Under the pieces are notes generated by a model. The model ran no database searches, was not told the DNA's origin, and was given only the letters and a program-made list of their open reading frames with translations. DNA of 64,000 bases. Source: Nereocystis luetkeana (Eukaryota; Sar; Phaeophyceae; Laminariales; Laminariaceae). The position numbers and the translations under genes are program-made. Within the stretch, counting starts at the first letter, position 1; each line of letters starts with the position of its first letter. Shown here in pieces: positions 1 to 64,000 of the stretch. Where the stretch lies: assembly GCA_031213475.1 (NCBI GenBank), contig JARUPZ010000004.1:1413501-1477500 (forward strand), in the 5' to 3' direction.

Positions 1-176
1 AGAGTTTATTCAGCATTTTATGTACCTCGTTGACCCGCGTCGAGATTGTGCATAATAAATACTTTTCATGCATTAAATGCGTTTGTACACATTTTGCGGT
101 CAAAGATAACTCCCTGTTGAGAGAACATTATTCGAACCTGCTTTTTTGGGAAAACTCTGTGGGTGGCAGGGGACTC

Positions 177-426
177 GTTCTACGATAGAGGTATAATAGC
201 ACGTCTCTGCTGAAATGGTTTCTGAAGGACGGAGCTCCTCAACATCGAAATCGCCACGATGCCAATCTTTGTTTCGAAAAATAAATCGCGTTCGATTATT
301 GCTTGGGCCACGGGATTATTCATCGGGATGCAACTCAATTTTTGCTCAAGGCAGTTTTCGAGGGAGGTATGGAGCTCCTCAAGTGAGGAGCATCAGAAAC
401 TTTAGGGTGAACCTCTATCGAAGAAC
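177..426. mobile_element. MITE-C copy 1 (250-bp TIR element)
   Basis: A non-autonomous DNA element bounded by inverted repeats GTTCTACGATAGAGGT and ACCTCTATCGAAGAAC. Next to the termini lie GGAGCTCC-containing subterminal repeats that are themselves inverted. Relatives with the same ends occur at 41321, 49252 and 50796. This copy lies in the opposite orientation to them: its right side reads 'ctttagggtgaacctc', the complement of their left side. No transposase is encoded; short reading frames here are by-products. Confidence 0.75.
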
Positions 427-501
427 GCCTCGGGGGGGGGTGAGGGGGTGATTGGTTCTGTGTCAGGGATTCGGATCCCCCGCCCTCTTGACTGCGATTA
501 G

Positions 502-857
502 TTTTTTTTTTTTTTTTTTTTGCTCATCCCATTTATTATTTTCGCACATCTTCTTCTCTCTCTCCTTCCAACTCGTAACTCAGATCCGGGGTCAGATAGC
601 AGGCTCTTCTACCCCCTTCCCGCTACGACGGTACGTGCCTTCATTTTTTTATCGCGAGAAGATTTCAGACTTTTCTTCCCTCGTCGACTCGCATCGAATT
701 GTGCCTACCCACGCTGCAAGGCGCTCTCAACAATTGAATCCTTTTTTTTTATTTTATTTTTGCGAATAAAGTCAAATGTCCGACCCACCTGGGGCTCGAA
801 CCCAGGACTCAAACACAAGTAGAATTCGAGGTTAACCACTTGAACCACCGGGGCGAT
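502..857 (-). mobile_element. SINE-1 copy a, tRNA-derived, with poly-A tail
   Basis: Read on the minus strand, the element starts with a tRNA-like head at 857-780. It has an A-box-like TGGTTCAAGTGG and a perfect B box GGTTCGAGCCC inside a six-pair T stem. An A-rich linker follows, then a tRNA-unrelated body of about 200 bp and a 20-nt A tail (T tract at 502-521 on plus). The same modules occur at 30922-31396 and 39862-40206. Such elements are transcribed by RNA polymerase III and moved by LINE enzymes (family knowledge). The head lacks a good acceptor stem, so it is not a functional tRNA gene. Confidence 0.85.
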
Positions 858-1232
858 ACTACAGTTATTAGTGCTGGACATCGACACGATAACGATGTAC
901 TTCCTCTGTCTCATAAGTCAGGGCAACTAAATGCAATACATTGTCTGGGTGCAACCGTATTAGTGGTGGTAGCATAGTCGGGCTCGTTAGGAAGATAAAC
1001 AAACATGAAGCTCTAGAAAAAAAAGAAAAAAAAGAAGAAAGATTTATATCTGTACCTAAAATTGGTCAAAATATATACCCTATTTTGGACTGTTTTGGGG
1101 ATAATATTTTTGAGAATATATTTTGGGATTTTGTTTTTTAGAATAATAGGCGATAACGACTTTAGTGTGAAGCATACCGGGGTGAGGAAGCGGCAGAACG
1201 AGGGGACGTTGGAAAAGGGTTGTAAAATACGG
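858..1232. other. Gene-free stretch
   Basis: An A-rich patch lies at 1015-1045 and AT-rich sequence continues to about 1145. Nothing supports a gene, RNA or known repeat here. Confidence 0.5.
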
Positions 1233-1241
1233 TAAGGAGGC

Positions 1242-1757
1242 CTTAGGCCATTTATTATGCAGTCGGATTTGCAGTCAGTTGGGAATGGTGCTATCGGCAC
1301 GTTCGCACGAGCTTTTGGGCCAAAAATGTGCGAAACTACTGTTCCTTGCCTCAGAATGACCTGGACTTTTCTCCAAGACCCATCTAGAGCTGTTTCCCGC
1401 TTCTTCAGGTGGCCAGTTGCAGGAAATCACCTCCGGTACTTTTCCGATCCAACTGGGTCAAATACGATTACAACCCCCGATTGGATCGGAAAAAAAACGT
1501 TTTTTCCGATCCGATCCCTGATCGTAATCGTGTTTGACCCAGTTGGATCGGAAAAGCACCGAAGGTGATTTCCTGCAACTGGGCGCATGGAGAAGCGGGA
1601 AACAGCTCTAGATGGGTCTTGGAGAAAAGTCCGAGTCGTTCTGAGGCGAGAAACAGCAGTTTCGCACATTTTCGGGGCAAAAGCTTGTGCGAACGTGCTG
1701 ATCGCACCATTTCCAACTGACTGCAAATCCGACTGCATAAGAAGTGGCCTTAGAGAA
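1242..1757. mobile_element. Fold-back element: 0.5-kb near-perfect palindrome
   Basis: Positions 1242-1498 and 1500-1757 are reverse complements almost throughout. CCTTAGGCC...TTATGCAG on the left is matched by CTGCATAA...GGCCTTAG on the right. The centre is a run of A then T flanking CG near 1490-1505, with essentially no loop. Both arms translate to the same short peptide in opposite directions, which is a symmetry artefact. Alternatives are a long-TIR MITE or an inverted duplication. A transcript from either strand would fold into a dsRNA hairpin of about 250 bp. Confidence 0.8.
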
Positions 1758-1760
1758 GGC

Positions 1761-2470
1761 TTAAGCGTGGCTGGCATCGAGTCCCGATGCGAGAACGATG
1801 TTTTTTTTTTTTTTTTCTATCACTTTCTTTCCCGTGGGAAACGCGTGAAATACGACCGTTTTCGGGCCGACTGATTTTTTTTCGGACGTTCGGCCGCATG
1901 GTTCAAGCACCAGCTTGAAAAAAAACCCATGTTTTTTTCTAAAAAAACACCCAAGATTTCAACAACAACAAAAAACGGAAAACAGATCGGACACGGTTAA
2001 GGCCCCGTACAAATTCAGTTGCTCTAACTTATGAGACAGAGGAAGTACATAATTTTTTTTTAAGGGGGATGCCAGGGCATGGAAGGCTAAAGACGTTCGA
2101 TAGGTACGAAATAAATGTCGAAAAAATGACGTGCCAACCAAAACTGATTACGATGCACCGGTTATCCGGGGGTCCAAGCAAAACCCGTCTCGCGGACTCT
2201 CGAAAGAAACGTGGAAAATGTATTGATGTGATCAATATATGGTACCACACAGCCAGCACTAGTACCAGGACATCGGAGCACGAAGATCAGGAAACATGGT
2301 ATACAAGGCGAGGAGGGCTGTCCGTTTGTTCGTTCAAGGACCTACTTAAGTATAATGAAAGCGACTGTGAAAGGGGAGGGGGGGGGGTATGGGTGAGAAA
2401 AATTAACGAATTGTTTCATTATTGAGTTTTTTTTTTTTCTGGAGACACACGAGAGAACGCACTGCAAAAG
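1761..2470. other. Gene-free stretch
   Basis: Contains several T or A homopolymers (1800-1816, 1918-1950, 2427-2438). Open frames are short, overlap and show no codon bias. No gene supported. Confidence 0.45.
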
Positions 2471-2477
2471 AGGGGGG

Positions 2478-2574
2478 TTAACCCTTTTAGGACCCCAGTC
2501 CCGTTTTGGGGACAAATCACTTGGAATTAAACTGGTTTGTCCCCAAATCGGGACTGCGGCACTAAAGGGGTTAA
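2478..2574 (+). mobile_element. MITE-A copy 1 (TTAA family)
   Basis: First of 18 copies of a ~97-bp palindromic element. The ends read TTAACCCTTTTAGGACC and, complemented, the same. Each arm carries CAGTCCCGTTTTGGGGACAAA, and a short asymmetric centre sets the orientation. Flanking TTAA on both sides, together with the nested copy at 30944-31040, shows that TTAA is the duplicated target. That target, with CCC-initial ends, is characteristic of piggyBac-type transposases (family knowledge). No such transposase is in the window. The copy is complete. Confidence 0.9.
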
Positions 2575-3224
2575 TGGTTACAATAAATTAATTCGTAGCG
2601 GGACACAACAATTAATCCACACGAGCTCTCCTTCAACACGTGAACTAGTTTTTTCCTGCTACGAGGCACACGACAGATACATCGCCGACTCGGGTCGAAT
2701 GGTGTTTATTTAGTCTTCATATGATACCCTGGCATGCATTTATTTATGCATCGTACATCGCAAGACCGCACGTTATGGTACCACTTTGTCGTTCTTTCAT
2801 CTTCCTGATATTATGTCGCCAACAAAAGCGTGTACGAGGCTGTGCAACGGCAGTCAGTGCGTATCGCAAAAAAATCTGCAGTACCCGTACATATTTCAAG
2901 TATTTTATGTATCGTTCTCGTATGTAGGACCTAGGTATAAGTCATACGTACAAAATTTGCGTATCGTTATATAGCACGAGATCATTTATTATGGTACGAG
3001 TATATATTTGCGGAACAAAAAAACAAACGCGAAAAGATGGTGGCGTTTTGTAACCGACACTATCTGGAGTGAGATAGTGGCAAGAGACCTTTGCTTGTTT
3101 TTTGTTGGATTTTCACATCTTGGGAACCTGGTAGACCAACATTGGTGTCCATACGCAGTGTACACCCACCCACTTTCTTTGGCACCATGTTTCTGAGATC
3201 AAGATGAAACAGCCACAAAGTGGT
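2575..3224. other. Gene-free stretch
   Basis: Unique AT-rich sequence without a recognisable gene or element. Confidence 0.45.
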
Positions 3225-3331
3225 ATTTACGGGGGACCACAGTAAACAGGGCCTACGATAGGTTCCAACACCTATATATTTTCCTATATTTACAGGCAAT
3301 ATTTGGTCCTATTTACTATGGTCCCCCGTAC
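3225..3331 (-). mobile_element. MITE-B copy 1 (diverged)
   Basis: Matches the family described at 3679 in reverse orientation. The left end reads TTTACGGGGGACC and the right end GGTCCCCCGTA. The right TAATA terminus is lost. Confidence 0.7.
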
Positions 3332-3678
3332 CGCCACAGCGTTTGGTCTACAGTAAGTAAGTAAGTGCTATGAATACTACTGCTGTATTTCACATTCTGA
3401 ATGAAGCACTAACGCAATACTTATGAATAATCTGTCGTATTGCTGCCGACGTACAGTCCTATACCTGGTAATAATGTGTATGTTCTGGCCAAAGAAAGCA
3501 AGCGAGGGGCTTGTTGAGAGCATTCCTCGAAAGCAGTTCTTTCGAAATATTTCCGGGGGGTTGGTGTACCTATTATGGTGCATGGCCGCAGTCAGTCGTG
3601 TACGACCACCATGGGAAGGGGGAGGGGTGATTCTGTTTCGATGATTCGGACTCGCCATCACTTTCATTCGGGGGACCA

Positions 3679-3787
3679 TATTACGGGGGACCATAGTTAA
3701 TAGGACCAAATATCGTTAGTAAAATTGTTTAAATATATAGGGTTTTATGTATACCATAGGTCCTATTAACTATGGTCCCCCGTAATA
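3679..3787 (+). mobile_element. MITE-B copy 2 (TA family, reference copy)
   Basis: Reference for 20 copies of a ~109-bp element. Ends are TA-TTACGGGGGACCATAGT and its complement, with inner AATAGGACC repeats, and the asymmetric centre contains AAATATnGTTAGTAAAA and ATAGGtTTTTATGTATAC. Insertions are flanked by TA on both sides, the target used by Tc1/mariner-type transposases (inference). The right end is continuous with the next copy, so the two form a dimer. Confidence 0.88.
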
Positions 3788-3890
3788 GTTAATAGGACCT
3801 ATGGTACACATGAAAACCTACCTACCTGGTACTTATTTAACTATTTTCACTCAAACTATTTGGTCCTATTAACAACGGTCCCCCGTAATA
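3788..3890 (-). mobile_element. MITE-B copy 3, fused to copy 2
   Basis: The left terminus is missing and shared with copy 2. An extra TACCTGGTA (3823-3831) replaces the plain TATA seen in sister copies between AAAACC and TTTAAC. Confidence 0.8.
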
Positions 3891-3945
3891 GTGTGGTCGT
3901 GCAAAAAAAGTGCTGGATGGTTCTTTTACTAGTAGTCTGGGTGCA

Positions 3946-4003
3946 GCGATTCGGTTATCCAATCAATGGCGTCGTCGGTAGGACATGGGTTTTGGGGATC
4001 GCC
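3946..4003 (+). mobile_element. SINE-2 head fragment
   Basis: GCGATTCGGTTA, then the family-diagnostic TGGCGTCGTCGGTAGGAC (3967-3984) and a decayed B box GGGTTTTGGGGATC. Outer bases 3935-3942 and 4005-4012 (GTCTGGGT/ACCCAGAC) can pair like an acceptor stem. No body is seen. Confidence 0.5.
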
Positions 4004-4164
4004 TACCCAGACTAACAACCCCTATCTATGACAGAGGACAGCACCATCCACACTCACGCCTAAAAATGTCCGAATAACGAAAACAAAGTTATTTTTTGTC
4101 CCCCTGTCGGGGCTTCGAGAACGACACCTGGTACGTACGTACGCACGTACGTACGCGTTTGTGG

Positions 4165-4281
4165 TATCACGGGGGGGCATAGGAAATAGGATCAAATAGT
4201 GTTAGTTATAGTAAAAATAGGGACATCTATATAGGTTTTTGTGTGTACCGTAGGTCCTATTTAATATGGCCACCCGTAATA
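4165..4281 (+). mobile_element. MITE-B copy 4
   Basis: Left end decayed to TATCACGGGGGGGCAT; right end intact (CCCGTAATA). An extra TTATAG separates GTTAG from TAAAAATAGG. Confidence 0.75.
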
Positions 4282-4321
4282 GTTTGGTGCCGTCCTCGTT
4301 TTTCAGTTTGTGCTCTCCTCG

Positions 4322-4737
4322 GCAGCTGCTACAAACAGACAAATCGGAAAAATGGGAACGAAGCCTAAAATGAGAACCAAGCCGTATCTCCAGAACCATG
4401 TGGTGTATCAGATAACCAAAATGATCCTGCGAAACCCCTTGGCCAGCCAGCCCTGTGAGAGGAGCTCGTCAGAACGGTCATGCTCCATCTCGTGCCTTCG
4501 GGTGGGCGCAAAAAGCGATATACGCTGGCTCTCTTGTGATTTCTCTAGATGCTGGCTACCGCGGCGATGCCGAGGACTTCCAGCCTGAGCGACAGCTCAT
4601 TCGAAGGCTCCTGTACAGCCCCACAGGACTGTCAACTTTTTTTCTTGGGAGTTGTACACAATTGGTTTGCTTTCTAAAAAAAAAACGTCCGTTCTCATTT
4701 TTTGTTTCGTTCCCATTTTTCAGATTTGTCTGCAGCA
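4322..4737. mobile_element. TIR element abutting an LTR
   Basis: About 45-bp inverted termini: ACAGACAAATCGGAAAAATG near 4334 and its complement ending at 4735, both continuing through a GGGAACGAA / TTCGTTCCC segment. The ~300-bp interior has open frames but no recognised protein. Its right end touches the first base of the left LTR at 4738. Confidence 0.6.
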
Positions 4738-5118
4738 CGTGAAGTCGGGGGGGACCGATATATAAGCTGGTAAGGGGCGCGGGGACGTCGGTGCTGAGTA
4801 GAGCACGCTGCTTGTAGTTCACGAACTTCTTCTTATTGTTGCTCCTCGTGTGGGTTGAGAGAAAGGGAGAGAACTCGAGTGAGCGGTAGTAGGGTTTTCG
4901 CCAAGAACACAGCTAGCTCAGCCCAGACGTTGACCAAAACCAACCTGATATGCAGATACGAGTATTCCCATACATACAGAAGATTCCTAAAGCGCTACGT
5001 ACGTGTAGCCATACAAGATTCGCATACGGGTATGCCCCCAAAAACACTACGCGCAGCCGTACAAGATTCACAAATGGGTATGTACGTTCCTATACGATAG
5101 ATACGCTACTCCATCACA
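4738..5118 (-). repeat. LTR, downstream (3') copy
   Basis: Same sequence as the LTR at 10085 with scattered substitutions and small indels: an extra ATAC after CCCATACAT, and a 3-bp TTC difference near 4830. Ends CATCACA; the other edge is decayed from TGTGACG to CGTGAAG. Confidence 0.9.
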
Positions 5119-5800
5119 TTAGCCCACCCTGAATAGTTGTAGATGCCTATCACACGACGAAAAAAGATGATGACCACATGTCATCCCAAAATCGGGAAGA
5201 GAGGTCGAAGATGCGGCTATTCAACACATGAATGAGGTGATAGATCTACCCCCCACCTTATTCAAGAAAAACCGGTAACCGACTATCTGGAAGGAGAAAA
5301 AGAAACAAAAACATTACACAGTAAACCAGATAAGGCGCACGGGCGCGAAGAAAAGCGACGGCCAAATACGTTAGCGGGAAGTACGCCACAAGGCTTGAAA
5401 GAGAAAACATAAAATACGACTGAGGTCTACTCTACAACGTGGGGACTCGAGGCTGACGAGAAGGTAGAGCCAAGGGACCAAGACGTGGGACCCGGGACGG
5501 CCAGCTGGTATAAACCGGAAGGTGACAGGGTCTTTCTTCCGGAAGGACATACGCTAAGAAATCTAGGGCATCATATACTACAAAGTAAGCAGCAAATGTA
5601 GGTCGTAGCAAGGCTAGTCGCGGCAAAACTGGTATGCCGATCAGTGGGGCCAAAAGAAACGCCTGGAAAACTCCAAATGAAGCAGTAAATATACAGCAAG
5701 TCTTATACGCAGAAAACGAACCAGGGAACAGAAAGCCCTCGTATATTCGATACGCAGGATAAGAAAAGGAGAAAGGGTAGGAAAATAGATCGGCAAAAAG
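5119..5800. other. Interior 3' region of the LTR element, non-coding
   Basis: Lies between the downstream LTR and the tandem-repeat block. A/G-rich with no credible frame on minus. A polypurine tract would be expected beside 5119; only a weak candidate (AGGGTGGGCTAA on minus) is present. Confidence 0.4.
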
Positions 5801-5816
5801 TCATGGTAGATTTACT

Positions 5817-6640
5817 GTAGCACCACGATTCGGCGTCCTTCACGAAGAGCAGACCGGTGGAAACGGTGGCAGAAAATTGACGAAATATCGCGAAAGCGTC
5901 CGTTTTACAATACCACGTTTTTTTAGTGGTATGTGTAGCAGAACGTAGGAAAAATCACCCAATCGCAAACAATCCCAAAGGGACGATATCACGACAGTTC
6001 GGCGGCCTTCGATTGGAAAGGCAAGCGGGACCGGCAGTGGAAAAGTAAATAACCGAAGACCCAGTGAAGAACCGAAGACCCAGTGAATAACCGAAGACCC
6101 AGTGAATAACCGAAGGTACAATACCGCGACAATTCGGTGACTGCCGGTGATAAAAAGCGAACGAAACCGGTAGCGGTAGAATGAAAACACCAGACCCGCA
6201 CACCCGAAAAGGCAATACCACGACAGTTCGGCTGCCTTCGCTAGAGAAAGCGAACGGAACCGGCAGTGGTAGATGGAAAACAGCAGACCCGAAAAGACAA
6301 CACCGCGACAGTTCGGCTGCATTCGCTAGAGAGAGCGAACGGAACCGGCAGTGGTAGATGGAAAGCAGCATACCGACACACCCGAAAATACGATACCACG
6401 ACAGTCCGGCTGTCTTCGCTAGAGAAAGCGAACGGAACCGGCAGTGGTAGATTGAAAACAGTAAACCAACACTCCCGAAAGTACAATACTATTTTGTGAA
6501 GGAATAACCCAATACCCTCAAGTAGACCGGAGAAACAGACCAGTACGTCCGAACGTACGATACCACGACAGCTCGGCGGCTTTTTCGAAAGAGGCGAGCG
6601 GAACTGGCGGTGGTCAGATAGAAGGAGCACATCAATACAC
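5817..6640. repeat. ~85-165-bp tandem repeats inside the LTR element
   Basis: At least seven units share CGACAGTTCGGCTGCCTTCG, GAGAAAGCGAACGGAACCGG and CAGTGGTAGATGGAAAACAG. Unit anchors lie near 5829, 5994, 6127, 6221, 6306, 6400 and 6566. Within the second unit a 19-bp subrepeat CCGAAGACCCAGTGAATAA is repeated about four times (6050-6112). Frames crossing the block give repetitive hydrophobic peptides and are not credible proteins. Confidence 0.85.
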
Positions 6641-6902
6641 ACCTTGAAGTAGAAGGGACGCAGAAACAAACACACACACGCGTAGTGCTAGACCTGAGTC
6701 AGCCGAAAACTAAACCTCAAAAGGGGGCGGCGTACTAGGGTGGCAAAACGAAGGAAAACGCACCCAAACGGTCCAAAGAAATACTCAAGGCTAAAGGAGG
6801 CTACTCATGGGAGCCAAGAGGGGCAGTCAGAGGCCCACTGGGCCCATCAGAACTTCGTAATACCCCGCGAGCAAGGCTCCCAGTCTTACGTCGTTGTAAA
6901 TA

Positions 6903-7124
6903 TCACGACCTGTAGATGGCGACGTTGGAGGCTGTGTAGTTCGCCGGCCGGAGGTTGATCTTGACCGGTCCAGGGTCGTCGAGGAACCGGATGATGTAGG
7001 TGTTGTCCGAAGGAGAGTCCGAGGGAACGCGATTGGCAATCTTGCCCAGCGGCCATAGGCCGTCGCGGGCCTTGCACCAACGGTGTGCTCCCGGTGGAAG
7101 TACGGTGGAGCTGAAGGAGCGTAG
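6903..7124 (-). pseudogene. Retroelement polyprotein tail, tudor/chromo-like segment
   Basis: After a stop, a 73-codon frame continues in a different phase from the integrase. It contains WCKARDGLWPLGKI, then YIIRFLDDPGPVKINL and ends at TGA 6905-6903. The pattern W-x-A-x-DG-x-W-x-x-G-x-I followed by a beta strand with 'FLDD' looks like a small SH3/tudor-type barrel, a fold class used by some Ty3 integrase tails to read chromatin (inference). Codon third positions are GC-rich, so it was probably translated. Both the frame change and the stop upstream are breaks. Confidence 0.5.
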
Positions 7125-7233
7125 TCAGAGATCGAGGGGAAGGAGGGTGTAGCCGGAGGCGAGGAAGATTTGGCCTTGAGACCGTGATAGCTCGCGTTGC
7201 ACGGCACCGATGCGCATCTGGCGGTGGAGGCGG

Positions 7234-8260
7234 TTAGCCTGGCGGTGTTGTGTTGGGGTGCCGGACCAGTAAAGGAGGATGTGGCGTCTGGAGTGTTGTA
7301 GGTCGAGTTCCCGCTCTCAGGAAGGGCTTAGCAGTCCGACCCTGTGTCTTTCTTGGCACCTTGGCGGATAGTGGCCGCGGAGCTGTAGACCCATTCCCAG
7401 CCGCCCACGGTGTACGGGGGTGAAGGGCGCGGGCCAGACGTGAAGCGGTGACCGCGTGGTGTTCGCGGACGAGGCGGTAGGCGCGCTGTTGGCGCTCGGT
7501 GGCGAGGTTGCAGTGGGCCAGGTGGTCTCGGTCCAGGCTTTGGTGGCCGCCAATGTTGGGGGAGTCCAAGACCGAAAGGATCAGACGCGGAAGCCGGCCA
7601 ATGTGGACTTCGTTAGGCGCCAGCCCAGTGGAGGCGTTGACCGAGTTGTTGTAGGCGGATTCGACGTGCGGAAGCAGCTCGTCCCAGTTGTCTTGTCGCT
7701 CGTTGCTGCCCATGGAGAGCATTTGGGCCATGGTGTGGTTGACGCGCTCGGCACCGCCATTGGTGCAGGAGTGGTACGAGCTGGTGTTGATCTTGTTGAT
7801 GCCAAGACGTTCGTAGATGGCGTTGGAGAGCTTCGAGGTGAAGTGCAGCCCGTTGTCGGAGATGAGGGTGACGGGGCACCCCCACAGAGGGATGTACTGG
7901 TCGATTAGGATATCGGCAGTGCCGACGGCGGTGATCTGGGCTGCTGCCACTGCGTACATGTCGGCGCGGCGGCTGAAGCGGTCGGTGAATAGGAGGATGT
8001 AGGAGTTGCTGCGTGGCGTAAGGGGCAGCGGGCCGAAGCAGTCGACGCTGACGGTGATACCGGGGCCATTGGGTAGGGGCAGGGAAAAGGTGGGCCAGCG
8101 GATGGTTTGGCGCGAGGTCTTACGCGCCTGGCACTTGAGACAGCGCCGAATCCACCAGCGGGCGGAGATGTCCATGCCGATCCACCAGAAAAGCGCGCGA
8201 GCATGCTGACCGTGCGGGAGACTCCCAAGTGGCAGGAAACGGTGGCGTGGCAGGTGTGCT
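7234..8260 (-). pseudogene. Ty3/gypsy integrase (IN), frameshifted
   Basis: Integrase inserts the element cDNA into the host genome. In order on minus: an HHCC zinc finger with H at 8249 and 8231, then CLKC at 8142-8131; and a catalytic core with VDCFGPL (D at 8043), SDNGLHFTS (D at 7857) and GGAERVNHT (E at 7749). The second D and E are 35 residues apart, the DD35E spacing of retroviral-type integrases. The finger's histidines and cysteines are in different frames: a 1-nt indel lies just before FWWIGM (about 8190). The core is open for over 300 codons. After about 7430 the frame drifts into proline-rich sequence, so the C-terminus is probably shifted again. Confidence 0.88.
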
Positions 8261-8289
8261 GCACACAAGGACGCATCAACATCGGAACG

Positions 8290-8650
8290 TAGATGCGCGG
8301 GGGTGGTGCGGTGGAGGATGTGCAGTTGGTTCCGGTGTGGTGAGGCTCAAGTGGTTGTCGAACCAGGAGAACGGTGTTGTCGTCGGTGTGGTGGAGTTGG
8401 CCTTTTCCTGCGAGGGCAAGCACGTCTGGAAGCGACGGGCGCCAGGACGGCTGGAATGGATCCAGGAGGTCGGGCGGCGGGGGGGGGGGGGGGCGGGGAG
8501 TGCAAGGAAAGGTAGTGTATGGTAGCCGCGCAGAGGATCTCGGCGCTTTGTTCGCACACCCAGTCCGTGTTCCTGAAGTGCTCCAGACGGGAGAGGAGGT
8601 GGGGGTCGTCGTCGGCAAACTCTGGCAGGAGAAGCGAGGGCGATACCTGA
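8290..8650 (-). pseudogene. Spacer upstream of integrase, decayed pol linker
   Basis: A minus frame entering the zinc finger can be followed up to about 8618. It is interrupted by a 15-nt G run (8470-8489 on plus) read as polyproline. NTDWVCEQSAEIL is readable in another frame near 8560, so several indels have occurred. No RT or RNase H motif (no YxDD, no DEDD pattern) is visible. Confidence 0.4.
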
Positions 8651-8879
8651 GATCTTGTGTTAGGTCGTGCTTAAGCCGGTTTTGGAAGACCGTTGTTGGG
8701 CGCGGCGCCAGGCTCGGGGATGTGGATGTGGGGGTGGGCGCCCGGCCCGCGTATTGATGTTGGTCGAGACCCGAGTCGCGGCCGTCACGGTCACGGTGGC
8801 ATCGGCGTCCCTAAGGCACGCTAAGGCACGTTGACGTCGCTGTCGCTGCTGCGGTTGTCGTCGTCGATGTTGTGGTCGC

Positions 8880-9646
8880 TCATCCAGGAAGGGTGGCCGC
8901 GGGTTCGGCGGAAAGAGGTGTGGCGGGTGGAGTGCTCAGCGTTACGAGGGTTGTCGGTCTGAAAATAGTTGAAGGAGGGGCCGGGGCCGGACGTTGAATG
9001 GAGGTGGCGAAGGGCATGGAGGAGGGTGTTCGTGGCGGCAATGAACGCGGTGGATGGCCCGGTTGCAGCGTGGGGCACTGCATCCGCAACCGTTGGGTCC
9101 TCGCTTCGTTGGAAGAAACCCAGCGGTAGCAGCGGTTTGCTGACGACGAACCGTCGTGGACAGACGATCCGTGAGTGTTTTGTATGCACTCAAGCGAGAC
9201 ACTGAGGAATTTCAGGTCAGTGGCTTCAAAGGCGGAGACTGTCGGGCGCGGGGGAGAGGGTGCCGTGATGATGGCAGGAGCAGTTGTCGTCGTAGCGGGG
9301 GGCAGCTGGTCGGTAGGCGCAGGGGTGGGGGCGGCTACCACCGTGCTCGTCGTCGTTTTCGCGGCGGGCAAGGCGGAAGTTGAAGTGGTCGGCAACCGGA
9401 AGGGGGTGGGGGAAACTAACTCCGCGTTAGCTTCGGCGAGATGGCGAAGGATGACGTCGCGTTTTGGCGAGCACAACGTCACCGGCAGCTTCGCGTTTGG
9501 CAAACTCAGCGTCACGAGCAGCATCACGTTCGGCAACCGCGGCGGGAAGGTCGGCCCCCGGCGTGTGTTCCTCGGTTTCGGGCTTGGTAACGGCCCTCCT
9601 CCAAGATCTCCTCCGTCGACGGAGGTTCTTGTTTAGTCACAGCCAT
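8880..9646 (-). pseudogene. Gag-like structural protein of the LTR element
   Basis: The ATG at 9646-9644 opens MAVTKQEPPSTEEILE, acidic and following the primer site by about 420 nt. A charged helical stretch follows (ERDAARDAEFAKREAAGD, coiled-coil-like), then a long Thr/Pro/Ala-rich linker and a region with SAFEATDLKFL. Frame changes are needed near 9600 and 9450. No CCHC zinc knuckle was found. The call rests on position and composition; gag proteins diverge quickly. Confidence 0.5.
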
Positions 9647-9998
9647 CTTTGTTATATCGTCCTACGTGCCCTCGATGTCCGCTGTCTCCTCCTCGCGCGC
9701 CCCAGGGGCACGTGACGTACGGCCAGCACACCCTTTCGCCGCGAGAGTTGTTAGAGGTGTCCATGGTGTAACGCTGGGTGGCCTAGTGGGTAGAGGAGTA
9801 ACGCTGGCACCGGAGCAGAGAGGGTAGAATGGAGTACGCCCTAACTTTAAGGTAGAAGGCGAGGAAACACAGCTGGAGCGGTAGCGGCTTCGGAGCTGTG
9901 GAGACTAAAATCAGGAAGCAAAAATCCATGCCAGAAAAAAACTAAAAGTAAGAATAACAGAGAAGGAAACAAAGACAAAGACATGAGGTACGGGGGAG

Positions 9999-10082
9999 GG
10001 CATCGTGCCCGAGTGGTTGAGGGAATGGATTCGAAACCCATTGTGGTTTCACGCGCCGGTCCGGGTCCTACCGACGACGCCA
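9999..10082 (+). tRNA. tRNA-Ser(CGA)-like copy embedded at the primer site (pseudo-tRNA)
   Basis: On plus, GGCATCG TG starts an acceptor arm. The D arm CCCGAGTGGTTGAGGG is typical of serine tRNAs. The anticodon loop is TTCGAAA (anticodon CGA), then a long variable arm and a decayed B box GGTCCGGGTCC. It ends CGACGACGCCA, so a 3' G-CCA appears to be present in the DNA. Acceptor pairing is about 5 of 7. The 3' end stops two bases from the LTR. Functional tRNA genes do not encode CCA in nuclear DNA, so this is better read as a reverse-transcribed primer than a gene. Confidence 0.6.
10065..10082 (-). other. Primer-binding site (PBS), tRNA-Ser 3' end
   Basis: TGGCGTCGTCGGTAGGAC on minus, two bases after the LTR. 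Complementary to a tRNA 3' end in CCA. Confirms minus orientation of the LTR element. Confidence 0.75.
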
Positions 10083-10084
10083 AA

Positions 10085-10461
10085 TGTGACGTGGGGGGGC
10101 ACCGATATATAAGCTGGTAAGGGGCACAGGGATGTCGGTGCTGAGTAGAGCACGCTGCTTGTAGTTCACGAACTTCTTATTATTGCTCCTCAAGTGAGTT
10201 GAGAGAAAGGGGGAGAACGCGAGTGAGCGGTAGTAGGGTTTTCGCCAAGAACACAGCTAGCTCAGCCCAGACGTTGACCAAAACTAACCTGGTATGTGCA
10301 GACACGTGTATTCCCATACAGAAGATTCCTAAAGGCGCTACGTGCGTGTGGCCACACAAGCTTCGCATACGGGTATGTTCCCAAAAACGCTATGTGCAAC
10401 CGTCTAAGATTCACAAACGGGTATGTACGTTCCTATACGATAGATATGCTACTCCATCACA
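10085..10461 (-). repeat. LTR, upstream (5') copy
   Basis: Ends TGTGACG...CATCACA, a short inverted TGTGA/TCACA. Contains GATATATAAGC, then AGTAGAGCACGCTGCTTG, shared with the LTR at 4738. Flanked inside by the PBS and outside by A-rich DNA. Confidence 0.9.
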
Positions 10462-10466
10462 AAAAT

Positions 10467-10980
10467 ACCTGATGGATGATTATCAACGGCCCCATATGCT
10501 AAGTTCAAGGTCGGGACACTTTGTATCTTCTCTTGTTAGGTTAGCCTATGGAGCAGGTAGGTATTCGTTGGTGCTCATGTGTGTTGAATGCGCTTAGAGA
10601 TGGGAGAAGAGCAGCTTTCTTCCTTCCGAGCACGATGAGAGACTGAGAGCTAAGCTCGTGCCTCGCTGGGGACACCCCTGGTTTTCTATCTAAGATATGC
10701 CTTTCAAGTACTACAAAACTCGATCTCAATACCTGAACCCGGGTAGTTCCCGGCGTTTCGGCCTCCTTCAAAGCAGTACCATAACACGTACCAGGTACAT
10801 GATTTGTCCCACAATCGTATTTCGCTGTAAACCTGCAGCATCATGTACATGTAGGGCGTGGGATTTGTTTTACTCTGCAGCAGCATCAATGACGGGATTG
10901 TTGCTGTGTCTATCGGATATATATATATATATTTTTTTTTTGAACGTCAGCTTTATGGGGGTGATGCCACAAGGCTTAGA
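10467..10980. other. Gene-free stretch
   Basis: Unique sequence with a (TA)n-T run at 10917-10941. No gene supported. Confidence 0.45.
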
Positions 10981-10986
10981 TTTGGC

Positions 10987-11070
10987 AGACGATCGGTTAA
11001 CCTTTTACCAGCAGCCCAACGGACTACAGTGTGACCTTAATAAATGGCGTCGTCGGCAGGACTAAGGTGA
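10987..11070 (+). mobile_element. SINE-2 head
   Basis: GATCGGTTAACC, AGCCCAACGGACTAC and then TGGCGTCGTCGGCAGGAC (11045-11062), in the same order as the tRNA-like head at 26280-26390 on minus. Confidence 0.6.
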
Positions 11071-11191
11071 CTTTGAATAGATCCTCAAGTGCGGAGCCTG
11101 GGCACTGGGCACGCTTATTACTATACGCATGTCAATATCATCATGGTATTGCCTAGAATGGCCTTGAAAGGGGGGCCCACCTTACACGCCC

Positions 11192-11293
11192 TTAACCCTT
11201 TTAGGGCCGCACTCCTGTTTTGGGGGCAAATTACTTAGAATTTGACTGGTTTGTCCCCAAAACGGGACTGCGGTTCTACAGTAGAAGGGATAA
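11192..11293 (+). mobile_element. MITE-A copy 2
   Basis: Left TTAACCCTTTTAGGGCC intact. The right end is decayed (GTAGAAGGGATAA, with an inserted ACAGTAG). Confidence 0.8.
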
Positions 11294-11399
11294 CATGCAC
11301 CACCAGGTATATCACCTGGTATATATCCTAGGCCCGTCAAACCCCTCCCTGACGATGAGGCGAACGCTCCATGCATGTATTATATCAAGCGTACATGGA

Positions 11400-12420
11400 T
11401 GATACTATCTGTACCTGGCGGTAGTCGTTGTGCCTAGTTTGCTTGTGTTTTATGAGTCGTTCGTTGTGTATGTATAGGGATAGGCTGTACAGGTTTCCTT
11501 TGCATACGGAGATGCCTTCTTTCAGGAATGTTTTAATTAATCAACGTGAAAGCTCATGCTGCACATATGTCGGATGGCAAGCCTAGTAATATGTTAACGA
11601 CTGTGTGTTAGGTGTTTTGTGTTTTGTTTTTTCATGAGCGACTGCTGTCACCGTGCTTTGTCTGGTGCTCGGTTGCTGCTCATCAATCTGTCTGCCCGCC
11701 ACGTGTCCTGCCTTAATTTCAGTGTTGACGGTGTATGAGCTGTGTGAAAGTGAACTTAAAGTGTGTCTGAGTTATCGACGCCTGTTATGCATGTATGTAT
11801 AATGTGCGTGTTTCGCATGTCACCATGCTTTCTTTAGGTGCATGCCATAATGGTTGCTCGATAGGTATGTCTGTCCGCTATCCGTCCTCTCTGTGCCGCC
11901 GATGCATGCGCCGATGCATGAATGAGCTGTTGTAGGTGGTACGGAAAAAAAAAAGGATTGTACAGTGTACTAGAGAAAGTCTTACCTCTACTGTATATCT
12001 GAGTGGTGGACGTTGAAGCTCCATCGTGGTGCACTCACCAGGTATTGCCGTATGACAAACGCACATTATTATCAATTATCACAGATAGCTTTGTTTAGTA
12101 CGGCTTCTCTTGGTTTTTCATGTTTCTTCGGGAGATGTTTGTTCTAAAGCAGGTCAACGTTGAAGCTCATATTCAACGTTGTCGAACTACCAACGAACAC
12201 TATTACGTATCACAATTTCCGTCACGGTTTCCCTTGCTGCTTGGTTCCCTTCTTATTTCGGGTATTGTTTTTGTTTAAAGGTCAACGTAGAAGCTCATGA
12301 TACTACAGATAACACATTATCGGATGGCAAACAGTATCATGAGCCAACTTATTGGTGAAATATTTCAAGATTTCCTTTTCGAAAGTCAAATGCACGCAGC
12401 TGCCAGGTATATTAACTATC
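11400..12420. repeat. Diverged dispersed/tandem units, otherwise gene-free
   Basis: Two phrases recur: TCAACGTTGAAGCTCAT (about 11543, 12153, 12282) and CACATTGTCGGATGGCAA (about 11560, 12308; again at 16421, 16634). Spacing is irregular, so this is an old repeat rather than an active array. No gene seen. Confidence 0.5.
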
Positions 12421-12584
12421 ATGCGCACTGGTAGGTGACAGAAGACTACTGCTGTACAAACTATAACAAGCAAAACACGACCGGTGTTGTTGTGGTTACA
12501 GTTGCTGTGAAGTCGTTGTACCAGGTATATCTTACCCAGCCCAGAGGAAACTTTGAAACACCCCCCCCCCCCCCCACACTATAT

Positions 12585-13100
12585 ATAGGTTGGGTTGGCG
12601 TCGGTTGGCAACGACACTGTAAAACATGCCGCTGACTGCTTGAGCTATTTTACAACCAGGGTACCGCTTTTTCTTCATTTTTCTTTTACGGGCGGTCGGT
12701 CACAGCTCGTTGTCGAGTTAGATCGTTTGTGCGAGGTGAACAACTTTTATTCCGCACAAGTGGGGATGATCGTATCACGTAGTGTTAATGGCAAGGCACC
12801 CATACAAAGTACTCCTATTGCTGTCTCTGGATATGCCTACACCGGAAATTAAATCAACTAATTGAAGCTGTCATCCATGCATCTGCAAGTCCGCCTCACA
12901 AGCGATTCTTAGTGTGATGCAGTTCACCCTTGATGCGACTCGTCAGACACCTCAAGGCGCTTCGCGCTTGGTGCAAGAAATGTCTGCCTGGTCGGTGAAA
13001 ACCCAAGATGCTCCGTCCCAGCATTGTAGGGTTACGAGGGTCTATGGTTATACGGCTACGGCCATGCTTGAGATCGAGTACATCTCTCCTATCGAGTACA
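12585..13100 (+). mobile_element. Retroposon F copy 1, C-rich ends
   Basis: A ~500-bp unit related end to end to 40795-41300. Landmarks are ACATGCCG, GCGGTCGGTCACAGCT, CGCACAAG, ATCGTATCACGT, GGTCTATGG and ACGGCCATGC. A 14-nt C run precedes it and another follows GAGTACA at the 3' edge. Its frames are poor. The class is unknown; oligo-C at the same edge in several copies suggests a tailed retroposon. Confidence 0.6.
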
Positions 13101-13338
13101 CCCCCCCCCCGCCCCCTCTGCACGGCGAGATATTTGGGGCGTCGGTACCGCATACGGCCGTACGCTGACCTACCCGCTTCGTTTCAATATTTGGGGAACC
13201 AGGGAGATATCTGTGTTTAGGGACGCACGCGCAAGCGCTCCTACAAGAAGAAACGTTCGAAGTGGGAATTGAACCCGTGTCCTGCCGACGACGCCCAATG
13301 TGAAGGTGTTACCTCCTGAGCTATACGACTACAGCTGT
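13101..13338 (-). mobile_element. SINE-2 copy, complete
   Basis: On minus, a tRNA-like head (13338-13255) with A box ATAGCTCAGGAGG, GGCGTCGTCGGCAGGAC in the middle and B box GGTTCAATTCC. The body contains CGAACGTTTCTTC and CAGCGTACGG, and the 3' edge is an oligo-G run (C on plus at 13103-13120). Its tail abuts the C run of retroposon F. Confidence 0.7.
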
Positions 13339-13375
13339 GTATTTGCTCAACAAAGGTTAATTGGGTCTGATTCAC

Positions 13376-13487
13376 TTAATTAGCCTTTTAAGAACTGCAG
13401 TCCCGTCTTGTGGACGAACCACTCAAAATCCGAGTAGTTTGTGCCCAACTGTCCCCAGAACGGGATTGCAGTTCTAAAAAAGTGTAA
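13376..13487 (-). mobile_element. MITE-A copy 3 (diverged)
   Basis: TTAATTAGCCTTTTAAGAAC ... GTTCTAAAAAAGTGTAA; the centre has a duplicated TGTCCCC-like stretch. Confidence 0.65.
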
Positions 13488-13548
13488 GTTTATTTATTTT
13501 TATTCGTTCGTGCCGTACTCAGAAGTGACCCTTAACCATACTTGTTAA

Positions 13549-13657
13549 TATTACGGGGGGCCATAGTAAATAGGACCAAATATCCTTAGTAAAAATAGGG
13601 AAATATATAGGTTTTCGTCTGTACCGTAGGTACTATTTACTATGGTCCCCCGTAATA
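13549..13657 (+). mobile_element. MITE-B copy 5
   Basis: Complete, both TATTACGG and CGTAATA ends present. First of three copies within 390 bp. Confidence 0.88.
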
Positions 13658-13714
13658 GTAGAGTCGGACAACTGGTAAACCCCCTGCGACCGTAACCCTG
13701 CTTGCTTGGTATGC

Positions 13715-13822
13715 TATTACGGGGGACCACAGCAAATAGGACCAAATATTAGTGGTAAAAATACGGAAATATATAGGTTTTTGTGTGTACCATAGGTCCT
13801 ATTAACTATGGTTCCCCGTAAC
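13715..13822 (+). mobile_element. MITE-B copy 6
   Basis: Same orientation as copy 5; right terminus CCCCGTAACATA. Confidence 0.85.
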
Positions 13823-13826
13823 ATAA

Positions 13827-13935
13827 TATTACGAGAAATTACAGTAAATAGGACCACATACTGTTATTAAAAATAGCGAAATATATAGGTTTTTGTTTGT
13901 ACCGTAGGTCCTATTTACTCTGGTCCCCCGTAATA
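13827..13935 (+). mobile_element. MITE-B copy 7
   Basis: Follows copy 6 after only four bases. Left end decayed to TATTACGAGAAATTAC. Confidence 0.85.
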
Positions 13936-14440
13936 GAAAAAAACAGCACGTATGGAAATGGATTTATGTCTCTCATGCGGTACCGAATGAAGCCTTTTCA
14001 ACGACCTCATACCACTCCCTGATTTCCGGCTCCGGTAATTTGACCCCGCCCTGCCGGTAGCGTCGTTCCTACAATACCGTGAGCTTACCACTTACCAGGT
14101 ACCAGGTATTCGATAACGTCCTGTGATTGGCTAACGACAGTCTTTTCGGGACGTTTCATTGGTTCCCACACGCCCACACATAGTTAGCTGCATTCTGCTT
14201 CCACTCGGCACCCTGATCCCACGCCTACCACCGTAAAACACTATCACACGGGTGGTAAAATACCACACCCCCTGGAACGAGTTTCGGAACCGATTTTCTC
14301 CAAAGCATGCCTTAAGGGGGGCACACGCAACAAAAAAGGTGGCTTCTGAAATTTGTCGTCGACATGTTTTCCGTAGACGCGTGGGTCAGCTGTTTACACC
14401 TTCCCCACTATCGAAAAAACTTGACGACAAAATTGTCCGA
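13936..14440. other. Gene-free stretch
   Basis: Mixed unique sequence; ACTATCACACGGGTGGTA (14240) is one isolated unit of the satellite found at 58743-59230. Confidence 0.45.
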
Positions 14441-14446
14441 GGGGGT

Positions 14447-14795
14447 GTGTTTTCTTGTCACAAGCGATCCTTAGTAGGATACAGCTCGCCCTTACGTGTA
14501 TGCGACTCGCCGGACACCTCACGGCGCTTGCTTCGCGCTTGGTGCAAGCAATGTCTGCCTATTCGGTGAAAACCCGACGTGCTCCGCCCCGGCACTGTTG
14601 GGATGCGAGGGTCTATGGTCAAGCGACTACGGCCATGCATGATACTGAGCACAACCCCCCCCCCTCCCACCCCCCCAAGCAATGCCAGCCGTGTCGGGGA
14701 AAACCCGACCTCGTCCGTCGCGGCATTGGAGGGATGCGAGGGTCTGTTACCATACGAAATTTGCCATGCATGATGTCGAGTACACCCTCCCCTCC
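14447..14795 (+). mobile_element. Retroposon F copy 2 with duplicated 3' unit
   Basis: 14447-14665 matches the 3' half of copy 1. A second, diverged copy of its last ~120 bp follows (14675-14795), starting AAGCAATGCCAGCC and ending GTCGAGTACACCC. Each copy ends in a C run. Confidence 0.65.
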
Positions 14796-15410
14796 CCCCC
14801 CCCCAAAACCCATTCTTCCTCCACGCCTCCCCCTCCCCTCGCCTCCCCTTCCCCTCCTCACCTCTTTCATTGCCCCCTCTCCATTCCCCCGTCCTGCCCC
14901 GCCCCATATCTCCCCGCTCCGATGGTGGCCACGGGCGGCGAAACAGGAAGGGGATAAGATTAGCAAAACATAAATATGCACTATGTGGGGACAACGTAAT
15001 GAGCGCCCGACTGTTGGGAGTGTCTCTGTTAGGAGTAGGAACGGTGCTCCGTCTCGAAAGGGATGCGTGGTCAATGGTAAAACGACGACTAAGGGGCAAG
15101 CAAGAAATGAATACCGCCACCCCCCCTCTATGGCCATACGACTAGGGGACATGCATCACTTCGGGTGCCCCCCCCCCCCCCCCCCCCCGACTCCCCCTCA
15201 CCTCCCCCCTCCCTCCTGCTCCACTCCCCTCCGCTTAACCTCCCACTCACTTCACTCGCCTCCCCCGCTCTTCACCCCCCCCAATCCCCGCTCTTCACCC
15301 GCTCTTCACCCCCCCCACTCACTCCCGCCCCTCCCCTCCACCTCCCACCCCCCACCCTGCCCCCCCCCCGTCTCCTCGCCCCCCCGCTCTCCCACCGCCA
15401 TTTCGGTTGT
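14650..15410. repeat. Strand-asymmetric C/T-rich tract
   Basis: Most of this 0.75-kb stretch is pyrimidine on plus, with C runs of 8-22 nt (longest near 15168-15189). Interrupted at 14935-15150 by a unit related to 41594-41803. Peptides read here are proline runs and not credible. Confidence 0.85.
14999..15125 (+). repeat. Repeat G copy
   Basis: GAGCGCCCGA, TGTCTCTGTTAGGAG, AACGGTGCTCCGTC and GGGATGCGTGGTCA are shared with both tandem units at 41594-41803. The last part resembles the 3' end of retroposon F. Confidence 0.65.
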
Positions 15411-15419
15411 TTTTCGTTT

Positions 15420-16130
15420 CGCAATACCGACGCGGAAGGACACGGCTTCAAACCTTTCGTCCACCGTTTATTTTGGTTGTGTCGCATGCGCTCGCTTGTC
15501 CGCGGATCAAGAACAATCTTTGCACCGGAAATTGAGCATTTTTTGTAGGCACTACAATCGTTTTCCTTCCGCTCTCCGATCAGAAATTGGATATAAGAAC
15601 GCACGACGACCATGCTGCCTGAACGGTGTCTGCCAATCAATGCTTTCCGAACATGCCACTGTTATGAGTTTGCATACGTATGACTTAGCCTACCTTCCAC
15701 AGAATGGTTGATGACCCAAACTAAAACTGTTGCTACATCTTCATCCTGATAATTTTCCAAGGCGGTCGAGGTTAGGGTTCGGATTCGGGTTCAAAGTCAA
15801 GCGCTTTTCAACCATTTTTTCGAAGTTGGGTGAAAATTTATAGTGTATACCCTCGTACCAGTACGCTGCGCATTGCTTGCGTAAGACCCACCCTTTCGGA
15901 TATGATTTGGTGAAACGTCGGCTAGGAGTGAGTAGAGCCATTCACAAGGGGGACTGCATAGTAGGTATAATTCAGTGAATTGTTTAGTCTTTGTTCTTTT
16001 ATTATCACTTTTAATATCTTTCCAGTTCCTGGACAAGCCGTGGTCACGGGTATGTGTAGCCCCTGTTCCCCCACGGTACTCGCCTTCAATATTAACACGC
16101 TTAGGGTTCAGAATCCCCACTGCTTGTTTG
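15420..16130. other. Gene-free stretch
   Basis: No credible coding frame, RNA or mobile element recognised. Confidence 0.4.
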
Positions 16131-16134
16131 TCGA

Positions 16135-16312
16135 GGTTTCGTCGAATGCTAATGTTGCCAACTCACGCTTTCGCGCTTTCCGCTAGTCAGTTTTCATCCA
16201 AGAAAAAGTCCCCACCAGTATGTGCAACCGGCGATAATTGAACCCACGTAATTAATTGTTTATAGTAGGCACGAGGACCACCTACCAAGCCACCGAGGAG
16301 GCGGGCTAAAAA
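16135..16312 (-). mobile_element. SINE-3 copy a
   Basis: On minus, a tRNA-like head with TGGCTTGGTAGGTGG (A-box region near 16300-16280) and GGTTCAATTATC (B box, 16243-16232), then a body with ACTGACTAGCGGAAAGCGCG. The same arrangement is at 54300-54486. Confidence 0.6.
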
Positions 16313-16379
16313 TCATTCAAGTCAGATTGATAACATTTTCCATGTTTCAAGTAAGTGAATTCTAGCTTTTTCCCCTTAA

Positions 16380-16700
16380 AACGTGGAATGGTATGATTGG
16401 AACAAGCTCTGCAGCACATTGTCAGATGGCAAAGAGAATAACGAACAAACTTCCCATGGCGTGGGGGTGGAATGTAGATGCGGAGTAGGAAGCATGGCGT
16501 ATAGATACATAGTAGGTAAAATATCTCGGTAAATGGTGGGGGTGCAAGTGAGTACACGCAGGGAAGGAGAATTGGTTCGATTAAGTTAGTGGTATTCGAT
16601 GAATTATGTCAGCTTTTTCATTTTGAATGAATAACGCCCTGCACATTGTCAGAAGGCAAATAACAATAAAAAAATAACAAGCAAGGCTGGTTTCCATATT
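16380..16700. repeat. Dispersed repeat fragments
   Basis: GGTATGATTGGAA, then CACATTGTCAGATGGCAAA (16384-16440), recurs at 16634 and, diverged, at 21412-21460. GCGTGGGGGTGGAA resembles 20968-20990. Class unknown; no gene seen. Confidence 0.45.
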
Positions 16701-16908
16701 TCACCCCCTCCGGACTGAGCTCTCAATCGTAGGCGCTCTCTGTCGTGTATGGCTTCGTGTGGTTCCAACCATTATTTCGCTTGCCTGTTACCCTCTCCCC
16801 ATAGCCCAGTTGTCAACACTACCGCATTGCCCTTTCCACCCCAAGCAAGGTATTGCCTCCATACAAATTCTGAGCTTTTTGTTGTTATAAGGTGTGGTTC
16901 GAGTAGGC

Positions 16909-17060
16909 GATCGGTTATATTTATTTTTTTTGCAAGGTGCCTAACAGGCTGTCACCTTGACTAAAAACGGCGTCGACGGCAGATCGGGGGGTTTGGGTCC
17001 GAAACCGTGGGTGCAGTTCTCGAGAGCCACATCTGTTTGTGGGATCGAACTACTGTACTT
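16909..17060 (+). mobile_element. SINE-2 copy, diverged
   Basis: GATCGGTTA, TGTCACCTTGA, ACGGCGTCGACGGCAGATC and a B-box-like GGGTCCGAAACC occur in family order. Confidence 0.5.
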
Positions 17061-17508
17061 GAAATTAGTGTATTCCGAAGACCCAGAAGTGACACCCACT
17101 CGTACGAACTGCGACTTTTAGTCGTCTGTCTGCTGCTGCTCTTCCGTTTCTGTGAATAGTTAGGCTGCTGCTGTTTCTGCTCTACGATATGACGTGCGAT
17201 TCACTACTTGTTGATGACTACTGCTGCTGTTTGTTGTGCCCCCTGTTGATGTTGTAGTTATGGAAGAACCCGGTAGGTCATGGTGATTGTGACACCAAAA
17301 CAAAAGTAAAAGAACGCCCTTCCCACCACTAATTGGTGATGAGGAGCTGGACGCAAGTAGTTGAACGCTACGGCCAACTGATCCGTGCAAACAACGTCCG
17401 TGCCCAAGACGTTTTCTTGCGCCTTCAGAGAAGACGGCCCTATATCAACCCACACGCGCAAGAGTTCCTTGTACGCCTGGATCCTGTTTAGGATGAGCGC
17501 TTGACGAG

Positions 17509-18115
17509 ATGGTGTATCGATCGACGGACGAGAAGCGCTGCGCAGAAGGAGGGCACTTCCTCGGTTCACGGGCGTTGAGCCTACCCGGCAGGAAGGTGGA
17601 GCCCTCGAGTCGCGCAGCAACCCGGCCGGGGAAGGCCCTCGGGACCGAGGAGGAGCGACAAAAGGGAGCACGGGAGGTAGCTAAGCCGCCGGAGAGGAGG
17701 GGGGTGCGCAAATCCGGCCAGGGAGCGCAGGGGTTACCTTGGCGCGACTAGGGACCGCTCTGGCAGCACCGGAAACTACGACTTCTTCGTCAGGTGCGGC
17801 AGGGGTGGGGCGGGTGGCTGGGAGGGGAAGCCGAGGTAGACCACCGCGGCAAGGGCGAGGGGTCACGAGCAGCCAGTGCCGCGAGAGATACCGGCAGGGG
17901 TGGGGAACGCAGCGTCGGGAGGGAGGGCAACGCTCCACCTCCAACGACCGAGAACCCGGGTCCGCAGAAGCGAAGACGCGGTGGGAGAGCTCTTGCAGGG
18001 GAAGGCAGCGGGTCTGACCGCCCGGAGAGGGGGGCACTAGGAGGAAGGGTACGTGGAACGGCTGCAGGGGCTCAGAGGGGAAGCACGCGGCTGCGTGCCT
18101 CCCTGAGCGGGGACC
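17509..18115 (+). pseudogene. 5' leader/N-terminal part of the retroelement at 17.5-20.95 kb
   Basis: Two overlapping frames rich in Arg, Gly, Glu and Ser run from MVYRSTDEK (17509) to the zinc-finger frame at 18116. High GC, no stop in one phase for 120 codons. Looks like the disordered basic N-terminus common upstream of RT domains, but no domain is recognisable. Confidence 0.4.
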
Positions 18116-18427
18116 ATGAAGACATATATAACGTGCGGCGTCTGCACCGCAGCGGTTAACCAGGGGCACCGCCTGGTAAGGCTACCGTGCGAAGATGGAA
18201 ATCACGTCACCCATGCAAGATGCGCGCTGGTGGCAGTTAGCCGCCGGGGGACGCGAAAAGGGACACAGGCGCCGCTCGTCTACAGCGCGCGTGGGTGCGG
18301 GGCCCGCCAAAGGAGACGGGAGGCCCTTGATACCGCTGTACGTGCCAACCCCGGTCTTCCAGGTGCAGCCGTTGCCATGAGGGGGGAGGGCGAAGAGGAC
18401 AACGAGGGACATCGCCAAGGGTTCTAA
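18116..18427 (+). pseudogene. Retroelement N-terminal zinc-finger segment
   Basis: Starts MKTYITCGVC. The pattern CGVC-x(15)-C-x(5)-H-x2-H-x2-C (CGVCTAAV...LPCEDGNHVTHARC) is a compact metal-binding finger of a kind found upstream of RT in several retroelements. The frame runs into Arg/Glu-rich sequence and stops. Confidence 0.5.
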
Positions 18428-18481
18428 CCACCCCTTGGACGAAGACAGCTTGGGCGTGACATAACCCTTACCGTAGACAGA

Positions 18482-19338
18482 GTGTCCTCGCACGACCTCC
18501 AGATGCGGTTCATCGCGGCCGTCAAAGCGCAGCCGAAACTGGCAAATACTCAAGCTAAGCATAAGCTTATCACCCACTCGTTCGGTTTCGTCAACCACAG
18601 TTCGGGGGCGCACCGACCGAGCGGGTTATCCGAACACGTCGAGCTCCCTTTGGCGTGCGCTCAAGCTAAGGTACATCCTCCAGTCAGGCCAGCTGCACTG
18701 TCAGGACGGACGGTTGAGTCGGGCGGCGAGGTTCAAGTTTGCCGAATGCGGGGGGCTGACCACGATTCTTCCCATGACTAATGGAGTACACCGGAGGCAC
18801 GGCGACACGCCATCACGCGAAGCAACGGACGCGGTCAAGTCCGAGAGAGCCATATCAGCGTGCGGGCACCAAGAGGGGACAACAGCAGTAGCAGCACGAG
18901 GCCTTCTAGTGGAACCGGTCGCTCCCGTCAATGAGGCTACATGGACAATAGTCCAGGAGAAATTCCCGGACGAAGACCGGAACTCCGTCTAAGAAGCAGC
19001 GGCGACAGCTAGGGTGGCAAGTGTGACCCAGCCAGGGGAAGGGAGTGGCTCCACGTGGCGCCCAATAGGAGATTTTGACCCTCAGGTGGCTTTCGAGGTC
19101 ATCAACTCTCGCAACGCACTATCAGGATCGGGGAGTGACGCTCTGCGCTTTTGGCACCTACAGTCCATCGTCAGGACCCAATGTGACCAAAACCACTTAC
19201 TTAGGCGCCAGCATCGAAGCCTTCAGGAGGAAGATGTTGGATGAACCTGACGCGTTCCCACCGGCGTTTTCGGAGCTCTTCCTGCAGTCAAACCCACGGC
19301 CCTGGGGGGAAAATACCGCCCTGTTTGTGTGGGGATGA
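18482..19338 (+). pseudogene. Retroelement RT, N-terminal region, frameshifted
   Basis: Pieces in three phases read in a natural order: SRAARFKFAECGGLTTI (18714), WTIVQEKFPDEDRNSV, FEVINSRNALSGSGSDALRF (19105-19165) and then DEPDAFPPAF with ELFLQSN (19235-19300). The 'SRNALSGSGSD-LRF-HLQSIV' segment resembles the region before the catalytic palm in reverse transcriptases, which typically has G-x-S/G-D-G-L. At least three frame changes are needed. Confidence 0.6.
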
Positions 19339-19439
19339 CGTGAAGGCGCCCAATCTCCAAGCGAGGTAGTACCTGGTATGTGGTTGGGGTGTCGGGAGGG
19401 GTGGAGCATGTAGCGTTACGTGCCTGAATACACCATGAG

Positions 19440-19591
19440 GCAGGCAACTGAATCAACCGGACAGGCGCGTCTAACGCGTTCAACTCGGTCTTACGGAAGC
19501 CCATACTCGAGCAGGTGGTCGCTTGCACGCCAGCCCTTACGGGGTTCCAAGCCAAGTGTTTTGGTGAGAAGCCCGCCTCGGTGTTCTCGTT
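19440..19591 (+). pseudogene. RT palm motif A remnant with catalytic Asp lost
   Basis: GASNAFNSV at 19464-19490 corresponds to RT motif A, where the first position should be Asp (D-x-S-NAFN-x-V). Here the codon is GGC, Gly. KCFGEKPASVFS follows, then the sequence jumps near 19590 to the C-terminal thumb/linker region. Motif C (YxDD) is absent. Confidence 0.55.
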
Positions 19592-20184
19592 AGTCGAGGA
19601 GGGGTGCATGGCCGAACGGCTAGCGCTTCTACCCCATCAACGTGCACAGGACAACTTGTCAACGGGGGCCGGGAGATTCGGGCTGTCGTTGGCAGAAGCG
19701 AGAAGGATGTCCGCATCGGTAGGGGGCTTGATGGCAACGCTATTCGCAGTCCTGGCTGACCTCTCTAGCAGTCTGGGGGAGAGGGTGCGGAGGAACCTAC
19801 CAGGTTCAAAACTGGTGACCAGTATTTGGGGAGGGAGTGCGAGGCCTTCGAGATGAGGGCGGGGTCACGGGAGAGGAGATGAGTGAAGTAGTGCCGCGGG
19901 ACTGGAGAGACAGGGCTTTCCGACCTGAGGAGGTAAGCGCATCGGGGAACTGATGAGAGGTGTTGGCGGCGCACGACGCTGAAACCACCAACGCCCACAA
20001 AGCCCAGGAGCAACGGGTGAAACAGGCCAACCGGGTGCGGTACGACCGGTGCGTCACATCTCTGGACGGACTCCCCATCCATGCCCGCCCGCCGGAGGGG
20101 GTCGACCCTTTCTGGGAGAGCGAGACCCGCCAATGCGTAAAGGCCAGGCAACGGAACCAGTCAGGACCAGGAGGTGCCGCGTGA
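19592..20184 (+). pseudogene. Retroelement thumb/linker region
   Basis: LPHQRAQDNLSTGAG and GLSLAEARRMSASVG, then LADLSSSLGERVRRNLPGSK (19620-19800), in one frame. KQANRVRYDRCVTSL follows at 20010-20070 in another. Alpha-helical and basic; degenerate after 19860. Confidence 0.5.
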
Positions 20185-20219
20185 ATACGAGCGAGGCCGG
20201 TGGACGCTCAACGCCTAAT

Positions 20220-20945
20220 ACCAGCCCAGAAGTTGCTGTACGCAGGACGGCGATATTTTTGGGGATCAAGACACACTTGGCGGCGACGTGCCCCCCGCCT
20301 GTGGTGCAGCGGACGCCAACACGCGATACGCACTTTGTGTCACAGCGCAGTCGCGCAAGTAAACCACCATCAGCAGTTGGTCTCATGTGATTCCCCGCGT
20401 CCTGAAGCGGATGTCCTTCCGCCACCAGGTGGAAAGCGGTGCGTCCTTTAACGCCGAACGGGACCTACGCATGGACATCGTTGTCGAGAGGGGAAGCCTC
20501 CGGGACGCGTCGGCATCCGATTTTTGACACAAAAGCATGCTCATCGACGTCACCTACGCGGGCCCCCGAGCGGTAGTTCACCTGCGTGGCGGAAGTAAGT
20601 GCTGACCGAGATATATCAGTTGCTTTAACTTCTGAGGCACGAAAGAGCAATAATCACTACCTCCGAGTTGGACATGCGCCCTTCGACGAGCGCAGCCATA
20701 AACTTGTGATTCTTGCGGTGAAAAGTTTTGGGCGTCTTTTGGAAGGGAGGGAAGCGAGTTCGTCGATCAGCCGGCGACGAGTGTGGCCGGAGGAAGGGGT
20801 GGGGGGGAAATTACCAAGAAAAACATCTGCAAGGAACGCATTTTACAATATACTTTCAGTGGCCTCTCAGGTTGCGATCTCACGCCGAGTTCACCAGCGC
20901 AAGGCTGCAGTACGGGACCGTCAAGATATGAGAGCGGGAAGGGAA
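20220..20945 (+). pseudogene. Retroelement C-terminus: zinc-finger remnant and restriction-like endonuclease
   Basis: LLYAGRRYF, then a Cys/His remnant ACGAADANTRYALC (probable finger with His changed to Tyr) near 20290-20345. Next come NAERDLRMDIVVERG and, after TGA at 20525, KSMLIDVTYA. 'D-x(n)-IDVTYA' resembles a PD-(D/E)xK-type nuclease strand as in REL-encoding non-LTR elements (R2/NeSL/CRE class). After a frame change, FDERSHKLVILAV and ASQVAISRRVHQRKAAVRDRQ close the protein near 20940. Class assignment is by architecture: finger, RT, finger, REL. Confidence 0.6.
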
Positions 20946-20959
20946 GGGGGGGGGGGGCT

Positions 20960-22060
20960 GATGCCGATGGCGTGGGGTTGGTACATAGATGCTGAGTAGG
21001 GGACTATACGTACGAGTTGGACAGAGGAAGGCTATTCTACCTACAATGGGGAAAACGATGAGTTTGAAAGATTCGTGCTTGGGAATTTGCTGGTCTATGA
21101 TAGGCCGGTCGCTGCGGAGCATGTTGTTTGTGCGATGAGTGTATCGATATTTTCATGGGGGGGAACTCAATTTGGCTGAATTCGTCACTTTATTAGATCT
21201 GATTGGTGAAAAAGGCGTCAGCAAAGGTCACCTTTTTAGATGCGATGGGTCAAACGTCAGATAGGAATCAGTAGGATCATTGATAAGGGGGATTGGATTA
21301 TTGGTATACTTTTGTCAAGTTTCCAGGTCTGATTGGTATTGAGAGCACCTTCTATGTTCCAAGTCGTGGTGTTCTATTACTGCTGTATTAATAGTTGCCC
21401 TTTGATATGTGGGTGGTATGATTGGAATACACGCTACACATTGCGGACGTGACAAATTGAATACTAGTTGTGAATACAGGTATCATGAGGCTACATACTG
21501 ACAGCAGTCAGTACGTAACACCTGTTGTACCAGTACGATACAACAGAACAACAGAACACAAGGCTATATGAATGGTTGGCCGCCGAAATTGACCGAAATG
21601 TGAACCAAAGCATGTGGTACATGTTGACAGATTTTTATATTTTGTCGCGTGAGCCTTCCAAAGCGTGCCGGAAAAACGTACCCATTTCTATAATACACTA
21701 CTGTAACCAGGTACACTATTAATACTACTCTTACTCTGCTGTTAAACGTACGCATATACCGGTTGGGGCCAGTATGTATGCGCCCGTTTTATCTACAACA
21801 AGTACGTAGTAGTACTCAGTATTTAGACTCCAAGCAGCACCTTCACTGCGCACCAGGTACATATTATCTTTACACAGCCGAAGCAACAGCCGCAACAACA
21901 CAACAAAGCAGCGAAAATTACAGGAAACAAACCTAAACACAAGCCTGTACGACCACTATCAATACTTATGTTTGACTCTCCTGGGCCTTCAGAGAGGAAA
22001 ATCGACGGGAAAAATCGACGATTTCGGAAAAACGGACACCACGTGACTGAGGGGATTTTA
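20960..22060. other. Gene-free stretch
   Basis: AT-rich, with TACTGCTGTA-TTAATAG at 21380-21392 and several TACCAGGTA. No gene supported. Confidence 0.4.
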
Positions 22061-22071
22061 CTATGCCAGGG

Positions 22072-22170
22072 GACCATAGTCAATAGGATCTATGGTACAC
22101 TCAAAAACCTATATATTCACCTATTTTTACTGACAAGATTTGGTCCTGATTACTATGGTCCCCCGTAATA
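22072..22170 (-). mobile_element. MITE-B copy 8
   Basis: Left end altered to TATGCCAGGGGACC; right end CCCCCGTAATA intact. Confidence 0.82.
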
Positions 22171-22440
22171 TTAATATCAATACCATTACGTAAGTAATCG
22201 GTGCCCGAGATGATGCTGCAGCGAAATAAATCGTGTGGCACGGGCGCAACATGATCATCCCCCTATATTGGTGGCCGCTGACGCTGCTCCTTTTAGCTAT
22301 CTATTATTAGCAGACGATTGGCAAAAGGACAAAAGCATCCTTGTACTGGTCACTATATCGGCGTAATATGTCGTACGACTAACACTATCTATGCTGTTAA
22401 CAGCAGTGTCCATACGTCTTATGTTACTAACGCTACGCTA

Positions 22441-22553
22441 TACAACGGGGGGCCATAGTAAATAGGACCAAATAATGTTGTTGATAATAATAGGTGAACA
22501 TTAAGGTGTCCGTGTACACGGTAGGCCCTCTATTTACTTTGGCCCCCCGTATA
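22441..22553 (+). mobile_element. MITE-B copy 9
   Basis: Ends TACAACGGGGGGCC and GGCCCCCCGTATA; the centre is diverged. Confidence 0.75.
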
Positions 22554-22856
22554 AAGTGTCCAGACTACTTACAGTAAGCACGACTTACTACTACTATGTC
22601 GGTATTTACGACACGCATTATTACACTACATACATATGTGTACATACATATAGATATATGTACGTTACTGTTGGCCCTGTTCTCTCAGCGCTCCTCAGCG
22701 TTTCATACACGTACTTTCTTGCGTTGTTCGTGCTTGCGCGAGATGAGGTTCACATCACGGGACGAAACTGCCTCGTCGTGATCCCCGCCCCCGACTGTTT
22801 CGGGAGCGGCCTCGGGCGTGCTTGCGCCGTGCCCTGGCTGCCGGCTGGCCGGGGGT

Positions 22857-23300
22857 GAGTACGTCAGCTGTGAGTTGGACACCAGTTTTGGGTGGTCGAT
22901 GCTGAGCTTACAATAATCTCGTGGCCGAAGAATTCGGTTGACGGCCAGCCTTTGTCCCGTCAGGCCTATGTTTGGCCCGGCAAACCCTCTTCGAAAATAA
23001 GATAGTTCTCAGCATTCGGATGTCTTTGACAGCTCGCTGTGGCCGGATGCGCTGGGCTCGTTTGTTGTTGCGGAAACGTTTTTACAGAAACGTCAGCTGT
23101 GGGTTGGACTAGTTGAGTGGACCTTACTCGACATATCAGTCTCGTGGTCAAATATTTTGGTTGACGGCCTACCTTCGCCCCGTCAGGCCTACCTTTGGCC
23201 CGTCAAGCCTTCTTCTGAAATACAATGGTTGTGAGCATTAGCGTATCCTTGACGGCTGCCCGCCAAGGGGCAAATGTGCCGTCAACCGGCATCTATATGC
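22857..23300 (+). repeat. ~220-bp tandem duplication
   Basis: Two diverged units (about 22860-23085 and 23086-23300). Shared landmarks are CGTCAGCTGTG-GTTGGAC, TTGACGGCC, CGTCAGGCCTA, TTTGGCCCG and GAGCATT. CGTCAGCTGTGAGTT recurs inside SINE-1 at 31124. Confidence 0.65.
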
Positions 23301-23363
23301 TCGCTCGTGACGGTAAACATATTGTGTTTTCGATACCAGCACCCAGATTGGGCCTCTTCTCCT

Positions 23364-23439
23364 TTAACCCCTTTAGAACCGCAGTTCAAATTCTAAGTAC
23401 TATGTCCCCAAAACGGGACTGCAGCCCTAAAAGGGTTAA
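23364..23439 (-). mobile_element. MITE-A copy 4 (shortened)
   Basis: 76 bp with TTAACCCC...GGGTTAA ends; the left inner arm (CCCGTTTTGGGGACA) is deleted. Confidence 0.8.
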
Positions 23440-23529
23440 CGGAAACGGGAGAGGCCGCATCCCCCGCGGCTTTTGACAGCTCATGGCGGCAAGAGTGTGG
23501 GGAATATGGGCTGGGGTGGCGGGTGCCAT

Positions 23530-23613
23530 GTTCGTTTTATAAAGGATAGACCACTGAGCTACTCGGTCAGTGCTGACTTGGTAGCTCAGTGGTCTATCCT
23601 TTATAAAACGAAC
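23530..23613. repeat. 33-bp perfect inverted repeat built from a tRNA-like 5' half
   Basis: Arms 23530-23562 and 23581-23613 are exact complements, with an 18-nt loop. The right arm, GTAGCTCAGTGGTCTATCCT and onward, is the A-box half of a tRNA-like sequence. A collapsed relative lies at 24122-24182. Confidence 0.9.
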
Positions 23614-23650
23614 AAAAGAAGTCCCGGGGTTCGAGTCCCGCCAGACGTCG
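23575..23650 (+). ncRNA. tRNA-like pol III head (pseudo-tRNA)
   Basis: A box TAGCTCAGTGG and a perfect B box GGTTCGAGTCC, 45 nt apart. The acceptor and anticodon stems do not form well, so this is a tRNA-derived element rather than a tRNA. Any transcript would begin inside the palindrome. Confidence 0.55.
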
Positions 23651-23836
23651 TATTTCCGCTTTTTCTGCCTTCAAAACTGCCTTCCAGTGCCTCTCCGTTG
23701 GGTTGTGGGAGTGGTGCGCCACAGCACGCACAGCGTTCGAGATGTCCGGCCTCGTCATGGTCGACAGCCACATCAAGCTGCCCACAGCCTCCCTGTACGG
23801 CCAGTCTCCTCCAATTTCGCCCTCCTCTCTTGGACC

Positions 23837-23945
23837 TATTACGGGGGGCCATAGTTAACAGGACCAAATATTGTTAGTAAAAATGGTCAAACATATAGGT
23901 TTTTATGTATACCATAGGTCCTGTTAACTATGGTCCCCCGAAATA
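23837..23945 (+). mobile_element. MITE-B copy 10
   Basis: Complete; ATGGTCAAACATATAGG centre and CCCCCGAAATA right end. Confidence 0.87.
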
Positions 23946-24121
23946 GTTCCACACCGGGGGTCGCGGGGATGTCAGAGGGTGAGTGAACCACTTGAGTAAA
24001 AGAACTCACGACTAGGGAGGGGGACTATAGGAAGGAAAAACCTGGCGCTGATTAGGGGCTTGATCAACACCGGAGGATGTTGTCGGCGGGAGGCCGTATC
24101 GAGCCCAAAGGTGCTTATTTT

Positions 24122-24182
24122 GTTCGTTTTATAAAGAAAGGCTGACTGAGTAGCTCAGTGGTCAATCCTTTATAAAACGAAC
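24122..24182. repeat. Second tRNA-half palindrome
   Basis: GTTCGTTTTATAAAG and its complement as outer arms, with GAGTAGCTCAGTGGTCAATCC inside. Same outer 15 bp as 23530-23613, but inner left arm replaced. Confidence 0.8.
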
Positions 24183-24183
24183 A

Positions 24184-24725
24184 TGCCATACGCTCCGCCG
24201 TTGCTTGAGCGTTGAGGGTTGGGTGTTCCAGAAACGAGTGTCGAAATTCCGATTCGAGCTATTTTACGTGCGAAAGGACGAGTTTTGCGCACAACTGCTG
24301 AGATTCGTGGGCTATAGCATATGGTCGCGAAAAGGGCGTCGCGAGCCTCTTCGGCTGTTGTGCACGCCGGGCGACCAGACTCCGTAAGGCACAGAGGACG
24401 GGGTATTTGGTGTCGACCGAATCGGATGAGCCTACGCCGCGGCAGGAGCGGTACGGTGGTTGAGGTACAAACTGCTGTGTGTACGAAAACAATTTGTACA
24501 CTCAGCAGCACTGACTGGCAGACGGTGCCACATGCATCGTGGAGTCTTGGTTGTGATGTGAAGGCGTTTTGTATTTGTTTGTAACTGCCCAGAAAAACAG
24601 AAGAAGAAATTATTATCGAGTATACACATGCATGCATGTGTGTGCGCGTTACGCTCACCCTGCAACATGTTTCGTTGCTTTTCCTCGAGGGTATGATTAT
24701 GCCTTTCGTCGTCGTGCCTACTGAT
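24184..24725. other. Gene-free stretch
   Basis: A 200-codon minus frame crosses it but has no domain, biased codons or splice context. No gene supported. Confidence 0.35.
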
Positions 24726-24727
24726 GT

Positions 24728-24830
24728 AGAGACGAATGGAGTACGCACTCGGTGAGACTTGAACCCACCCACAACTTGACTTTAGTAGGGACGAGATTTA
24801 CCCAGTACAAAGTAATTACTCCATCGGGGA
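24728..24830 (-). mobile_element. SINE-3 copy b, head
   Basis: B box GGTTCAAGTCTC on minus and the flank GTACGCACTCGGTGAGA, as in 54405-54425. Confidence 0.5.
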
Positions 24831-24849
24831 CGCCATTTTACCTTCCCTC

Positions 24850-24970
24850 ATCGTACCCCACGGTGCTTCCCTGCCTCGACTGCTGTGCCGAGAGCGGCCT
24901 CGGGCGTGCGTGATGTGCTGCTATACTGCTGCTGTTACTGCCGCTCCTCTGCTGCTGTTACTGCCGCTCC

Positions 24971-25012
<42 letters not shown>

Positions 25013-25300
25013 TCGTGCAGCTGCTGTGTTGTTTTGCTGTTGCTGCTGCTGCTCACACAGTCCGCCTCACGGAGTAGGTCGGCCTGGGATATAGTATTAT
25101 GCCTTTCCTCCTCGTGCGCCACCGGACTCCCCTTCCTCGACTAATGTGCCAGGGGCAGCCTCGGGCGTGCATGCTGGGCTACTGCGGTTGCTCCTGTCGC
25201 TGTCCTGCAGCTGCTCTGGTGCTGCTGCTATGCACGTGCTACTACTGTGCTGTTCTGCTGCTGCTCTTGCCATGTCTGCCATACGTTTTTGCTGCTAACC
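24850..25300. repeat. CTG-rich tract with duplicated flanks
   Basis: (CTG)12-13 at 24972-25012, preceded by two TGCTGTTACTGCCGCTCCTC units. GGCCTCGGGCGTGC (24896) is repeated as GCCTCGGGCGTGC (25156) and at 22811, each after a CTTCCTCGACT-like segment. Peptides here are Leu, Cys or Ala runs. Confidence 0.7.
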
Positions 25301-25694
25301 CCCGTGAGAATGGTTATTATCCAAGTCACCCCCTCTCGGGGATGTGTCTCCGCATCTTGGAGTTGAAAGACGGATCCATCTGCTTCGGAAGCTGTATGAG
25401 TACCGTCTCGACAATAACATTTCTTTGGCGTCTCGTCGAAGGTCTCGTGCCAGCGTAGTTTTCGTACGATACGTACTTGTACGCTATGCTGCTGCTGCTT
25501 GCTGCTGCTGAGTTTGCAGACCAACGTAATCGCCGGCGCTTCGCACGGTCGATTAGCTCGATCGACTGCTGCTCAACTATCTGTTTCGTGGCTATCTGCC
25601 CACGAAGTATACAGTACGGACACCGAGCGTCTCGTCCGTGACACTTGAAAAAAAGGAGTGCTGCTTGCTGCTGTACGGGCGAGTTTTGTGTTGT

Positions 25695-26045
25695 TCTTCC
25701 GGGTGGCGGATGGCAATGGTCGTTTTTCCTGATGTGTTTCCAGCATTTCATTAATTTCACTCAAAGTGTTTTTTTGTAATGCACCCCTTGACAGTACTGT
25801 CGCACTAACACCCTTGAATTGCATACCCGTATGCCTTCAGCCATGACGGGCATGCGCGGAGCCGCCGACGGGCGTCAGAGGATGGCAATGATTGTTTTTC
25901 CTGCGTTTCCAGCGTTTTCATTCATTTCACTCAAAGTGTTTTTTAGTAGTACCCCTTGGCAATGCTGTCGCACTAACGGCCTCGAGTTGCATACCCGTAC
26001 GCCTTCAGCCATAGCGGGCATGCGCGGAGCCGCCGACGGACGTCA
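25695..26045 (+). repeat. ~180-bp tandem duplication
   Basis: Units from GCGGATGGCAATGG (about 25697) and GAGGATGGCAATGA (about 25878). Each runs through TTTCACTCAAAGTGTTTTTT, CTGTCGCACTAAC, GCATACCCGTA and GGGCATGCGCGGAGCCGCCG. Confidence 0.8.
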
Positions 26046-26062
26046 GCCCGCCGCGGCGAAGT

Positions 26063-26390
26063 GCGAAGGCCGTCGTCCGTTGGGCTAAAGGTGAAAGCTT
26101 AACCAATCGCCTACCCAATCTAAGCCTCATAACACTCTCCCCCCCTGGAACGGACCGGATTTTACGGGTCGACGCGCCACCACACGCGGTTCCAATTTCT
26201 GGGGATCCAGAAGTATTTTTCAGATTCTTGACATGGGGAAATTCAGTTTTCTGTGAAAAGCGATTTCATGGTGGACGTAAGATTCGAACTCACGACCAAC
26301 GACCCATGTCCTGCCGACGACGCCATTTGTGAAGGTCGTAGTCCGTTGGGCTAAGGGGGAAGCTTAACCAATCGCCTACCCAATTTAAGC
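26063..26390 (-). mobile_element. SINE-2 tandem copies
   Basis: A complete unit (26137-26390) sits next to the 5' leader of another (26063-26136). On minus the head has TTAGCCCAACGGACTAC, TGGCGTCGTCGGCAGGAC (26325-26308) and B box AGTTCGAATCTT, and the unit ends in CCAGGGGGGG. Leader GGCTTAAATTGGGTAGGCGA occurs on both sides, so units are head-to-tail. Confidence 0.7.
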
Positions 26391-26771
26391 CTCATAGCAG
26401 AAGCCCCCCTTTGTATATATATGAAATAAGTACCTCCGCGGACCAAAGCCTAATGGGTAGGGTACGACGTGTACTGCCGCAATCTAGGAGACTAGATTTT
26501 TCAATGGTTTAGGAGGTTAAAGTCCTTCACGAGCTGGCCGGTGGAAATATTACCGGCCTGCTGTCTACCCCCTATCTATGCTGAACCACAGTCGTATGGG
26601 AAAGCTAGCCGGATGGAGACCGAGAGGTTACCATGAACGCGCACGTGAAAGCTGTATGAGTCTTCATACAATATAAGCGTGGGGACCGAGATCTCCCATT
26701 CGCTCTTTCGGCCCGAAGAAAGAAGAAAGTACGTACCTATACCTGTAGAGGTACGTGTTCAAGCCATAAGG

Positions 26772-26843
26772 GCAGCAATCGAGCTTTGGCTGCGATCCTG
26801 CAGGCGGCCGCGGACAAGATCGCCAGCCTCGTCGAGGCGCGCC
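26772..26843 (+). pseudogene. Possible captured exon fragment
   Basis: A short plus frame, SNRALAAILQAAADKIASLV, has third positions almost all G or C, unlike its surroundings, and is preceded by GGGCAG. It encodes an amphipathic helix. It degrades into a TA run at 26845. Unidentified; may be chance. Confidence 0.25.
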
Positions 26844-26940
26844 ATATATATATGTGCCGGTTCTTCTTGCGAGGCAGCTTGGAGCATCATCAGATCGAAC
26901 TATATTGGGTAGCTCTTCGACCGTACAGGGAGTGTGTGTG

Positions 26941-27270
26941 AGGGTGTCACCTACTGAGCTACAGAGGTAAAAGATCGATCGATTACCCAGCCCAGGGCAA
27001 TCCTTATAACAACACTCTCCCCCCCTCTGAACGGCGGGATCTTAGGGGCATCGGAACCGTCTACGTCTGTACGCTGACCTACCCGCTTCGTTTCATCACC
27101 TGGGGAACCAAGGAGATGTGTTTTTAGGGGCGCACGCGCCAGCGTTTTAAAAAGGAAACGTTCGAAGTGAGATTCGAACCCGTGACCTAGACGACGTCAA
27201 ATGTGAAGGTATTCCCTACTGACCTATAGGGTAAAATATCGATCGATTACCCAGCCCTGGGCAATCCTTT
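26941..27270 (-). mobile_element. SINE-2 tandem copies
   Basis: A complete unit (27017-27270) with CGAACGTTTCC, AGCGTACAG and an oligo-G 3' edge. The leader GGATTGCCC-GGGCTGGGTAAT is repeated at 26975-27000 and 27247-27270. B box GGTTCGAATCTC near 27165-27176. Confidence 0.65.
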
Positions 27271-27540
27271 TTGTAACATTTTGCAAAAAGAAGATCGTTT
27301 TGCTCAAAAGGGGGGGGGGGTTGGATAGCAATAATGCTGTCCGTTCGAGGGCGAAGTACCAAGGAGAAGGAGGGAGTAGCAAACTCGACGCGTCAACAAG
27401 GTACGGTGTAACCGCCCTTTCAGCCTCATTCAAAGAGGTACCATAACAGACACCAGGTTTATATCTTCGAAGTATGTAACAGAGACTGGAAGGGATGCAT
27501 TTCGGGACCCCACCAGGTTGGTTTCAACGGATTGTAGTCG

Positions 27541-27642
27541 ATATTCAACGCCCCCCCGCCCCCTCTTCCCCCCCCGGCCTCCCCCATCCAACTCCCCCCC
27601 CCGCCCCCCGTCCTCATCCCCCCCCCCCCCCCCCCCGCCAAT
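27541..27642. repeat. C-rich tract
   Basis: Five C runs of 7-19 nt on plus; Pro/Gly-only translation. Confidence 0.9.
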
Positions 27643-28139
27643 GCAAGTAAGAACTCATCACTATACTCTATCTAGCACTCTCGACCTATAGCTCTCATGT
27701 ACGATACTCTCGTGGCTCTACACATCTTATATATGTACCAGGTAGCTGCTGTTGCTGCTGCTGCCGCCGCCGTAGCCGCTGTAGCCGCTAGCCGCACAGC
27801 AGAGCAAGCACAGCAATATTATGATCATAGATCACATCGATCGCTTGATGATCGATTATGATTATTATTCTTGCCTTCCGACATTCACTGCTGTGTATAC
27901 TCGTATATAGTGTGAGCTTCAACGTTGATCACACCGAAAAACACCCCGAAAAAAGAAAACCACGGAAACGAAAGTATAGCCCTACACGAAGTCGATCGAT
28001 CGATCTCATCATCATTCCGTCAGACGACGCTCAATCTCAGGAATACAGAAACACTCACGAATCACCACGACTCCCATAACAATACTCGTAGTATAAATGA
28101 CGCTCGTACGTACAAATCAAATGGAAAAGTAAGAAGTTC

Positions 28140-28172
28140 GGAACAGAAGAACATCGCAGCAGCAGCGGCAGT

Positions 28173-28223
<51 letters not shown>

Positions 28224-28224
28224 T
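28140..28224. repeat. (CAG)n microsatellite
   Basis: About 17 uninterrupted CAG between 28170 and 28222. Frames give Ala, Gln or Ser runs; no intact exon around it is supported. Confidence 0.9.
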
Positions 28225-28562
28225 GCAGAAAACAGGAGAAAAACAAACAGCAGAACAAACCACAAGAAACAGCAGTAGTAGTAGTAAAACAACATCAAAG
28301 CACAGCAGCAGCGAGCGGCAGCAACGCAGAGCTGCACACATCAAAACAGAGAGCAGGAGCAGCGAAACGGCAAAGAAATAAAGAAAACAGAAACAGGAAC
28401 TTCAAACTTAGTTCCGGCCACAATCCCCCCCCTCCCTAAAGAAAAAAGCATTCCGAGTTTTAGCTTTCCACTGTCTACCGTAGTTCATAGTGACGCAGGC
28501 GTGACGCAATAAGAGGAGAACCTTCGGGGGAGACACAACTCGATCTCCCACCCAAGCTCCGC

Positions 28563-28922
28563 TCACAGAGACAGATCGTGCCGCTGTCCGTTTGAGGACG
28601 CCGAAATCCACTCTGTACAGGGCTCGTGGTTCGGATTGCAAGGAGTGCTCGGGGAGAGCTTGTGTCGCAGCGGCTGGAGCAACAGGCGGCTTGGCCAGTG
28701 CTGGAGAGAGCCACAAGGTGTGTGACCACTGCTGTTGCTGCTGTTGTTGCGATCTCCCTCCCGAGAGAGGGAGCGTCCGCCACGGGTATGCGATGGTGAT
28801 GGTGGTGAATCTGATGGTGATGTGATCCGCGAAACATTGATGGAAGCGATGTCTGCGCGGGTCGGCTTCCGACGTGATGACGTCCGGCTGGTGTGGCGAT
28901 GATTGTCTCGAACGCGGCGCAA
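28563..28922 (-). CDS. Possible disordered-protein exon
   Basis: A minus frame from ATG 28922 (MRRVRDNHRH) with Ser/Pro/Arg/Asn-rich sequence and SREGDRNNSSNSSG, ending at a TGA. Two other minus frames are also open here (one with HHHQIHHHHH), so phase cannot be settled. The region is free of recognisable mobile elements and flanked by triplet repeats, which fits a genic neighbourhood. No homologue recognised. Confidence 0.25.
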   Translation of the reverse strand: MRRVRDNHRHTSRTSSRRKPTRADIASINVSRITSPSDSPPSPSHTRGGRSLSREGDRNNSSNSSGHTPCGSLQHWPSRLLLQPLRHKLSPSTPCNPNHEPCTEWISASSNGQRHDLSL

Positions 28923-29379
28923 TCAAGCCCTCGCGGTGATGGGCGCTTGTGCCGGGAGAGAGTGGGGAGCTTCGGAGGAGGAGACGAGACGTAAATGCTG
29001 CCGTCTGCTCAACTGATGCTCCTGCGTGTTGTTTTATTCGCTGGTCGTAGCAGCACAGGTTTCAATTTCCCATCATGTGGAAGCACCAACAAGGCTGACT
29101 TCTTCTGTTTCTCTGCTGTGTGATTTTATACAGCAGTAGTTCATTGTGTGATCGTTTAATTTTTCCAAAACAAGGCGAAGTACGTACCGGTATAGCGTAG
29201 CAGCTGCTGCTGCTTGCTGGGTGCGTGAGCGCGTGAACACAAAGACGCAGTTGGCCGGAGGCGCACAGGGTAGCCCCACCCCTAGCTGCAGAGCTGTGTG
29301 CTTGCTGCCTTTCGAAGAACTGAACACCACAAGAGATCATCATGTCGACCCACAAGAGGGGACGATTCTCTTGGCTTGA

Positions 29380-29760
29380 AGTGCCTCACACAAGTCTGTC
29401 ATAAAGTTCAAAAACAGGGTCGGCATCGAGTTGAACAAAACAAAGGTCAAAAGCTGTTTGTTCGATTTTTTGTCTTGCGTTGCGTGTGTCATCCCTACTT
29501 TTCTCGTGCCTACCTGTGCCATCGGTGGCTGTTTCTACTCTCGAGAGATACGTGCTTCCTTTCTCTGGCTTCCCATCTCTCGCACACACCACCGTCACCA
29601 TTATCATCACCATCACCAGCAGAAGCAGCAACCAGCTGCAGCAGCAGCAGTAGCGGCAGCAGCGGAGAAGCATTGTTTTTTCTGACCCATTTCTGCCGGA
29701 ACTGTCTTGGCACTGGAGCAGAGGCAGCAGTGACTGCGATTTACTGAGACAAGGCAAGAC
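29380..29760. other. Low-complexity region, no gene assigned
   Basis: CAC/CAT then CAG triplet runs (29585-29670) give open frames on both strands, none preferred. Confidence 0.4.
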
Positions 29761-30186
29761 ACTCATCATACAGCATACGCCACGTACATACGCCGTGCGT
29801 ACCGTTGCTGCTGTTGTGGTTCTTGAAACAACTATTAATATTGATATCGATATTAATACCAGGTATAATACAAAACGACTATACTATCCCCCCCCTCCCT
29901 ATTAATAAAACGACTACGAACACGACAAACGAGTGTTTTTTCTATACTGGTATTTTATGCACGTGTGCAACTCGTATTTGTTAGAGCTGTAGTTGGCTCA
30001 CTATAAATGATCGCCGACTAGCTATTTAGTTGACATTAGTTGGCTACGTACGTAATACGGTCAGTTTGCGTGCGGCAATATGCAGAGGTATAATACTGCT
30101 CCACCTTTTTGTGTGTATCTCGCTGGCGCGTTTGTGGCTCGGACTGTGTGTGTTTTGTGGTTTCTACACAGACTAAAATAAGCCAG

Positions 30187-30283
30187 TTAACCCTTTTAGG
30201 ACCCCAGTCCCGTTTTGGGGACAAACTACTTATATTTAGAGGGTTCGTCCCCACATATGGGAGTGCGGTTCTAAAAGAGTTAA
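30187..30283 (+). mobile_element. MITE-A copy 5
   Basis: Complete with TTAA on both sides; right arm carries ACATATGGGAGT instead of AAACGGGACT. Confidence 0.87.
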
Positions 30284-30357
30284 GTTGGCATAATTCGCCA
30301 CCCCCAGCTATTACAATAACTATTGGTACTATTCATAGGTCGCCGTGAAGTCCGACT

Positions 30358-30474
30358 GTTACGGGAGACCATAGTTAATAGGACCTACCAGGTATGGTAT
30401 ACATAAAAACTTACATAGATTTAACCATTTTTACTAACAATATTTGGTCCTATTAACTATGGTCCCCCGTAATA
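30358..30474 (-). mobile_element. MITE-B copy 11 with 7-bp insertion
   Basis: GGACCTA is followed by CCAGGTA (TACCAGGTA at 30386-30394) before TGGTATACA; sister copies read GGACCTATGGTATACA. Confidence 0.87.
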
Positions 30475-30921
30475 ACTCGCAGCCCCACGTATCATATACG
30501 TATACCGGTGTTAGTATTACACGTCTGTGCGTGCCGGACACTTTAATTTGTAATGAAAAATGGGAAATCCGGACAAGGCTGGATTTTTTATTTTGAGAAT
30601 GGGTGCGTTCTACCCTGATTTCGGTATTTAATCACTCCCGAATTTCTTATTTCCCGTCATTCCCAGCCTTATCAGCCTGCCTTTCTTATTTATTGATCGT
30701 CTTCTCATTAAGTGCCCGGTACTCTGCACCGCCGTGGTGCTATGTACTGGTGTTCTGCTGTATAACATGCGTGAGCTTTTCTTCTGCTGGCCCGGCTGGT
30801 AGGTGGCGCATAACGAAATTCGAAAAGAAGAGACCCAAAATGCCAAAATGTCGAAAGAGGTTTTCGTTAGAAACCCCTATTAATACGAGTACACTAAAAC
30901 AGGAATATATATGTCATAATC

Positions 30922-31396
30922 GTCGCCCCGGTGGTTCAAGTGGTTAACCCCTTTAGAACCGCAGTCCCGTTTTTGGGACAAACTACTTGAAAGTTGATTG
31001 CTTTGTCCCCAAAACGGGACTGCGGTACTAATGCGGTTGACCTCGAGTTCTACTTGTGTTTGAGTCCTGGGTTCGAGCCCCAGGTGGGTCGGACATTTGA
31101 CTTTATTTTATAAGAAACTAAAAGAGTACGTCAGCTGTGAGTTCAACCGGTCGGCAGAAGGATTCAATTGTTGAGAACGCCTTGCAGCGTGGGTAGGCAC
31201 AATCCGATGCGAGTCGACGAGGGAAGAAAAGGCTGAAACCTCTTCTCGCGATAAAAATGAAGGCACGTACCGTAGCGCGAAGGGGGTAGAAGAGCCTGCT
31301 ATGTGGCCCTGGATCTGAGTTACGAGTTGGAAGGAGAGAGAGAAGAAGATGTGCGAAGATAATAAATGGGACGAGCAAAAAAAAAAAAAAAAAAAC
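30922..31396 (+). mobile_element. SINE-1 copy b, split by MITE-A
   Basis: The tRNA-like head starts GTCGCCCCGGTGGTTCAAG. It is interrupted at GTGGTTAA by a MITE (30944-31040) and resumes CCTCGAGTTCTAC with the B box at 31071-31081. The linker differs from copies a and c: AGTACGTCAGCTGTGAGTTC instead of an A-rich run. A tail of about 20 A at 31377-31396. Confidence 0.9.
30944..31040 (+). mobile_element. MITE-A copy 6, nested in SINE-1
   Basis: Flanked by TTAA (30944-30947) and TTGA (31037-31040). The intact SINE-1 copies at 857 and 40206 (complement) have a single TTAA at this spot, which proves target duplication. The insertion separates A and B boxes by an extra 97 bp. Confidence 0.95.
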
Positions 31397-32735
31397 GTAC
31401 TCGTATTATAGGCATATTTATTCTAAAGACCACCGTCCGTCACAGCTGTGAACCCAGGTACCAGGTAAAATGGTAAAATACTGAACAGCCGTGTCTTTTT
31501 TTTTCCAACAAAAAAACAAAAAAATGTTTTTTTCGTATACAATTATAGTATTGCAATTCCCTACCTGTACTTGCGTACGTTCAACCTTACATGAGGATCC
31601 TCTCGGCTTCTACGAATATGGCGTTTAGGGTCTCCGAGCGGCGTGTTGCTCATTTTTCCCCTATTTTTTTAACGAGCGAAGGCTTCACCTACAGCCTACA
31701 GCACGACTCTGGCCGTATGTATGTGGAGTAAGGCCCGCTTGGTCTTCATATGATTCATTTAGACACGATCCTTACTGGTATGTTTTATGTTTCCCCTCTA
31801 AGTTGTAACTGCCACTATTAATAGTAATCCTACTACGAGTACATATCCTCCAGAACATCTGATAACTGAAGGTTAAGATCTGCAGACGACCTATCTACTA
31901 CTGCTGTAGGTCGTGATCTATCTGATCTGTACATACCACTATGGCCGTACATATAAGCACCGCTTGATCTTCAGATTGATGCAGAAACGGTCCTTATATC
32001 TCCGCCCAGTATGCAACTATTAATATCACTATTGATATTTTACCGTACTCTGCTGCAGTTTAAAGTATACCTGGTACCTGGTAGTATTATTAGTACGACG
32101 TACGTTTTACCTAAAGCAATAGCAGGAGGTACGTACGTATTGCACGAGTAAACTTAGTACCTGGTACTATTCCATTTTGCTCGTACGTACGCTCAGCAGA
32201 TTATTTGTTTTTGTTCGTTCACTGACGGCGTGTCATCGAGAGCTCACGAGTAGTCTAGAACCGCGCCGACGTTTTCGGAGACGAATCGCTTGGAAATTGC
32301 ATGTATGTACGTACGTAATGCGTATACGTATAGTTCGAAATATAGTTGGAAACTCTTTGCCGCACTATAATGCCATGATGTTGCGTATGATATCATACCA
32401 GCGGAGTCCTCTCAGACCTGCACAAATATTTCCTTTTGTACTCGTACTGGTACTATTTTAGTCAGTCTGAGCATTAAATACCGTATATAGAACACACACA
32501 CACACCCTGGGACGAATTTCAGACCCTGTTTCCTCCGAAACGCCGCAACACGGGGGGGGGGGGGCACACAACGAAAATGGTGGCTTTGGAAAGATTTCAT
32601 CGAGAAGGTTGCAAAAAGACGCATCGCTCGTCGTATTCAGTACGCCCTCGCCGCTGTCGAGAAACCCAGCTTCCAAAATCGTCCGAGGGGGTGTGTTGTC
32701 CTGAGTATGTCGCCAGAAACGTGGGTGCAGGCACC
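31397..32735. other. Gene-free stretch
   Basis: AT-rich with many TA-centred micro-motifs (TACCTGGTACCTGGTAG at 32069, CTACTGCTGTAGG at 31901, CTATTAATAG at 31815) and ACGTACGTAC runs. No gene supported. Confidence 0.45.
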
Positions 32736-32742
32736 AGTTAAC

Positions 32743-32838
32743 TTGACCCTTTTTAGAACTGCAGTCCCGTTTTGGGGACATACTACTCAAATTATAAGTA
32801 GTTTGCCCTTTAAAACGGGACTGCGGCACTAAGGGGGC
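32743..32838 (-). mobile_element. MITE-A copy 7 (diverged)
   Basis: TTGACCCTTTTTAGAAC left end; right end decayed (CACTAAGGGGGCCA). Confidence 0.75.
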
Positions 32839-32839
32839 C

Positions 32840-33670
32840 ACTAACTCTACAAGAGTGCAAGTAACTTTCGTACGTGCGTACAAAAAAGTAGATCGTAGAT
32901 CGAACCCATCTCCTCATATACATACGATATTACTACAGCAGTAGTTGTTGTACAGGAAAACGGCTGATGATGCCCCTACTTTCCAACTTGCGACACCCCC
33001 GGGGATTCCAAGCCCACCGAATCCCGAAGGGGGGCCTTGTTATATCGCATTGTTAATATCGTATCATATCACACGTATTGCTTCCGAGCCGGTCTGCTTT
33101 TTCGAAGGATATCGAACTAGAATGGACCGAGTCCTCTACGATAGGTAGTGTTTTGCATTATATACTCGTGTACAAATAGTACGTGGAGGAATGGAGGATG
33201 GAGGGCCAAACGCAAAACGCGTTCGATATGATACGTCGATATTTCTTTCGTTATTCAATATTGCAATATATCGAAAATCCGATATTTCGAAAAACCCGAT
33301 AATGCGGTAAACCGACATTTGAGTGTTTCGAAACGATATCCGATACGTGCGTACGTACTGCGAACACAGACCGAACACTGAACTGTTTTCAGTTTGCTGT
33401 TTTCTCATCCTTTGAAATGGGCTCCGTTCAAGCATTTGGGATTCGTAAATGGCAAACCTATCAATGCAATGGTAAGCCTTAAAGTCGTGATAGTACCCAC
33501 TACTATGACAGTGGTCGTATTGTGAACATCAGTAGTAGATTATGGGCAGTTGATGTAAGAATAACGTCAGCAACGATAACGACACGTCAAGACGAAAATA
33601 GATACCAGGTATACCTAGGTTCAAGTGAGCTATTTACAGGTTCACTATTAATAGGCGAAGCCCAACTTGA
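32840..33670. other. Gene-free stretch
   Basis: Includes a GATATC/TTCGAA-rich patch (33225-33350) of short palindromes. No gene supported. Confidence 0.4.
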
Positions 33671-33674
33671 GTAA

Positions 33675-33820
33675 GACACAGGGAGGCGTACCTAAAACCT
33701 TTCAGACAGCAAAAGTTACAGTCGGGGGCTGGCCAATCAGAGGGAGGGCCGAGAAGAAGTTTTTCCCCGAGTGCACTATGGAGTGTATGATCTACCTGTA
33801 AATGGCTCCAAAGGCATACC
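33675..33820. repeat. Dispersed repeat H copy 1
   Basis: AGGCGTACCTAAAACCTTTCAG, GGCCAATCAGAGGGAGGGCC and CCCCGAGTG...TACCTGTAAATGGC are matched in order at 37258-37375. Confidence 0.7.
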
Positions 33821-34265
33821 AGGTTTATTACTTGATTGCAGTATGGGACCTGATCTGAGCAAGGCTCAGAACCTCGATGTAACACCATCCTTGGACAGTC
33901 TTGAAGACTGCTTATTATATGGGATTGAGTGTGCCACTCGTCGCTGAGCACGATTTTTTCTTATTCCAATTTTTCTTGACGTCCTCCAGAAAGTGATATC
34001 CATGTTGTTATTGCAGTACTGCTGTAGTCTTTTTATCATTCGTGGGCCTACTACTGACTGTACCTTGTACAAAACGCAAGGCGGCAAAGGTTTGCCTCTG
34101 ATTGCTGTGTGTGCTTACCAGGTGGTTTGTGTGCTGCGTCGTAGAGCGTGGGGATGTGTTTCAGGAAGGAATCCAGGTGACATGGTAAGGTGCTATTTTG
34201 GCGGGATCCCACAGGTTGAGACTGAAAGATTGAAAATGAACAATCTTCAGTTTTTATTCTAATTC

Positions 34266-34553
34266 GAAAAATCGGCCGCCAAAACCGCCTATCCAGTCTC
34301 GAGATTTACCCAAAAATTGCAATGTTCCAGGGCTTTTCAATCCCGATCTCCATCACTAAGGTGGGTGTATTGCTACAGACTGGGCCGCACTCAGTAAGTC
34401 TTAAGTGCAATTACAGTAGAGCCAAAAATAGGTCAAGCCCAACTTGAGAACTGTAGATACCTGTGATGGAGATTGGGATTGATTTGCCCGGAAAAGATTG
34501 CAGTATTTTATTTTTTCTCGGAAATTAAATTTACCATTTTGGCGGCCGATCTG
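34266..34553. mobile_element. TIR element, ~290 bp
   Basis: Ends AAAATCGGCCGCCAAAA and TTTTGGCGGCCGAT. Inner inverted pair CAATCCCGATCTCCATCAC / GTGATGGAGATTGGGATTGA. Non-coding. Confidence 0.7.
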
Positions 34554-34913
34554 TCAATCTAGAATCAGAATCGAAGATTAATAAATCCATTTATCATATC
34601 CCGATCTTTTGTACCCCCCGCCACTATAACGCCTGACGATGACACTCGAAACCCTTATGTAACGCGCCACCTTGTTCCTACCATACCCCACACGATAGCA
34701 CAACAACAGAACCATAGGAAATGAGCTTCGAACGAAAATCACAGACAGGCGAAGAAAGTTTTTTTTTTTTTTTTTTTTTATCCTCCGACGGATTGGTAAA
34801 AATAAAGCTTAAGCTCACCACACTTCCACGTTCGTGTCGTGTGTCAATTTAGCCCAGTTGGGCACGTTGACCCGACCTGACCCCCGAGAGGAGCAGGTGC
34901 GGTGGAGATAGCC

Positions 34914-34939
34914 ACCCGGGAGAGTCATCTCTCCCGGGT
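34914..34939. other. Perfect GC-rich stem-loop
   Basis: ACCCGGGAGAG TCAT CTCTCCCGGGT, 11-bp stem with a 4-nt loop, no U tract. Function unknown; could sit in a transcript leader of an unrecognised repeat. Confidence 0.6.
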
Positions 34940-35119
34940 AGTGTGGGACTTGCGTTTGCTCACCCACCAACAAAAACCAAGGCTATGAGGCCTTCCCGCC
35001 GGACTCGGACCAGTTACGGTCCACCCTACCCGTTGGGGCGTTGGTCCTCAAGAGGTTTCTTGATGGTCTTAACTTTTGCCCCAATACCGCCTCATACTTG
35101 GTATACTAGTTTTAATCTT

Positions 35120-35310
35120 GGGAGTGCCTTGACGGCTGCCAAGGGCAAGAGGCATGAGAGTAGAGGTAGGACCCAGCGGGTACCTGCCCCTCCCAAACCA
35201 GATACGCGCCATTTTTTGAAGCCCGAACCCTACCCTACCCGTCGGGTAACGCCTTTTTGACGGGTACCCGAGAAAGCGGATACCCGGCGGGTGCATGGTG
35301 GGTACACGGC
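35120..35310. repeat. ACCCG/CGGGT-rich palindromic patch
   Basis: CAGCGGGTACCTG, CTACCCGTCGGGTAACG, ACGGGTACCCGAG and ACCCGGCGGGTGC. Same vocabulary as 36490-36670 and 57300-57400. Confidence 0.6.
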
Positions 35311-35662
35311 AAGGCAATGTGTTTGAAGTTTTTTCTCACTGTTTCATTCAGTGCCACGAGGAGAAGGAGATTCAAGTGGAAGATAATGCGTATTGCTGTT
35401 GTTGTATACAGAACCGAAGCGGCCAGTACGAACAGTTTTGATTGTTGATTCGGCGTACAAGCCGCCTAAAGTTTCCTGCTCGTGTGTTACCCCACTGCGC
35501 GGGCGTGTCACGGTCAGTAGTATAGGTTTGAAGATGCAAAAACAGTGGGATTATGTGCAGTAGTACGCACGTATGGGGCGATGGTCCACGGTCTCCCCCT
35601 GCGAAGGCTGCAGTACACACTTTCCGACCCTCTGCATATCGCATACCTGGTACCTGGTATAG

Positions 35663-35771
35663 TATTACGGGGGACCATAGTTAATAGCACCAAATATTGT
35701 TAGTAAAAATGGTCAAGTATATAGGTTTTTATGTATACCATAGGTTCCAGTCACTATGGTCCCCCGTAGTA
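35663..35771 (+). mobile_element. MITE-B copy 12
   Basis: Complete; immediately preceded by TACCTGGTACCTGGTATAG. Confidence 0.87.
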
Positions 35772-36480
35772 GAGTGGCGACAATGAGACAAGGTTATGGC
35801 GACATGATGGTTGACTCTCTGATACTGACTTGCTGTACTGTACCTGGTACCCGGTATGCTGTATGTGTCGGGGAACAAGAAGGGATACTAGCACATGACG
35901 GGAAGGCAAGAACGGTTTACTGTGGACAGGAAACACGACACCTGACACACGCACACATCACTACACCGCCTTTGCTCGGTGCTCGAAAACCGAAGAACTC
36001 GTGAACGGAAAGAGAACAAACAAGCTGATTGAAAGAAGCTAGAGCGTGGTTGCTCGCAAAGAAGCGGCTACCCACACCGAGACCCCTGAACTCAGCAGGG
36101 GCCCGAGGCCAGCATCGCTGCACACCCGGTTAGATAGCTCGACCCGCAGAAAAAGACACGTCTATAGCAAAACCCAGCGACCTTGTCTGCGTCATAGTTG
36201 GTGACGTTCCCACGTCTTCATGCCAGTTACCGTACACGCGACGGTTCAACTAACAGCATGCAGGCCTACACAATCAGTACTGCAGTTTTTTTGCGAGAAT
36301 TGCATCAAGATCGCTCCCCGTGGGCAAGTTCCTTTTTGCCGAGAGGCAGCGGTAGAAACTTCGCCACAGGGATCAATCGCCCTTGCTGCACATCTGCTGG
36401 CTCATTGTGCGCAGCCGGTACCTTGTGACGATGTTGCCATACGTACCTACCCCGTGTGATTTTAGTTGGAATGTGCGATG
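35772..36480. other. Gene-free stretch
   Basis: Short competing frames only; no gene supported. Confidence 0.4.
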
Positions 36481-36489
36481 TGCGAGGCG

Positions 36490-36670
36490 TATTTAACCGG
36501 GAATACGGATTACCCGCGGGTACCCGAAAACCCGCGGGTACCCGAGTACCCGGTTCTCGACGACGCAATTACCCACAGGGCTCGACAACCTGCGGGTATT
36601 GAGCTCGTACCCTACCCGTCAAACGGGTAGGACCCGTCCGAGTATACCCGCCGGGTACCCGGGTGATTGA
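36490..36670. repeat. TACCCG palindromic repeats
   Basis: TACCCGCGGGTACCCG occurs twice (36510-36545), with CTACCCGTCAAACGGGTAG and ACCCGCCGGGTACCCGGGT after it. Each unit can fold on itself. Confidence 0.75.
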
Positions 36671-36869
36671 AACCAGGGTCCTACCTCCATATAAGAAAGT
36701 GCCGTCACGGGTGCCGTCAATCGACAGCAACAACGCCGCATTCCGACATTTTGGGGTACAAACTTGGAATTAGTGTTGTCTAGTATTTGCAGCAGTAAAA
36801 TGTAAAAGAGTGTCATGTAACGCTCGGTCGCAGTACGTACCGCACTGCTGTACACCTTTCCATGGCTTC

Positions 36870-36963
36870 TTAACCCCTTTAGAACCGCAGTCCCGTTTTG
36901 GGGACAAACCACTCAAATTTCAAGTAGTTTGTCCCCAAAACGGGACTGCGGTTCTAAAGTTAA
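36870..36963 (-). mobile_element. MITE-A copy 8
   Basis: Complete; nearly perfect palindrome, GGTTCTAAAGTTAA right end. Confidence 0.88.
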
Positions 36964-37257
36964 GCATGTATACTGCGACTCGTACACTATTTGAATAGTC
37001 TATACGTGGCTGCATTGTTGCGTTTTGAGCATCCACCAATATTCACGTATGTTGTGTCATACCGGAACTACGGGCATAAAACACCAAAACCGCTTCAAAT
37101 TTGGCGAGATGAAGATTGAGATTGGTATTGAGATGGAGAGTGCCCCTTGAAGTTAATATTGCCGAAAAAATCATGATTTTATCGGGTAATCTTTTTTTTC
37201 AAGAATTGATCGGCGCTGTTCTCGGAGGCATTTTCCATCACTGGTAGATACTTGTAC

Positions 37258-37375
37258 AGAGAGGCGCACCTGAAGCCTTTCAGCCAACAACAGGTACGAC
37301 CGGGCAATGGTCAATCCGAGGGAGGGCCAGGAAGCCTTTTACCGAGTGTACCTACAAATGGCCTAAAAGGCATTT
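37258..37375. repeat. Dispersed repeat H copy 2
   Basis: AGGCGCACCTGAAGCCTTTCAG, GGTCAATCCGAGGGAGGGCC and ACCTACAAATGGCC, as in 33675-33820. Confidence 0.7.
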
Positions 37376-37769
37376 GTATACCGTTTTTTGGCGTTCGTAC
37401 TATTTTTCACTATCATACCTGGTAACCCTGACCCTAGATCATAGTCCGCATCCTATATATAATATACGAGTCCGTGCGCAGTCTCCTTTATTCCATACTG
37501 GTGTGCGATGTATGAAATCTGCTCAGTTAGGTATTACGGAGCTTGCCTCTCTCTTGTCGGATGTAGAATCAGCACACACACCTAACTTCCCGTATGTCGA
37601 ATTGTACAAGAACGGTTTAATGTGAACGAATCCACACACCGCTGCTGTATGCCCCCCTCTGGTATCGGTACCTGGTTCAAAGAAAACTTAAAAATAAACA
37701 GCCAGTAGTACTCACCGAGTGGTCGGGGGGAAATTTCGGGGAATATTCCGGGAAATTTACATCCACCAT

Positions 37770-38420
37770 CATAATGGTGTCAGGGGGGGGGGGGGAAATC
37801 GTGGTCCGCGGGTTCGGAATAATTATGAAAAATACGAAAGCGGCGCAGCTGCGTCGAGTAGGTTTCTCGCCCGTTTTTGAGCCGTTTTGGGTCCGGGTTG
37901 GGGTGGGGGCTATGGGTTTTAGGGTAGGGTTGGGGGTTGCGTTGGGTCTGCGTCCGTACCTTAATCCCACCAGGAAGTGCTTCCTGGCCCGCCAACAGCG
38001 AACAGCCCGGCGGCCCCTGTAAGATCCTCCATCGTATCGGACACCGGACACGGTTAATAGTCCGCGAACTAAACTTGGCGCAACAATATCCCAGTGCACC
38101 TGGCGACGGCCACGACTTTCGAGGATAATCTTCCAGCGGTGTACAATACTTTTCCTTTTCCAATATTAATAGGGCACGAAGGAAAAAGTGTGGTCCGCCG
38201 TTGACAAGTCTCGTGTTCCACAGCCCAGAAAGAAAATTAAAGAAAACAAAAGCTCGAACGCGGCGCAGCCGCTTTTCTGGCTCGCTTTTCTGGCTCGTTT
38301 CTGGCCTGTTTTGGGTCCAGGTTGAGGTCTGGACCAGGGTTGAGATTAGGGATTGGGTTGGGTTGGGTTGGGTCTACGCCCGTGCCTTGGTCCGACCATC
38401 CGAGCTTCTTCGTAGCGCGA
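37770..38420 (+). repeat. Diverged duplication with GGGTTGGGTT stretches
   Basis: GTGGTCCGC, CGCGGCGCAGC, TCGTTTCTGGCC/TCGCCCGTTTTTG and TTTTGGGTCC are found in both 37800-37960 and 38188-38400. (GGGTT)n at 38352-38375 is too short and internal to be telomeric. Confidence 0.55.
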
Positions 38421-38424
38421 GAAA

Positions 38425-39405
38425 CGCGAGCAGTCAGTAACCCGACCCCTAGCTTGTTTATCTCGAGTCGTTGTCAGGTATACTCCAATAATAATCTACC
38501 CCGTGGCCCCATGCGCTTGCACCCCACCACCCACGCGCACCAGACACCAGGCACCAGAGACCAGAGATATGTGGTTTTCTTGTGCTGTCGCACTTGAATT
38601 GGAGGTTGGATGTACCACGTCCACGTCATGGATTTGTGATAGTTGACAACCAACAACCAGCACACCGCCCTAGACCACACCGACATCCGGTATCCGACAT
38701 CACCCATCGTTTTTATATCCATGTTAGCCTGTGTACGTACGTATATATGTTCCATACGAACCGTGGGCCTTTAGATTATGACAAGCAGTGTCAATGCTCG
38801 TTTTCAAGTACCATCAACTACCGGGTATCAATATTCATATTCATATTAATAGTCGAGTTGTCAACCAACTACTGCTGTTTGTTGTATCTACCAGATACCA
38901 GGTATCTTATGATATCATACATGTCACTTATACCAGGTACAGGCTATTTATTCTTTTATACGTACGACCAACCATTTGATTACTGAAAATAAGTACTTCC
39001 CAACTTCCCCCCTTCCTCCCACTCCCACCTTCCTTCTCGAATTATTTGGACAAACTACGTACAAAGTATACAGGCAGCAGTACAACACCTTTGTGTTTAC
39101 AAGTATCAGGTACCAGTATATGACATCAACGATTCATATTATTAGCGTAATGTTGATATCTCTACAGCACAGAGCACTACAACCGCAAAAGTCATCTACC
39201 CATGCTACGACTACAACAGCAGTACGTACATTTTTTTTTCTTTGGTGATCCTGGAATAGCAACGACCACCATACATGTTTCTTTTCGTTTCGCTATTTCA
39301 TAGATTGCGTATGTCGTGCCTGTCGTATCTATTAATAGTATGATGACATGGCTTTGCATTGCCCACTGCAGTGCATACTGCACACGTGGCAACGTAGTAT
39401 CTCTG
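38425..39405. other. Gene-free stretch
   Basis: AT-rich, many ACCAGGTA and TATTAATA motifs; no gene supported. Confidence 0.4.
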
Positions 39406-39840
39406 TGGCGTAGCTTTGTGACCCCAGAACTTGTATCTTCTAGGATTGAAGAATCGGCACGGATGCTGGATGTCGACGGGTAGAAAGAACGGTTTAATGT
39501 GAAGAACACACACACACACATATCAGGTGTCGTCAGTTTTTGAGTCTTTCGTCGCCCCCTTTTTGGACCGCAGTCCCATTGTTGGGACAAACCATTCAAA
39601 TTATCAGTGGTTTGTCCCCGAAACGGGACTGCAATCCTCGATGGGTCATGATAACCCCCGAGTGAGGGGGCCTAGCAGCAAGTACGACTATCAATATTAA
39701 TACTTATCTCTGTGGCGTAGCTTTGTGACCACATAACTTGTACCTGGTATCTCTTCTAGGATTGAAGAATCGGCACGGACACTGGTTGTGCTGGATGTCG
39801 ACGGGTAGAAAGAACGGTTAAATGTGAAGAACAAACACAC
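39400..39840 (+). repeat. Direct duplication differing by a TACCTGGTA insertion
   Basis: 39402-39515 and 39702-39835 share ATCTCTGTGGCGTAGCTTTG, TCTAGGATTGAAGAATCGGC and GATGTCGACGGGTAGAAAG. Copy 1 has CTTGTATCTTC; copy 2 has CTTGTACCTGGTATCTC (39739-39752) and an extra GGTTGTGCT. Confidence 0.85.
39551..39652 (-). mobile_element. MITE-A copy 9
   Basis: CCCCCTTTTTGGACCGCAG ... TGCAATCCTCGATGGGT; both termini decayed. Confidence 0.75.
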
Positions 39841-39861
39841 AGGTATATTCGTATACATCTA

Positions 39862-40206
39862 CTTTTTCCTTTTTTTTTTGCTCATCCCATTAATTATCTT
39901 CGCACATCTTCTTCTCTCTCTCCTTCCAACTCGCAACTCAGATCCGGGGTCACCTAGCAGGCTCTTCTACCCCCTTCCCGCTACGGTACGTGCCTTCATT
40001 TTTATCGCGAGAAGATTTCAGCCTTTTCTTCCCTCGTCGACTCGCATCGAATTGTGCCTACCCACGCTGCAAGGCGCTCTCAACAATTGAATCCTTTTGA
40101 TTTTTTTTTTGCAAATAACGTCAAATGTCCGACCCACCTGGGGCTCGAACCCAGGACTCAAACACAAGTAGAACTCGAGGTTAACCACTTGAACCATCGG
40201 GGCGAT
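39862..40206 (-). mobile_element. SINE-1 copy c
   Basis: Closest to copy a (same A-rich linker). Head with B box at 40139-40149 on plus; T tract at 39863-39879. Confidence 0.85.
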
Positions 40207-40384
40207 CGATACTATTATAATATTAATAATATTATTGTTATAGCATCATTCGGGGTAGGTGTCGGAGATGTCCTCGCATTGTACATAGCTCGGGTACACC
40301 CCCCGTATGTCATCAGGTATACCTCAACACCTCAACAGCCCGCGCTGCTTCTTGTCGCCTAGTGACCGATACCCGATACCAGTA

Positions 40385-40495
40385 CTATTTACGGTGGACG
40401 ATAGTTAATAGGACCAAATTTTGTTAGTAAAAATGGTTAAATATATAGGTTTTTATGTATACCATAGGTCCTATTAACTATGGTCCCCCGTAATA
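40385..40495 (+). mobile_element. MITE-B copy 13
   Basis: Complete; left end TATTTACGGTGGACGATAG. Confidence 0.87.
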
Positions 40496-40719
40496 TTATA
40501 GTGCAAATACGTAAATACAAGCAGTACGTACGTACGTAGGTCGTCACTTATCTTCGACATTTTTCCCCTCTATACTATAATCAAGTAAAGTAAGTCCCAA
40601 AGGGGTTATGGTTACTATTCGTCTAATAACACGAGTGCAGCATTCTGATTATGATAATTCTTGGGAGTTTGTCCCGGAAAATGTGGGTGCCGCAGTGCTC
40701 AAGAAGTCAAGCGAGACAA

Positions 40720-40800
40720 GAGCCCCCCCCCCCCCCCCCCCCTCTCCCCTCTCCCCTCTCCCCTCCTCGAATGAACTTTTCCCCTTGCCCCCCCCCTGTT
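40720..40800. repeat. C and CTCCC tract
   Basis: A 20-nt C run at 40723-40742, then (CTCCCCT)n. Lies at the 5' edge of retroposon F copy 3. Confidence 0.85.
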
Positions 40801-41300
40801 CCAAACATGCCGGCCACTACATGAGCTAGACGACCAGGGTCCCGTGTTTTGTGTTTTGGCGGTCGGTCACAGCTGGCGATGGAGTGAGATCATTTGGTCG
40901 GGGCGGAGAACCTTCGCTCCGCACAAGGGGAATAGTCGTATCACGTGCCTGTAGTGTTCAGGGTAAGGCGCCCACGAGGCGGTTACACGGTAATGCCGTT
41001 GCTGTCTCGGGAAGTGGCCTCACCGGAAAATAAATTCACTCATTGAAGCTATTATGTATACATATGCAAAACCATCTCGCAAGCGGTTCTCACTGGAGTT
41101 GGATGCAGCTCATCCTTCATGCGACTCGCCGAACACCTCACGGCGCTTGCTTCGCGCTTGGTGGAAGCAATGCCTGCCTGGTCGGTGAAAACCCGACATG
41201 CTCGGTCCCGGCATTGTAGGGAGGGATGCCAGGGTCTATTATGGTCATACCTGGTATATAGGACTACGGCCATGCATGACGATGATGAAGACACCCCCTT
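40795..41300 (+). mobile_element. Retroposon F copy 3 with micro-insertions
   Basis: Matches copy 1 throughout. Relative to copies 1 and 2, GGTCTATGGTC has become GGTCTATTATGGTC, and TACCTGGTA (41248-41256) is inserted before GGACTACGGCC. Confidence 0.65.
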
Positions 41301-41320
41301 TTCTATGTTACAAATCGAAC

Positions 41321-41560
41321 GCGTCTACGATGGAGGTTCACCCTAAATACTCTGAGTTTCCTCCCTTAAGGAGCTCCATACCTCACCCGAAAACTGACTT
41401 CAGCAAAAATCAAATTGCATCGCGGCGAATAATTCCATGGCCCGAGTCTACAAAACGTTCTTTTCGACATCAAGATTGACATTCCGACGATTTGGGGGTC
41501 AAGGGACCCCGGGTCTTTCGGAAACAAAATAGCGGAAATGTGCTACCTCTATCGTAGAAC
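41321..41560. mobile_element. MITE-C copy 2
   Basis: GCGTCTACGATGGAGGTTCACCC ... ACCTCTATCGTAGAAC, with GGAGCTCCATACCTCACCCG internally. Confidence 0.8.
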
Positions 41561-41593
41561 GGGTCAATCGAAAAAAAAAACGTGATGAGCGCC

Positions 41594-41803
41594 CGAATGT
41601 TGGAGGTGTCTCTGTTAGGAGCAGGAACGGTGCTCCGTCCCGGAAGGGATGCTTGGTCAGCGTTCGAGTGACTAAGGCAAGCATCAAGTGAGTAGCCCCG
41701 AATGTTGGAGGTGTCTCTGTTAGGAGCAGGAACGGTGCTCCGTCCCGGAAGGGATGCTTGGTCAGCGTTCGAGTGACTAAGGCAAGCATCAAGTGGGTAG
41801 CCC
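41594..41803 (+). repeat. 105-bp tandem duplication
   Basis: Two almost identical units (41594-41698, 41699-41803), differing at AGTGAGTAG versus AGTGGGTAG. Related to 14999-15125. Very recent by sequence. Confidence 0.92.
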
Positions 41804-42765
41804 CCCTTCCCCCCCTCTTGTCTGATGGGGCACGTGAGTCTTCTCCTGCAGTATGCCCCCCCCCTCCCCTACGTACTCACGTCCATTTCCACGGGTGGGC
41901 TCCCCGCTCTCTTTGTGTCGCTGGGCGTAGGGTGCTCCCGGAGGGGGCGGGGGAGCGGATCAGGCTGGAGATCAGTGCCTTTCTACCGAATGACCAGACT
42001 CCGAAAAATGGTTCTTTTTTTTTTGCTGCGGTGGCAGTGGCGCATCAATCCCCAGCAGGTTGAAAGAATCGGGCCCTCGCCCTTGGTCGTGCGGTGCGAT
42101 CACAGATGGATACAACTTTCCTTGAAAATCTCTCTCTAAAAACAGCTCGACACGAAATGTAACTTTTCATCATCTCCATGCAGCACAACAGCGACACCCG
42201 TCGGCTTGTGAGTTGAGTTGAGAGCCGCCAGGCCTGCTTCCCCCCCCCCTCCCCGCCCCCCCCCGGCATATTTTGGTTTCGGTTCTGTTCCTAGACCTTC
42301 CTTGCACCAGCGTGCGCACAGCTGACCACGGTTTACAAAACCCACGAGCGCGAGTTTCCTAACGGATGCTAAAGACGTATTGTAATGCCTCCCGAGTCCC
42401 GAGGGCCTGGTCCGGCGCCCGGACACAGCCGGGGAGGCCACCCTGATCGGATGCTGCCCACCCTTCATCGTTCTAGAAGTAAATCCGCCTCTCCCTTTCT
42501 GGAGTTCATTTTGGTTCCCCTACCCCCCACGCCCCTCCATTTACTGCCTCCACCCCCTACCCCCGCCGGAAAATGCCAATTACACAGACCTCTGCTGGTG
42601 TTGGTGTTATTTAAAATACACGAACGGTCTAAAACCAAGTGTGTAAAAACGAAATATTGCCGGTTTTTTTCGTAAGAACCGCAACTTTTCTGGGGGGGGG
42701 AAACTACTTAGAATTAGTGTGGAACTCGTTTTTTAGTTGTATAAGGGTCAAGCTTCCACACGTCG
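41804..42765. other. Gene-free stretch
   Basis: Several C runs and small competing frames; no gene supported. Confidence 0.4.
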
Positions 42766-42769
42766 GACA

Positions 42770-43430
42770 TGTCATCTACAGATAGATCATACAGATAATC
42801 TATAATAGATACTAACCTGCCGTCATGATATGGTGTGCACGATCTGTGTAGTAGTACAGAGCTAACTCTGGAAACACGTTCTAGATTCTGCAGGTTATAA
42901 GGCTCCCACCCCGCAGCATGAGCTATAGATCGTTCAGAGCATCCATATCATACAGATCATACAGATCTTCCCTGAAAGAGCTAGATGATGAAGTTGGAAT
43001 GGTCTGTAGATGATCTTTTGGAGGTATGAAAGGTTCACATGGGTCCGGGAGGGGATTGGGATTAAGGGGTAAGTTTGAAATCTTGTTAAAAAACGTATAT
43101 TGTTACTTACCGTACATGGTTTCACACATCGGGCAGATGAGATAGACCATTCCCACGTAATTATCTAGATATATTCAGGGAAGATATATGCCCTCCTGAT
43201 CTGTATGATCTGTATGATCTACTGTAGAACATGTTCCCTGGGTTTGAGCTGTAGTATGCTGATCGTGCATCACAGCATCTCATGACAGCAGATTAGGATC
43301 TAGATGATCTATTGTTAGATAATCTATCGTTAGATGATTTATCTGTAAATTATCTATCTATAGATGATCTTCTATGGATGATCTGTAGATAATCTATCTG
43401 TAGAATCTATCTGTAGATGCTCTGTCTGTG
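42770..43430. repeat. GATCTGTA-type inverted array
   Basis: Left part rich in ATACAGATCATACAGATC (42949-42967) and TCTACAGATAGATCA; right part has the complement (TGATCTGTATGATCTGTATG at 43198). TTCCCTGAA (42968) mirrors TTCAGGGAA (43175). Looks like a large fold-back made of GATC-containing units. Confidence 0.6.
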
Positions 43431-43519
43431 GTGTGTATGGTTTTAGACCACCTGTGTAAGCGAGCTTCTGTTTTAGGACAGCGCCAACAAAGACAGGGCA
43501 TTCCTCGGGACACCGCTTT

Positions 43520-43800
43520 CGACTCCGGAAGCAAACCCCGCGGGGTTCAGTTACCCCCGGGGGGTTTCGCGGTACTATTTGTACGGGGTTTGGCCACCGC
43601 GGGACTCCCCGGGACGAGATTTAGCCACCATGGGATAAGACGTGATTTTTTGTACGGAGTCCCGCCACCACGAGAACTTGCGCGGGATGCGTCCGTGCGG
43701 GAGCCTTATTTCGCATTTATCAGGGGACCACGGGATAATCCCGAATGTCTCGCAAGACCGCGGGAAAAATCCCGAGGTATGCGGGTTCTTTTCCAGCCTC
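43520..43800. repeat. CCGCGGGA/CGGG-rich degenerate repeat
   Basis: CCACCGCGGGAC, CCCCGGGACGAGA, CCACCATGGGATAA, GTACGGGG/GTACGGAG and ACCACGGGATAATCCCG recur about every 55 bp. No gene. Confidence 0.5.
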
Positions 43801-45910
43801 GGGTGCTCGAATCTCAGTGTCCCATTGCGACCACGGCAATGTCCCAAACACGAACGAACCGACGGACCATCGTTTTTTTCGCCATGCTCATCCTATATAG
43901 GACTTCTTAGACCTATGCCAATGGATATCTCACTCTCGAGCGTGCTCGGTTGGTACATCCCTGGCCTCTCAGAGCTCCCACTTGGGAACCGCCTCCTTTT
44001 GTTGCTTGCCGGACCTTTCCAGCGGTTCTTTTGTTTTCTCCATTTCTCTTGGCACTTTCAGTATTTTTTTTCCTTTTTCTCTTCTCTCGTTTCGTGTGCG
44101 TGCGTGTACTCGGAGCACGGTGCCGCGGGCGAGCCCGGCGCCGTCGCGGGTGTCAGCCGGTGCCGGCGGGTAGAGGAGGGGTTGCATGGAGCGCGGTTGC
44201 CGTTTTCGTGCCTAGGCGTTGCGTGTGCCTCGAGACACGAGGGAAACATGAATGGGCTCTGTCTGGCCTCCATTTGTGGTTTTTGATAGATCATGTACGA
44301 TATTATAAGGTTCGTTCGGGATTGCAAGATAACATTCAAGCGGTGCTTATGTTTGCGACCACGCTAAAGTTGAAAGAGGGAGGTACGCATTCTGAGAACC
44401 AACACCGTCGAGTTGGCGGACGACGGCCACGGTGAGCACCGGGTTTCACGTGGGGCGGGCGACGGGGCTGACTGTGACAGAGAGTGAGGAAAGCTTTACC
44501 CGGTCCGAGTCGGTGGCGAGGTAGTCGCGAAAAGGGCGGGCGGCGGACGAGGCGGAGAGAGAAACTCACCTATTGGATTTTTATTATTTTTTTGACCAGT
44601 GCAAGATGTTCCAATCAGGTCAGAAAGTTATTACATGAGAGGGGACGGGGATTTTTTTTTCATTCCGACCTTTCGGTTTCTCTTTCCTTTTATTGTTTTT
44701 TCGGTGCTGCTGCTGTCCCGTGCTGTGCTTTCTCTTTCGTACATAGAGCAGTTACTCAAAATAAGAAAATAAGTAGCCTACGTACCTGCTGGGGTATGTA
44801 CGTGGTATGTACGTACGTACGGCATGTGAGCGAACCGCCCGCGACGCGGAGCGTATGTGCCTTCCGACCTGTTTTCTCCTGAAGCATGGCGGCGGGACTC
44901 TTAGTATTATCAAGTCGCCAGTTTGCAGCTACAATCATGAAAATGCTATATTTAATCATGGACCTCTGTCCGCTTCGCATAATTTGATGTGCTTTTCCTT
45001 CCTGAGCGAGCGTAGCGGGCGGCGTAGGCCGCCCGCGGAGCGAAACGCCTTGCATATAATGGGAATGGATCGTGTTGTGTGAATATGTCGTGTTTGATTT
45101 TTCGGTTTCCCACCAACGCACGAAGATGACGACAGTCACAAATATACACGAGCGAGAGCGACAAACGGTGAACCAGTGCCTGGGTGGGAACGAGGAACAC
45201 GGTCTGAAGAAGAGAGGTGCCATTTCATTTTTATTTTTTCCATCTTGATAATACCGCTACTGCTCTACGGGCTACTTTCTGCTGCTGCTGCTAATTGTAA
45301 CTGTGCCACACCGTAAGCTTTGCACGTTGTGGCAGCCGTACCTCAAAGTCTTCTTTCTGTGACAGCTGCGAAAGGTGCATCTCTTGAGTATGCGTGTACA
45401 CGTGTACGTGCGTATCTATCCCGAACACGCGGTGGACGACTACAACCCACACGCCCTCTGAATTTCGAAAGCGCCCGCGCAGTACAGCAGCAGTAGCGGT
45501 AGCAACCTGGTACAGAGGACGCGGTGCAACACTAGCGAACCTCACATAGGCTCACATAACAGGAACGCCTGTTCCCCTTTTTCAAGTTGCGATACGCCCG
45601 GGAGGGAGTTCAAGTCAACCACATCTCGAAGGGACACCATGTACGACGGTACCACAGCATACCTGGTACATACGTTGCAATCGAAAAAATCAGCGTGGTT
45701 CGTGCGCTGATCGTTTTTCTCGTTGGCCTGCGCCAATCAAGGGTTGTGTATGGTGTATATGGTTATCCATGTCGAATATGCAACCACCTCATAATTAATC
45801 GTGGGTCTATTTCGGTCGGGTTTAATGAACTCGCTGAACAACATGACACAGACGTTTGGTGTAATTATCATGCCCCCCCCCCCGCCCCGCCCCCCCCTCC
45901 CTGCCGCTGT
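43800..45910. other. Unassigned stretch upstream of the bZIP-like exon
   Basis: GC-rich segments around 44110-44180 and 44400-44560 have open frames on both strands. Pyrimidine tracts with CAG (44050-44061) could be splice acceptors. Upstream exons of the 45917 gene may lie here, but none can be shown. Confidence 0.35.
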
Positions 45911-45916
45911 CTGCAG

Positions 45917-45923
45917 CGAACTT

Positions 45924-45955
<32 letters not shown>

Positions 45956-46171
45956 GCAGCAGTTGAATCCATTGAAGCAGTTGATTCAATGCACGAGCAC
46001 ACTGCGGATGATCACGATCCCAACTCCTCCGACGGAGAGAGCGATGCTGGGGGCGGCGGTAGCAGAGCCGGAGGGGAGGAGGCCGGCGACATGCACCATA
46101 TGGGAATGGGAGATGATGGAGGGGGGGATGCCGATGTCAAGCGCAAAAGGCGCCTCGAGCTCAATCGGAAG
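45917..46171 (+). CDS. Internal exon of a bZIP-like transcription factor
   Basis: A pyrimidine tract (45870-45912) ends CTGTCTGCAG, giving an acceptor at 45916. The exon stays open for 85 codons in phase 0 and ends AATCGGAAG before GTGGGTGGG (donor 46172). It encodes an Ala run from (GCA)n at 45945-45961, an acidic Asp/Ser/Gly-rich stretch (DDHDPNSSDGESD) and finally DVKRKRRLELNRK. That ending matches the start of a bZIP basic region, where N-x7-R DNA contacts follow. The rest of the basic region and the zipper must be in a later exon, which I could not find in the 2 kb downstream. Alternatively the gene is broken. bZIP proteins are nuclear dimeric DNA binders. Confidence 0.5.
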
Positions 46172-47935
46172 GTGGGTGGGTGTGTGGAGTGGATGTGTTC
46201 CGTTCTCATGACCGTAGTATCGGTTTGCTCATTCGCAAGGCTGTGCCAAGCGCTGTTATTAATTGTAGTATTGTTTGACCTTTTTTTTTGCGCTGACATT
46301 TCGTGGACAAAAACTAAAAGCGCTGTATATACGTGTACTGGTGTTGAACACGTGGAATCAGAGGTGGGTGACATTTGCAGGTGATGGAGCTGCAAAGTAG
46401 GGTACTTATTAACAGTTGGTGCTGTTGATGGACCTGCAGGCCTGCAGTACATACAGCTATATAGTATTAATGGCCCATTGTGCGGGTTACGGCAGCACAC
46501 TCGCACATTTCATTTCCATTTCTGCTGTGTCAGGTAGAACACCTTGATATATTCTGGACACGTAAGTAGTAGTCCTGGTACATGTGTATGCACGGTACGA
46601 GTATTCATATTCCATGCCTGGTACCACTCTGTCCCATAATATAAGAACCGGTGTTACACTATTTGTTAAATAAAAAATTCTTCTATTTCGGGACATAGCG
46701 GTATCTGATATGCCAAGGTACACGGGTGTTGCCTGTTGGTGATAAACAACGACCAAGTGATACTGCCTGTTGTGCTGACTGGTATCTGGTGTCTAATATA
46801 CAATATTTTGTCTACTTTAGGCCTCCAAGTATAAAGGTGCTCGTAGATGCCCCTAAAGTATTATGTATTTATTTTTCTGCCCCGGAGAGCGAGAGGAAAC
46901 CCCTGTCCACACTTATTTCTCAAGTTTTCGTGTACCGGTTCGAACCCGGTTCGTTTCTTCCACCTTGGTCGGGCCTGCCTGGCCCTAAAGTCTACACGAA
47001 TTAGACTGCTACCAGGTATCGTCTATTTGATTGACTCACGAGTACCTTAGATGAAGCACATATTACGCACATACCTTGTATCTGATGTCATACATTCTGC
47101 TGTGCGGGGGAGTCGTGCTTGTGTATGAATAAGTGCCTTCGAAGCCGAGCGATGCAAAGTGCCTACTGCCGGTGCTGGTTGACACCCCAATGGGCCTTCG
47201 ACCTGTCTGGCCTGCTTTGAGTTGCTGCTTGCATTTCAGAGCGGATAGGTAGCGGCCCCATGCCTACTACTGTTGAGCCTGGTCTAGCACTAGCAGTACG
47301 CCAGATGTACAACACTGCTGCTCTACTGCTTATTCTGTCACCACCTGTCACGAGTCGCCCGTCACCGTTTTCCCTCGTACGCGTCTCGAAAGTTTGCGCG
47401 TCCTGCTTATTCGAAATTACCGAATTATTGCAGCCCCCCATCGTGCTTGGTATGATTTATCGTATGTCGTCGCATTATGTTGCGGTCGAATATATACATA
47501 TATATATAATCTATATATTGTATTATTATATATGTATGCGTTCGGCTTCCGCTTGTTTCACATCCATCTCTCGACCACACCACTCACTGACTAGCTTAGC
47601 GGCAGGCATCAGCCCGTCGCAGCTGCTGCCCTTCTGAGCTTGAAAGGGCTGTGTATCAATGTTTCATGTCTTCTCGCGCTCAAAGGACGCGGCATCGCAA
47701 CATCACTACCAGTACGTAATGTTCTGTGGATTATGGTATCAAAATACGTTTTCATACATGGGAGTACATTCATACCAACTACCGGAACCAAGTACTGGTG
47801 TACACCAGACACCAGGAAAAAAACTTGCCTCGTTCAGATCGGCGGCGGCGGGCGGTATGATACGTGTGTAGGCTGTCACTTCACGCCGGCTGTATACCAG
47901 GTGCCCGATACCGTCTGATACCATTCACCAACTAC
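46172..47935. other. Probable intron or intergenic stretch after the bZIP-like exon
   Basis: Scanned for the missing bZIP half (A-x-E-S-R-x-R-K). Only GTG-ATGGAGCTGCAAAG (46382), preceded by TTTGCAG, gives a zipper-like 'MELQSRV'. Too short to call. TA-rich at 47490-47535. Confidence 0.35.
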
Positions 47936-47939
47936 CAAC

Positions 47940-48049
47940 TATTGCGGGGGGGCATAGTAAATAGGACCTACTATTGTTCGTAAAAATGGCGATATAAATA
48001 GGTTTTTGTGTGTAACGTGCGTCCTATTTAATATGGTCCCCCGTAATAG
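47940..48049 (+). mobile_element. MITE-B copy 14
   Basis: TATTGCGGGGGGGC left end; GTGTGTAACGTGCGTCC centre. Confidence 0.85.
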
Positions 48050-48189
48050 AAGGCACCAACTACCTGTGCCGCGATACCAACTAGGCCGCTGTGCACATAC
48101 CTGGTGTGGTGGGTGCATGCGTATCTGTGTGCTTGCACATGGGGGAAATCGATTATCCACGTGGTTTGTTTAGGCCAAGCAACTACTAT

Positions 48190-48420
48190 CAATAGGACCT
48201 GTACCTGACGCCTGCATCAACTGCCGGCGCCTGATACCAGCTATCAACTACTGTGGAGGTCCCTGATACGAACTGCCCCTGATATCAGCTATCAACTACT
48301 GTACAGGTGCCTAATACCAACTACTAATAGGAACCGCCGGTGCCTTTGACCAACTAGCAACTATTAATAGCGGTTCCTGATACCAAGTACCTAGTAGCAA
48401 TTACTGCTGTAGCGGTACCA
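48190..48420 (+). repeat. Degenerate GATACCAACTA repeat
   Basis: GGTGCCTGATACCAACTATCAACTACTG-like units about 45 bp long, five or six times. The boundaries contain TATTAATAG and TTACTGCTGTAG. Confidence 0.65.
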
Positions 48421-48429
48421 ATACCATTT

Positions 48430-49070
48430 GGGGGGGGGGGGTGTAAAGTAGTCAGAAGTCACGGTGGGCCAAAAAAACATGGATGTCCACATGTTTTTTT
48501 AGACATCATGTTTGGTTCTGAAATGCTTTGTACCCTCGCAATAGCTACAGTTTGGCTGACGCTAACTAGCAACCGCAGTACGGGGGCCTGGGGATAACGT
48601 GGTACAGCAGCTACCGGTGCCAGACAACCAGACACCTTGCTTGACACCAAAGAAAAAAACCTTTGCTTTGTTAATTCACATCGCCGGCTAGCAGGTGCAT
48701 TGTCTCTGTTGTGTCTTATGGGTTGTGTGTATGGTATCGTACAAACCCCAGAAATCGGTTTCATGACTCTGACGGTTTGATGCGGACACTCTTTTTGCCG
48801 ACACTCTAGTCCTAACATCCAAAGGCGATTTGGATTAAACATGTATCTTTAAACGATCGTTATGTTGTCGGATGGAGTGGTATGATAACTACTACAGCAG
48901 TAGTATGAGACTGATATATAACATACCTGGCACCGGGTATGGTGTGCGAGAGATGATACTGCATGATGAGATGTTATATGATGTATGACATGGGTTTCGG
49001 CGGTGGAGTTTTGTTTTTTTGCATTAGCCGTGAAAAGTTGTGTGTTCACGTTATCATACTCCCAAAGGAA
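48430..49070. other. Gene-free stretch
   Basis: A G run (48429-48440) and a short palindrome AACATGGATGTCCACATGTT; no gene supported. Confidence 0.4.
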
Positions 49071-49076
49071 ACCAAC

Positions 49077-49184
49077 TATTACGGGGGACCATAGTTAATA
49101 GGACCTATGATATACATAAAACCTATATATTCAACCGTTTTTACTAACAATATTTGGTCCTATTAACTATGGCCCCCTGTAATA
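49077..49184 (-). mobile_element. MITE-B copy 15
   Basis: Complete, CCCCCTGTAATA right end. Confidence 0.87.
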
Positions 49185-49251
49185 GATCGCTCTTGAGAGC
49201 GTGCTCCTATGTTTCTAGGAAGGCACGCGCAAATTACTCGCAGAAAGGGGC

Positions 49252-49494
49252 GTTCTACGATAGAGGTTCACCCTAAATATATTCTGAGTTTACTCCCTTA
49301 AGGGGCTCCATACCTCACCCGAAAACCGACTTCAGCAAGAATCAAAATGCGTCGCGGCGAATAATCCCATGGCCCAAGTCTACAAAACGTTTTTTTTTTT
49401 TCGAAATCAAGATTGACATTCCGACGACTTGGGGTCGAAGAACCCCGTCTTTCGGAAACAAAATAGCGGAAATGTGCTACCTCTATCGTAGAAC
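49252..49494. mobile_element. MITE-C copy 3 (best preserved)
   Basis: GTTCTACGATAGAGGTTCACC and GTGCTACCTCTATCGTAGAAC termini, exact over 16 bp. Confidence 0.87.
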
Positions 49495-49499
49495 GGGCC

Positions 49500-50645
49500 A
49501 GAAGCTCGTACACAGAGAAGGCGCCGTTTGCGGCTTTCCACAAAAGGAAGCAGTATTGAAAAGTTGTAGCCTCTGTTGCACCGTGGCTGCCGCAAAAAAA
49601 ATCATCTACGGTAGCGACAATAACGAAATAGCAAAATGCAAAAGCTGGCTTTGCTGGTTTCCGTGGGCTTGCGCGGCTCGGCGAGGCGGAACGCTATTCC
49701 TTGACAAAGTTCCAGCTCGCGCGGCTTTGGATGCCCAGACCACGCACGGCGGGGCTCGGGCCGGGGCCTTAGAACGTGCCAGGTACGCCGCCATTTGCCG
49801 AGCAAAGGAGACTGTTGCGGCACCGGCTATCATATACCGGTACACGAACTAGAACTGGCTCCTACTGGGGTGGGATACGCGTCGGAAGAGCAACGTAAGG
49901 ACCGGCTGCTCATGCTGCAGTCTAGTTGTCATGACAGGACCTTGTTCAACGTGTCGTTTAATGGGATATTGATGTTTGTGAAGCTTTGGTCTGTTTTTGA
50001 TCGTATCTCTTCGTGCGCGGACTCTTTGAGACAAAATGCCGAGGAGGTCGACACGGGAAGGCCGTCCGGACACGATGGTCGGGAGGTGTTGGGGTGCGCG
50101 TTGTGCGCGATCCGAGCAGTGTGCCACGCGCGGCGGGCACTCAAAGTTTTTTTTTTTCGGTGGGAGTGGATAATACGATTTCCCGGGGTTTCAGTAAGGG
50201 GCACTATGATACCTATACACCATGAGAACACGTAGTTTTCCTAATGATATCACGCTAAATAACACCCACCCCGTAGGCGAAATAGGCCGGGTCCCAAGGG
50301 TAGGATACGCGTCCGCCGGGTAAGATAATGTAAGGAGGCGTTTGTATGGGACGCGCCGCATGCATCGTGATTGATGAGATGCCTTTGTTACTGCTTCGCG
50401 GTCTTCCTGGGCGTCTGATACCATCACACTATCATAAATCTCTCGTTATTTTGGTCGCTGGCTCTTGGTCCTAAATGCCACGTAGTCGTAAGACAGACAA
50501 GGGTGCACCTACCTTTGCCTTCTGAGGCTCCTCGCTTGAAGAGCTCTGTAGTATTTGGAAGTCGGTATCAATAGTCACCCAGACACTTGGCTTTGGCGAA
50601 ATATGAAAGTACGGACCGACGGAGTGCCAAGATGGGAGTACGGGT
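49500..50645. other. Gene-free stretch
   Basis: Competing frames on both strands at 49600-50230, none with a domain or splice context. TTTTTTCGGTGGGAGTGGATAA (50150) resembles TTTTTCGGCGGGAGCGGATAA (53173), a small repeat. Confidence 0.35.
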
Positions 50646-50649
50646 ACAG

Positions 50650-50759
50650 CATTACGGGGGGCCATAGTAAATAGGACCAAATATTGTGAGTAAAAATAGG
50701 TAAATATATGGGTTTTTGTTTACACCATAAGTCCTATTAACTATGGTCGCTTGTAAATA
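50650..50759 (+). mobile_element. MITE-B copy 16
   Basis: CATTACGGGGGGCC left end; right terminus decayed (GGTCGCTTGTAAATA). Confidence 0.83.
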
Positions 50760-50795
50760 GCACTTGTTGGCTACTTTTATTTCTGAACGCCGAGG

Positions 50796-51047
50796 CGTTC
50801 TATGATAGGTGTTATCCTTGAATTTTCTAAGGGTCCTCACTTGAGGAGCTCCATACTATCAGTAAGTCAACCCAAAACTGGCTTCAGCTACTGTAAAATC
50901 AAATTGCACCCCGATGAATAATCCCATGGCCCAAGTATACCAAAAAATATTTTTCGAAACAAGATAGTCATTCCGACGGTTTTGGGTCAAGGAGCCCCGT
51001 CATCCAGAAAAAGTTTAGCAGAAAGGTGCTACCTCTATATCGTAGAA
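50796..51047. mobile_element. MITE-C copy 4
   Basis: GTTCTATGATAGGTGTT ... ACCTCTATATCGTAGAA. TTCAGCTACTGTAAAATC replaces TTCAGCAAAAATC of copy 2, and an extra TA splits CTATCG. Confidence 0.8.
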
Positions 51048-51065
51048 AAGAGTCTGTCGGGGTTC

Positions 51066-51163
51066 CCTTGCCCTGTTAGAACTGCGGTCCCGTGTTGGGG
51101 ACAAATCGCTCAAATTCCAAGTAGTTTGTTCCCAAAACGGGACTGCGGTACTAGTAGGGTTAA
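51066..51163 (-). mobile_element. MITE-A copy 10
   Basis: Left end decayed (CCCTTGCCCTGTTAG), right TTAA intact. Confidence 0.82.
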
Positions 51164-51775
51164 CACGAAATCATCGGAAAGGCCTTGGGACGGTTTATCG
51201 GGGTGGGCCTTCATTTTTGTCACAATCAGCGTTTGGACGAGAGGCAGTGAGGGTCCTAAAAACAAAATGGTGCGCCTTTCTCTGCTGGAGCGTGTGTCCG
51301 AGCTTACAGTAGGTACAGGTATACAACGAAGATAACATGTACCTGGTAAAACACAAGTGCTGTTCCGGCGAAAAGGCGTGTACCATGCCCTGTTTTGGGT
51401 AGAGTTTCCTCGTTCAGGTAGACCATCAATGGAATGGTCGTGTTTGGCTTTTGGCGAAAAAAAAGCCAACCCGTACCAGTGGAAACCCCTATCGCAGCAC
51501 ACGCAGTCGAAAGGGACGAATGAACCTTCTCGGGACTTAGGAGGGGGGGAACTTGACGATAGAAGAAAAAAAGTGACGGGAGTACGGCAACGAACACTGC
51601 GAGATTCGGGGGATGATATTCTTCAACATGGTGTCCGAGTCACAATGGTTGCCGCACCATGGTTATGCCATGGTTGACAACACCGGTACTGCTGGGCGCT
51701 CTGACACTGCTCATACAATTTTGGCAACGCTAAAGTTAGACCTACCTAAGCCAATGGAAATGTGACGACAAGAAG

Positions 51776-52079
51776 TTATCTTGAAAAAGAACTATTGCTT
51801 TCGAAAGAACCGCCGAAAATATCCTCGTCGTCGTACGGCCGCTGTGGGGAAAAAAAAAGGGAAGAAAACTGTTTGATTTTTTCTCCCTTTTTTCTTTTCT
51901 AACGGCTGCAGGCAGCGCAAAGTGCTTTCTCTCGTGGCGAATTGTCAACACGCTGGTAAGAATCTCGTGCGACGAGAGACGCTCGATCTCGGCATAGACC
52001 AGCCCACGGCCGACCCGCTTGGTGTCGGGCAAGGCCAACGAGTATAGATGACAGCCTCGAAGATCTCAGATGGATCCAT
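51776..52079 (-). CDS. Small two-exon gene, unknown function, one 2-nt frame break
   Basis: On minus, ATG at 52079 in context AGACCATGG starts MDPSEIFEAVIY. A 2-nt excess in CTATAC (52047-52042) then breaks the frame, and the natural reading continues SLALPDTKRVGRGLVYAEIE to ALPAA. A 62-nt intron follows (51903-51842): GTTAGA, ATCAAAC as a branch-like site, then a pyrimidine tract ending CCCCACAG. Exon 2 (51841-51776) continues in phase as RPYDDEDIFGGSFE and stops at TAA. Allowing for the 2 extra bases, the product is 79 residues. Third codon positions favour G/C. No signal peptide or membrane segment; acidic tail. Family not recognised. The extra TA could be a real lesion or a base-call error. 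Confidence 0.5.
51842..51903 (-). other. Short spliceosomal intron
   Basis: 62 nt: purine-rich first half, 18-nt pyrimidine tract before CACAG. Splicing it joins two open frames in phase 0. Confidence 0.55.
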
Positions 52080-52089
52080 GGTCTAGGGG

Positions 52090-52640
52090 GCGAGAGCTTG
52101 CCGGTGACGTCCTACGGTATCTACTCTCTCAAACCTGAAAATAAAAATATATTTCGCCATTCGAGACGGATCGAGAAATTTTGCCATCTGCTTTGTGCAC
52201 ACCAGCGGCCGATTGTTGTTTTTTTCTTAATCATAGGCCTGGCCAGCGCCCGCCATATGTCATCGGCCAGTGTTTGAAAACGGTGACCCTAGGGTGGGTC
52301 GGAGCCCCTAACGAGCGCACTCCGTTCATAATTCACATGACGCAGTCGTTGGTTTTGTCGATCAATGTCTGTCGAGGACTGGGAATCTCGCCGCTTCGAA
52401 CTAAATATCTGCCTGAGTTTTTCTTAAGCCAATCTTGGCCCAACATCGGCCCCAGAACTTCTTTTTTTTTCAGGATATTCCAAAAGTTTGGAACTTTCCG
52501 TTTCAAGAATCGTGCTCATGGCGAAGAAGACGTATCATACCTGAAGAAAATCTGACTGGTATCTTTTGATAATTCAAAACTTCGAGGGAAACTCTGCGTA
52601 TCAACCATTGGCATAGGTCGAACCAACCATTGTTTTGGTC
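52090..52640. other. No gene assigned
   Basis: A 124-codon plus frame (52181-52555) has no domain or codon bias. Lies just upstream of the minus-strand small gene, so it may include its promoter; no TATA box is evident. Confidence 0.35.
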
Positions 52641-52650
52641 GCTATGTGGG

Positions 52651-52750
52651 GGTCAGCCGTTTTAGGACCGCAGCCCCGTTGTTGGGGACAAACCAGTCAA
52701 ATCCGAAGTAGTTTGCCGCCAAAACGGGACTGCGGCTCTAGGAGGGTTAA
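52651..52750 (-). mobile_element. MITE-A copy 11
   Basis: GTCAGCCGTTTTAGGACC left, GGAGGGTTAA right. Confidence 0.83.
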
Positions 52751-52754
52751 ATGC

Positions 52755-53385
52755 CCCAGGAGTTTTGATGTGAAGACAGCGCACGGTTAGTATAGCGTAT
52801 AACGCCGAGTGCTCCGGTAGTCATATTACTCAGAAGTCACGATGGGCCCAGAAAACCAGGTATCCCGCTATTAATGAATAGCCTCATCGATGAAGTCCAG
52901 CCGAGGCATATGCCTTATTCAGACCCTTACACGTCTCAAGGTTATGGGATGTTTTGCTCTCGGTTCTGCCCATATCTCTCTCCGTGCGCGCACGCACCGT
53001 TTGCCCCCCCCAAAAAGCTTAAAACATGTCCACACCTCCATGTACTCCATGTACTGTGCTGGGGAAGGTCGTCTGTGACACTGGACACAGCACCCGTCGA
53101 GGTTGTGGGGCGACCCGTGGCGTGCGTCGCTCGCTGCGTGGCGTGCGCCCTCAGCTCAAAGCGTTGTTGCTATTTTTCGGCGGGAGCGGATAAAAGACGA
53201 TTTTTGCCGGATGATTTTATTTGGGTCGACCCCTTTTCACTGCCCACCCCGTACTCTCTGAAACCGATATAATGAGGCGCTAAAAGGCCTTGGCACTCCG
53301 AAGATTTGTCGCTGTGGCCGGCATTGTAAACACCGTTCCTAGTCTGGTGTGAACATGAAACGTGGACTATATTTCCGGCCCCAGT
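52755..53385. other. Gene-free stretch
   Basis: One 132-codon plus frame without recognisable domains; not supported as a gene. Confidence 0.35.
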
Positions 53386-53388
53386 GGT

Positions 53389-53512
53389 GTTACAGGGGGG
53401 ACCCTGTCTAGTAATCAGGACCAAATTTGCTTCGTTAAAGTACTGGAATATATAGGTTTTTGTCTGTGTGACGGGGTTCTGGTTGCTATTAATATCAATA
53501 TGGTCCCCCCTA
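53389..53512 (+). mobile_element. MITE-B copy 17 (strongly diverged)
   Basis: GTTACAGGGGGGACC, AATATATAGGTTTTTGTCTG and ATATGGTCCCCCCTAT. CTATTAATA (53488) sits where sisters have CTATTAA; TACCTGGTA adjoins the right end. Confidence 0.65.
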
Positions 53513-54032
53513 TACCTGGTAGTTTTTGTTTGCCCCCTCACCCGCCACGTCTCGGTTTTTGGAATCGTTTTATTGCTTCCGATGTGTGACGTGCGTATTC
53601 TACATACGCACGTGTTTCTGCTTCTGGACGAGGTTCACTCCTGTTGTTTCCACAAGTATGTGCTTGTTTTTTTGTCGAATGTTGCGCTTCTTCCTTCGCA
53701 TCAATCGCAAAACGTGTGCATGCAGCATCAGAATATATGTATACATGTGTGTCTGGTATAGATTGCCTTGTATCTGATACCTGGGACTTGGTGAGGTATA
53801 CATATTTGCTACAATGTCCCGAGATGTAAGGACCGCTCTTGTTTCAATATGCAATACAAACGGTCACTATATTTGAGGACATACATAGTGGCATTGTACA
53901 TCGTACCGTATACCTGGTACCTGGTACCGGTCGTATTTATTACCAGTACGTATTAATAGTGACGTTGCACGTGGCACTTTCGGTGTTTTTTTTTTTTTTT
54001 GTTGCTGTTGTCTAAATGTTGCTGTCTAAACC

Positions 54033-54141
54033 TATTACAGGGTACCATAGTAAATAGGATCTACGGTACACACAAAACCCTGTATATTTCGCTATTTTTA
54101 CCAACAATATTTGGTCCTATTTACTATGCCTCCCCGTAATA
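54033..54141 (-). mobile_element. MITE-B copy 18
   Basis: TATTACAGGGTACC left end, CTCCCCGTAATA right end. Confidence 0.87.
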
Positions 54142-54204
54142 GCAGCACCACAGTGAGACACGTGTATGTGTGTGTGTTTTTTATCATCACTTTTACTTTT
54201 CATC

Positions 54205-54299
54205 TTGACCTTTTAGGACCGCAGTCCCGTTTCGGGAACAAACTGCTTGAAATTTGACTGGTTTGTCCCCACAACGGGACTGTAGTTCCAAAGGGTTAA
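54205..54299 (+). mobile_element. MITE-A copy 12
   Basis: TTGACCTTTTAGG left; CAAAGGGTTAA right. Confidence 0.86.
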
Positions 54300-54486
54300 C
54301 TCGCAGGAGGTTTTACCCACTGCTCGTCGATTTTCATCGGATGTTCCTGACTCACGCCCTCGCGCTTTCCGCTTGTCAATTTTCATGCAAGACTCCTCAC
54401 GAGTATGCACTCGGTGATACTCGAACCCACGAAATTGATCTTAGTAGCCACGCGGACCACCTACCGAGCCACCGGGGATGCCGGCT
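54300..54486 (-). mobile_element. SINE-3 copy c
   Basis: Head on minus with CCGGTGGCTCGGTAGGTGG and B box GGTTCGAGTATC (54429-54418). Body CATGAAAATTGACAAGCGG. Its body edge touches MITE-A copy 12. Confidence 0.65.
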
Positions 54487-54773
54487 GTGTGTTTTCTTGG
54501 CATGGAACATGTTCTTTCTAGTACTGTATGTACGTATGTACCCGTCGACATCCAACATACCCAGTGTCCGTGCAGATAAGTTATCCTGGCGAGGCAATAC
54601 GAGGCTCTGAGGTCACACACTACTACCGGACTAGAGATAACGTATCACGCACCAAAGGCAATATCCCAGAAGAATCATACAGGAACTAGTGCAGAAGCAA
54701 GAGGCGAACATTTATCCATGTACAAAATTGTGTTGTTATACACGTGTATTTCGTACACATTCGAGTATACACC

Positions 54774-54900
54774 TATTACGGGGGACCATACCGTGGTACC
54801 AGGTATTAAATATTAAGTAGGACCTACCGTGCAGGCAAAAAACTACCGGTATAAATTTTTGCTATTTTTACCAACGATGTTTGGTCCTGTTTACTATGAT
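54774..54900 (-). mobile_element. MITE-B copy 19, right end lost, several insertions
   Basis: TACCAGGTATTAAATATTAA (54797-54816) is inserted after GGACCATA, and CTACCGGTATAAATTT (54842-54857) replaces CTATATATTT. The right terminus stops at TTTACTATGATACTGCTGTG. Confidence 0.8.
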
Positions 54901-55016
54901 ACTGCTGTGCTGCTGTCATTATACTTCGTACATACCAGATGCGAACGTTGACGTTGGGTATTCTTTTCTATGACACCAGGTGCAAGACGCTGGTTGAATG
55001 TTTTCTGCGCGGGCAG

Positions 55017-55113
55017 TATAAACTTTTAGCACTGGAGTCCCGTTGTGTGGACAATCCAGTCAAAGTCTAAGTAGTTTGTCCCCAAAACGGGGCTGCGGTC
55101 CTAAAAGGGTTAA
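55017..55113 (-). mobile_element. MITE-A copy 13
   Basis: Left end decayed (TATAAACTTTTAGCACTGG); right AAAAGGGTTAA intact. Confidence 0.83.
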
Positions 55114-55119
55114 AACAAC

Positions 55120-55722
55120 AATAACGACGACGACAACAACAACCACCCCCTCCCGTACACTTTAACGGTGTGCCTGGTATAGCGTATCGAGAACACCTTG
55201 TGATCTTTGAATGGCTCGAAAATACTCGAATCACATTATACAAACCGGCAGATCACACAGCCGCTCTGAAGCCATCCGGGCGAGAAAATGAATAATGGCC
55301 TCGGCAACATGCGTGCACATGCACACGCATTCATTCATACATATATACATGCATGCATGCATGCGTTCATTCATACATGCATGCTGCATGCTATCTCCTT
55401 TTTTTCAGTTCTTACTTTTTAGGTACAGCCGCAGCACGATCACATTTAGTTTCCAGGTCACCAGCCTTTTGGAGGTTTCAACGCTCAAATCTACCAGCTA
55501 CAGTATGTAGGGCCGTGAACAAGGGGCGTGCCTTGGCTGGCTAAAAGTCGCCGACTATGAATACCTGGTATTAATAGCTGTTACCGCAAAGAAGGTCGAG
55601 TTCGCACCGCAGGGATGTGATCGTTTTTTCCGCGCTTCGATTTTTTTTTTTTTTTTCCAAGAATGAGAAGGTTGCGGTTCCCAAGAACTTCCCCGAACAA
55701 GCGAGGCGTTTTCGGAAAATAT

Positions 55723-55757
<35 letters not shown>

Positions 55758-56324
55758 TTCCGAAAAATGTCATGTTCGACGGCTGTAGCCCCTTTTACCT
55801 CCGTCGAGGGAAAACGATCAGCGCTAAAAAAACGATCGCACTCCAGCTGTGTGAAGGAGTCAGTGCTATTTGCGGTGGTTGGATGGTGAAAGTGAGCCAA
55901 CTACCTGAACTAAAGCCAACTACCTGCACTTACACTTGATTTTTGTTCACTACCTGGGACCTGGTACAAGAAACGGCAACGTCGAGCCTCAAAGCGCGTC
56001 GAGTCGGATGCAAAGACGGAGAGCTCCGCCAACTACCGCACGCAACCTAACTGCTGTACAGCAGTAGTCCCTGTTATTAGCCAACTACCGTAAGCAATGC
56101 CAACTAAATGACCGGCCGGCGACTTGGTAGTCAACCAAGGCACAGCCCTGGTCACAGTAGTAATCATTGTCGACAGGCCCGCCCTTGCCGCACAAACCGT
56201 TATCACATGTGCCTTCCCTTCTCCCTCCCCGGTAGGTACTCGCCATCATCTCTGTCGCGTATACATTTTCACGCGTTCCCTGAAATTCTGCAGCTTCAGA
56301 TTTGAATTCCCTCAGCAAGGGATG

Positions 56325-56355
<31 letters not shown>

Positions 56356-56400
56356 CTGCATGAGGTCTTTTAAAACACCCATTACGCGCGATCGACCCAT
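55120..56400. other. Gene-free stretch with microsatellites
   Basis: (CATG)-type 55290-55390, (GA)n 55723-55755, GCCAACTACC repeats 55898-56107, (TA)n 56330-56355. No gene supported. Confidence 0.5.
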
Positions 56401-56403
56401 GAC

Positions 56404-56525
56404 TATTACGGGGGACCATAGTAAATAGGACCAAATATTGGTATTAATAGTAAAAATGGTTAAATACATACCAGGTAGGTTTTTATGTGAACCATAGGTC
56501 CAACTAACTATCTTCCCCCGTAATA
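56404..56525 (+). mobile_element. MITE-B copy 20 with two micro-insertions
   Basis: TATTAATA (56442-56449) and TACCAGGTA (56469-56477) stand where sister copies have TA; otherwise complete. Confidence 0.88.
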
Positions 56526-56704
56526 GTATGCCTATTGCAGTAGTATCACAGACACGTCTTGCAAATAGGAGTGTCGACGAAATCCTCGATCTCGCAGCTG
56601 ATAGTTTTTTTTTAAGTTTTTATCCCAGGTTTGTGGTACAGCCAGTAGCAGGTAAATATTATGCACACCTACGCCGACCACCCGTACCACGCGCGGTGGA
56701 AGTG

Positions 56705-56965
56705 TCACACTCGGCTTGCAGGTAGCACGCAAATGATCACACGCAGCTTGCAAATAGCACGGGCGGTCGAAGCATAACAGGCAGCTTGCCAATATCAAAC
56801 ACACAGTCGAAGTATCCCACGCAGGTTGCAAATAGCACGCGCGCTCGAAGTATCGTATGCAGCTTCCAAATAGCAAACGTGCGGTCGAAGTACCGACGCA
56901 GCTTGCAAATCACACGCGCGATGTCAAAGTATCACACGCGACTTGCAAGTAGCGCGCTCGAATAT
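56705..56965 (+). repeat. ~39-bp minisatellite, seven units
   Basis: GCAGCTTGCAAATAGCACGC, then GCGGTCGAAGTATC. Units start near 56713, 56746, 56784, 56824, 56864, 56901 and 56940, mutually diverged. Confidence 0.85.
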
Positions 56966-57299
56966 TTTTCCATCTCACAAAGCTTGGGTGTCTTTTCATT
57001 TTTGGTGCATCTATATCTTGCTTCTATAGGGCTCCGCGTGCCCTCCCGTTTTTCTTGCCCACCCGCGCTTTTGGCCAACTTCTGTCTGATGCCGAAGTAG
57101 TTGAATCGAGGAACTACCCAACAAGGCATTAAGGCGTGTGCCTTGAAAGACATGTGTAGCTTATCCCATTAGTGTTCCACAGTAGATTTCGTCAGCACCT
57201 TCTGCTGTATACTTCGAAGTGTACTATCACTGACTGTGTATAGGCCATGGGATTTGTTCATCGGGTTAAGACAACCTGGTGGTACATACTTTCTGGAGT

Positions 57300-57405
57300 G
57301 CTGTTCACGGGTCGGGTCAAAACTCGCGGGTCGGGCCGGATGGGCGCATTCATTTAACCCGACCCGACCCGTGAGTTTTTGAAGACCTCCTGACCCGTGA
57401 ACCGC
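57300..57405. repeat. Inverted GGGTCGGG/CCCGACCC patch
   Basis: TTCACGGGTCGGGTCAAAACTC and its counterpart GACCCGACCCGTGAGTTTTTG face each other. Confidence 0.65.
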
Positions 57406-57481
57406 TCTGGTGTTTCCACGGTTAGTTTCGGGTAAGGAATGGGGCTTCTGAAGAGTAAATGCCTTGTGGGGGTGGTGGCTT

Positions 57482-57580
57482 ATTATCTGAGCTCACGTGA
57501 GGAGCTCAATATCACACCCACAACATGACTTGGAAAACAAAAAAAATGTTGGCGCAACCCGGCGAATATTTGAATGCGCT
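57482..57580. mobile_element. MITE-C fragment
   Basis: GTGAGGAGCTCAATATCACACCC, ATGACTTGG and GCAACCCGGCGAATATTTG parallel the left-centre of copies 2-4. Confidence 0.45.
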
Positions 57581-57584
57581 GCAG

Positions 57585-58740
57585 TACTCTCGTCAATACT
57601 CCCGAGTATATTATTCCTATTAATTCTCCTGCTTCATATGAATACTACTTCTATTAATCGTAGTCCTTCAAAGAAATATACCACGAAGAGCTATATATGT
57701 CACACCAGAAACATGGAATTGGAAGACAGGTGTTTGCGGAACCCGACTGCTAGTTTCTACAGTATGTGCTGCGTAGTCCTACAGCAAACATACTAAAAAT
57801 AGTAAAACCATTATACTGTTAATAACAACTTGTACTTTACAGTCGTTGCTTGCCTGGGGAGCTTAACCGGCCAGAAAAAATTGCCTCAGAAGGCAAAATG
57901 CGCAACCCCTCACGTGGTATGGGTCTCACGCAAAGAGCCTCTAAAGCAAAAGGTGCTATACCCCCAATATCGTATACCAGGTATATACCACATGTAAATA
58001 TCGTTTTTTTTTTACCACCCGCGCTCTCGCAATGCCGCCGACGGTACTGCAAGGAGAAACGCCTACCTGTGTAGAATGGAGAACCTAGCCTGGAGTACAC
58101 TAGGGTAGACGCGGTAGGTGTGCTAGATGCTTGATTGCTGTACCGGCCCGTCAGCAAGAGGTATCTGCGAGTAGTCTGAGCAAAGGCTTGCTGTAGAATT
58201 TCGGCACTACCCTTGAACAACGTTGAGCGTGTAGGCTATCAGGTACCTGGTATCTGTTATCTGGTAGGATTGAGTGCAGTGCTCGGCGCCGAGGACGGCT
58301 TCTTGATCCAATGTGCTGATGTTGCAACGGGAGCTATAGGTTAAATTGGCACACGGCACGAACTTGGAACGTGGAAGTGTGGTGACCTTTAAGTTATATT
58401 TTTACCAATCCGCCGGAAGAATAAAAAAAAAAGAAAAAGTTGTGAGTAGTGCTTCCCCGAAAAGGTAAGCCTTATGTTCTTGTTACTGCTCTGCTCTACC
58501 TGGTACGCTATTTCTTGTTCGTAGTCCTAGAGAGCACTGAAAAATATCACGGGATGTTAGCCACAGAAACTCAGAATAAAACGCCTCCCTTGTGTTGAAT
58601 GGAGAACCTAGCCTACGTACGAGTGCAATGAATCTACGTACAGTAAATAGCACCGGACCTGGCGGCGTCACGGAGTTTTGTCGCCTCATGTGGAAAGTCC
58701 CAGGGCGCTGGTATTTTGTTGCTGTCGTTGTGTGTTGTTT
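57585..58740. other. Gene-free stretch
   Basis: GGAGAACCTAGCCT occurs at 58078 and 58610 with similar flanks (GAAACGCCTACCTGTGTAGAAT / AAAACGCCTCCCTTGTGTTGAAT), an old duplication. No gene supported. Confidence 0.4.
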
Positions 58741-58742
58741 TG

Positions 58743-59232
58743 TCACACATGCTTTATCACACGTGTGGTAAGATGAAGTTACCGTAGCACACTGTCACAC
58801 GGGTGATAAGATAACATATCGTATCACACTTATCACACGGGTGATATGATAGCACACACCGTATCACACTATCACCCGTGTGATAAAAATAACACACCAA
58901 CCGTATGACACTATCACACGGGTGATAGGATAACATACCGTATCACACTTAACACACGGGCGATATGATAGCACACACTCCGTGTCACACTATCACCCGT
59001 GTGATAAAAAAATAAAACCACAACCGTATGACACTATCTCACGGGTGATAAGATAACACACCCACCGTATCACACTTATCCCACGGGTGATATGATAACA
59101 CACACCGTATCACACTATCACCCGTGTGATAAAATAACACACCAACCGTATGACACTATCACACGGGTGATAAGATAACACACCCACCGTATCACACCAT
59201 CAAACGGGTGATAACATAACACACACCCCTGG
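58743..59232 (+). repeat. Satellite of palindromic TATCACACGGGTGATA units with 3-unit higher-order period
   Basis: Twelve ~40-bp units, each with a palindrome. They cycle A (ACGGGTGATAAG), B (ACGGGTGATATG), C (CCCGTGTGATAA) four times, so the true period is about 122 bp. C is the inverse of A/B at the core. Confidence 0.9.
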
Positions 59233-59239
59233 GATTAAG

Positions 59240-59785
59240 TTCCACCCTGATCTTCTGGACAACAGAGAGATTGCGAAACGCCGAGCGGTTGTGTTGTCTA
59301 CCGAAAGGTCTCGGACGAGATATTTATTCCCAACGCCGCCAATCTTGGTTTGTGTGTTTGTTGCTCGCTACCAATGGTTTCGGGGAGAAAACCCTTATCT
59401 TGAATTCGCTGTACCAGCGTGTGTTATCTCAAGTGCTACTCGACGAGATGTTCCAAAAGCCGCTAATTTTCGTCTACACCAGGCGGACATTATACAGATA
59501 TTATATACCAGGTACACATTATACACATTGTAATCCCATTTGTATACACATGGTATACGCTCTATATTATATACTACCTGGCATACACAGAATGTATACA
59601 TTATATACTATACACAGCATACACATTCTTGGGGGCAGACAGATTTCTGATGTGCACTTTCATGATCTACGAGCTGGTTCAGGGATTCCGTCAGAAATTT
59701 GGCTTATTGTTGTAATCCGACCCTTCAAAAACTTGGCACGTAGTTGTCGTGCCCTAGTTCGCCAGTTGTCTGGGGTGTTATTAAC
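59240..59785. other. Gene-free stretch
   Basis: A 204-codon plus frame is mainly a TATAC/ACATTATA low-complexity segment (59490-59630) and is not credible as a protein. Confidence 0.45.
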
Positions 59786-59787
59786 CC

Positions 59788-59894
59788 TGAACCCTTTTAG
59801 GACTGCAGTCTCCTTTTGGGGACAATTTGGGACAAACTGCTTGGAATTTGACTGGTGTGCCCCCAAAACGGGACTGGAGTTCTAAAAGGGTTAA
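59788..59894 (+). mobile_element. MITE-A copy 14 (left half of a dimer)
   Basis: Contains an extra GACAATTTGG duplication. Its right TTAA (59891-59894) is also the left end of copy 15. Confidence 0.85.
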
Positions 59895-59990
59895 CAGAAC
59901 TCCAGTCCCGTTCTGGGGACAAAACACTCAAATTCCAAGTATTGTGTCCCCAATTGTCCTCAACACGAGACTGCAGTCTTGAAAGGGTTA
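59891..59990 (-). mobile_element. MITE-A copy 15 (right half of a dimer)
   Basis: TTAACAGAACTCCAG left, GAAAGGGTTA right; opposite orientation to copy 14. Confidence 0.85.
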
Positions 59991-60275
59991 CTGTATGGAT
60001 CAACATTGGGCTTTCTGGGAGCCCAGATATCTATTGATAGCGGGAAACAAAAAAGAAAATAATGAGAAAAAGCTTGAACGCCCCTGGATCAAAACCTCGG
60101 CATGATGGCACGGAACGTGTGTGCGAAGTTTCAGGATTTATTTCGAAGAAACCGCGTGTCCTTCTGGGATTTTGTGTGGGGGGGGGGGGGTCAACGCTCA
60201 CTGTAGTTTACCTTATGCTTCTGAAGTCCTTGGGTTCAGTATCGTATAGACACCGAGTTTTAGCGCTAAAGTTGC

Positions 60276-60372
60276 TTAACCCTTTTAGGACCGCAGTCCC
60301 GTTTTGGGGACAAAGTACCTGGAGTTTGACTGGTTTGTCCCCAAAATGGGACTGCGGTTCTAAAGGGGTTAA
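60276..60372 (+). mobile_element. MITE-A copy 16
   Basis: Complete and close to consensus. Confidence 0.9.
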
Positions 60373-60528
60373 CATTGATCCCCTACAGCAGTACGTGGTC
60401 AGTTCTTCGAAAGTTTGCGCGAACTGTTTTTTATGGAGATGCCTTGGAGTAAATAAAACCGAGAAATGAAAAAAAAAATCCTCCTACGGACAAATAGTTT
60501 CGCAGCTATATAGCGCCAACCCTAGCCC

Positions 60529-60625
60529 TCAACCCTTTTAGAACCGCGGTCCTGTTTTGGGGACAAACCACTCAATTTTTAAGTAGTTTGTCCCCAAAAC
60601 GGGACTGCGGTTCTGAAGGGATTAA
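60529..60625 (-). mobile_element. MITE-A copy 17
   Basis: TCAACCCTTTTAG left; GAAGGGATTAA right. Confidence 0.87.
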
Positions 60626-60629
60626 CGCA

Positions 60630-61110
60630 AAAAGAAAAAAGGGCTGTTGTGCCAGCTATGCCACCCTGTTCCGCTGTTTTAGTACGGTCAGCATGCTACC
60701 AAATGTGTGATATTCGAGTGGCAATCAGTACGTACGGCATTCATTCGTTTCCTGGCGGACGCAAACTGGGGCGTTTCGCTTGGATCAGCCTGTGGTGCGT
60801 CTTTTTCGGACGGGGATCGCGCAAGAAGCTGCATGATGCACTCGTATTTAGGGCATGTCAGGGTACTGGGTCGGATCTATGCTGTCCGATGACGCCAGGT
60901 TAGCATCTACAGCAGTAGTATATGATCTTGCTGCTGTGCATCGTCATCTATCTGTCGGCGACGTGCGAGGTGTTGTGAGCTTCGTACTTTACGATATCGG
61001 GACTCCGAAAGGCAACACATGTTGAACGCACATGACGGTCACAGCGGGAAGACAAAGCTGACTAAATAATAATCGCGAAGGAACGAACAGCAGTAGTGGC
61101 ACGTACTGTA
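60630..61110. other. Gene-free stretch
   Basis: Two overlapping plus frames of 84 and 61 codons without domains. CTACAGCAGTAGTA at 60907. Confidence 0.4.
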
Positions 61111-61117
61111 TGTAGCA

Positions 61118-61215
61118 GGGGTTGGGGGGGGGGGGGTACTCATGTCTTGCATGGCCGTAGTCGGGGGGGGGGGGGGGTGGTATGTGACCCCGGATCTGAG
61201 TGACGAAAGGGATGG
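61118..61215 (+). mobile_element. Diverged SINE-1 body fragment with two G runs
   Basis: Two G runs of 13-14 nt, then GTGACCCCGGATCTGAGTGACGA, as in the SINE-1 body at 31306-31330. Confidence 0.45.
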
Positions 61216-61410
61216 CGAAGACAGGCAGTAGAGTAGATGGGGGTCGGAAGAAAGAAGAATAAACGAACAAAAAATTGAAGAAGAAAAAAGGAAGTTTTTT
61301 TTTACGTACCACAGAGTGTGAAATACCTGGTATATATAAATTAAACTCAGCTTCGGCCACCCGGGGTGTGTGTACGAAATGCCATCGGTGCAAGGAGGTA
61401 GATACACGCC

Positions 61411-61411
61411 A

Positions 61412-61459
<48 letters not shown>
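61411..61459. repeat. (CTG)16 microsatellite
   Basis: Uninterrupted CTG run; poly-Cys/Ala/Gln frames are artefacts. Confidence 0.95.
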
Positions 61460-61460
<1 letters not shown>

Positions 61461-61642
61461 CGCCTTCCATGGCGGGCGAGAAGACCGGACCGGGCTTGGG
61501 GTGTTTTTTCTGTCGCTATGCCTGTGCCACGAAGATGGCACTCTCTTGTAAAATAAATTTATTGAAGAACTTTTTTTAATTGCAAAATTATTCCAATAGT
61601 AGTGAAGACGATATTTATTTTTCGGGACGGAGTGGTGGGTAC

Positions 61643-61701
61643 TTGTATGTATGTATGTATGTATGTATGTATGTATGTATGTATGTATGTATGTATGTAT
61701 G
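61643..61701. repeat. (GTAT)n microsatellite
   Basis: About 14 perfect 4-bp units. Confidence 0.95.
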
Positions 61702-62122
61702 TGTATGCGCCCTGGTACTTGCTTGGCGCAGGGCGGACGCGGTCACGCCCATGGTTGCCGGCAGAGAACTGCAGCAGCACAGCAGTCAGTAGATGCAATT
61801 TGAGCGCCCTTTTCGCGCCAGTACTGAGGGGGGGTCGGCCAACATGCCGCTTTCTACGTCTTTGGACCCTTCTTGATACTTTTATTTCCTTTCTTTTCTT
61901 TTCTCGGATGTGCATATATACGTATACAGTATGTATATAGATACTCCAGGTATACGAGTATAAATTCCATGGGTATGTTTCTGGGATTATTTGGTCTGCA
62001 AGTGATGGACGGAATGGTAGACCGCAGCTCTCGTTACTACGTACCGCCCCCTCACGGTCTGGCCCCGGCGCTGGCGCTGCGGTGCACCTATAGCTGCTGC
62101 TCTTGGTCGTTTTGCCCGAGTG

Positions 62123-62220
62123 TTGACCCTTTTAGAACCGCAGTCCCGTTTTGGGGACGAACCACTCTAATTTCAAGTAGTTTGTCCCCAAAACGGGACT
62201 GCGGTTCTAAAAAGGGTTAA
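62123..62220 (-). mobile_element. MITE-A copy 18
   Basis: TTGACCCTTTTAGAACC left; right TTAA intact; near-perfect palindrome. Confidence 0.9.
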
Positions 62221-62442
62221 GAAGACACTTTTTGTTTTTTCAGCCTATTTTGTCACCATGAGGCATTTCATAAATAGATGAACCTCAGGGAAGTAAACGA
62301 TTGATAATGTGAGAACATCATCATCAGAAGCTGGGACGAGTTCCCGCTTTCAGGGCCGGACTCCTCTATGTACTCAGAGACGTGAGTATGTATGATACCT
62401 GGTGCAAGGTTCCCCTTGGTGATTGTTGTTGGCATGGAAGCT

Positions 62443-62466
62443 CGGGGGGGGGGGGGGGGGGGGGGG
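62443..62466. repeat. G homopolymer, ~24 nt
   Basis: Longest G run in the window. Confidence 0.95.
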
Positions 62467-62889
62467 TCGCGAGCTGAAAAAGGTAGGGGGAACACAGCAG
62501 GCGTCCCTTCCTCTTACATATCATCCCTGGTACCAGCTAGATTTTTTTCGTTCGTACGTGCGTCGCCACCGGACCAGCACAAATAACCTGAAAAAAAAGC
62601 TCTTGAACGCTAGAAGAAAGAAAAGGAAGGTAAACCAAACCACCGACCGGGCGAGCAACTGGACAAACAAGTAACAACGACCAGCCCAAAACGAGAATAT
62701 AGTTGTCAATTAATACCTACCAGTAGAAGTCATACAGTTGACTGTGTTAGGTGTACCCCAAATGGCACGCGCGGGACATGGTATTCGCGCATATACAGCT
62801 CTTTTTTGTCTCTGACGAGCACCCCCATCCCACCTGCTATCTTCCTCCCTACCTCTCCAGCTCCCTCCCTGGCGTACCTCAGATCACGT

Positions 62890-63098
62890 ATAGCCCCCCC
62901 CCCCCCTACCCTCTCCGCTATGGTATGCGCCTTCGTTTTTTTATGTCGTGTGGGGGGGTCGTGTATAGGGACCCTCGCCCCCCCCCCTACCCTCCCCCTC
63001 CCCTCCCCGCTTCGGTGCATGCCTTCGTTTGTTTTTTTTTTGTCGCGAGAAAGTGCTGGGAATTTTGGTCCCTCTGGTGGACTCGCGTCGAGGGGTGG
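62890..63098 (-). mobile_element. Diverged SINE-1 body fragments between C runs
   Basis: CTCCCCGCTTCGGTGCATGCC, TTTGTCGCGAGAAAG and GGACTCGCGTCGA parallel the SINE-1 body at 620-695. A shorter piece (CGCTATGGTATGCGCCTTCG) is at 62917. Confidence 0.5.
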
Positions 63099-63124
63099 TC
63101 CTCGAGTTAGAAGCCTCAGAAACT

Positions 63125-63378
63125 ACTGTAGGTACAGTAGGTAGACTACTGTAGCTGTAGGTACAGTAGGTGCAGATAAGGTACAGTAGGTAGGCTAGTG
63201 TCGGTACAGTAGGTGCAGATAAGGTGCAGCAGTAGGTAGACTACCGTAGGTACAGTAGGTGCAGATAAGGTACAGTAGGTAGACTACTGTAGGTACAGTA
63301 GGTGCAGATAAGGTACAGTAGGTAGACTACTGTAGGTACAGTAGGTGCAGATAAGGTACAGTAGGTAGACTATTGTGG
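63125..63378 (+). repeat. 43-bp minisatellite
   Basis: About six units of TAGGTACAGTAGGTGCAGAT + AAGGTACAGTAGGTAGACTA + CTG; the last three nearly identical. Confidence 0.92.
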
Positions 63379-63603
63379 GTACAGTCGCTGCAGCACATAC
63401 TGTGAGCACATGTGTCCGGCCTGCAGTCCAAGGACGCGAGCAACGGTACTGTGTGTAGCCCCCCACGGATGACAAAAAAAACTCCTGCTGTTCTGTTTAA
63501 TACTGCAATAAGATAAGGACCTTGTAGTACCGCAATCCCGTGCAAAAAACGAAATTGGTGCGAACCAGGAGGATTTTTTCTTCTGTTTTGATCGTTAATA
63601 TTT

Positions 63604-63675
<72 letters not shown>

Positions 63676-63795
63676 TTATCATCATCATTATTTTCATTGT
63701 TCATCTTATTATTTTCATTATTTTCGTTATTATTTTCATTATTATTTTCATTATTATTTTCCATTATTTTCATTATTGTCATTGTCATTATTATT
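63604..63795. repeat. (ATT)n and ATTTTC-type microsatellite
   Basis: (TTA)n to about 63690 with single changes, then imperfect TTATTTTCA units. Poly-Asn/Ile frames are artefacts. Confidence 0.95.
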
Positions 63796-64000
63796 TATGA
63801 TCCATATTTAGATATTTAGTATATTTAGTCTATTTTAGCGACAAAAAAAGCCGACGAGTTCGGTCTCTCATCACCCAACAAGTAATGCGTATACCTGTTA
63901 CAGCTTATACCTGGTATTCCCTTCGGGGAATCTTCTTGACAAGGACTTGTTATATTAGGATAGACCTCCCAAGGGCCGGGCTGCTGATTGATCACCACTT
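63796..64000. other. Gene-free end of window
   Basis: Two copies of the TACCTG motif (TACCTGTTACAG, TACCTGGTA); nothing else seen. Confidence 0.4.

Follow-up and report, generated by a model that had tools for sequence, protein, structure and literature searches.

Insertions of TACC(A/T)GGTA at TA dinucleotides

In the kelp Nereocystis luetkeana, members of several repeat families carry the palindrome TACC(A/T)GGTA where their sisters show a plain TA, which raises the question of what process writes this one sequence into TA dinucleotides. In the 64-kb window, i.e. the whole stretch of DNA analysed here, the motif has 38 overlapping matches, 22 with T and 16 with A at the centre, and each of the remaining 26 words that differ from TACCAGGTA by one letter occurs 0-5 times when the two strands are added up. 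Besides the copies considered individually below, these pattern matches, to which no strand is assigned, comprise TACCAGGTA at 10789..10797, 12519..12527, 27736..27744, 29857..29865, 31459..31467, 33603..33611, 38896..38904, 38931..38939, 47010..47018, 57975..57983, and 59506..59514, and TACCTGGTA at 3462..3470, 19370..19378, 32158..32166, 37416..37424, 45660..45668, 51340..51348, 53513..53521, 55562..55570, 58244..58252, 58497..58505, 61324..61332, and 63908..63916.

Over the 465-Mb genome, the motif was counted 182,395 times, against 1,744 occurrences of the reversed control ATGGWCCAT. In a 282-kb sample, the de-cluttered count of TACCWGGTA is 90 for 1.9 expected under a first-order Markov model. 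The sample loci L001-L008 had been chosen for holding the motif (without L005 and L006, and with about 1.2 kb common to L007 and L008), whereas the genome-wide counts are independent of this choice. At 103 sites, the central base is A in 53 and T in 50.

In an ungapped comparison with sister repeats over 322 kb, 117 TACCWGGTA sites were tried and 11 had an informative sister, which showed plain TA in 11 of 11 cases and was filled in none, compared to plain TA at only 11 of 188 informative sites among the other TA-N5-TA (Fisher p=2e-12). Six of the 11 informative sites have close sisters, the other five being looser, with a core identity near the 80% threshold. An ancestral consensus already containing the motif is contradicted by its absence from the sister repeats, and an insertion no commoner than other 7-mers by the pentamers at all-empty TA-N5-TA sites, among which CCWGG alone recurs. 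TAC(A/T)GTA is present as a second class.

All six TACCWGGTA positions singled out by the initial annotation are correct, and at three of them a 7-bp insertion relative to the sisters is clean: the MITE-B copies with TACCAGGTA at 30386..30394 (17 sisters empty, 0 filled) and 56469..56477 (13 empty, 0 filled), and TACCTGGTA at 39741..39749, whose sister in L007 reads ACATAACTTGTATCTCTTCTAG (3 empty, 0 filled). The remaining three, namely TACCTGGTA within a MITE-B copy at 3823..3831, TACCTGGTA within a repeat at 41248..41256, and TACCAGGTA of a MITE-B copy at 54797..54805, right after TACCGTGGTA (54789), failed the ungapped test; they are compatible with an insertion without being clean, the sister alignments at 3823 and 41248 containing additional gaps. 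The variant TACCGGTA is present as well, at 54844 rather than at 54842. The initial observation of TACC(A/T)GGTA at TA dinucleotides is confirmed.

A resident mariner-like element with matching ends

The genome contains a mariner-like element of about 2 kb with a TA duplication and ends 5'-CCAGTC(C/T)GAC, and TACC(A/T)GGTA is very probably the excision footprint of this DNA transposon, a reading built on sequence comparison to which a probability of about 0.88 is given. The initial annotation had postulated an element of Tc1/mariner type that targets TA and bears CCA...TGG ends; a resident element with a TA duplication and CCAG...CTGG ends supports this, and the element is not unseen, as had been supposed, since the candidate resides in the genome. 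In a listing of 52 places matching the end pattern, 32 have CCAGTC directly after TA, the canonical form, and 20 are non-canonical. Genome-wide, end-like 11-mers number 509, against about 196 expected by the control. Set beside the 182,395 intact footprints, this figure agrees with the earlier proposal that the element almost always excises, in the sense of a ratio only.

A catalytic-motif pattern matches 22 places, with QQDNAP(A/S)H in 18; the reversed control gives 45, and only the mutual likeness of the matches therefore carries weight. In this respect, the loci fetched around such matches are all related to each other (7/7). A point against this element as the source is that no canonical end was read in these loci, L033-L039: AGTC is preceded by CCAGG, CTGGT, CCC, CCTGG, CCA, C, and others, one end is without TA, and in L037 no end was recognised. 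At C3:5833388-5835407, facing canonical ends lie 2,020 bp apart with a QQDNAPAH match between them, and catalytic matches on C1, C6, and C10 have a canonical end 0.83-0.9 kb off. In addition, the end at C3:16834081 directly follows a double footprint, TACCTGGTACCAGGTA and then CCAGTC (the first T is missing in the printed 35-mer). The terminal inverted repeats of L034 measure 30 bp and are 100% identical (756-785 and 2721-2750).

A stop-to-stop frame of 489 residues bears a DDE/D triad predicted by motif reading, with D234 (VDEKWF), D355 (QQDNAPAH), and D395 (NILDLG); the D2-D3 spacing is 39 residues, a pattern labelled DD39D. Domain matches of this putative transposase are HTH_Tnp_Tc3_2 (E=2.3e-07, 31.4 bits for a cut-off of 31.5), DUF7769 (23 bits, below the cut-off of 27), and a weak PDB match to Mos1 (E=0.039) limited to residues 158-253.

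Other candidate sources were tried and rejected. MITE-B has a TA duplication, but its ends are TTACGGGGGACC. Sequences starting with TACCAGG in the sample share no common downstream sequence and show no transposase motif. Finally, TACCWGGAGTCYGA (TACCWGGAGTC), considered as a canonical end, occurs at 10 places, of which the three fetched hold no element.

Target preference and the proposed excision

The preference around the target TA is symmetric over 172 half-sites of 86 single footprints (86 of the 103 sites, tandem or near-edge sites being dropped), with deviations at +1 (p=2e-7), +6 (p=8e-12), and +7 (p=2e-12). Among 28 distinct canonical ends of the element, +1 is Y in 22 (p=0.035), +6 is T in 15 (p=0.0014), and +7 is A/T in 26 (p=4e-6), a target preference similar to the one seen around the footprints.

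A staggered excision with 3' overhangs may be read off the footprint itself. The element inserts at a TA, which is duplicated, with Y favoured at +1, T at +6, and A/T at +7 on both sides. Upon excision, the 5'-end strand would be cut 4 nt within the element, leaving a 3' overhang CCAG on each flank; these overhangs would anneal as CAG:CAG around a central A·A mismatch, the one-base gaps would be filled, and resolution of the mismatch either way would convert TA into TACCAGGTA or TACCTGGTA, with 7 bp gained per hop. The earlier proposal, with 2-3 nt left per end and an A/A mismatch, fits as regards overhangs joined through a mismatch, but 4 nt (CCAG) would account best for the product. A 5-nt overhang ceased to be the preferred model when the ends were read as CCAGTC. 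A minor product, TACCAGTA/TACTGGTA, is seen 34 times for 8.5 expected; the predicted blunt product TACCAGCTGGTA was seen 0 times for about 0 expected.

The footprints could instead stem from another, unsampled TA-targeting element with CCAGG/CCTGG ends and 5-nt overhangs, the CCAGTC element being a bystander. A CCAGG overhang would pair completely save at the centre, and L033 and L039 do have CCWGG directly before AGTC. Nevertheless, TACCWGG lacks a common downstream sequence in the sample, its extra copies without TA mostly show CA and TG, both transitions of TA, and the similar target preference speaks against a bystander, which makes such an unsampled source unlikely.

Tandem motifs and decay

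Four tandem double footprints are present in the window as pattern matches without strand, at 14093..14108 (TACCAGGTACCAGGTA), 32068..32083 and 53911..53926 (both TACCTGGTACCTGGTA), and 35644..35659, adjoining a MITE-B copy. Behind TACCTGGTA at 35841..35849 stands what looks like a decayed second copy, TACCCGGTA. Genome-wide, 15,917 doubles were counted for about 1,290 expected. Next to its TA, a footprint provides C at +1, T at +6, and A at +7, i.e. a preferred target; since it recreates such a target and doubles are in excess, footprints seem to attract footprints, and re-insertion at footprints would let tandem copies accumulate in a self-seeding manner. In a tally made by hand on the first places of the doubles listing, 40 of 59 doubles have the same W in both units, above independence (p=0.009), and slippage may consequently account for part of the doubles.

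The tandem 7-bp doubles and their same-W excess would also suit a microinsertion or slippage process without any transposon, e.g. templated filler of 7 bp added where TA-rich DNA has broken. Such a process, however, predicts neither a single fixed sequence at dispersed single sites, nor a free choice of A or T, nor a symmetric preference 6-7 bp away, and is very unlikely as the general origin of the motif.

One-mismatch neighbours of the motif comprise 61 transitions for 15.8 expected and 56 transversions for 32.1 expected, a transition bias like that of decaying fossils. Their excess over perfect sites, roughly estimated by hand with a simple model at about 0.7-0.8, hints at a long-lasting production with a total well above 182,395. 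Highly iterated palindromes such as HIP1 of cyanobacteria are known, CCWGG is a Dcm-type site, and here too one palindrome is strongly enriched, but a functional palindrome or modification site kept by selection is hardly credible, being largely refuted by the empty sisters, with an origin by 7-bp insertion at TA instead of substitution, a transition-biased decay, and a target-like flank preference.

Significance of the probable footprints

Mariner footprints are already known, the new aspects being the scale, the form of the footprint, and the proposed self-seeding. Excision footprints are usually studied singly, in assays or at individual loci, whereas some 10^5 footprints kept with an unmistakable sequence would permit bulk measurement of target preference, repair outcome, and hop age. 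They also indicate that resident copy counts can badly understate the past activity of a cut-and-paste element, and that 7-bp insertions, which shift the reading frame, can come in large numbers from a single element. It may even be, although the odds are put somewhat below even, that the element makes its own landing sites and, at no more than a few hundred copies, has given rise to several hundred thousand heritable 7-bp insertions as a main source of small insertions in this genome. The footprints would then be a dated record of hops, and their attraction of re-insertion a simple feedback of which no description was found in the literature searched.

Comparison with known systems

Minos, a Tc1-like element, leaves a 4-nt footprint between TAs, a point of likeness; its ends differ.

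Sleeping Beauty and Frog Prince, which are Tc1-like, share with the kelp element the targeting of TA as well as a footprint that is a palindrome centred on A/T, C(A/T)GTA (PMC3878927, Table 1), and Sleeping Beauty produces 3-nt 3' overhangs (PMC7827188); its footprint is also given as TAG(T/A)CTA (PMC2874221), at odds with the other sources. The kelp footprint CC(A/T)GGTA is, however, two bases longer, so that 4-nt overhangs annealing over 3 would fit best, and the ends are CCAGTC rather than CAG. TAC(A/T)GTA, the Sleeping Beauty form, is not the main one here, which is TACC(A/T)GGTA.

As to plant mariner-like elements, transposase homologues with DUF7769 exist in plants at 36-40% identity, and the 39 residues from D2 to D3 and the TA duplication are common features. 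Osmar5/Osmar14-type elements and Stowaway leave footprints of 1-4 bp of terminal repeat (PMC1925063, PMC4561436), whereas a single footprint form predominates here. The ends CCAGTC(C/T)GAC differ from CTCCCTC, the rice mariner-like/Stowaway consensus (PMC4423477, Table 1), which is a grass consensus rather than a strict definition.

Among brown algae, Ectocarpus possesses 17 Mariner-Tc1 families with 11,912 copies (PMC12477816), and homologous proteins reach 56%; the word "footprint" is absent from the main text of that report.

Other features of the window

Among the titles listed by a literature search for TACC(A/T)GGTA, none deals with it; viral contigs gave no related loci, and Rfam and tRNA scans gave no match. 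The window has 238 frames of at least 85 residues; a Pfam comparison covering 97 of them gave the integrase of a Ty3/gypsy-like element and otherwise weak matches.

Insertion of the motif at TA dinucleotides

The initial annotation proposed that TACC(A/T)GGTA (TACCWGGTA) reflects 7 bp added at TA, as the excision footprint of a Tc1/mariner-like element. In a 322-kb sample made up of the window, 240 kb of other stretches of the genome and six usable TACCWGGTA loci, the sequence of each site with and without the 7 bp was compared with every other copy. An informative sister was available for 11 of the 117 TACCWGGTA instances (close for six, looser for five), and all 11 sisters have plain TA, none carrying the motif. 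By contrast, the 1,180 instances of other TA-N5-TA words gave 188 informative cases, of which 175 were filled, 11 empty and two mixed (Fisher p=2e-12 for the difference in empty sisters), the 11 empty sites representing 11 different pentamers. Such comparisons indicate that TACCWGGTA is an insertion and not ancestral sequence, in agreement with the initial proposal. In one of the additional stretches (L013), CCATGTGGTGTA[CCTGGTA]TCAGATAACCAA differs from a 96.5% identical sister by the absence of the bracketed bases from the latter; likewise, at window position 39741, in ACATAACTTGTA[CCTGGTA]TCTCTTCTAGGA, the bracketed 7 bp are absent from the sister.

The motif, already described as scattered through gene-free DNA, occurs 38 times in the window (C4:1413501-1477500), where the remaining one-mismatch words of TACCAGGTA number 0-5 each, and 182,395 times in the assembly of 465,085,209 bp, against 1,744 for the reversed control. 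Neither a report of TACC(A/T)GGTA nor a genome-wide footprint record of comparable size was found in the open-licence literature, judged mostly by title, and the word footprint is absent from the main text of an Ectocarpus transposon survey (PMC12477816). Other Tc1/mariner elements are already known to leave footprints of this shape: Sleeping Beauty and Frog Prince leave C(A/T)GTA (PMC3878927), and those of Stowaway and Osmar5 consist of terminal fragments of 1-4 bp (PMC1925063).

Target preference and decay

The footprint centre is A in 53 cases and T in 50. When 86 single footprints were read outward from TA on both sides, the 172 half-sites displayed preferences at +1 (Y, p=2e-7), +6 (T, p=8e-12) and +7 (A/T, p=2e-12), the signal fading by +10; in this the footprint sites behave as a transposon target does. 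One-mismatch neighbours comprise 61 transitions vs 15.8 expected and 56 transversions vs 32.1 expected, while 9 of 11 same-letter control palindromes fall under expectation, the two others reaching 1.04x and 2.9x (CTAC, in simple repeats). We read the footprints as decaying fossils of mixed age.

Probable source element and its ends

The pattern for the second catalytic motif of Tc1/mariner transposases matched 22 places in the genome, vs 45 in the reversed control, and QQDNAP(A/S)H was found in 18 of the 22. The seven loci fetched around matches of this type (L033-L039) all contain copies of one element, roughly 2.0 kb long, that are related to each other. One of them, L034, has perfect inverted ends of 30 bp, and since it shares 99.8% identity with L033 across 1,746 bp, this family has moved recently. 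The L033 frame comprises 489 residues from stop to stop, with its first methionine at 55, and contains D234, D355 and D395, the last two spaced by 39 residues; in Pfam, HTH_Tnp_Tc3_2 scored slightly under the cut-off and DUF7769 was under it too. Among the best 120 of 190 homologues considered, those from brown algae include Laminaria digitata (86%), Ascophyllum (74%), Pylaiella (58%), Ectocarpus (56%), Undaria (50%) and Choristocarpus (45%), and those from land plants lie at 36-40%. Both these transposase matches and those of the Ty3/gypsy integrase in the window identify the host as a brown alga.

In the seven fetched copies, the outer bases between TA and AGTC vary, and the commonest form, CCAGTC, is present in none; our guess is that copies with non-canonical ends stay because they are no longer able to leave. 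The end pattern AGTC(C/T)GACNNNAAATATA was listed at 52 places, vs 2 for the control, and 32 of these 52 ends read TA|CCAGTC, which makes 5'-CCAGTC(C/T)GAC, preceded by TA, the usual end. Genome-wide, TACCAGTCYGA occurs 509 times vs 196 for the reversed control. Among the first 100 places listed, one pair of ends in facing orientation, at C3:5833388 and at C3:5835397-5835407, encloses the QQDNAPAH match; the 2,020-bp stretch C3:5833388-5835407 is an element bearing the usual end on both sides, of the TA-flanked CCA...TGG type initially anticipated. In the 28 distinct TA|CCAGTC ends, +6 is T in 15 (p=0.0014) and +7 is A/T in 26 (p=4e-6), a target preference that agrees with that of the footprints.

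Among the matches listed, further facing pairs lie 564, 577 and 674 bp apart, and two more, at C4:12015954-12016036 and C7:4396312-4396394, are both separated by exactly 83 bp. All these pairs look like short non-autonomous forms, and the 83-bp ones may be miniature versions of the source element.

Proposed excision mechanism

Upon excision, CCAG would remain as a 3' overhang on each flank, with the cut position deduced from sequence. The CAG parts of the two overhangs would then pair, leaving an A·A mismatch in the middle; after one base had been filled per strand, mismatch repair would yield TACCAGGTA or TACCTGGTA. An A/A mismatch between ends of 2-3 nt had been suggested at the outset: the mismatch fits the footprint, whereas an overhang of three, with its one-base overlap, would fit less well than four, as would an overhang of five (CCAGT, three mismatches). 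TACCAGTA/TACTGGTA, a simple alternative product, likewise exceeds expectation (34 vs 8.5).

Tandem double footprints and possible self-seeding

Read outward from one TA, TACCWGGTA itself offers the preferred target letters (+1 C, +6 T, +7 A), so that footprints may seed further footprints. There are 15,917 tandem doubles, vs 2 in the control and about 1,290 expected if footprints landed randomly on TAs. W is the same in 40 of the first 59 doubles listed (same-W excess, p=0.009) and mixed in 19, which argues that many doubles arose independently; slippage may add some. By hand count, these 19 mixed doubles, on contig C1, are A-then-T in 14 cases and T-then-A in five. At C3:16834081, a resident element end sits immediately after a double footprint.

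Second footprint class and other repeats

Sisters are empty at 5 of 19 informative TAC(A/T)GTA sites, namely window 11277 and 43220 and, in additional stretches, L008 2913, L012 8634 and L028 7430; the 14 filled sites belong mostly to one tandem array near 63.2 kb, and the count is about 3.6x expectation. TAC(A/T)GTA forms a second footprint class, which seems to stem from another Tc1-like family. In the 322-kb sample, TACGAGTA/TACTCGTA reaches about 6.5x expectation, but sisters are empty at only 1 of 6 informative sites.

MITE-B, with several copies across window 3679-56525 and common in the sampled stretches, is an inverted-repeat element of about 110 bp between TAs, TA|TTACGGGGGACC...GGTCCCCCGTAA|TA. 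Another repeat family, about 106 nt long, has several copies in window 2475-62225 and ends near TTAACCC...GGGTTAA; it is possibly a TTAA-targeting MITE. A big near-perfect palindrome occupies window 1242-1753, with arms of 254 nt, 89% complementary, and a 4-nt gap. Finally, the integrase frame of a Ty3/gypsy-like element lies at window 7237-8346 on the minus strand; its closest database match is 84% identical, and its Ectocarpus matches show about 60-70% identity.
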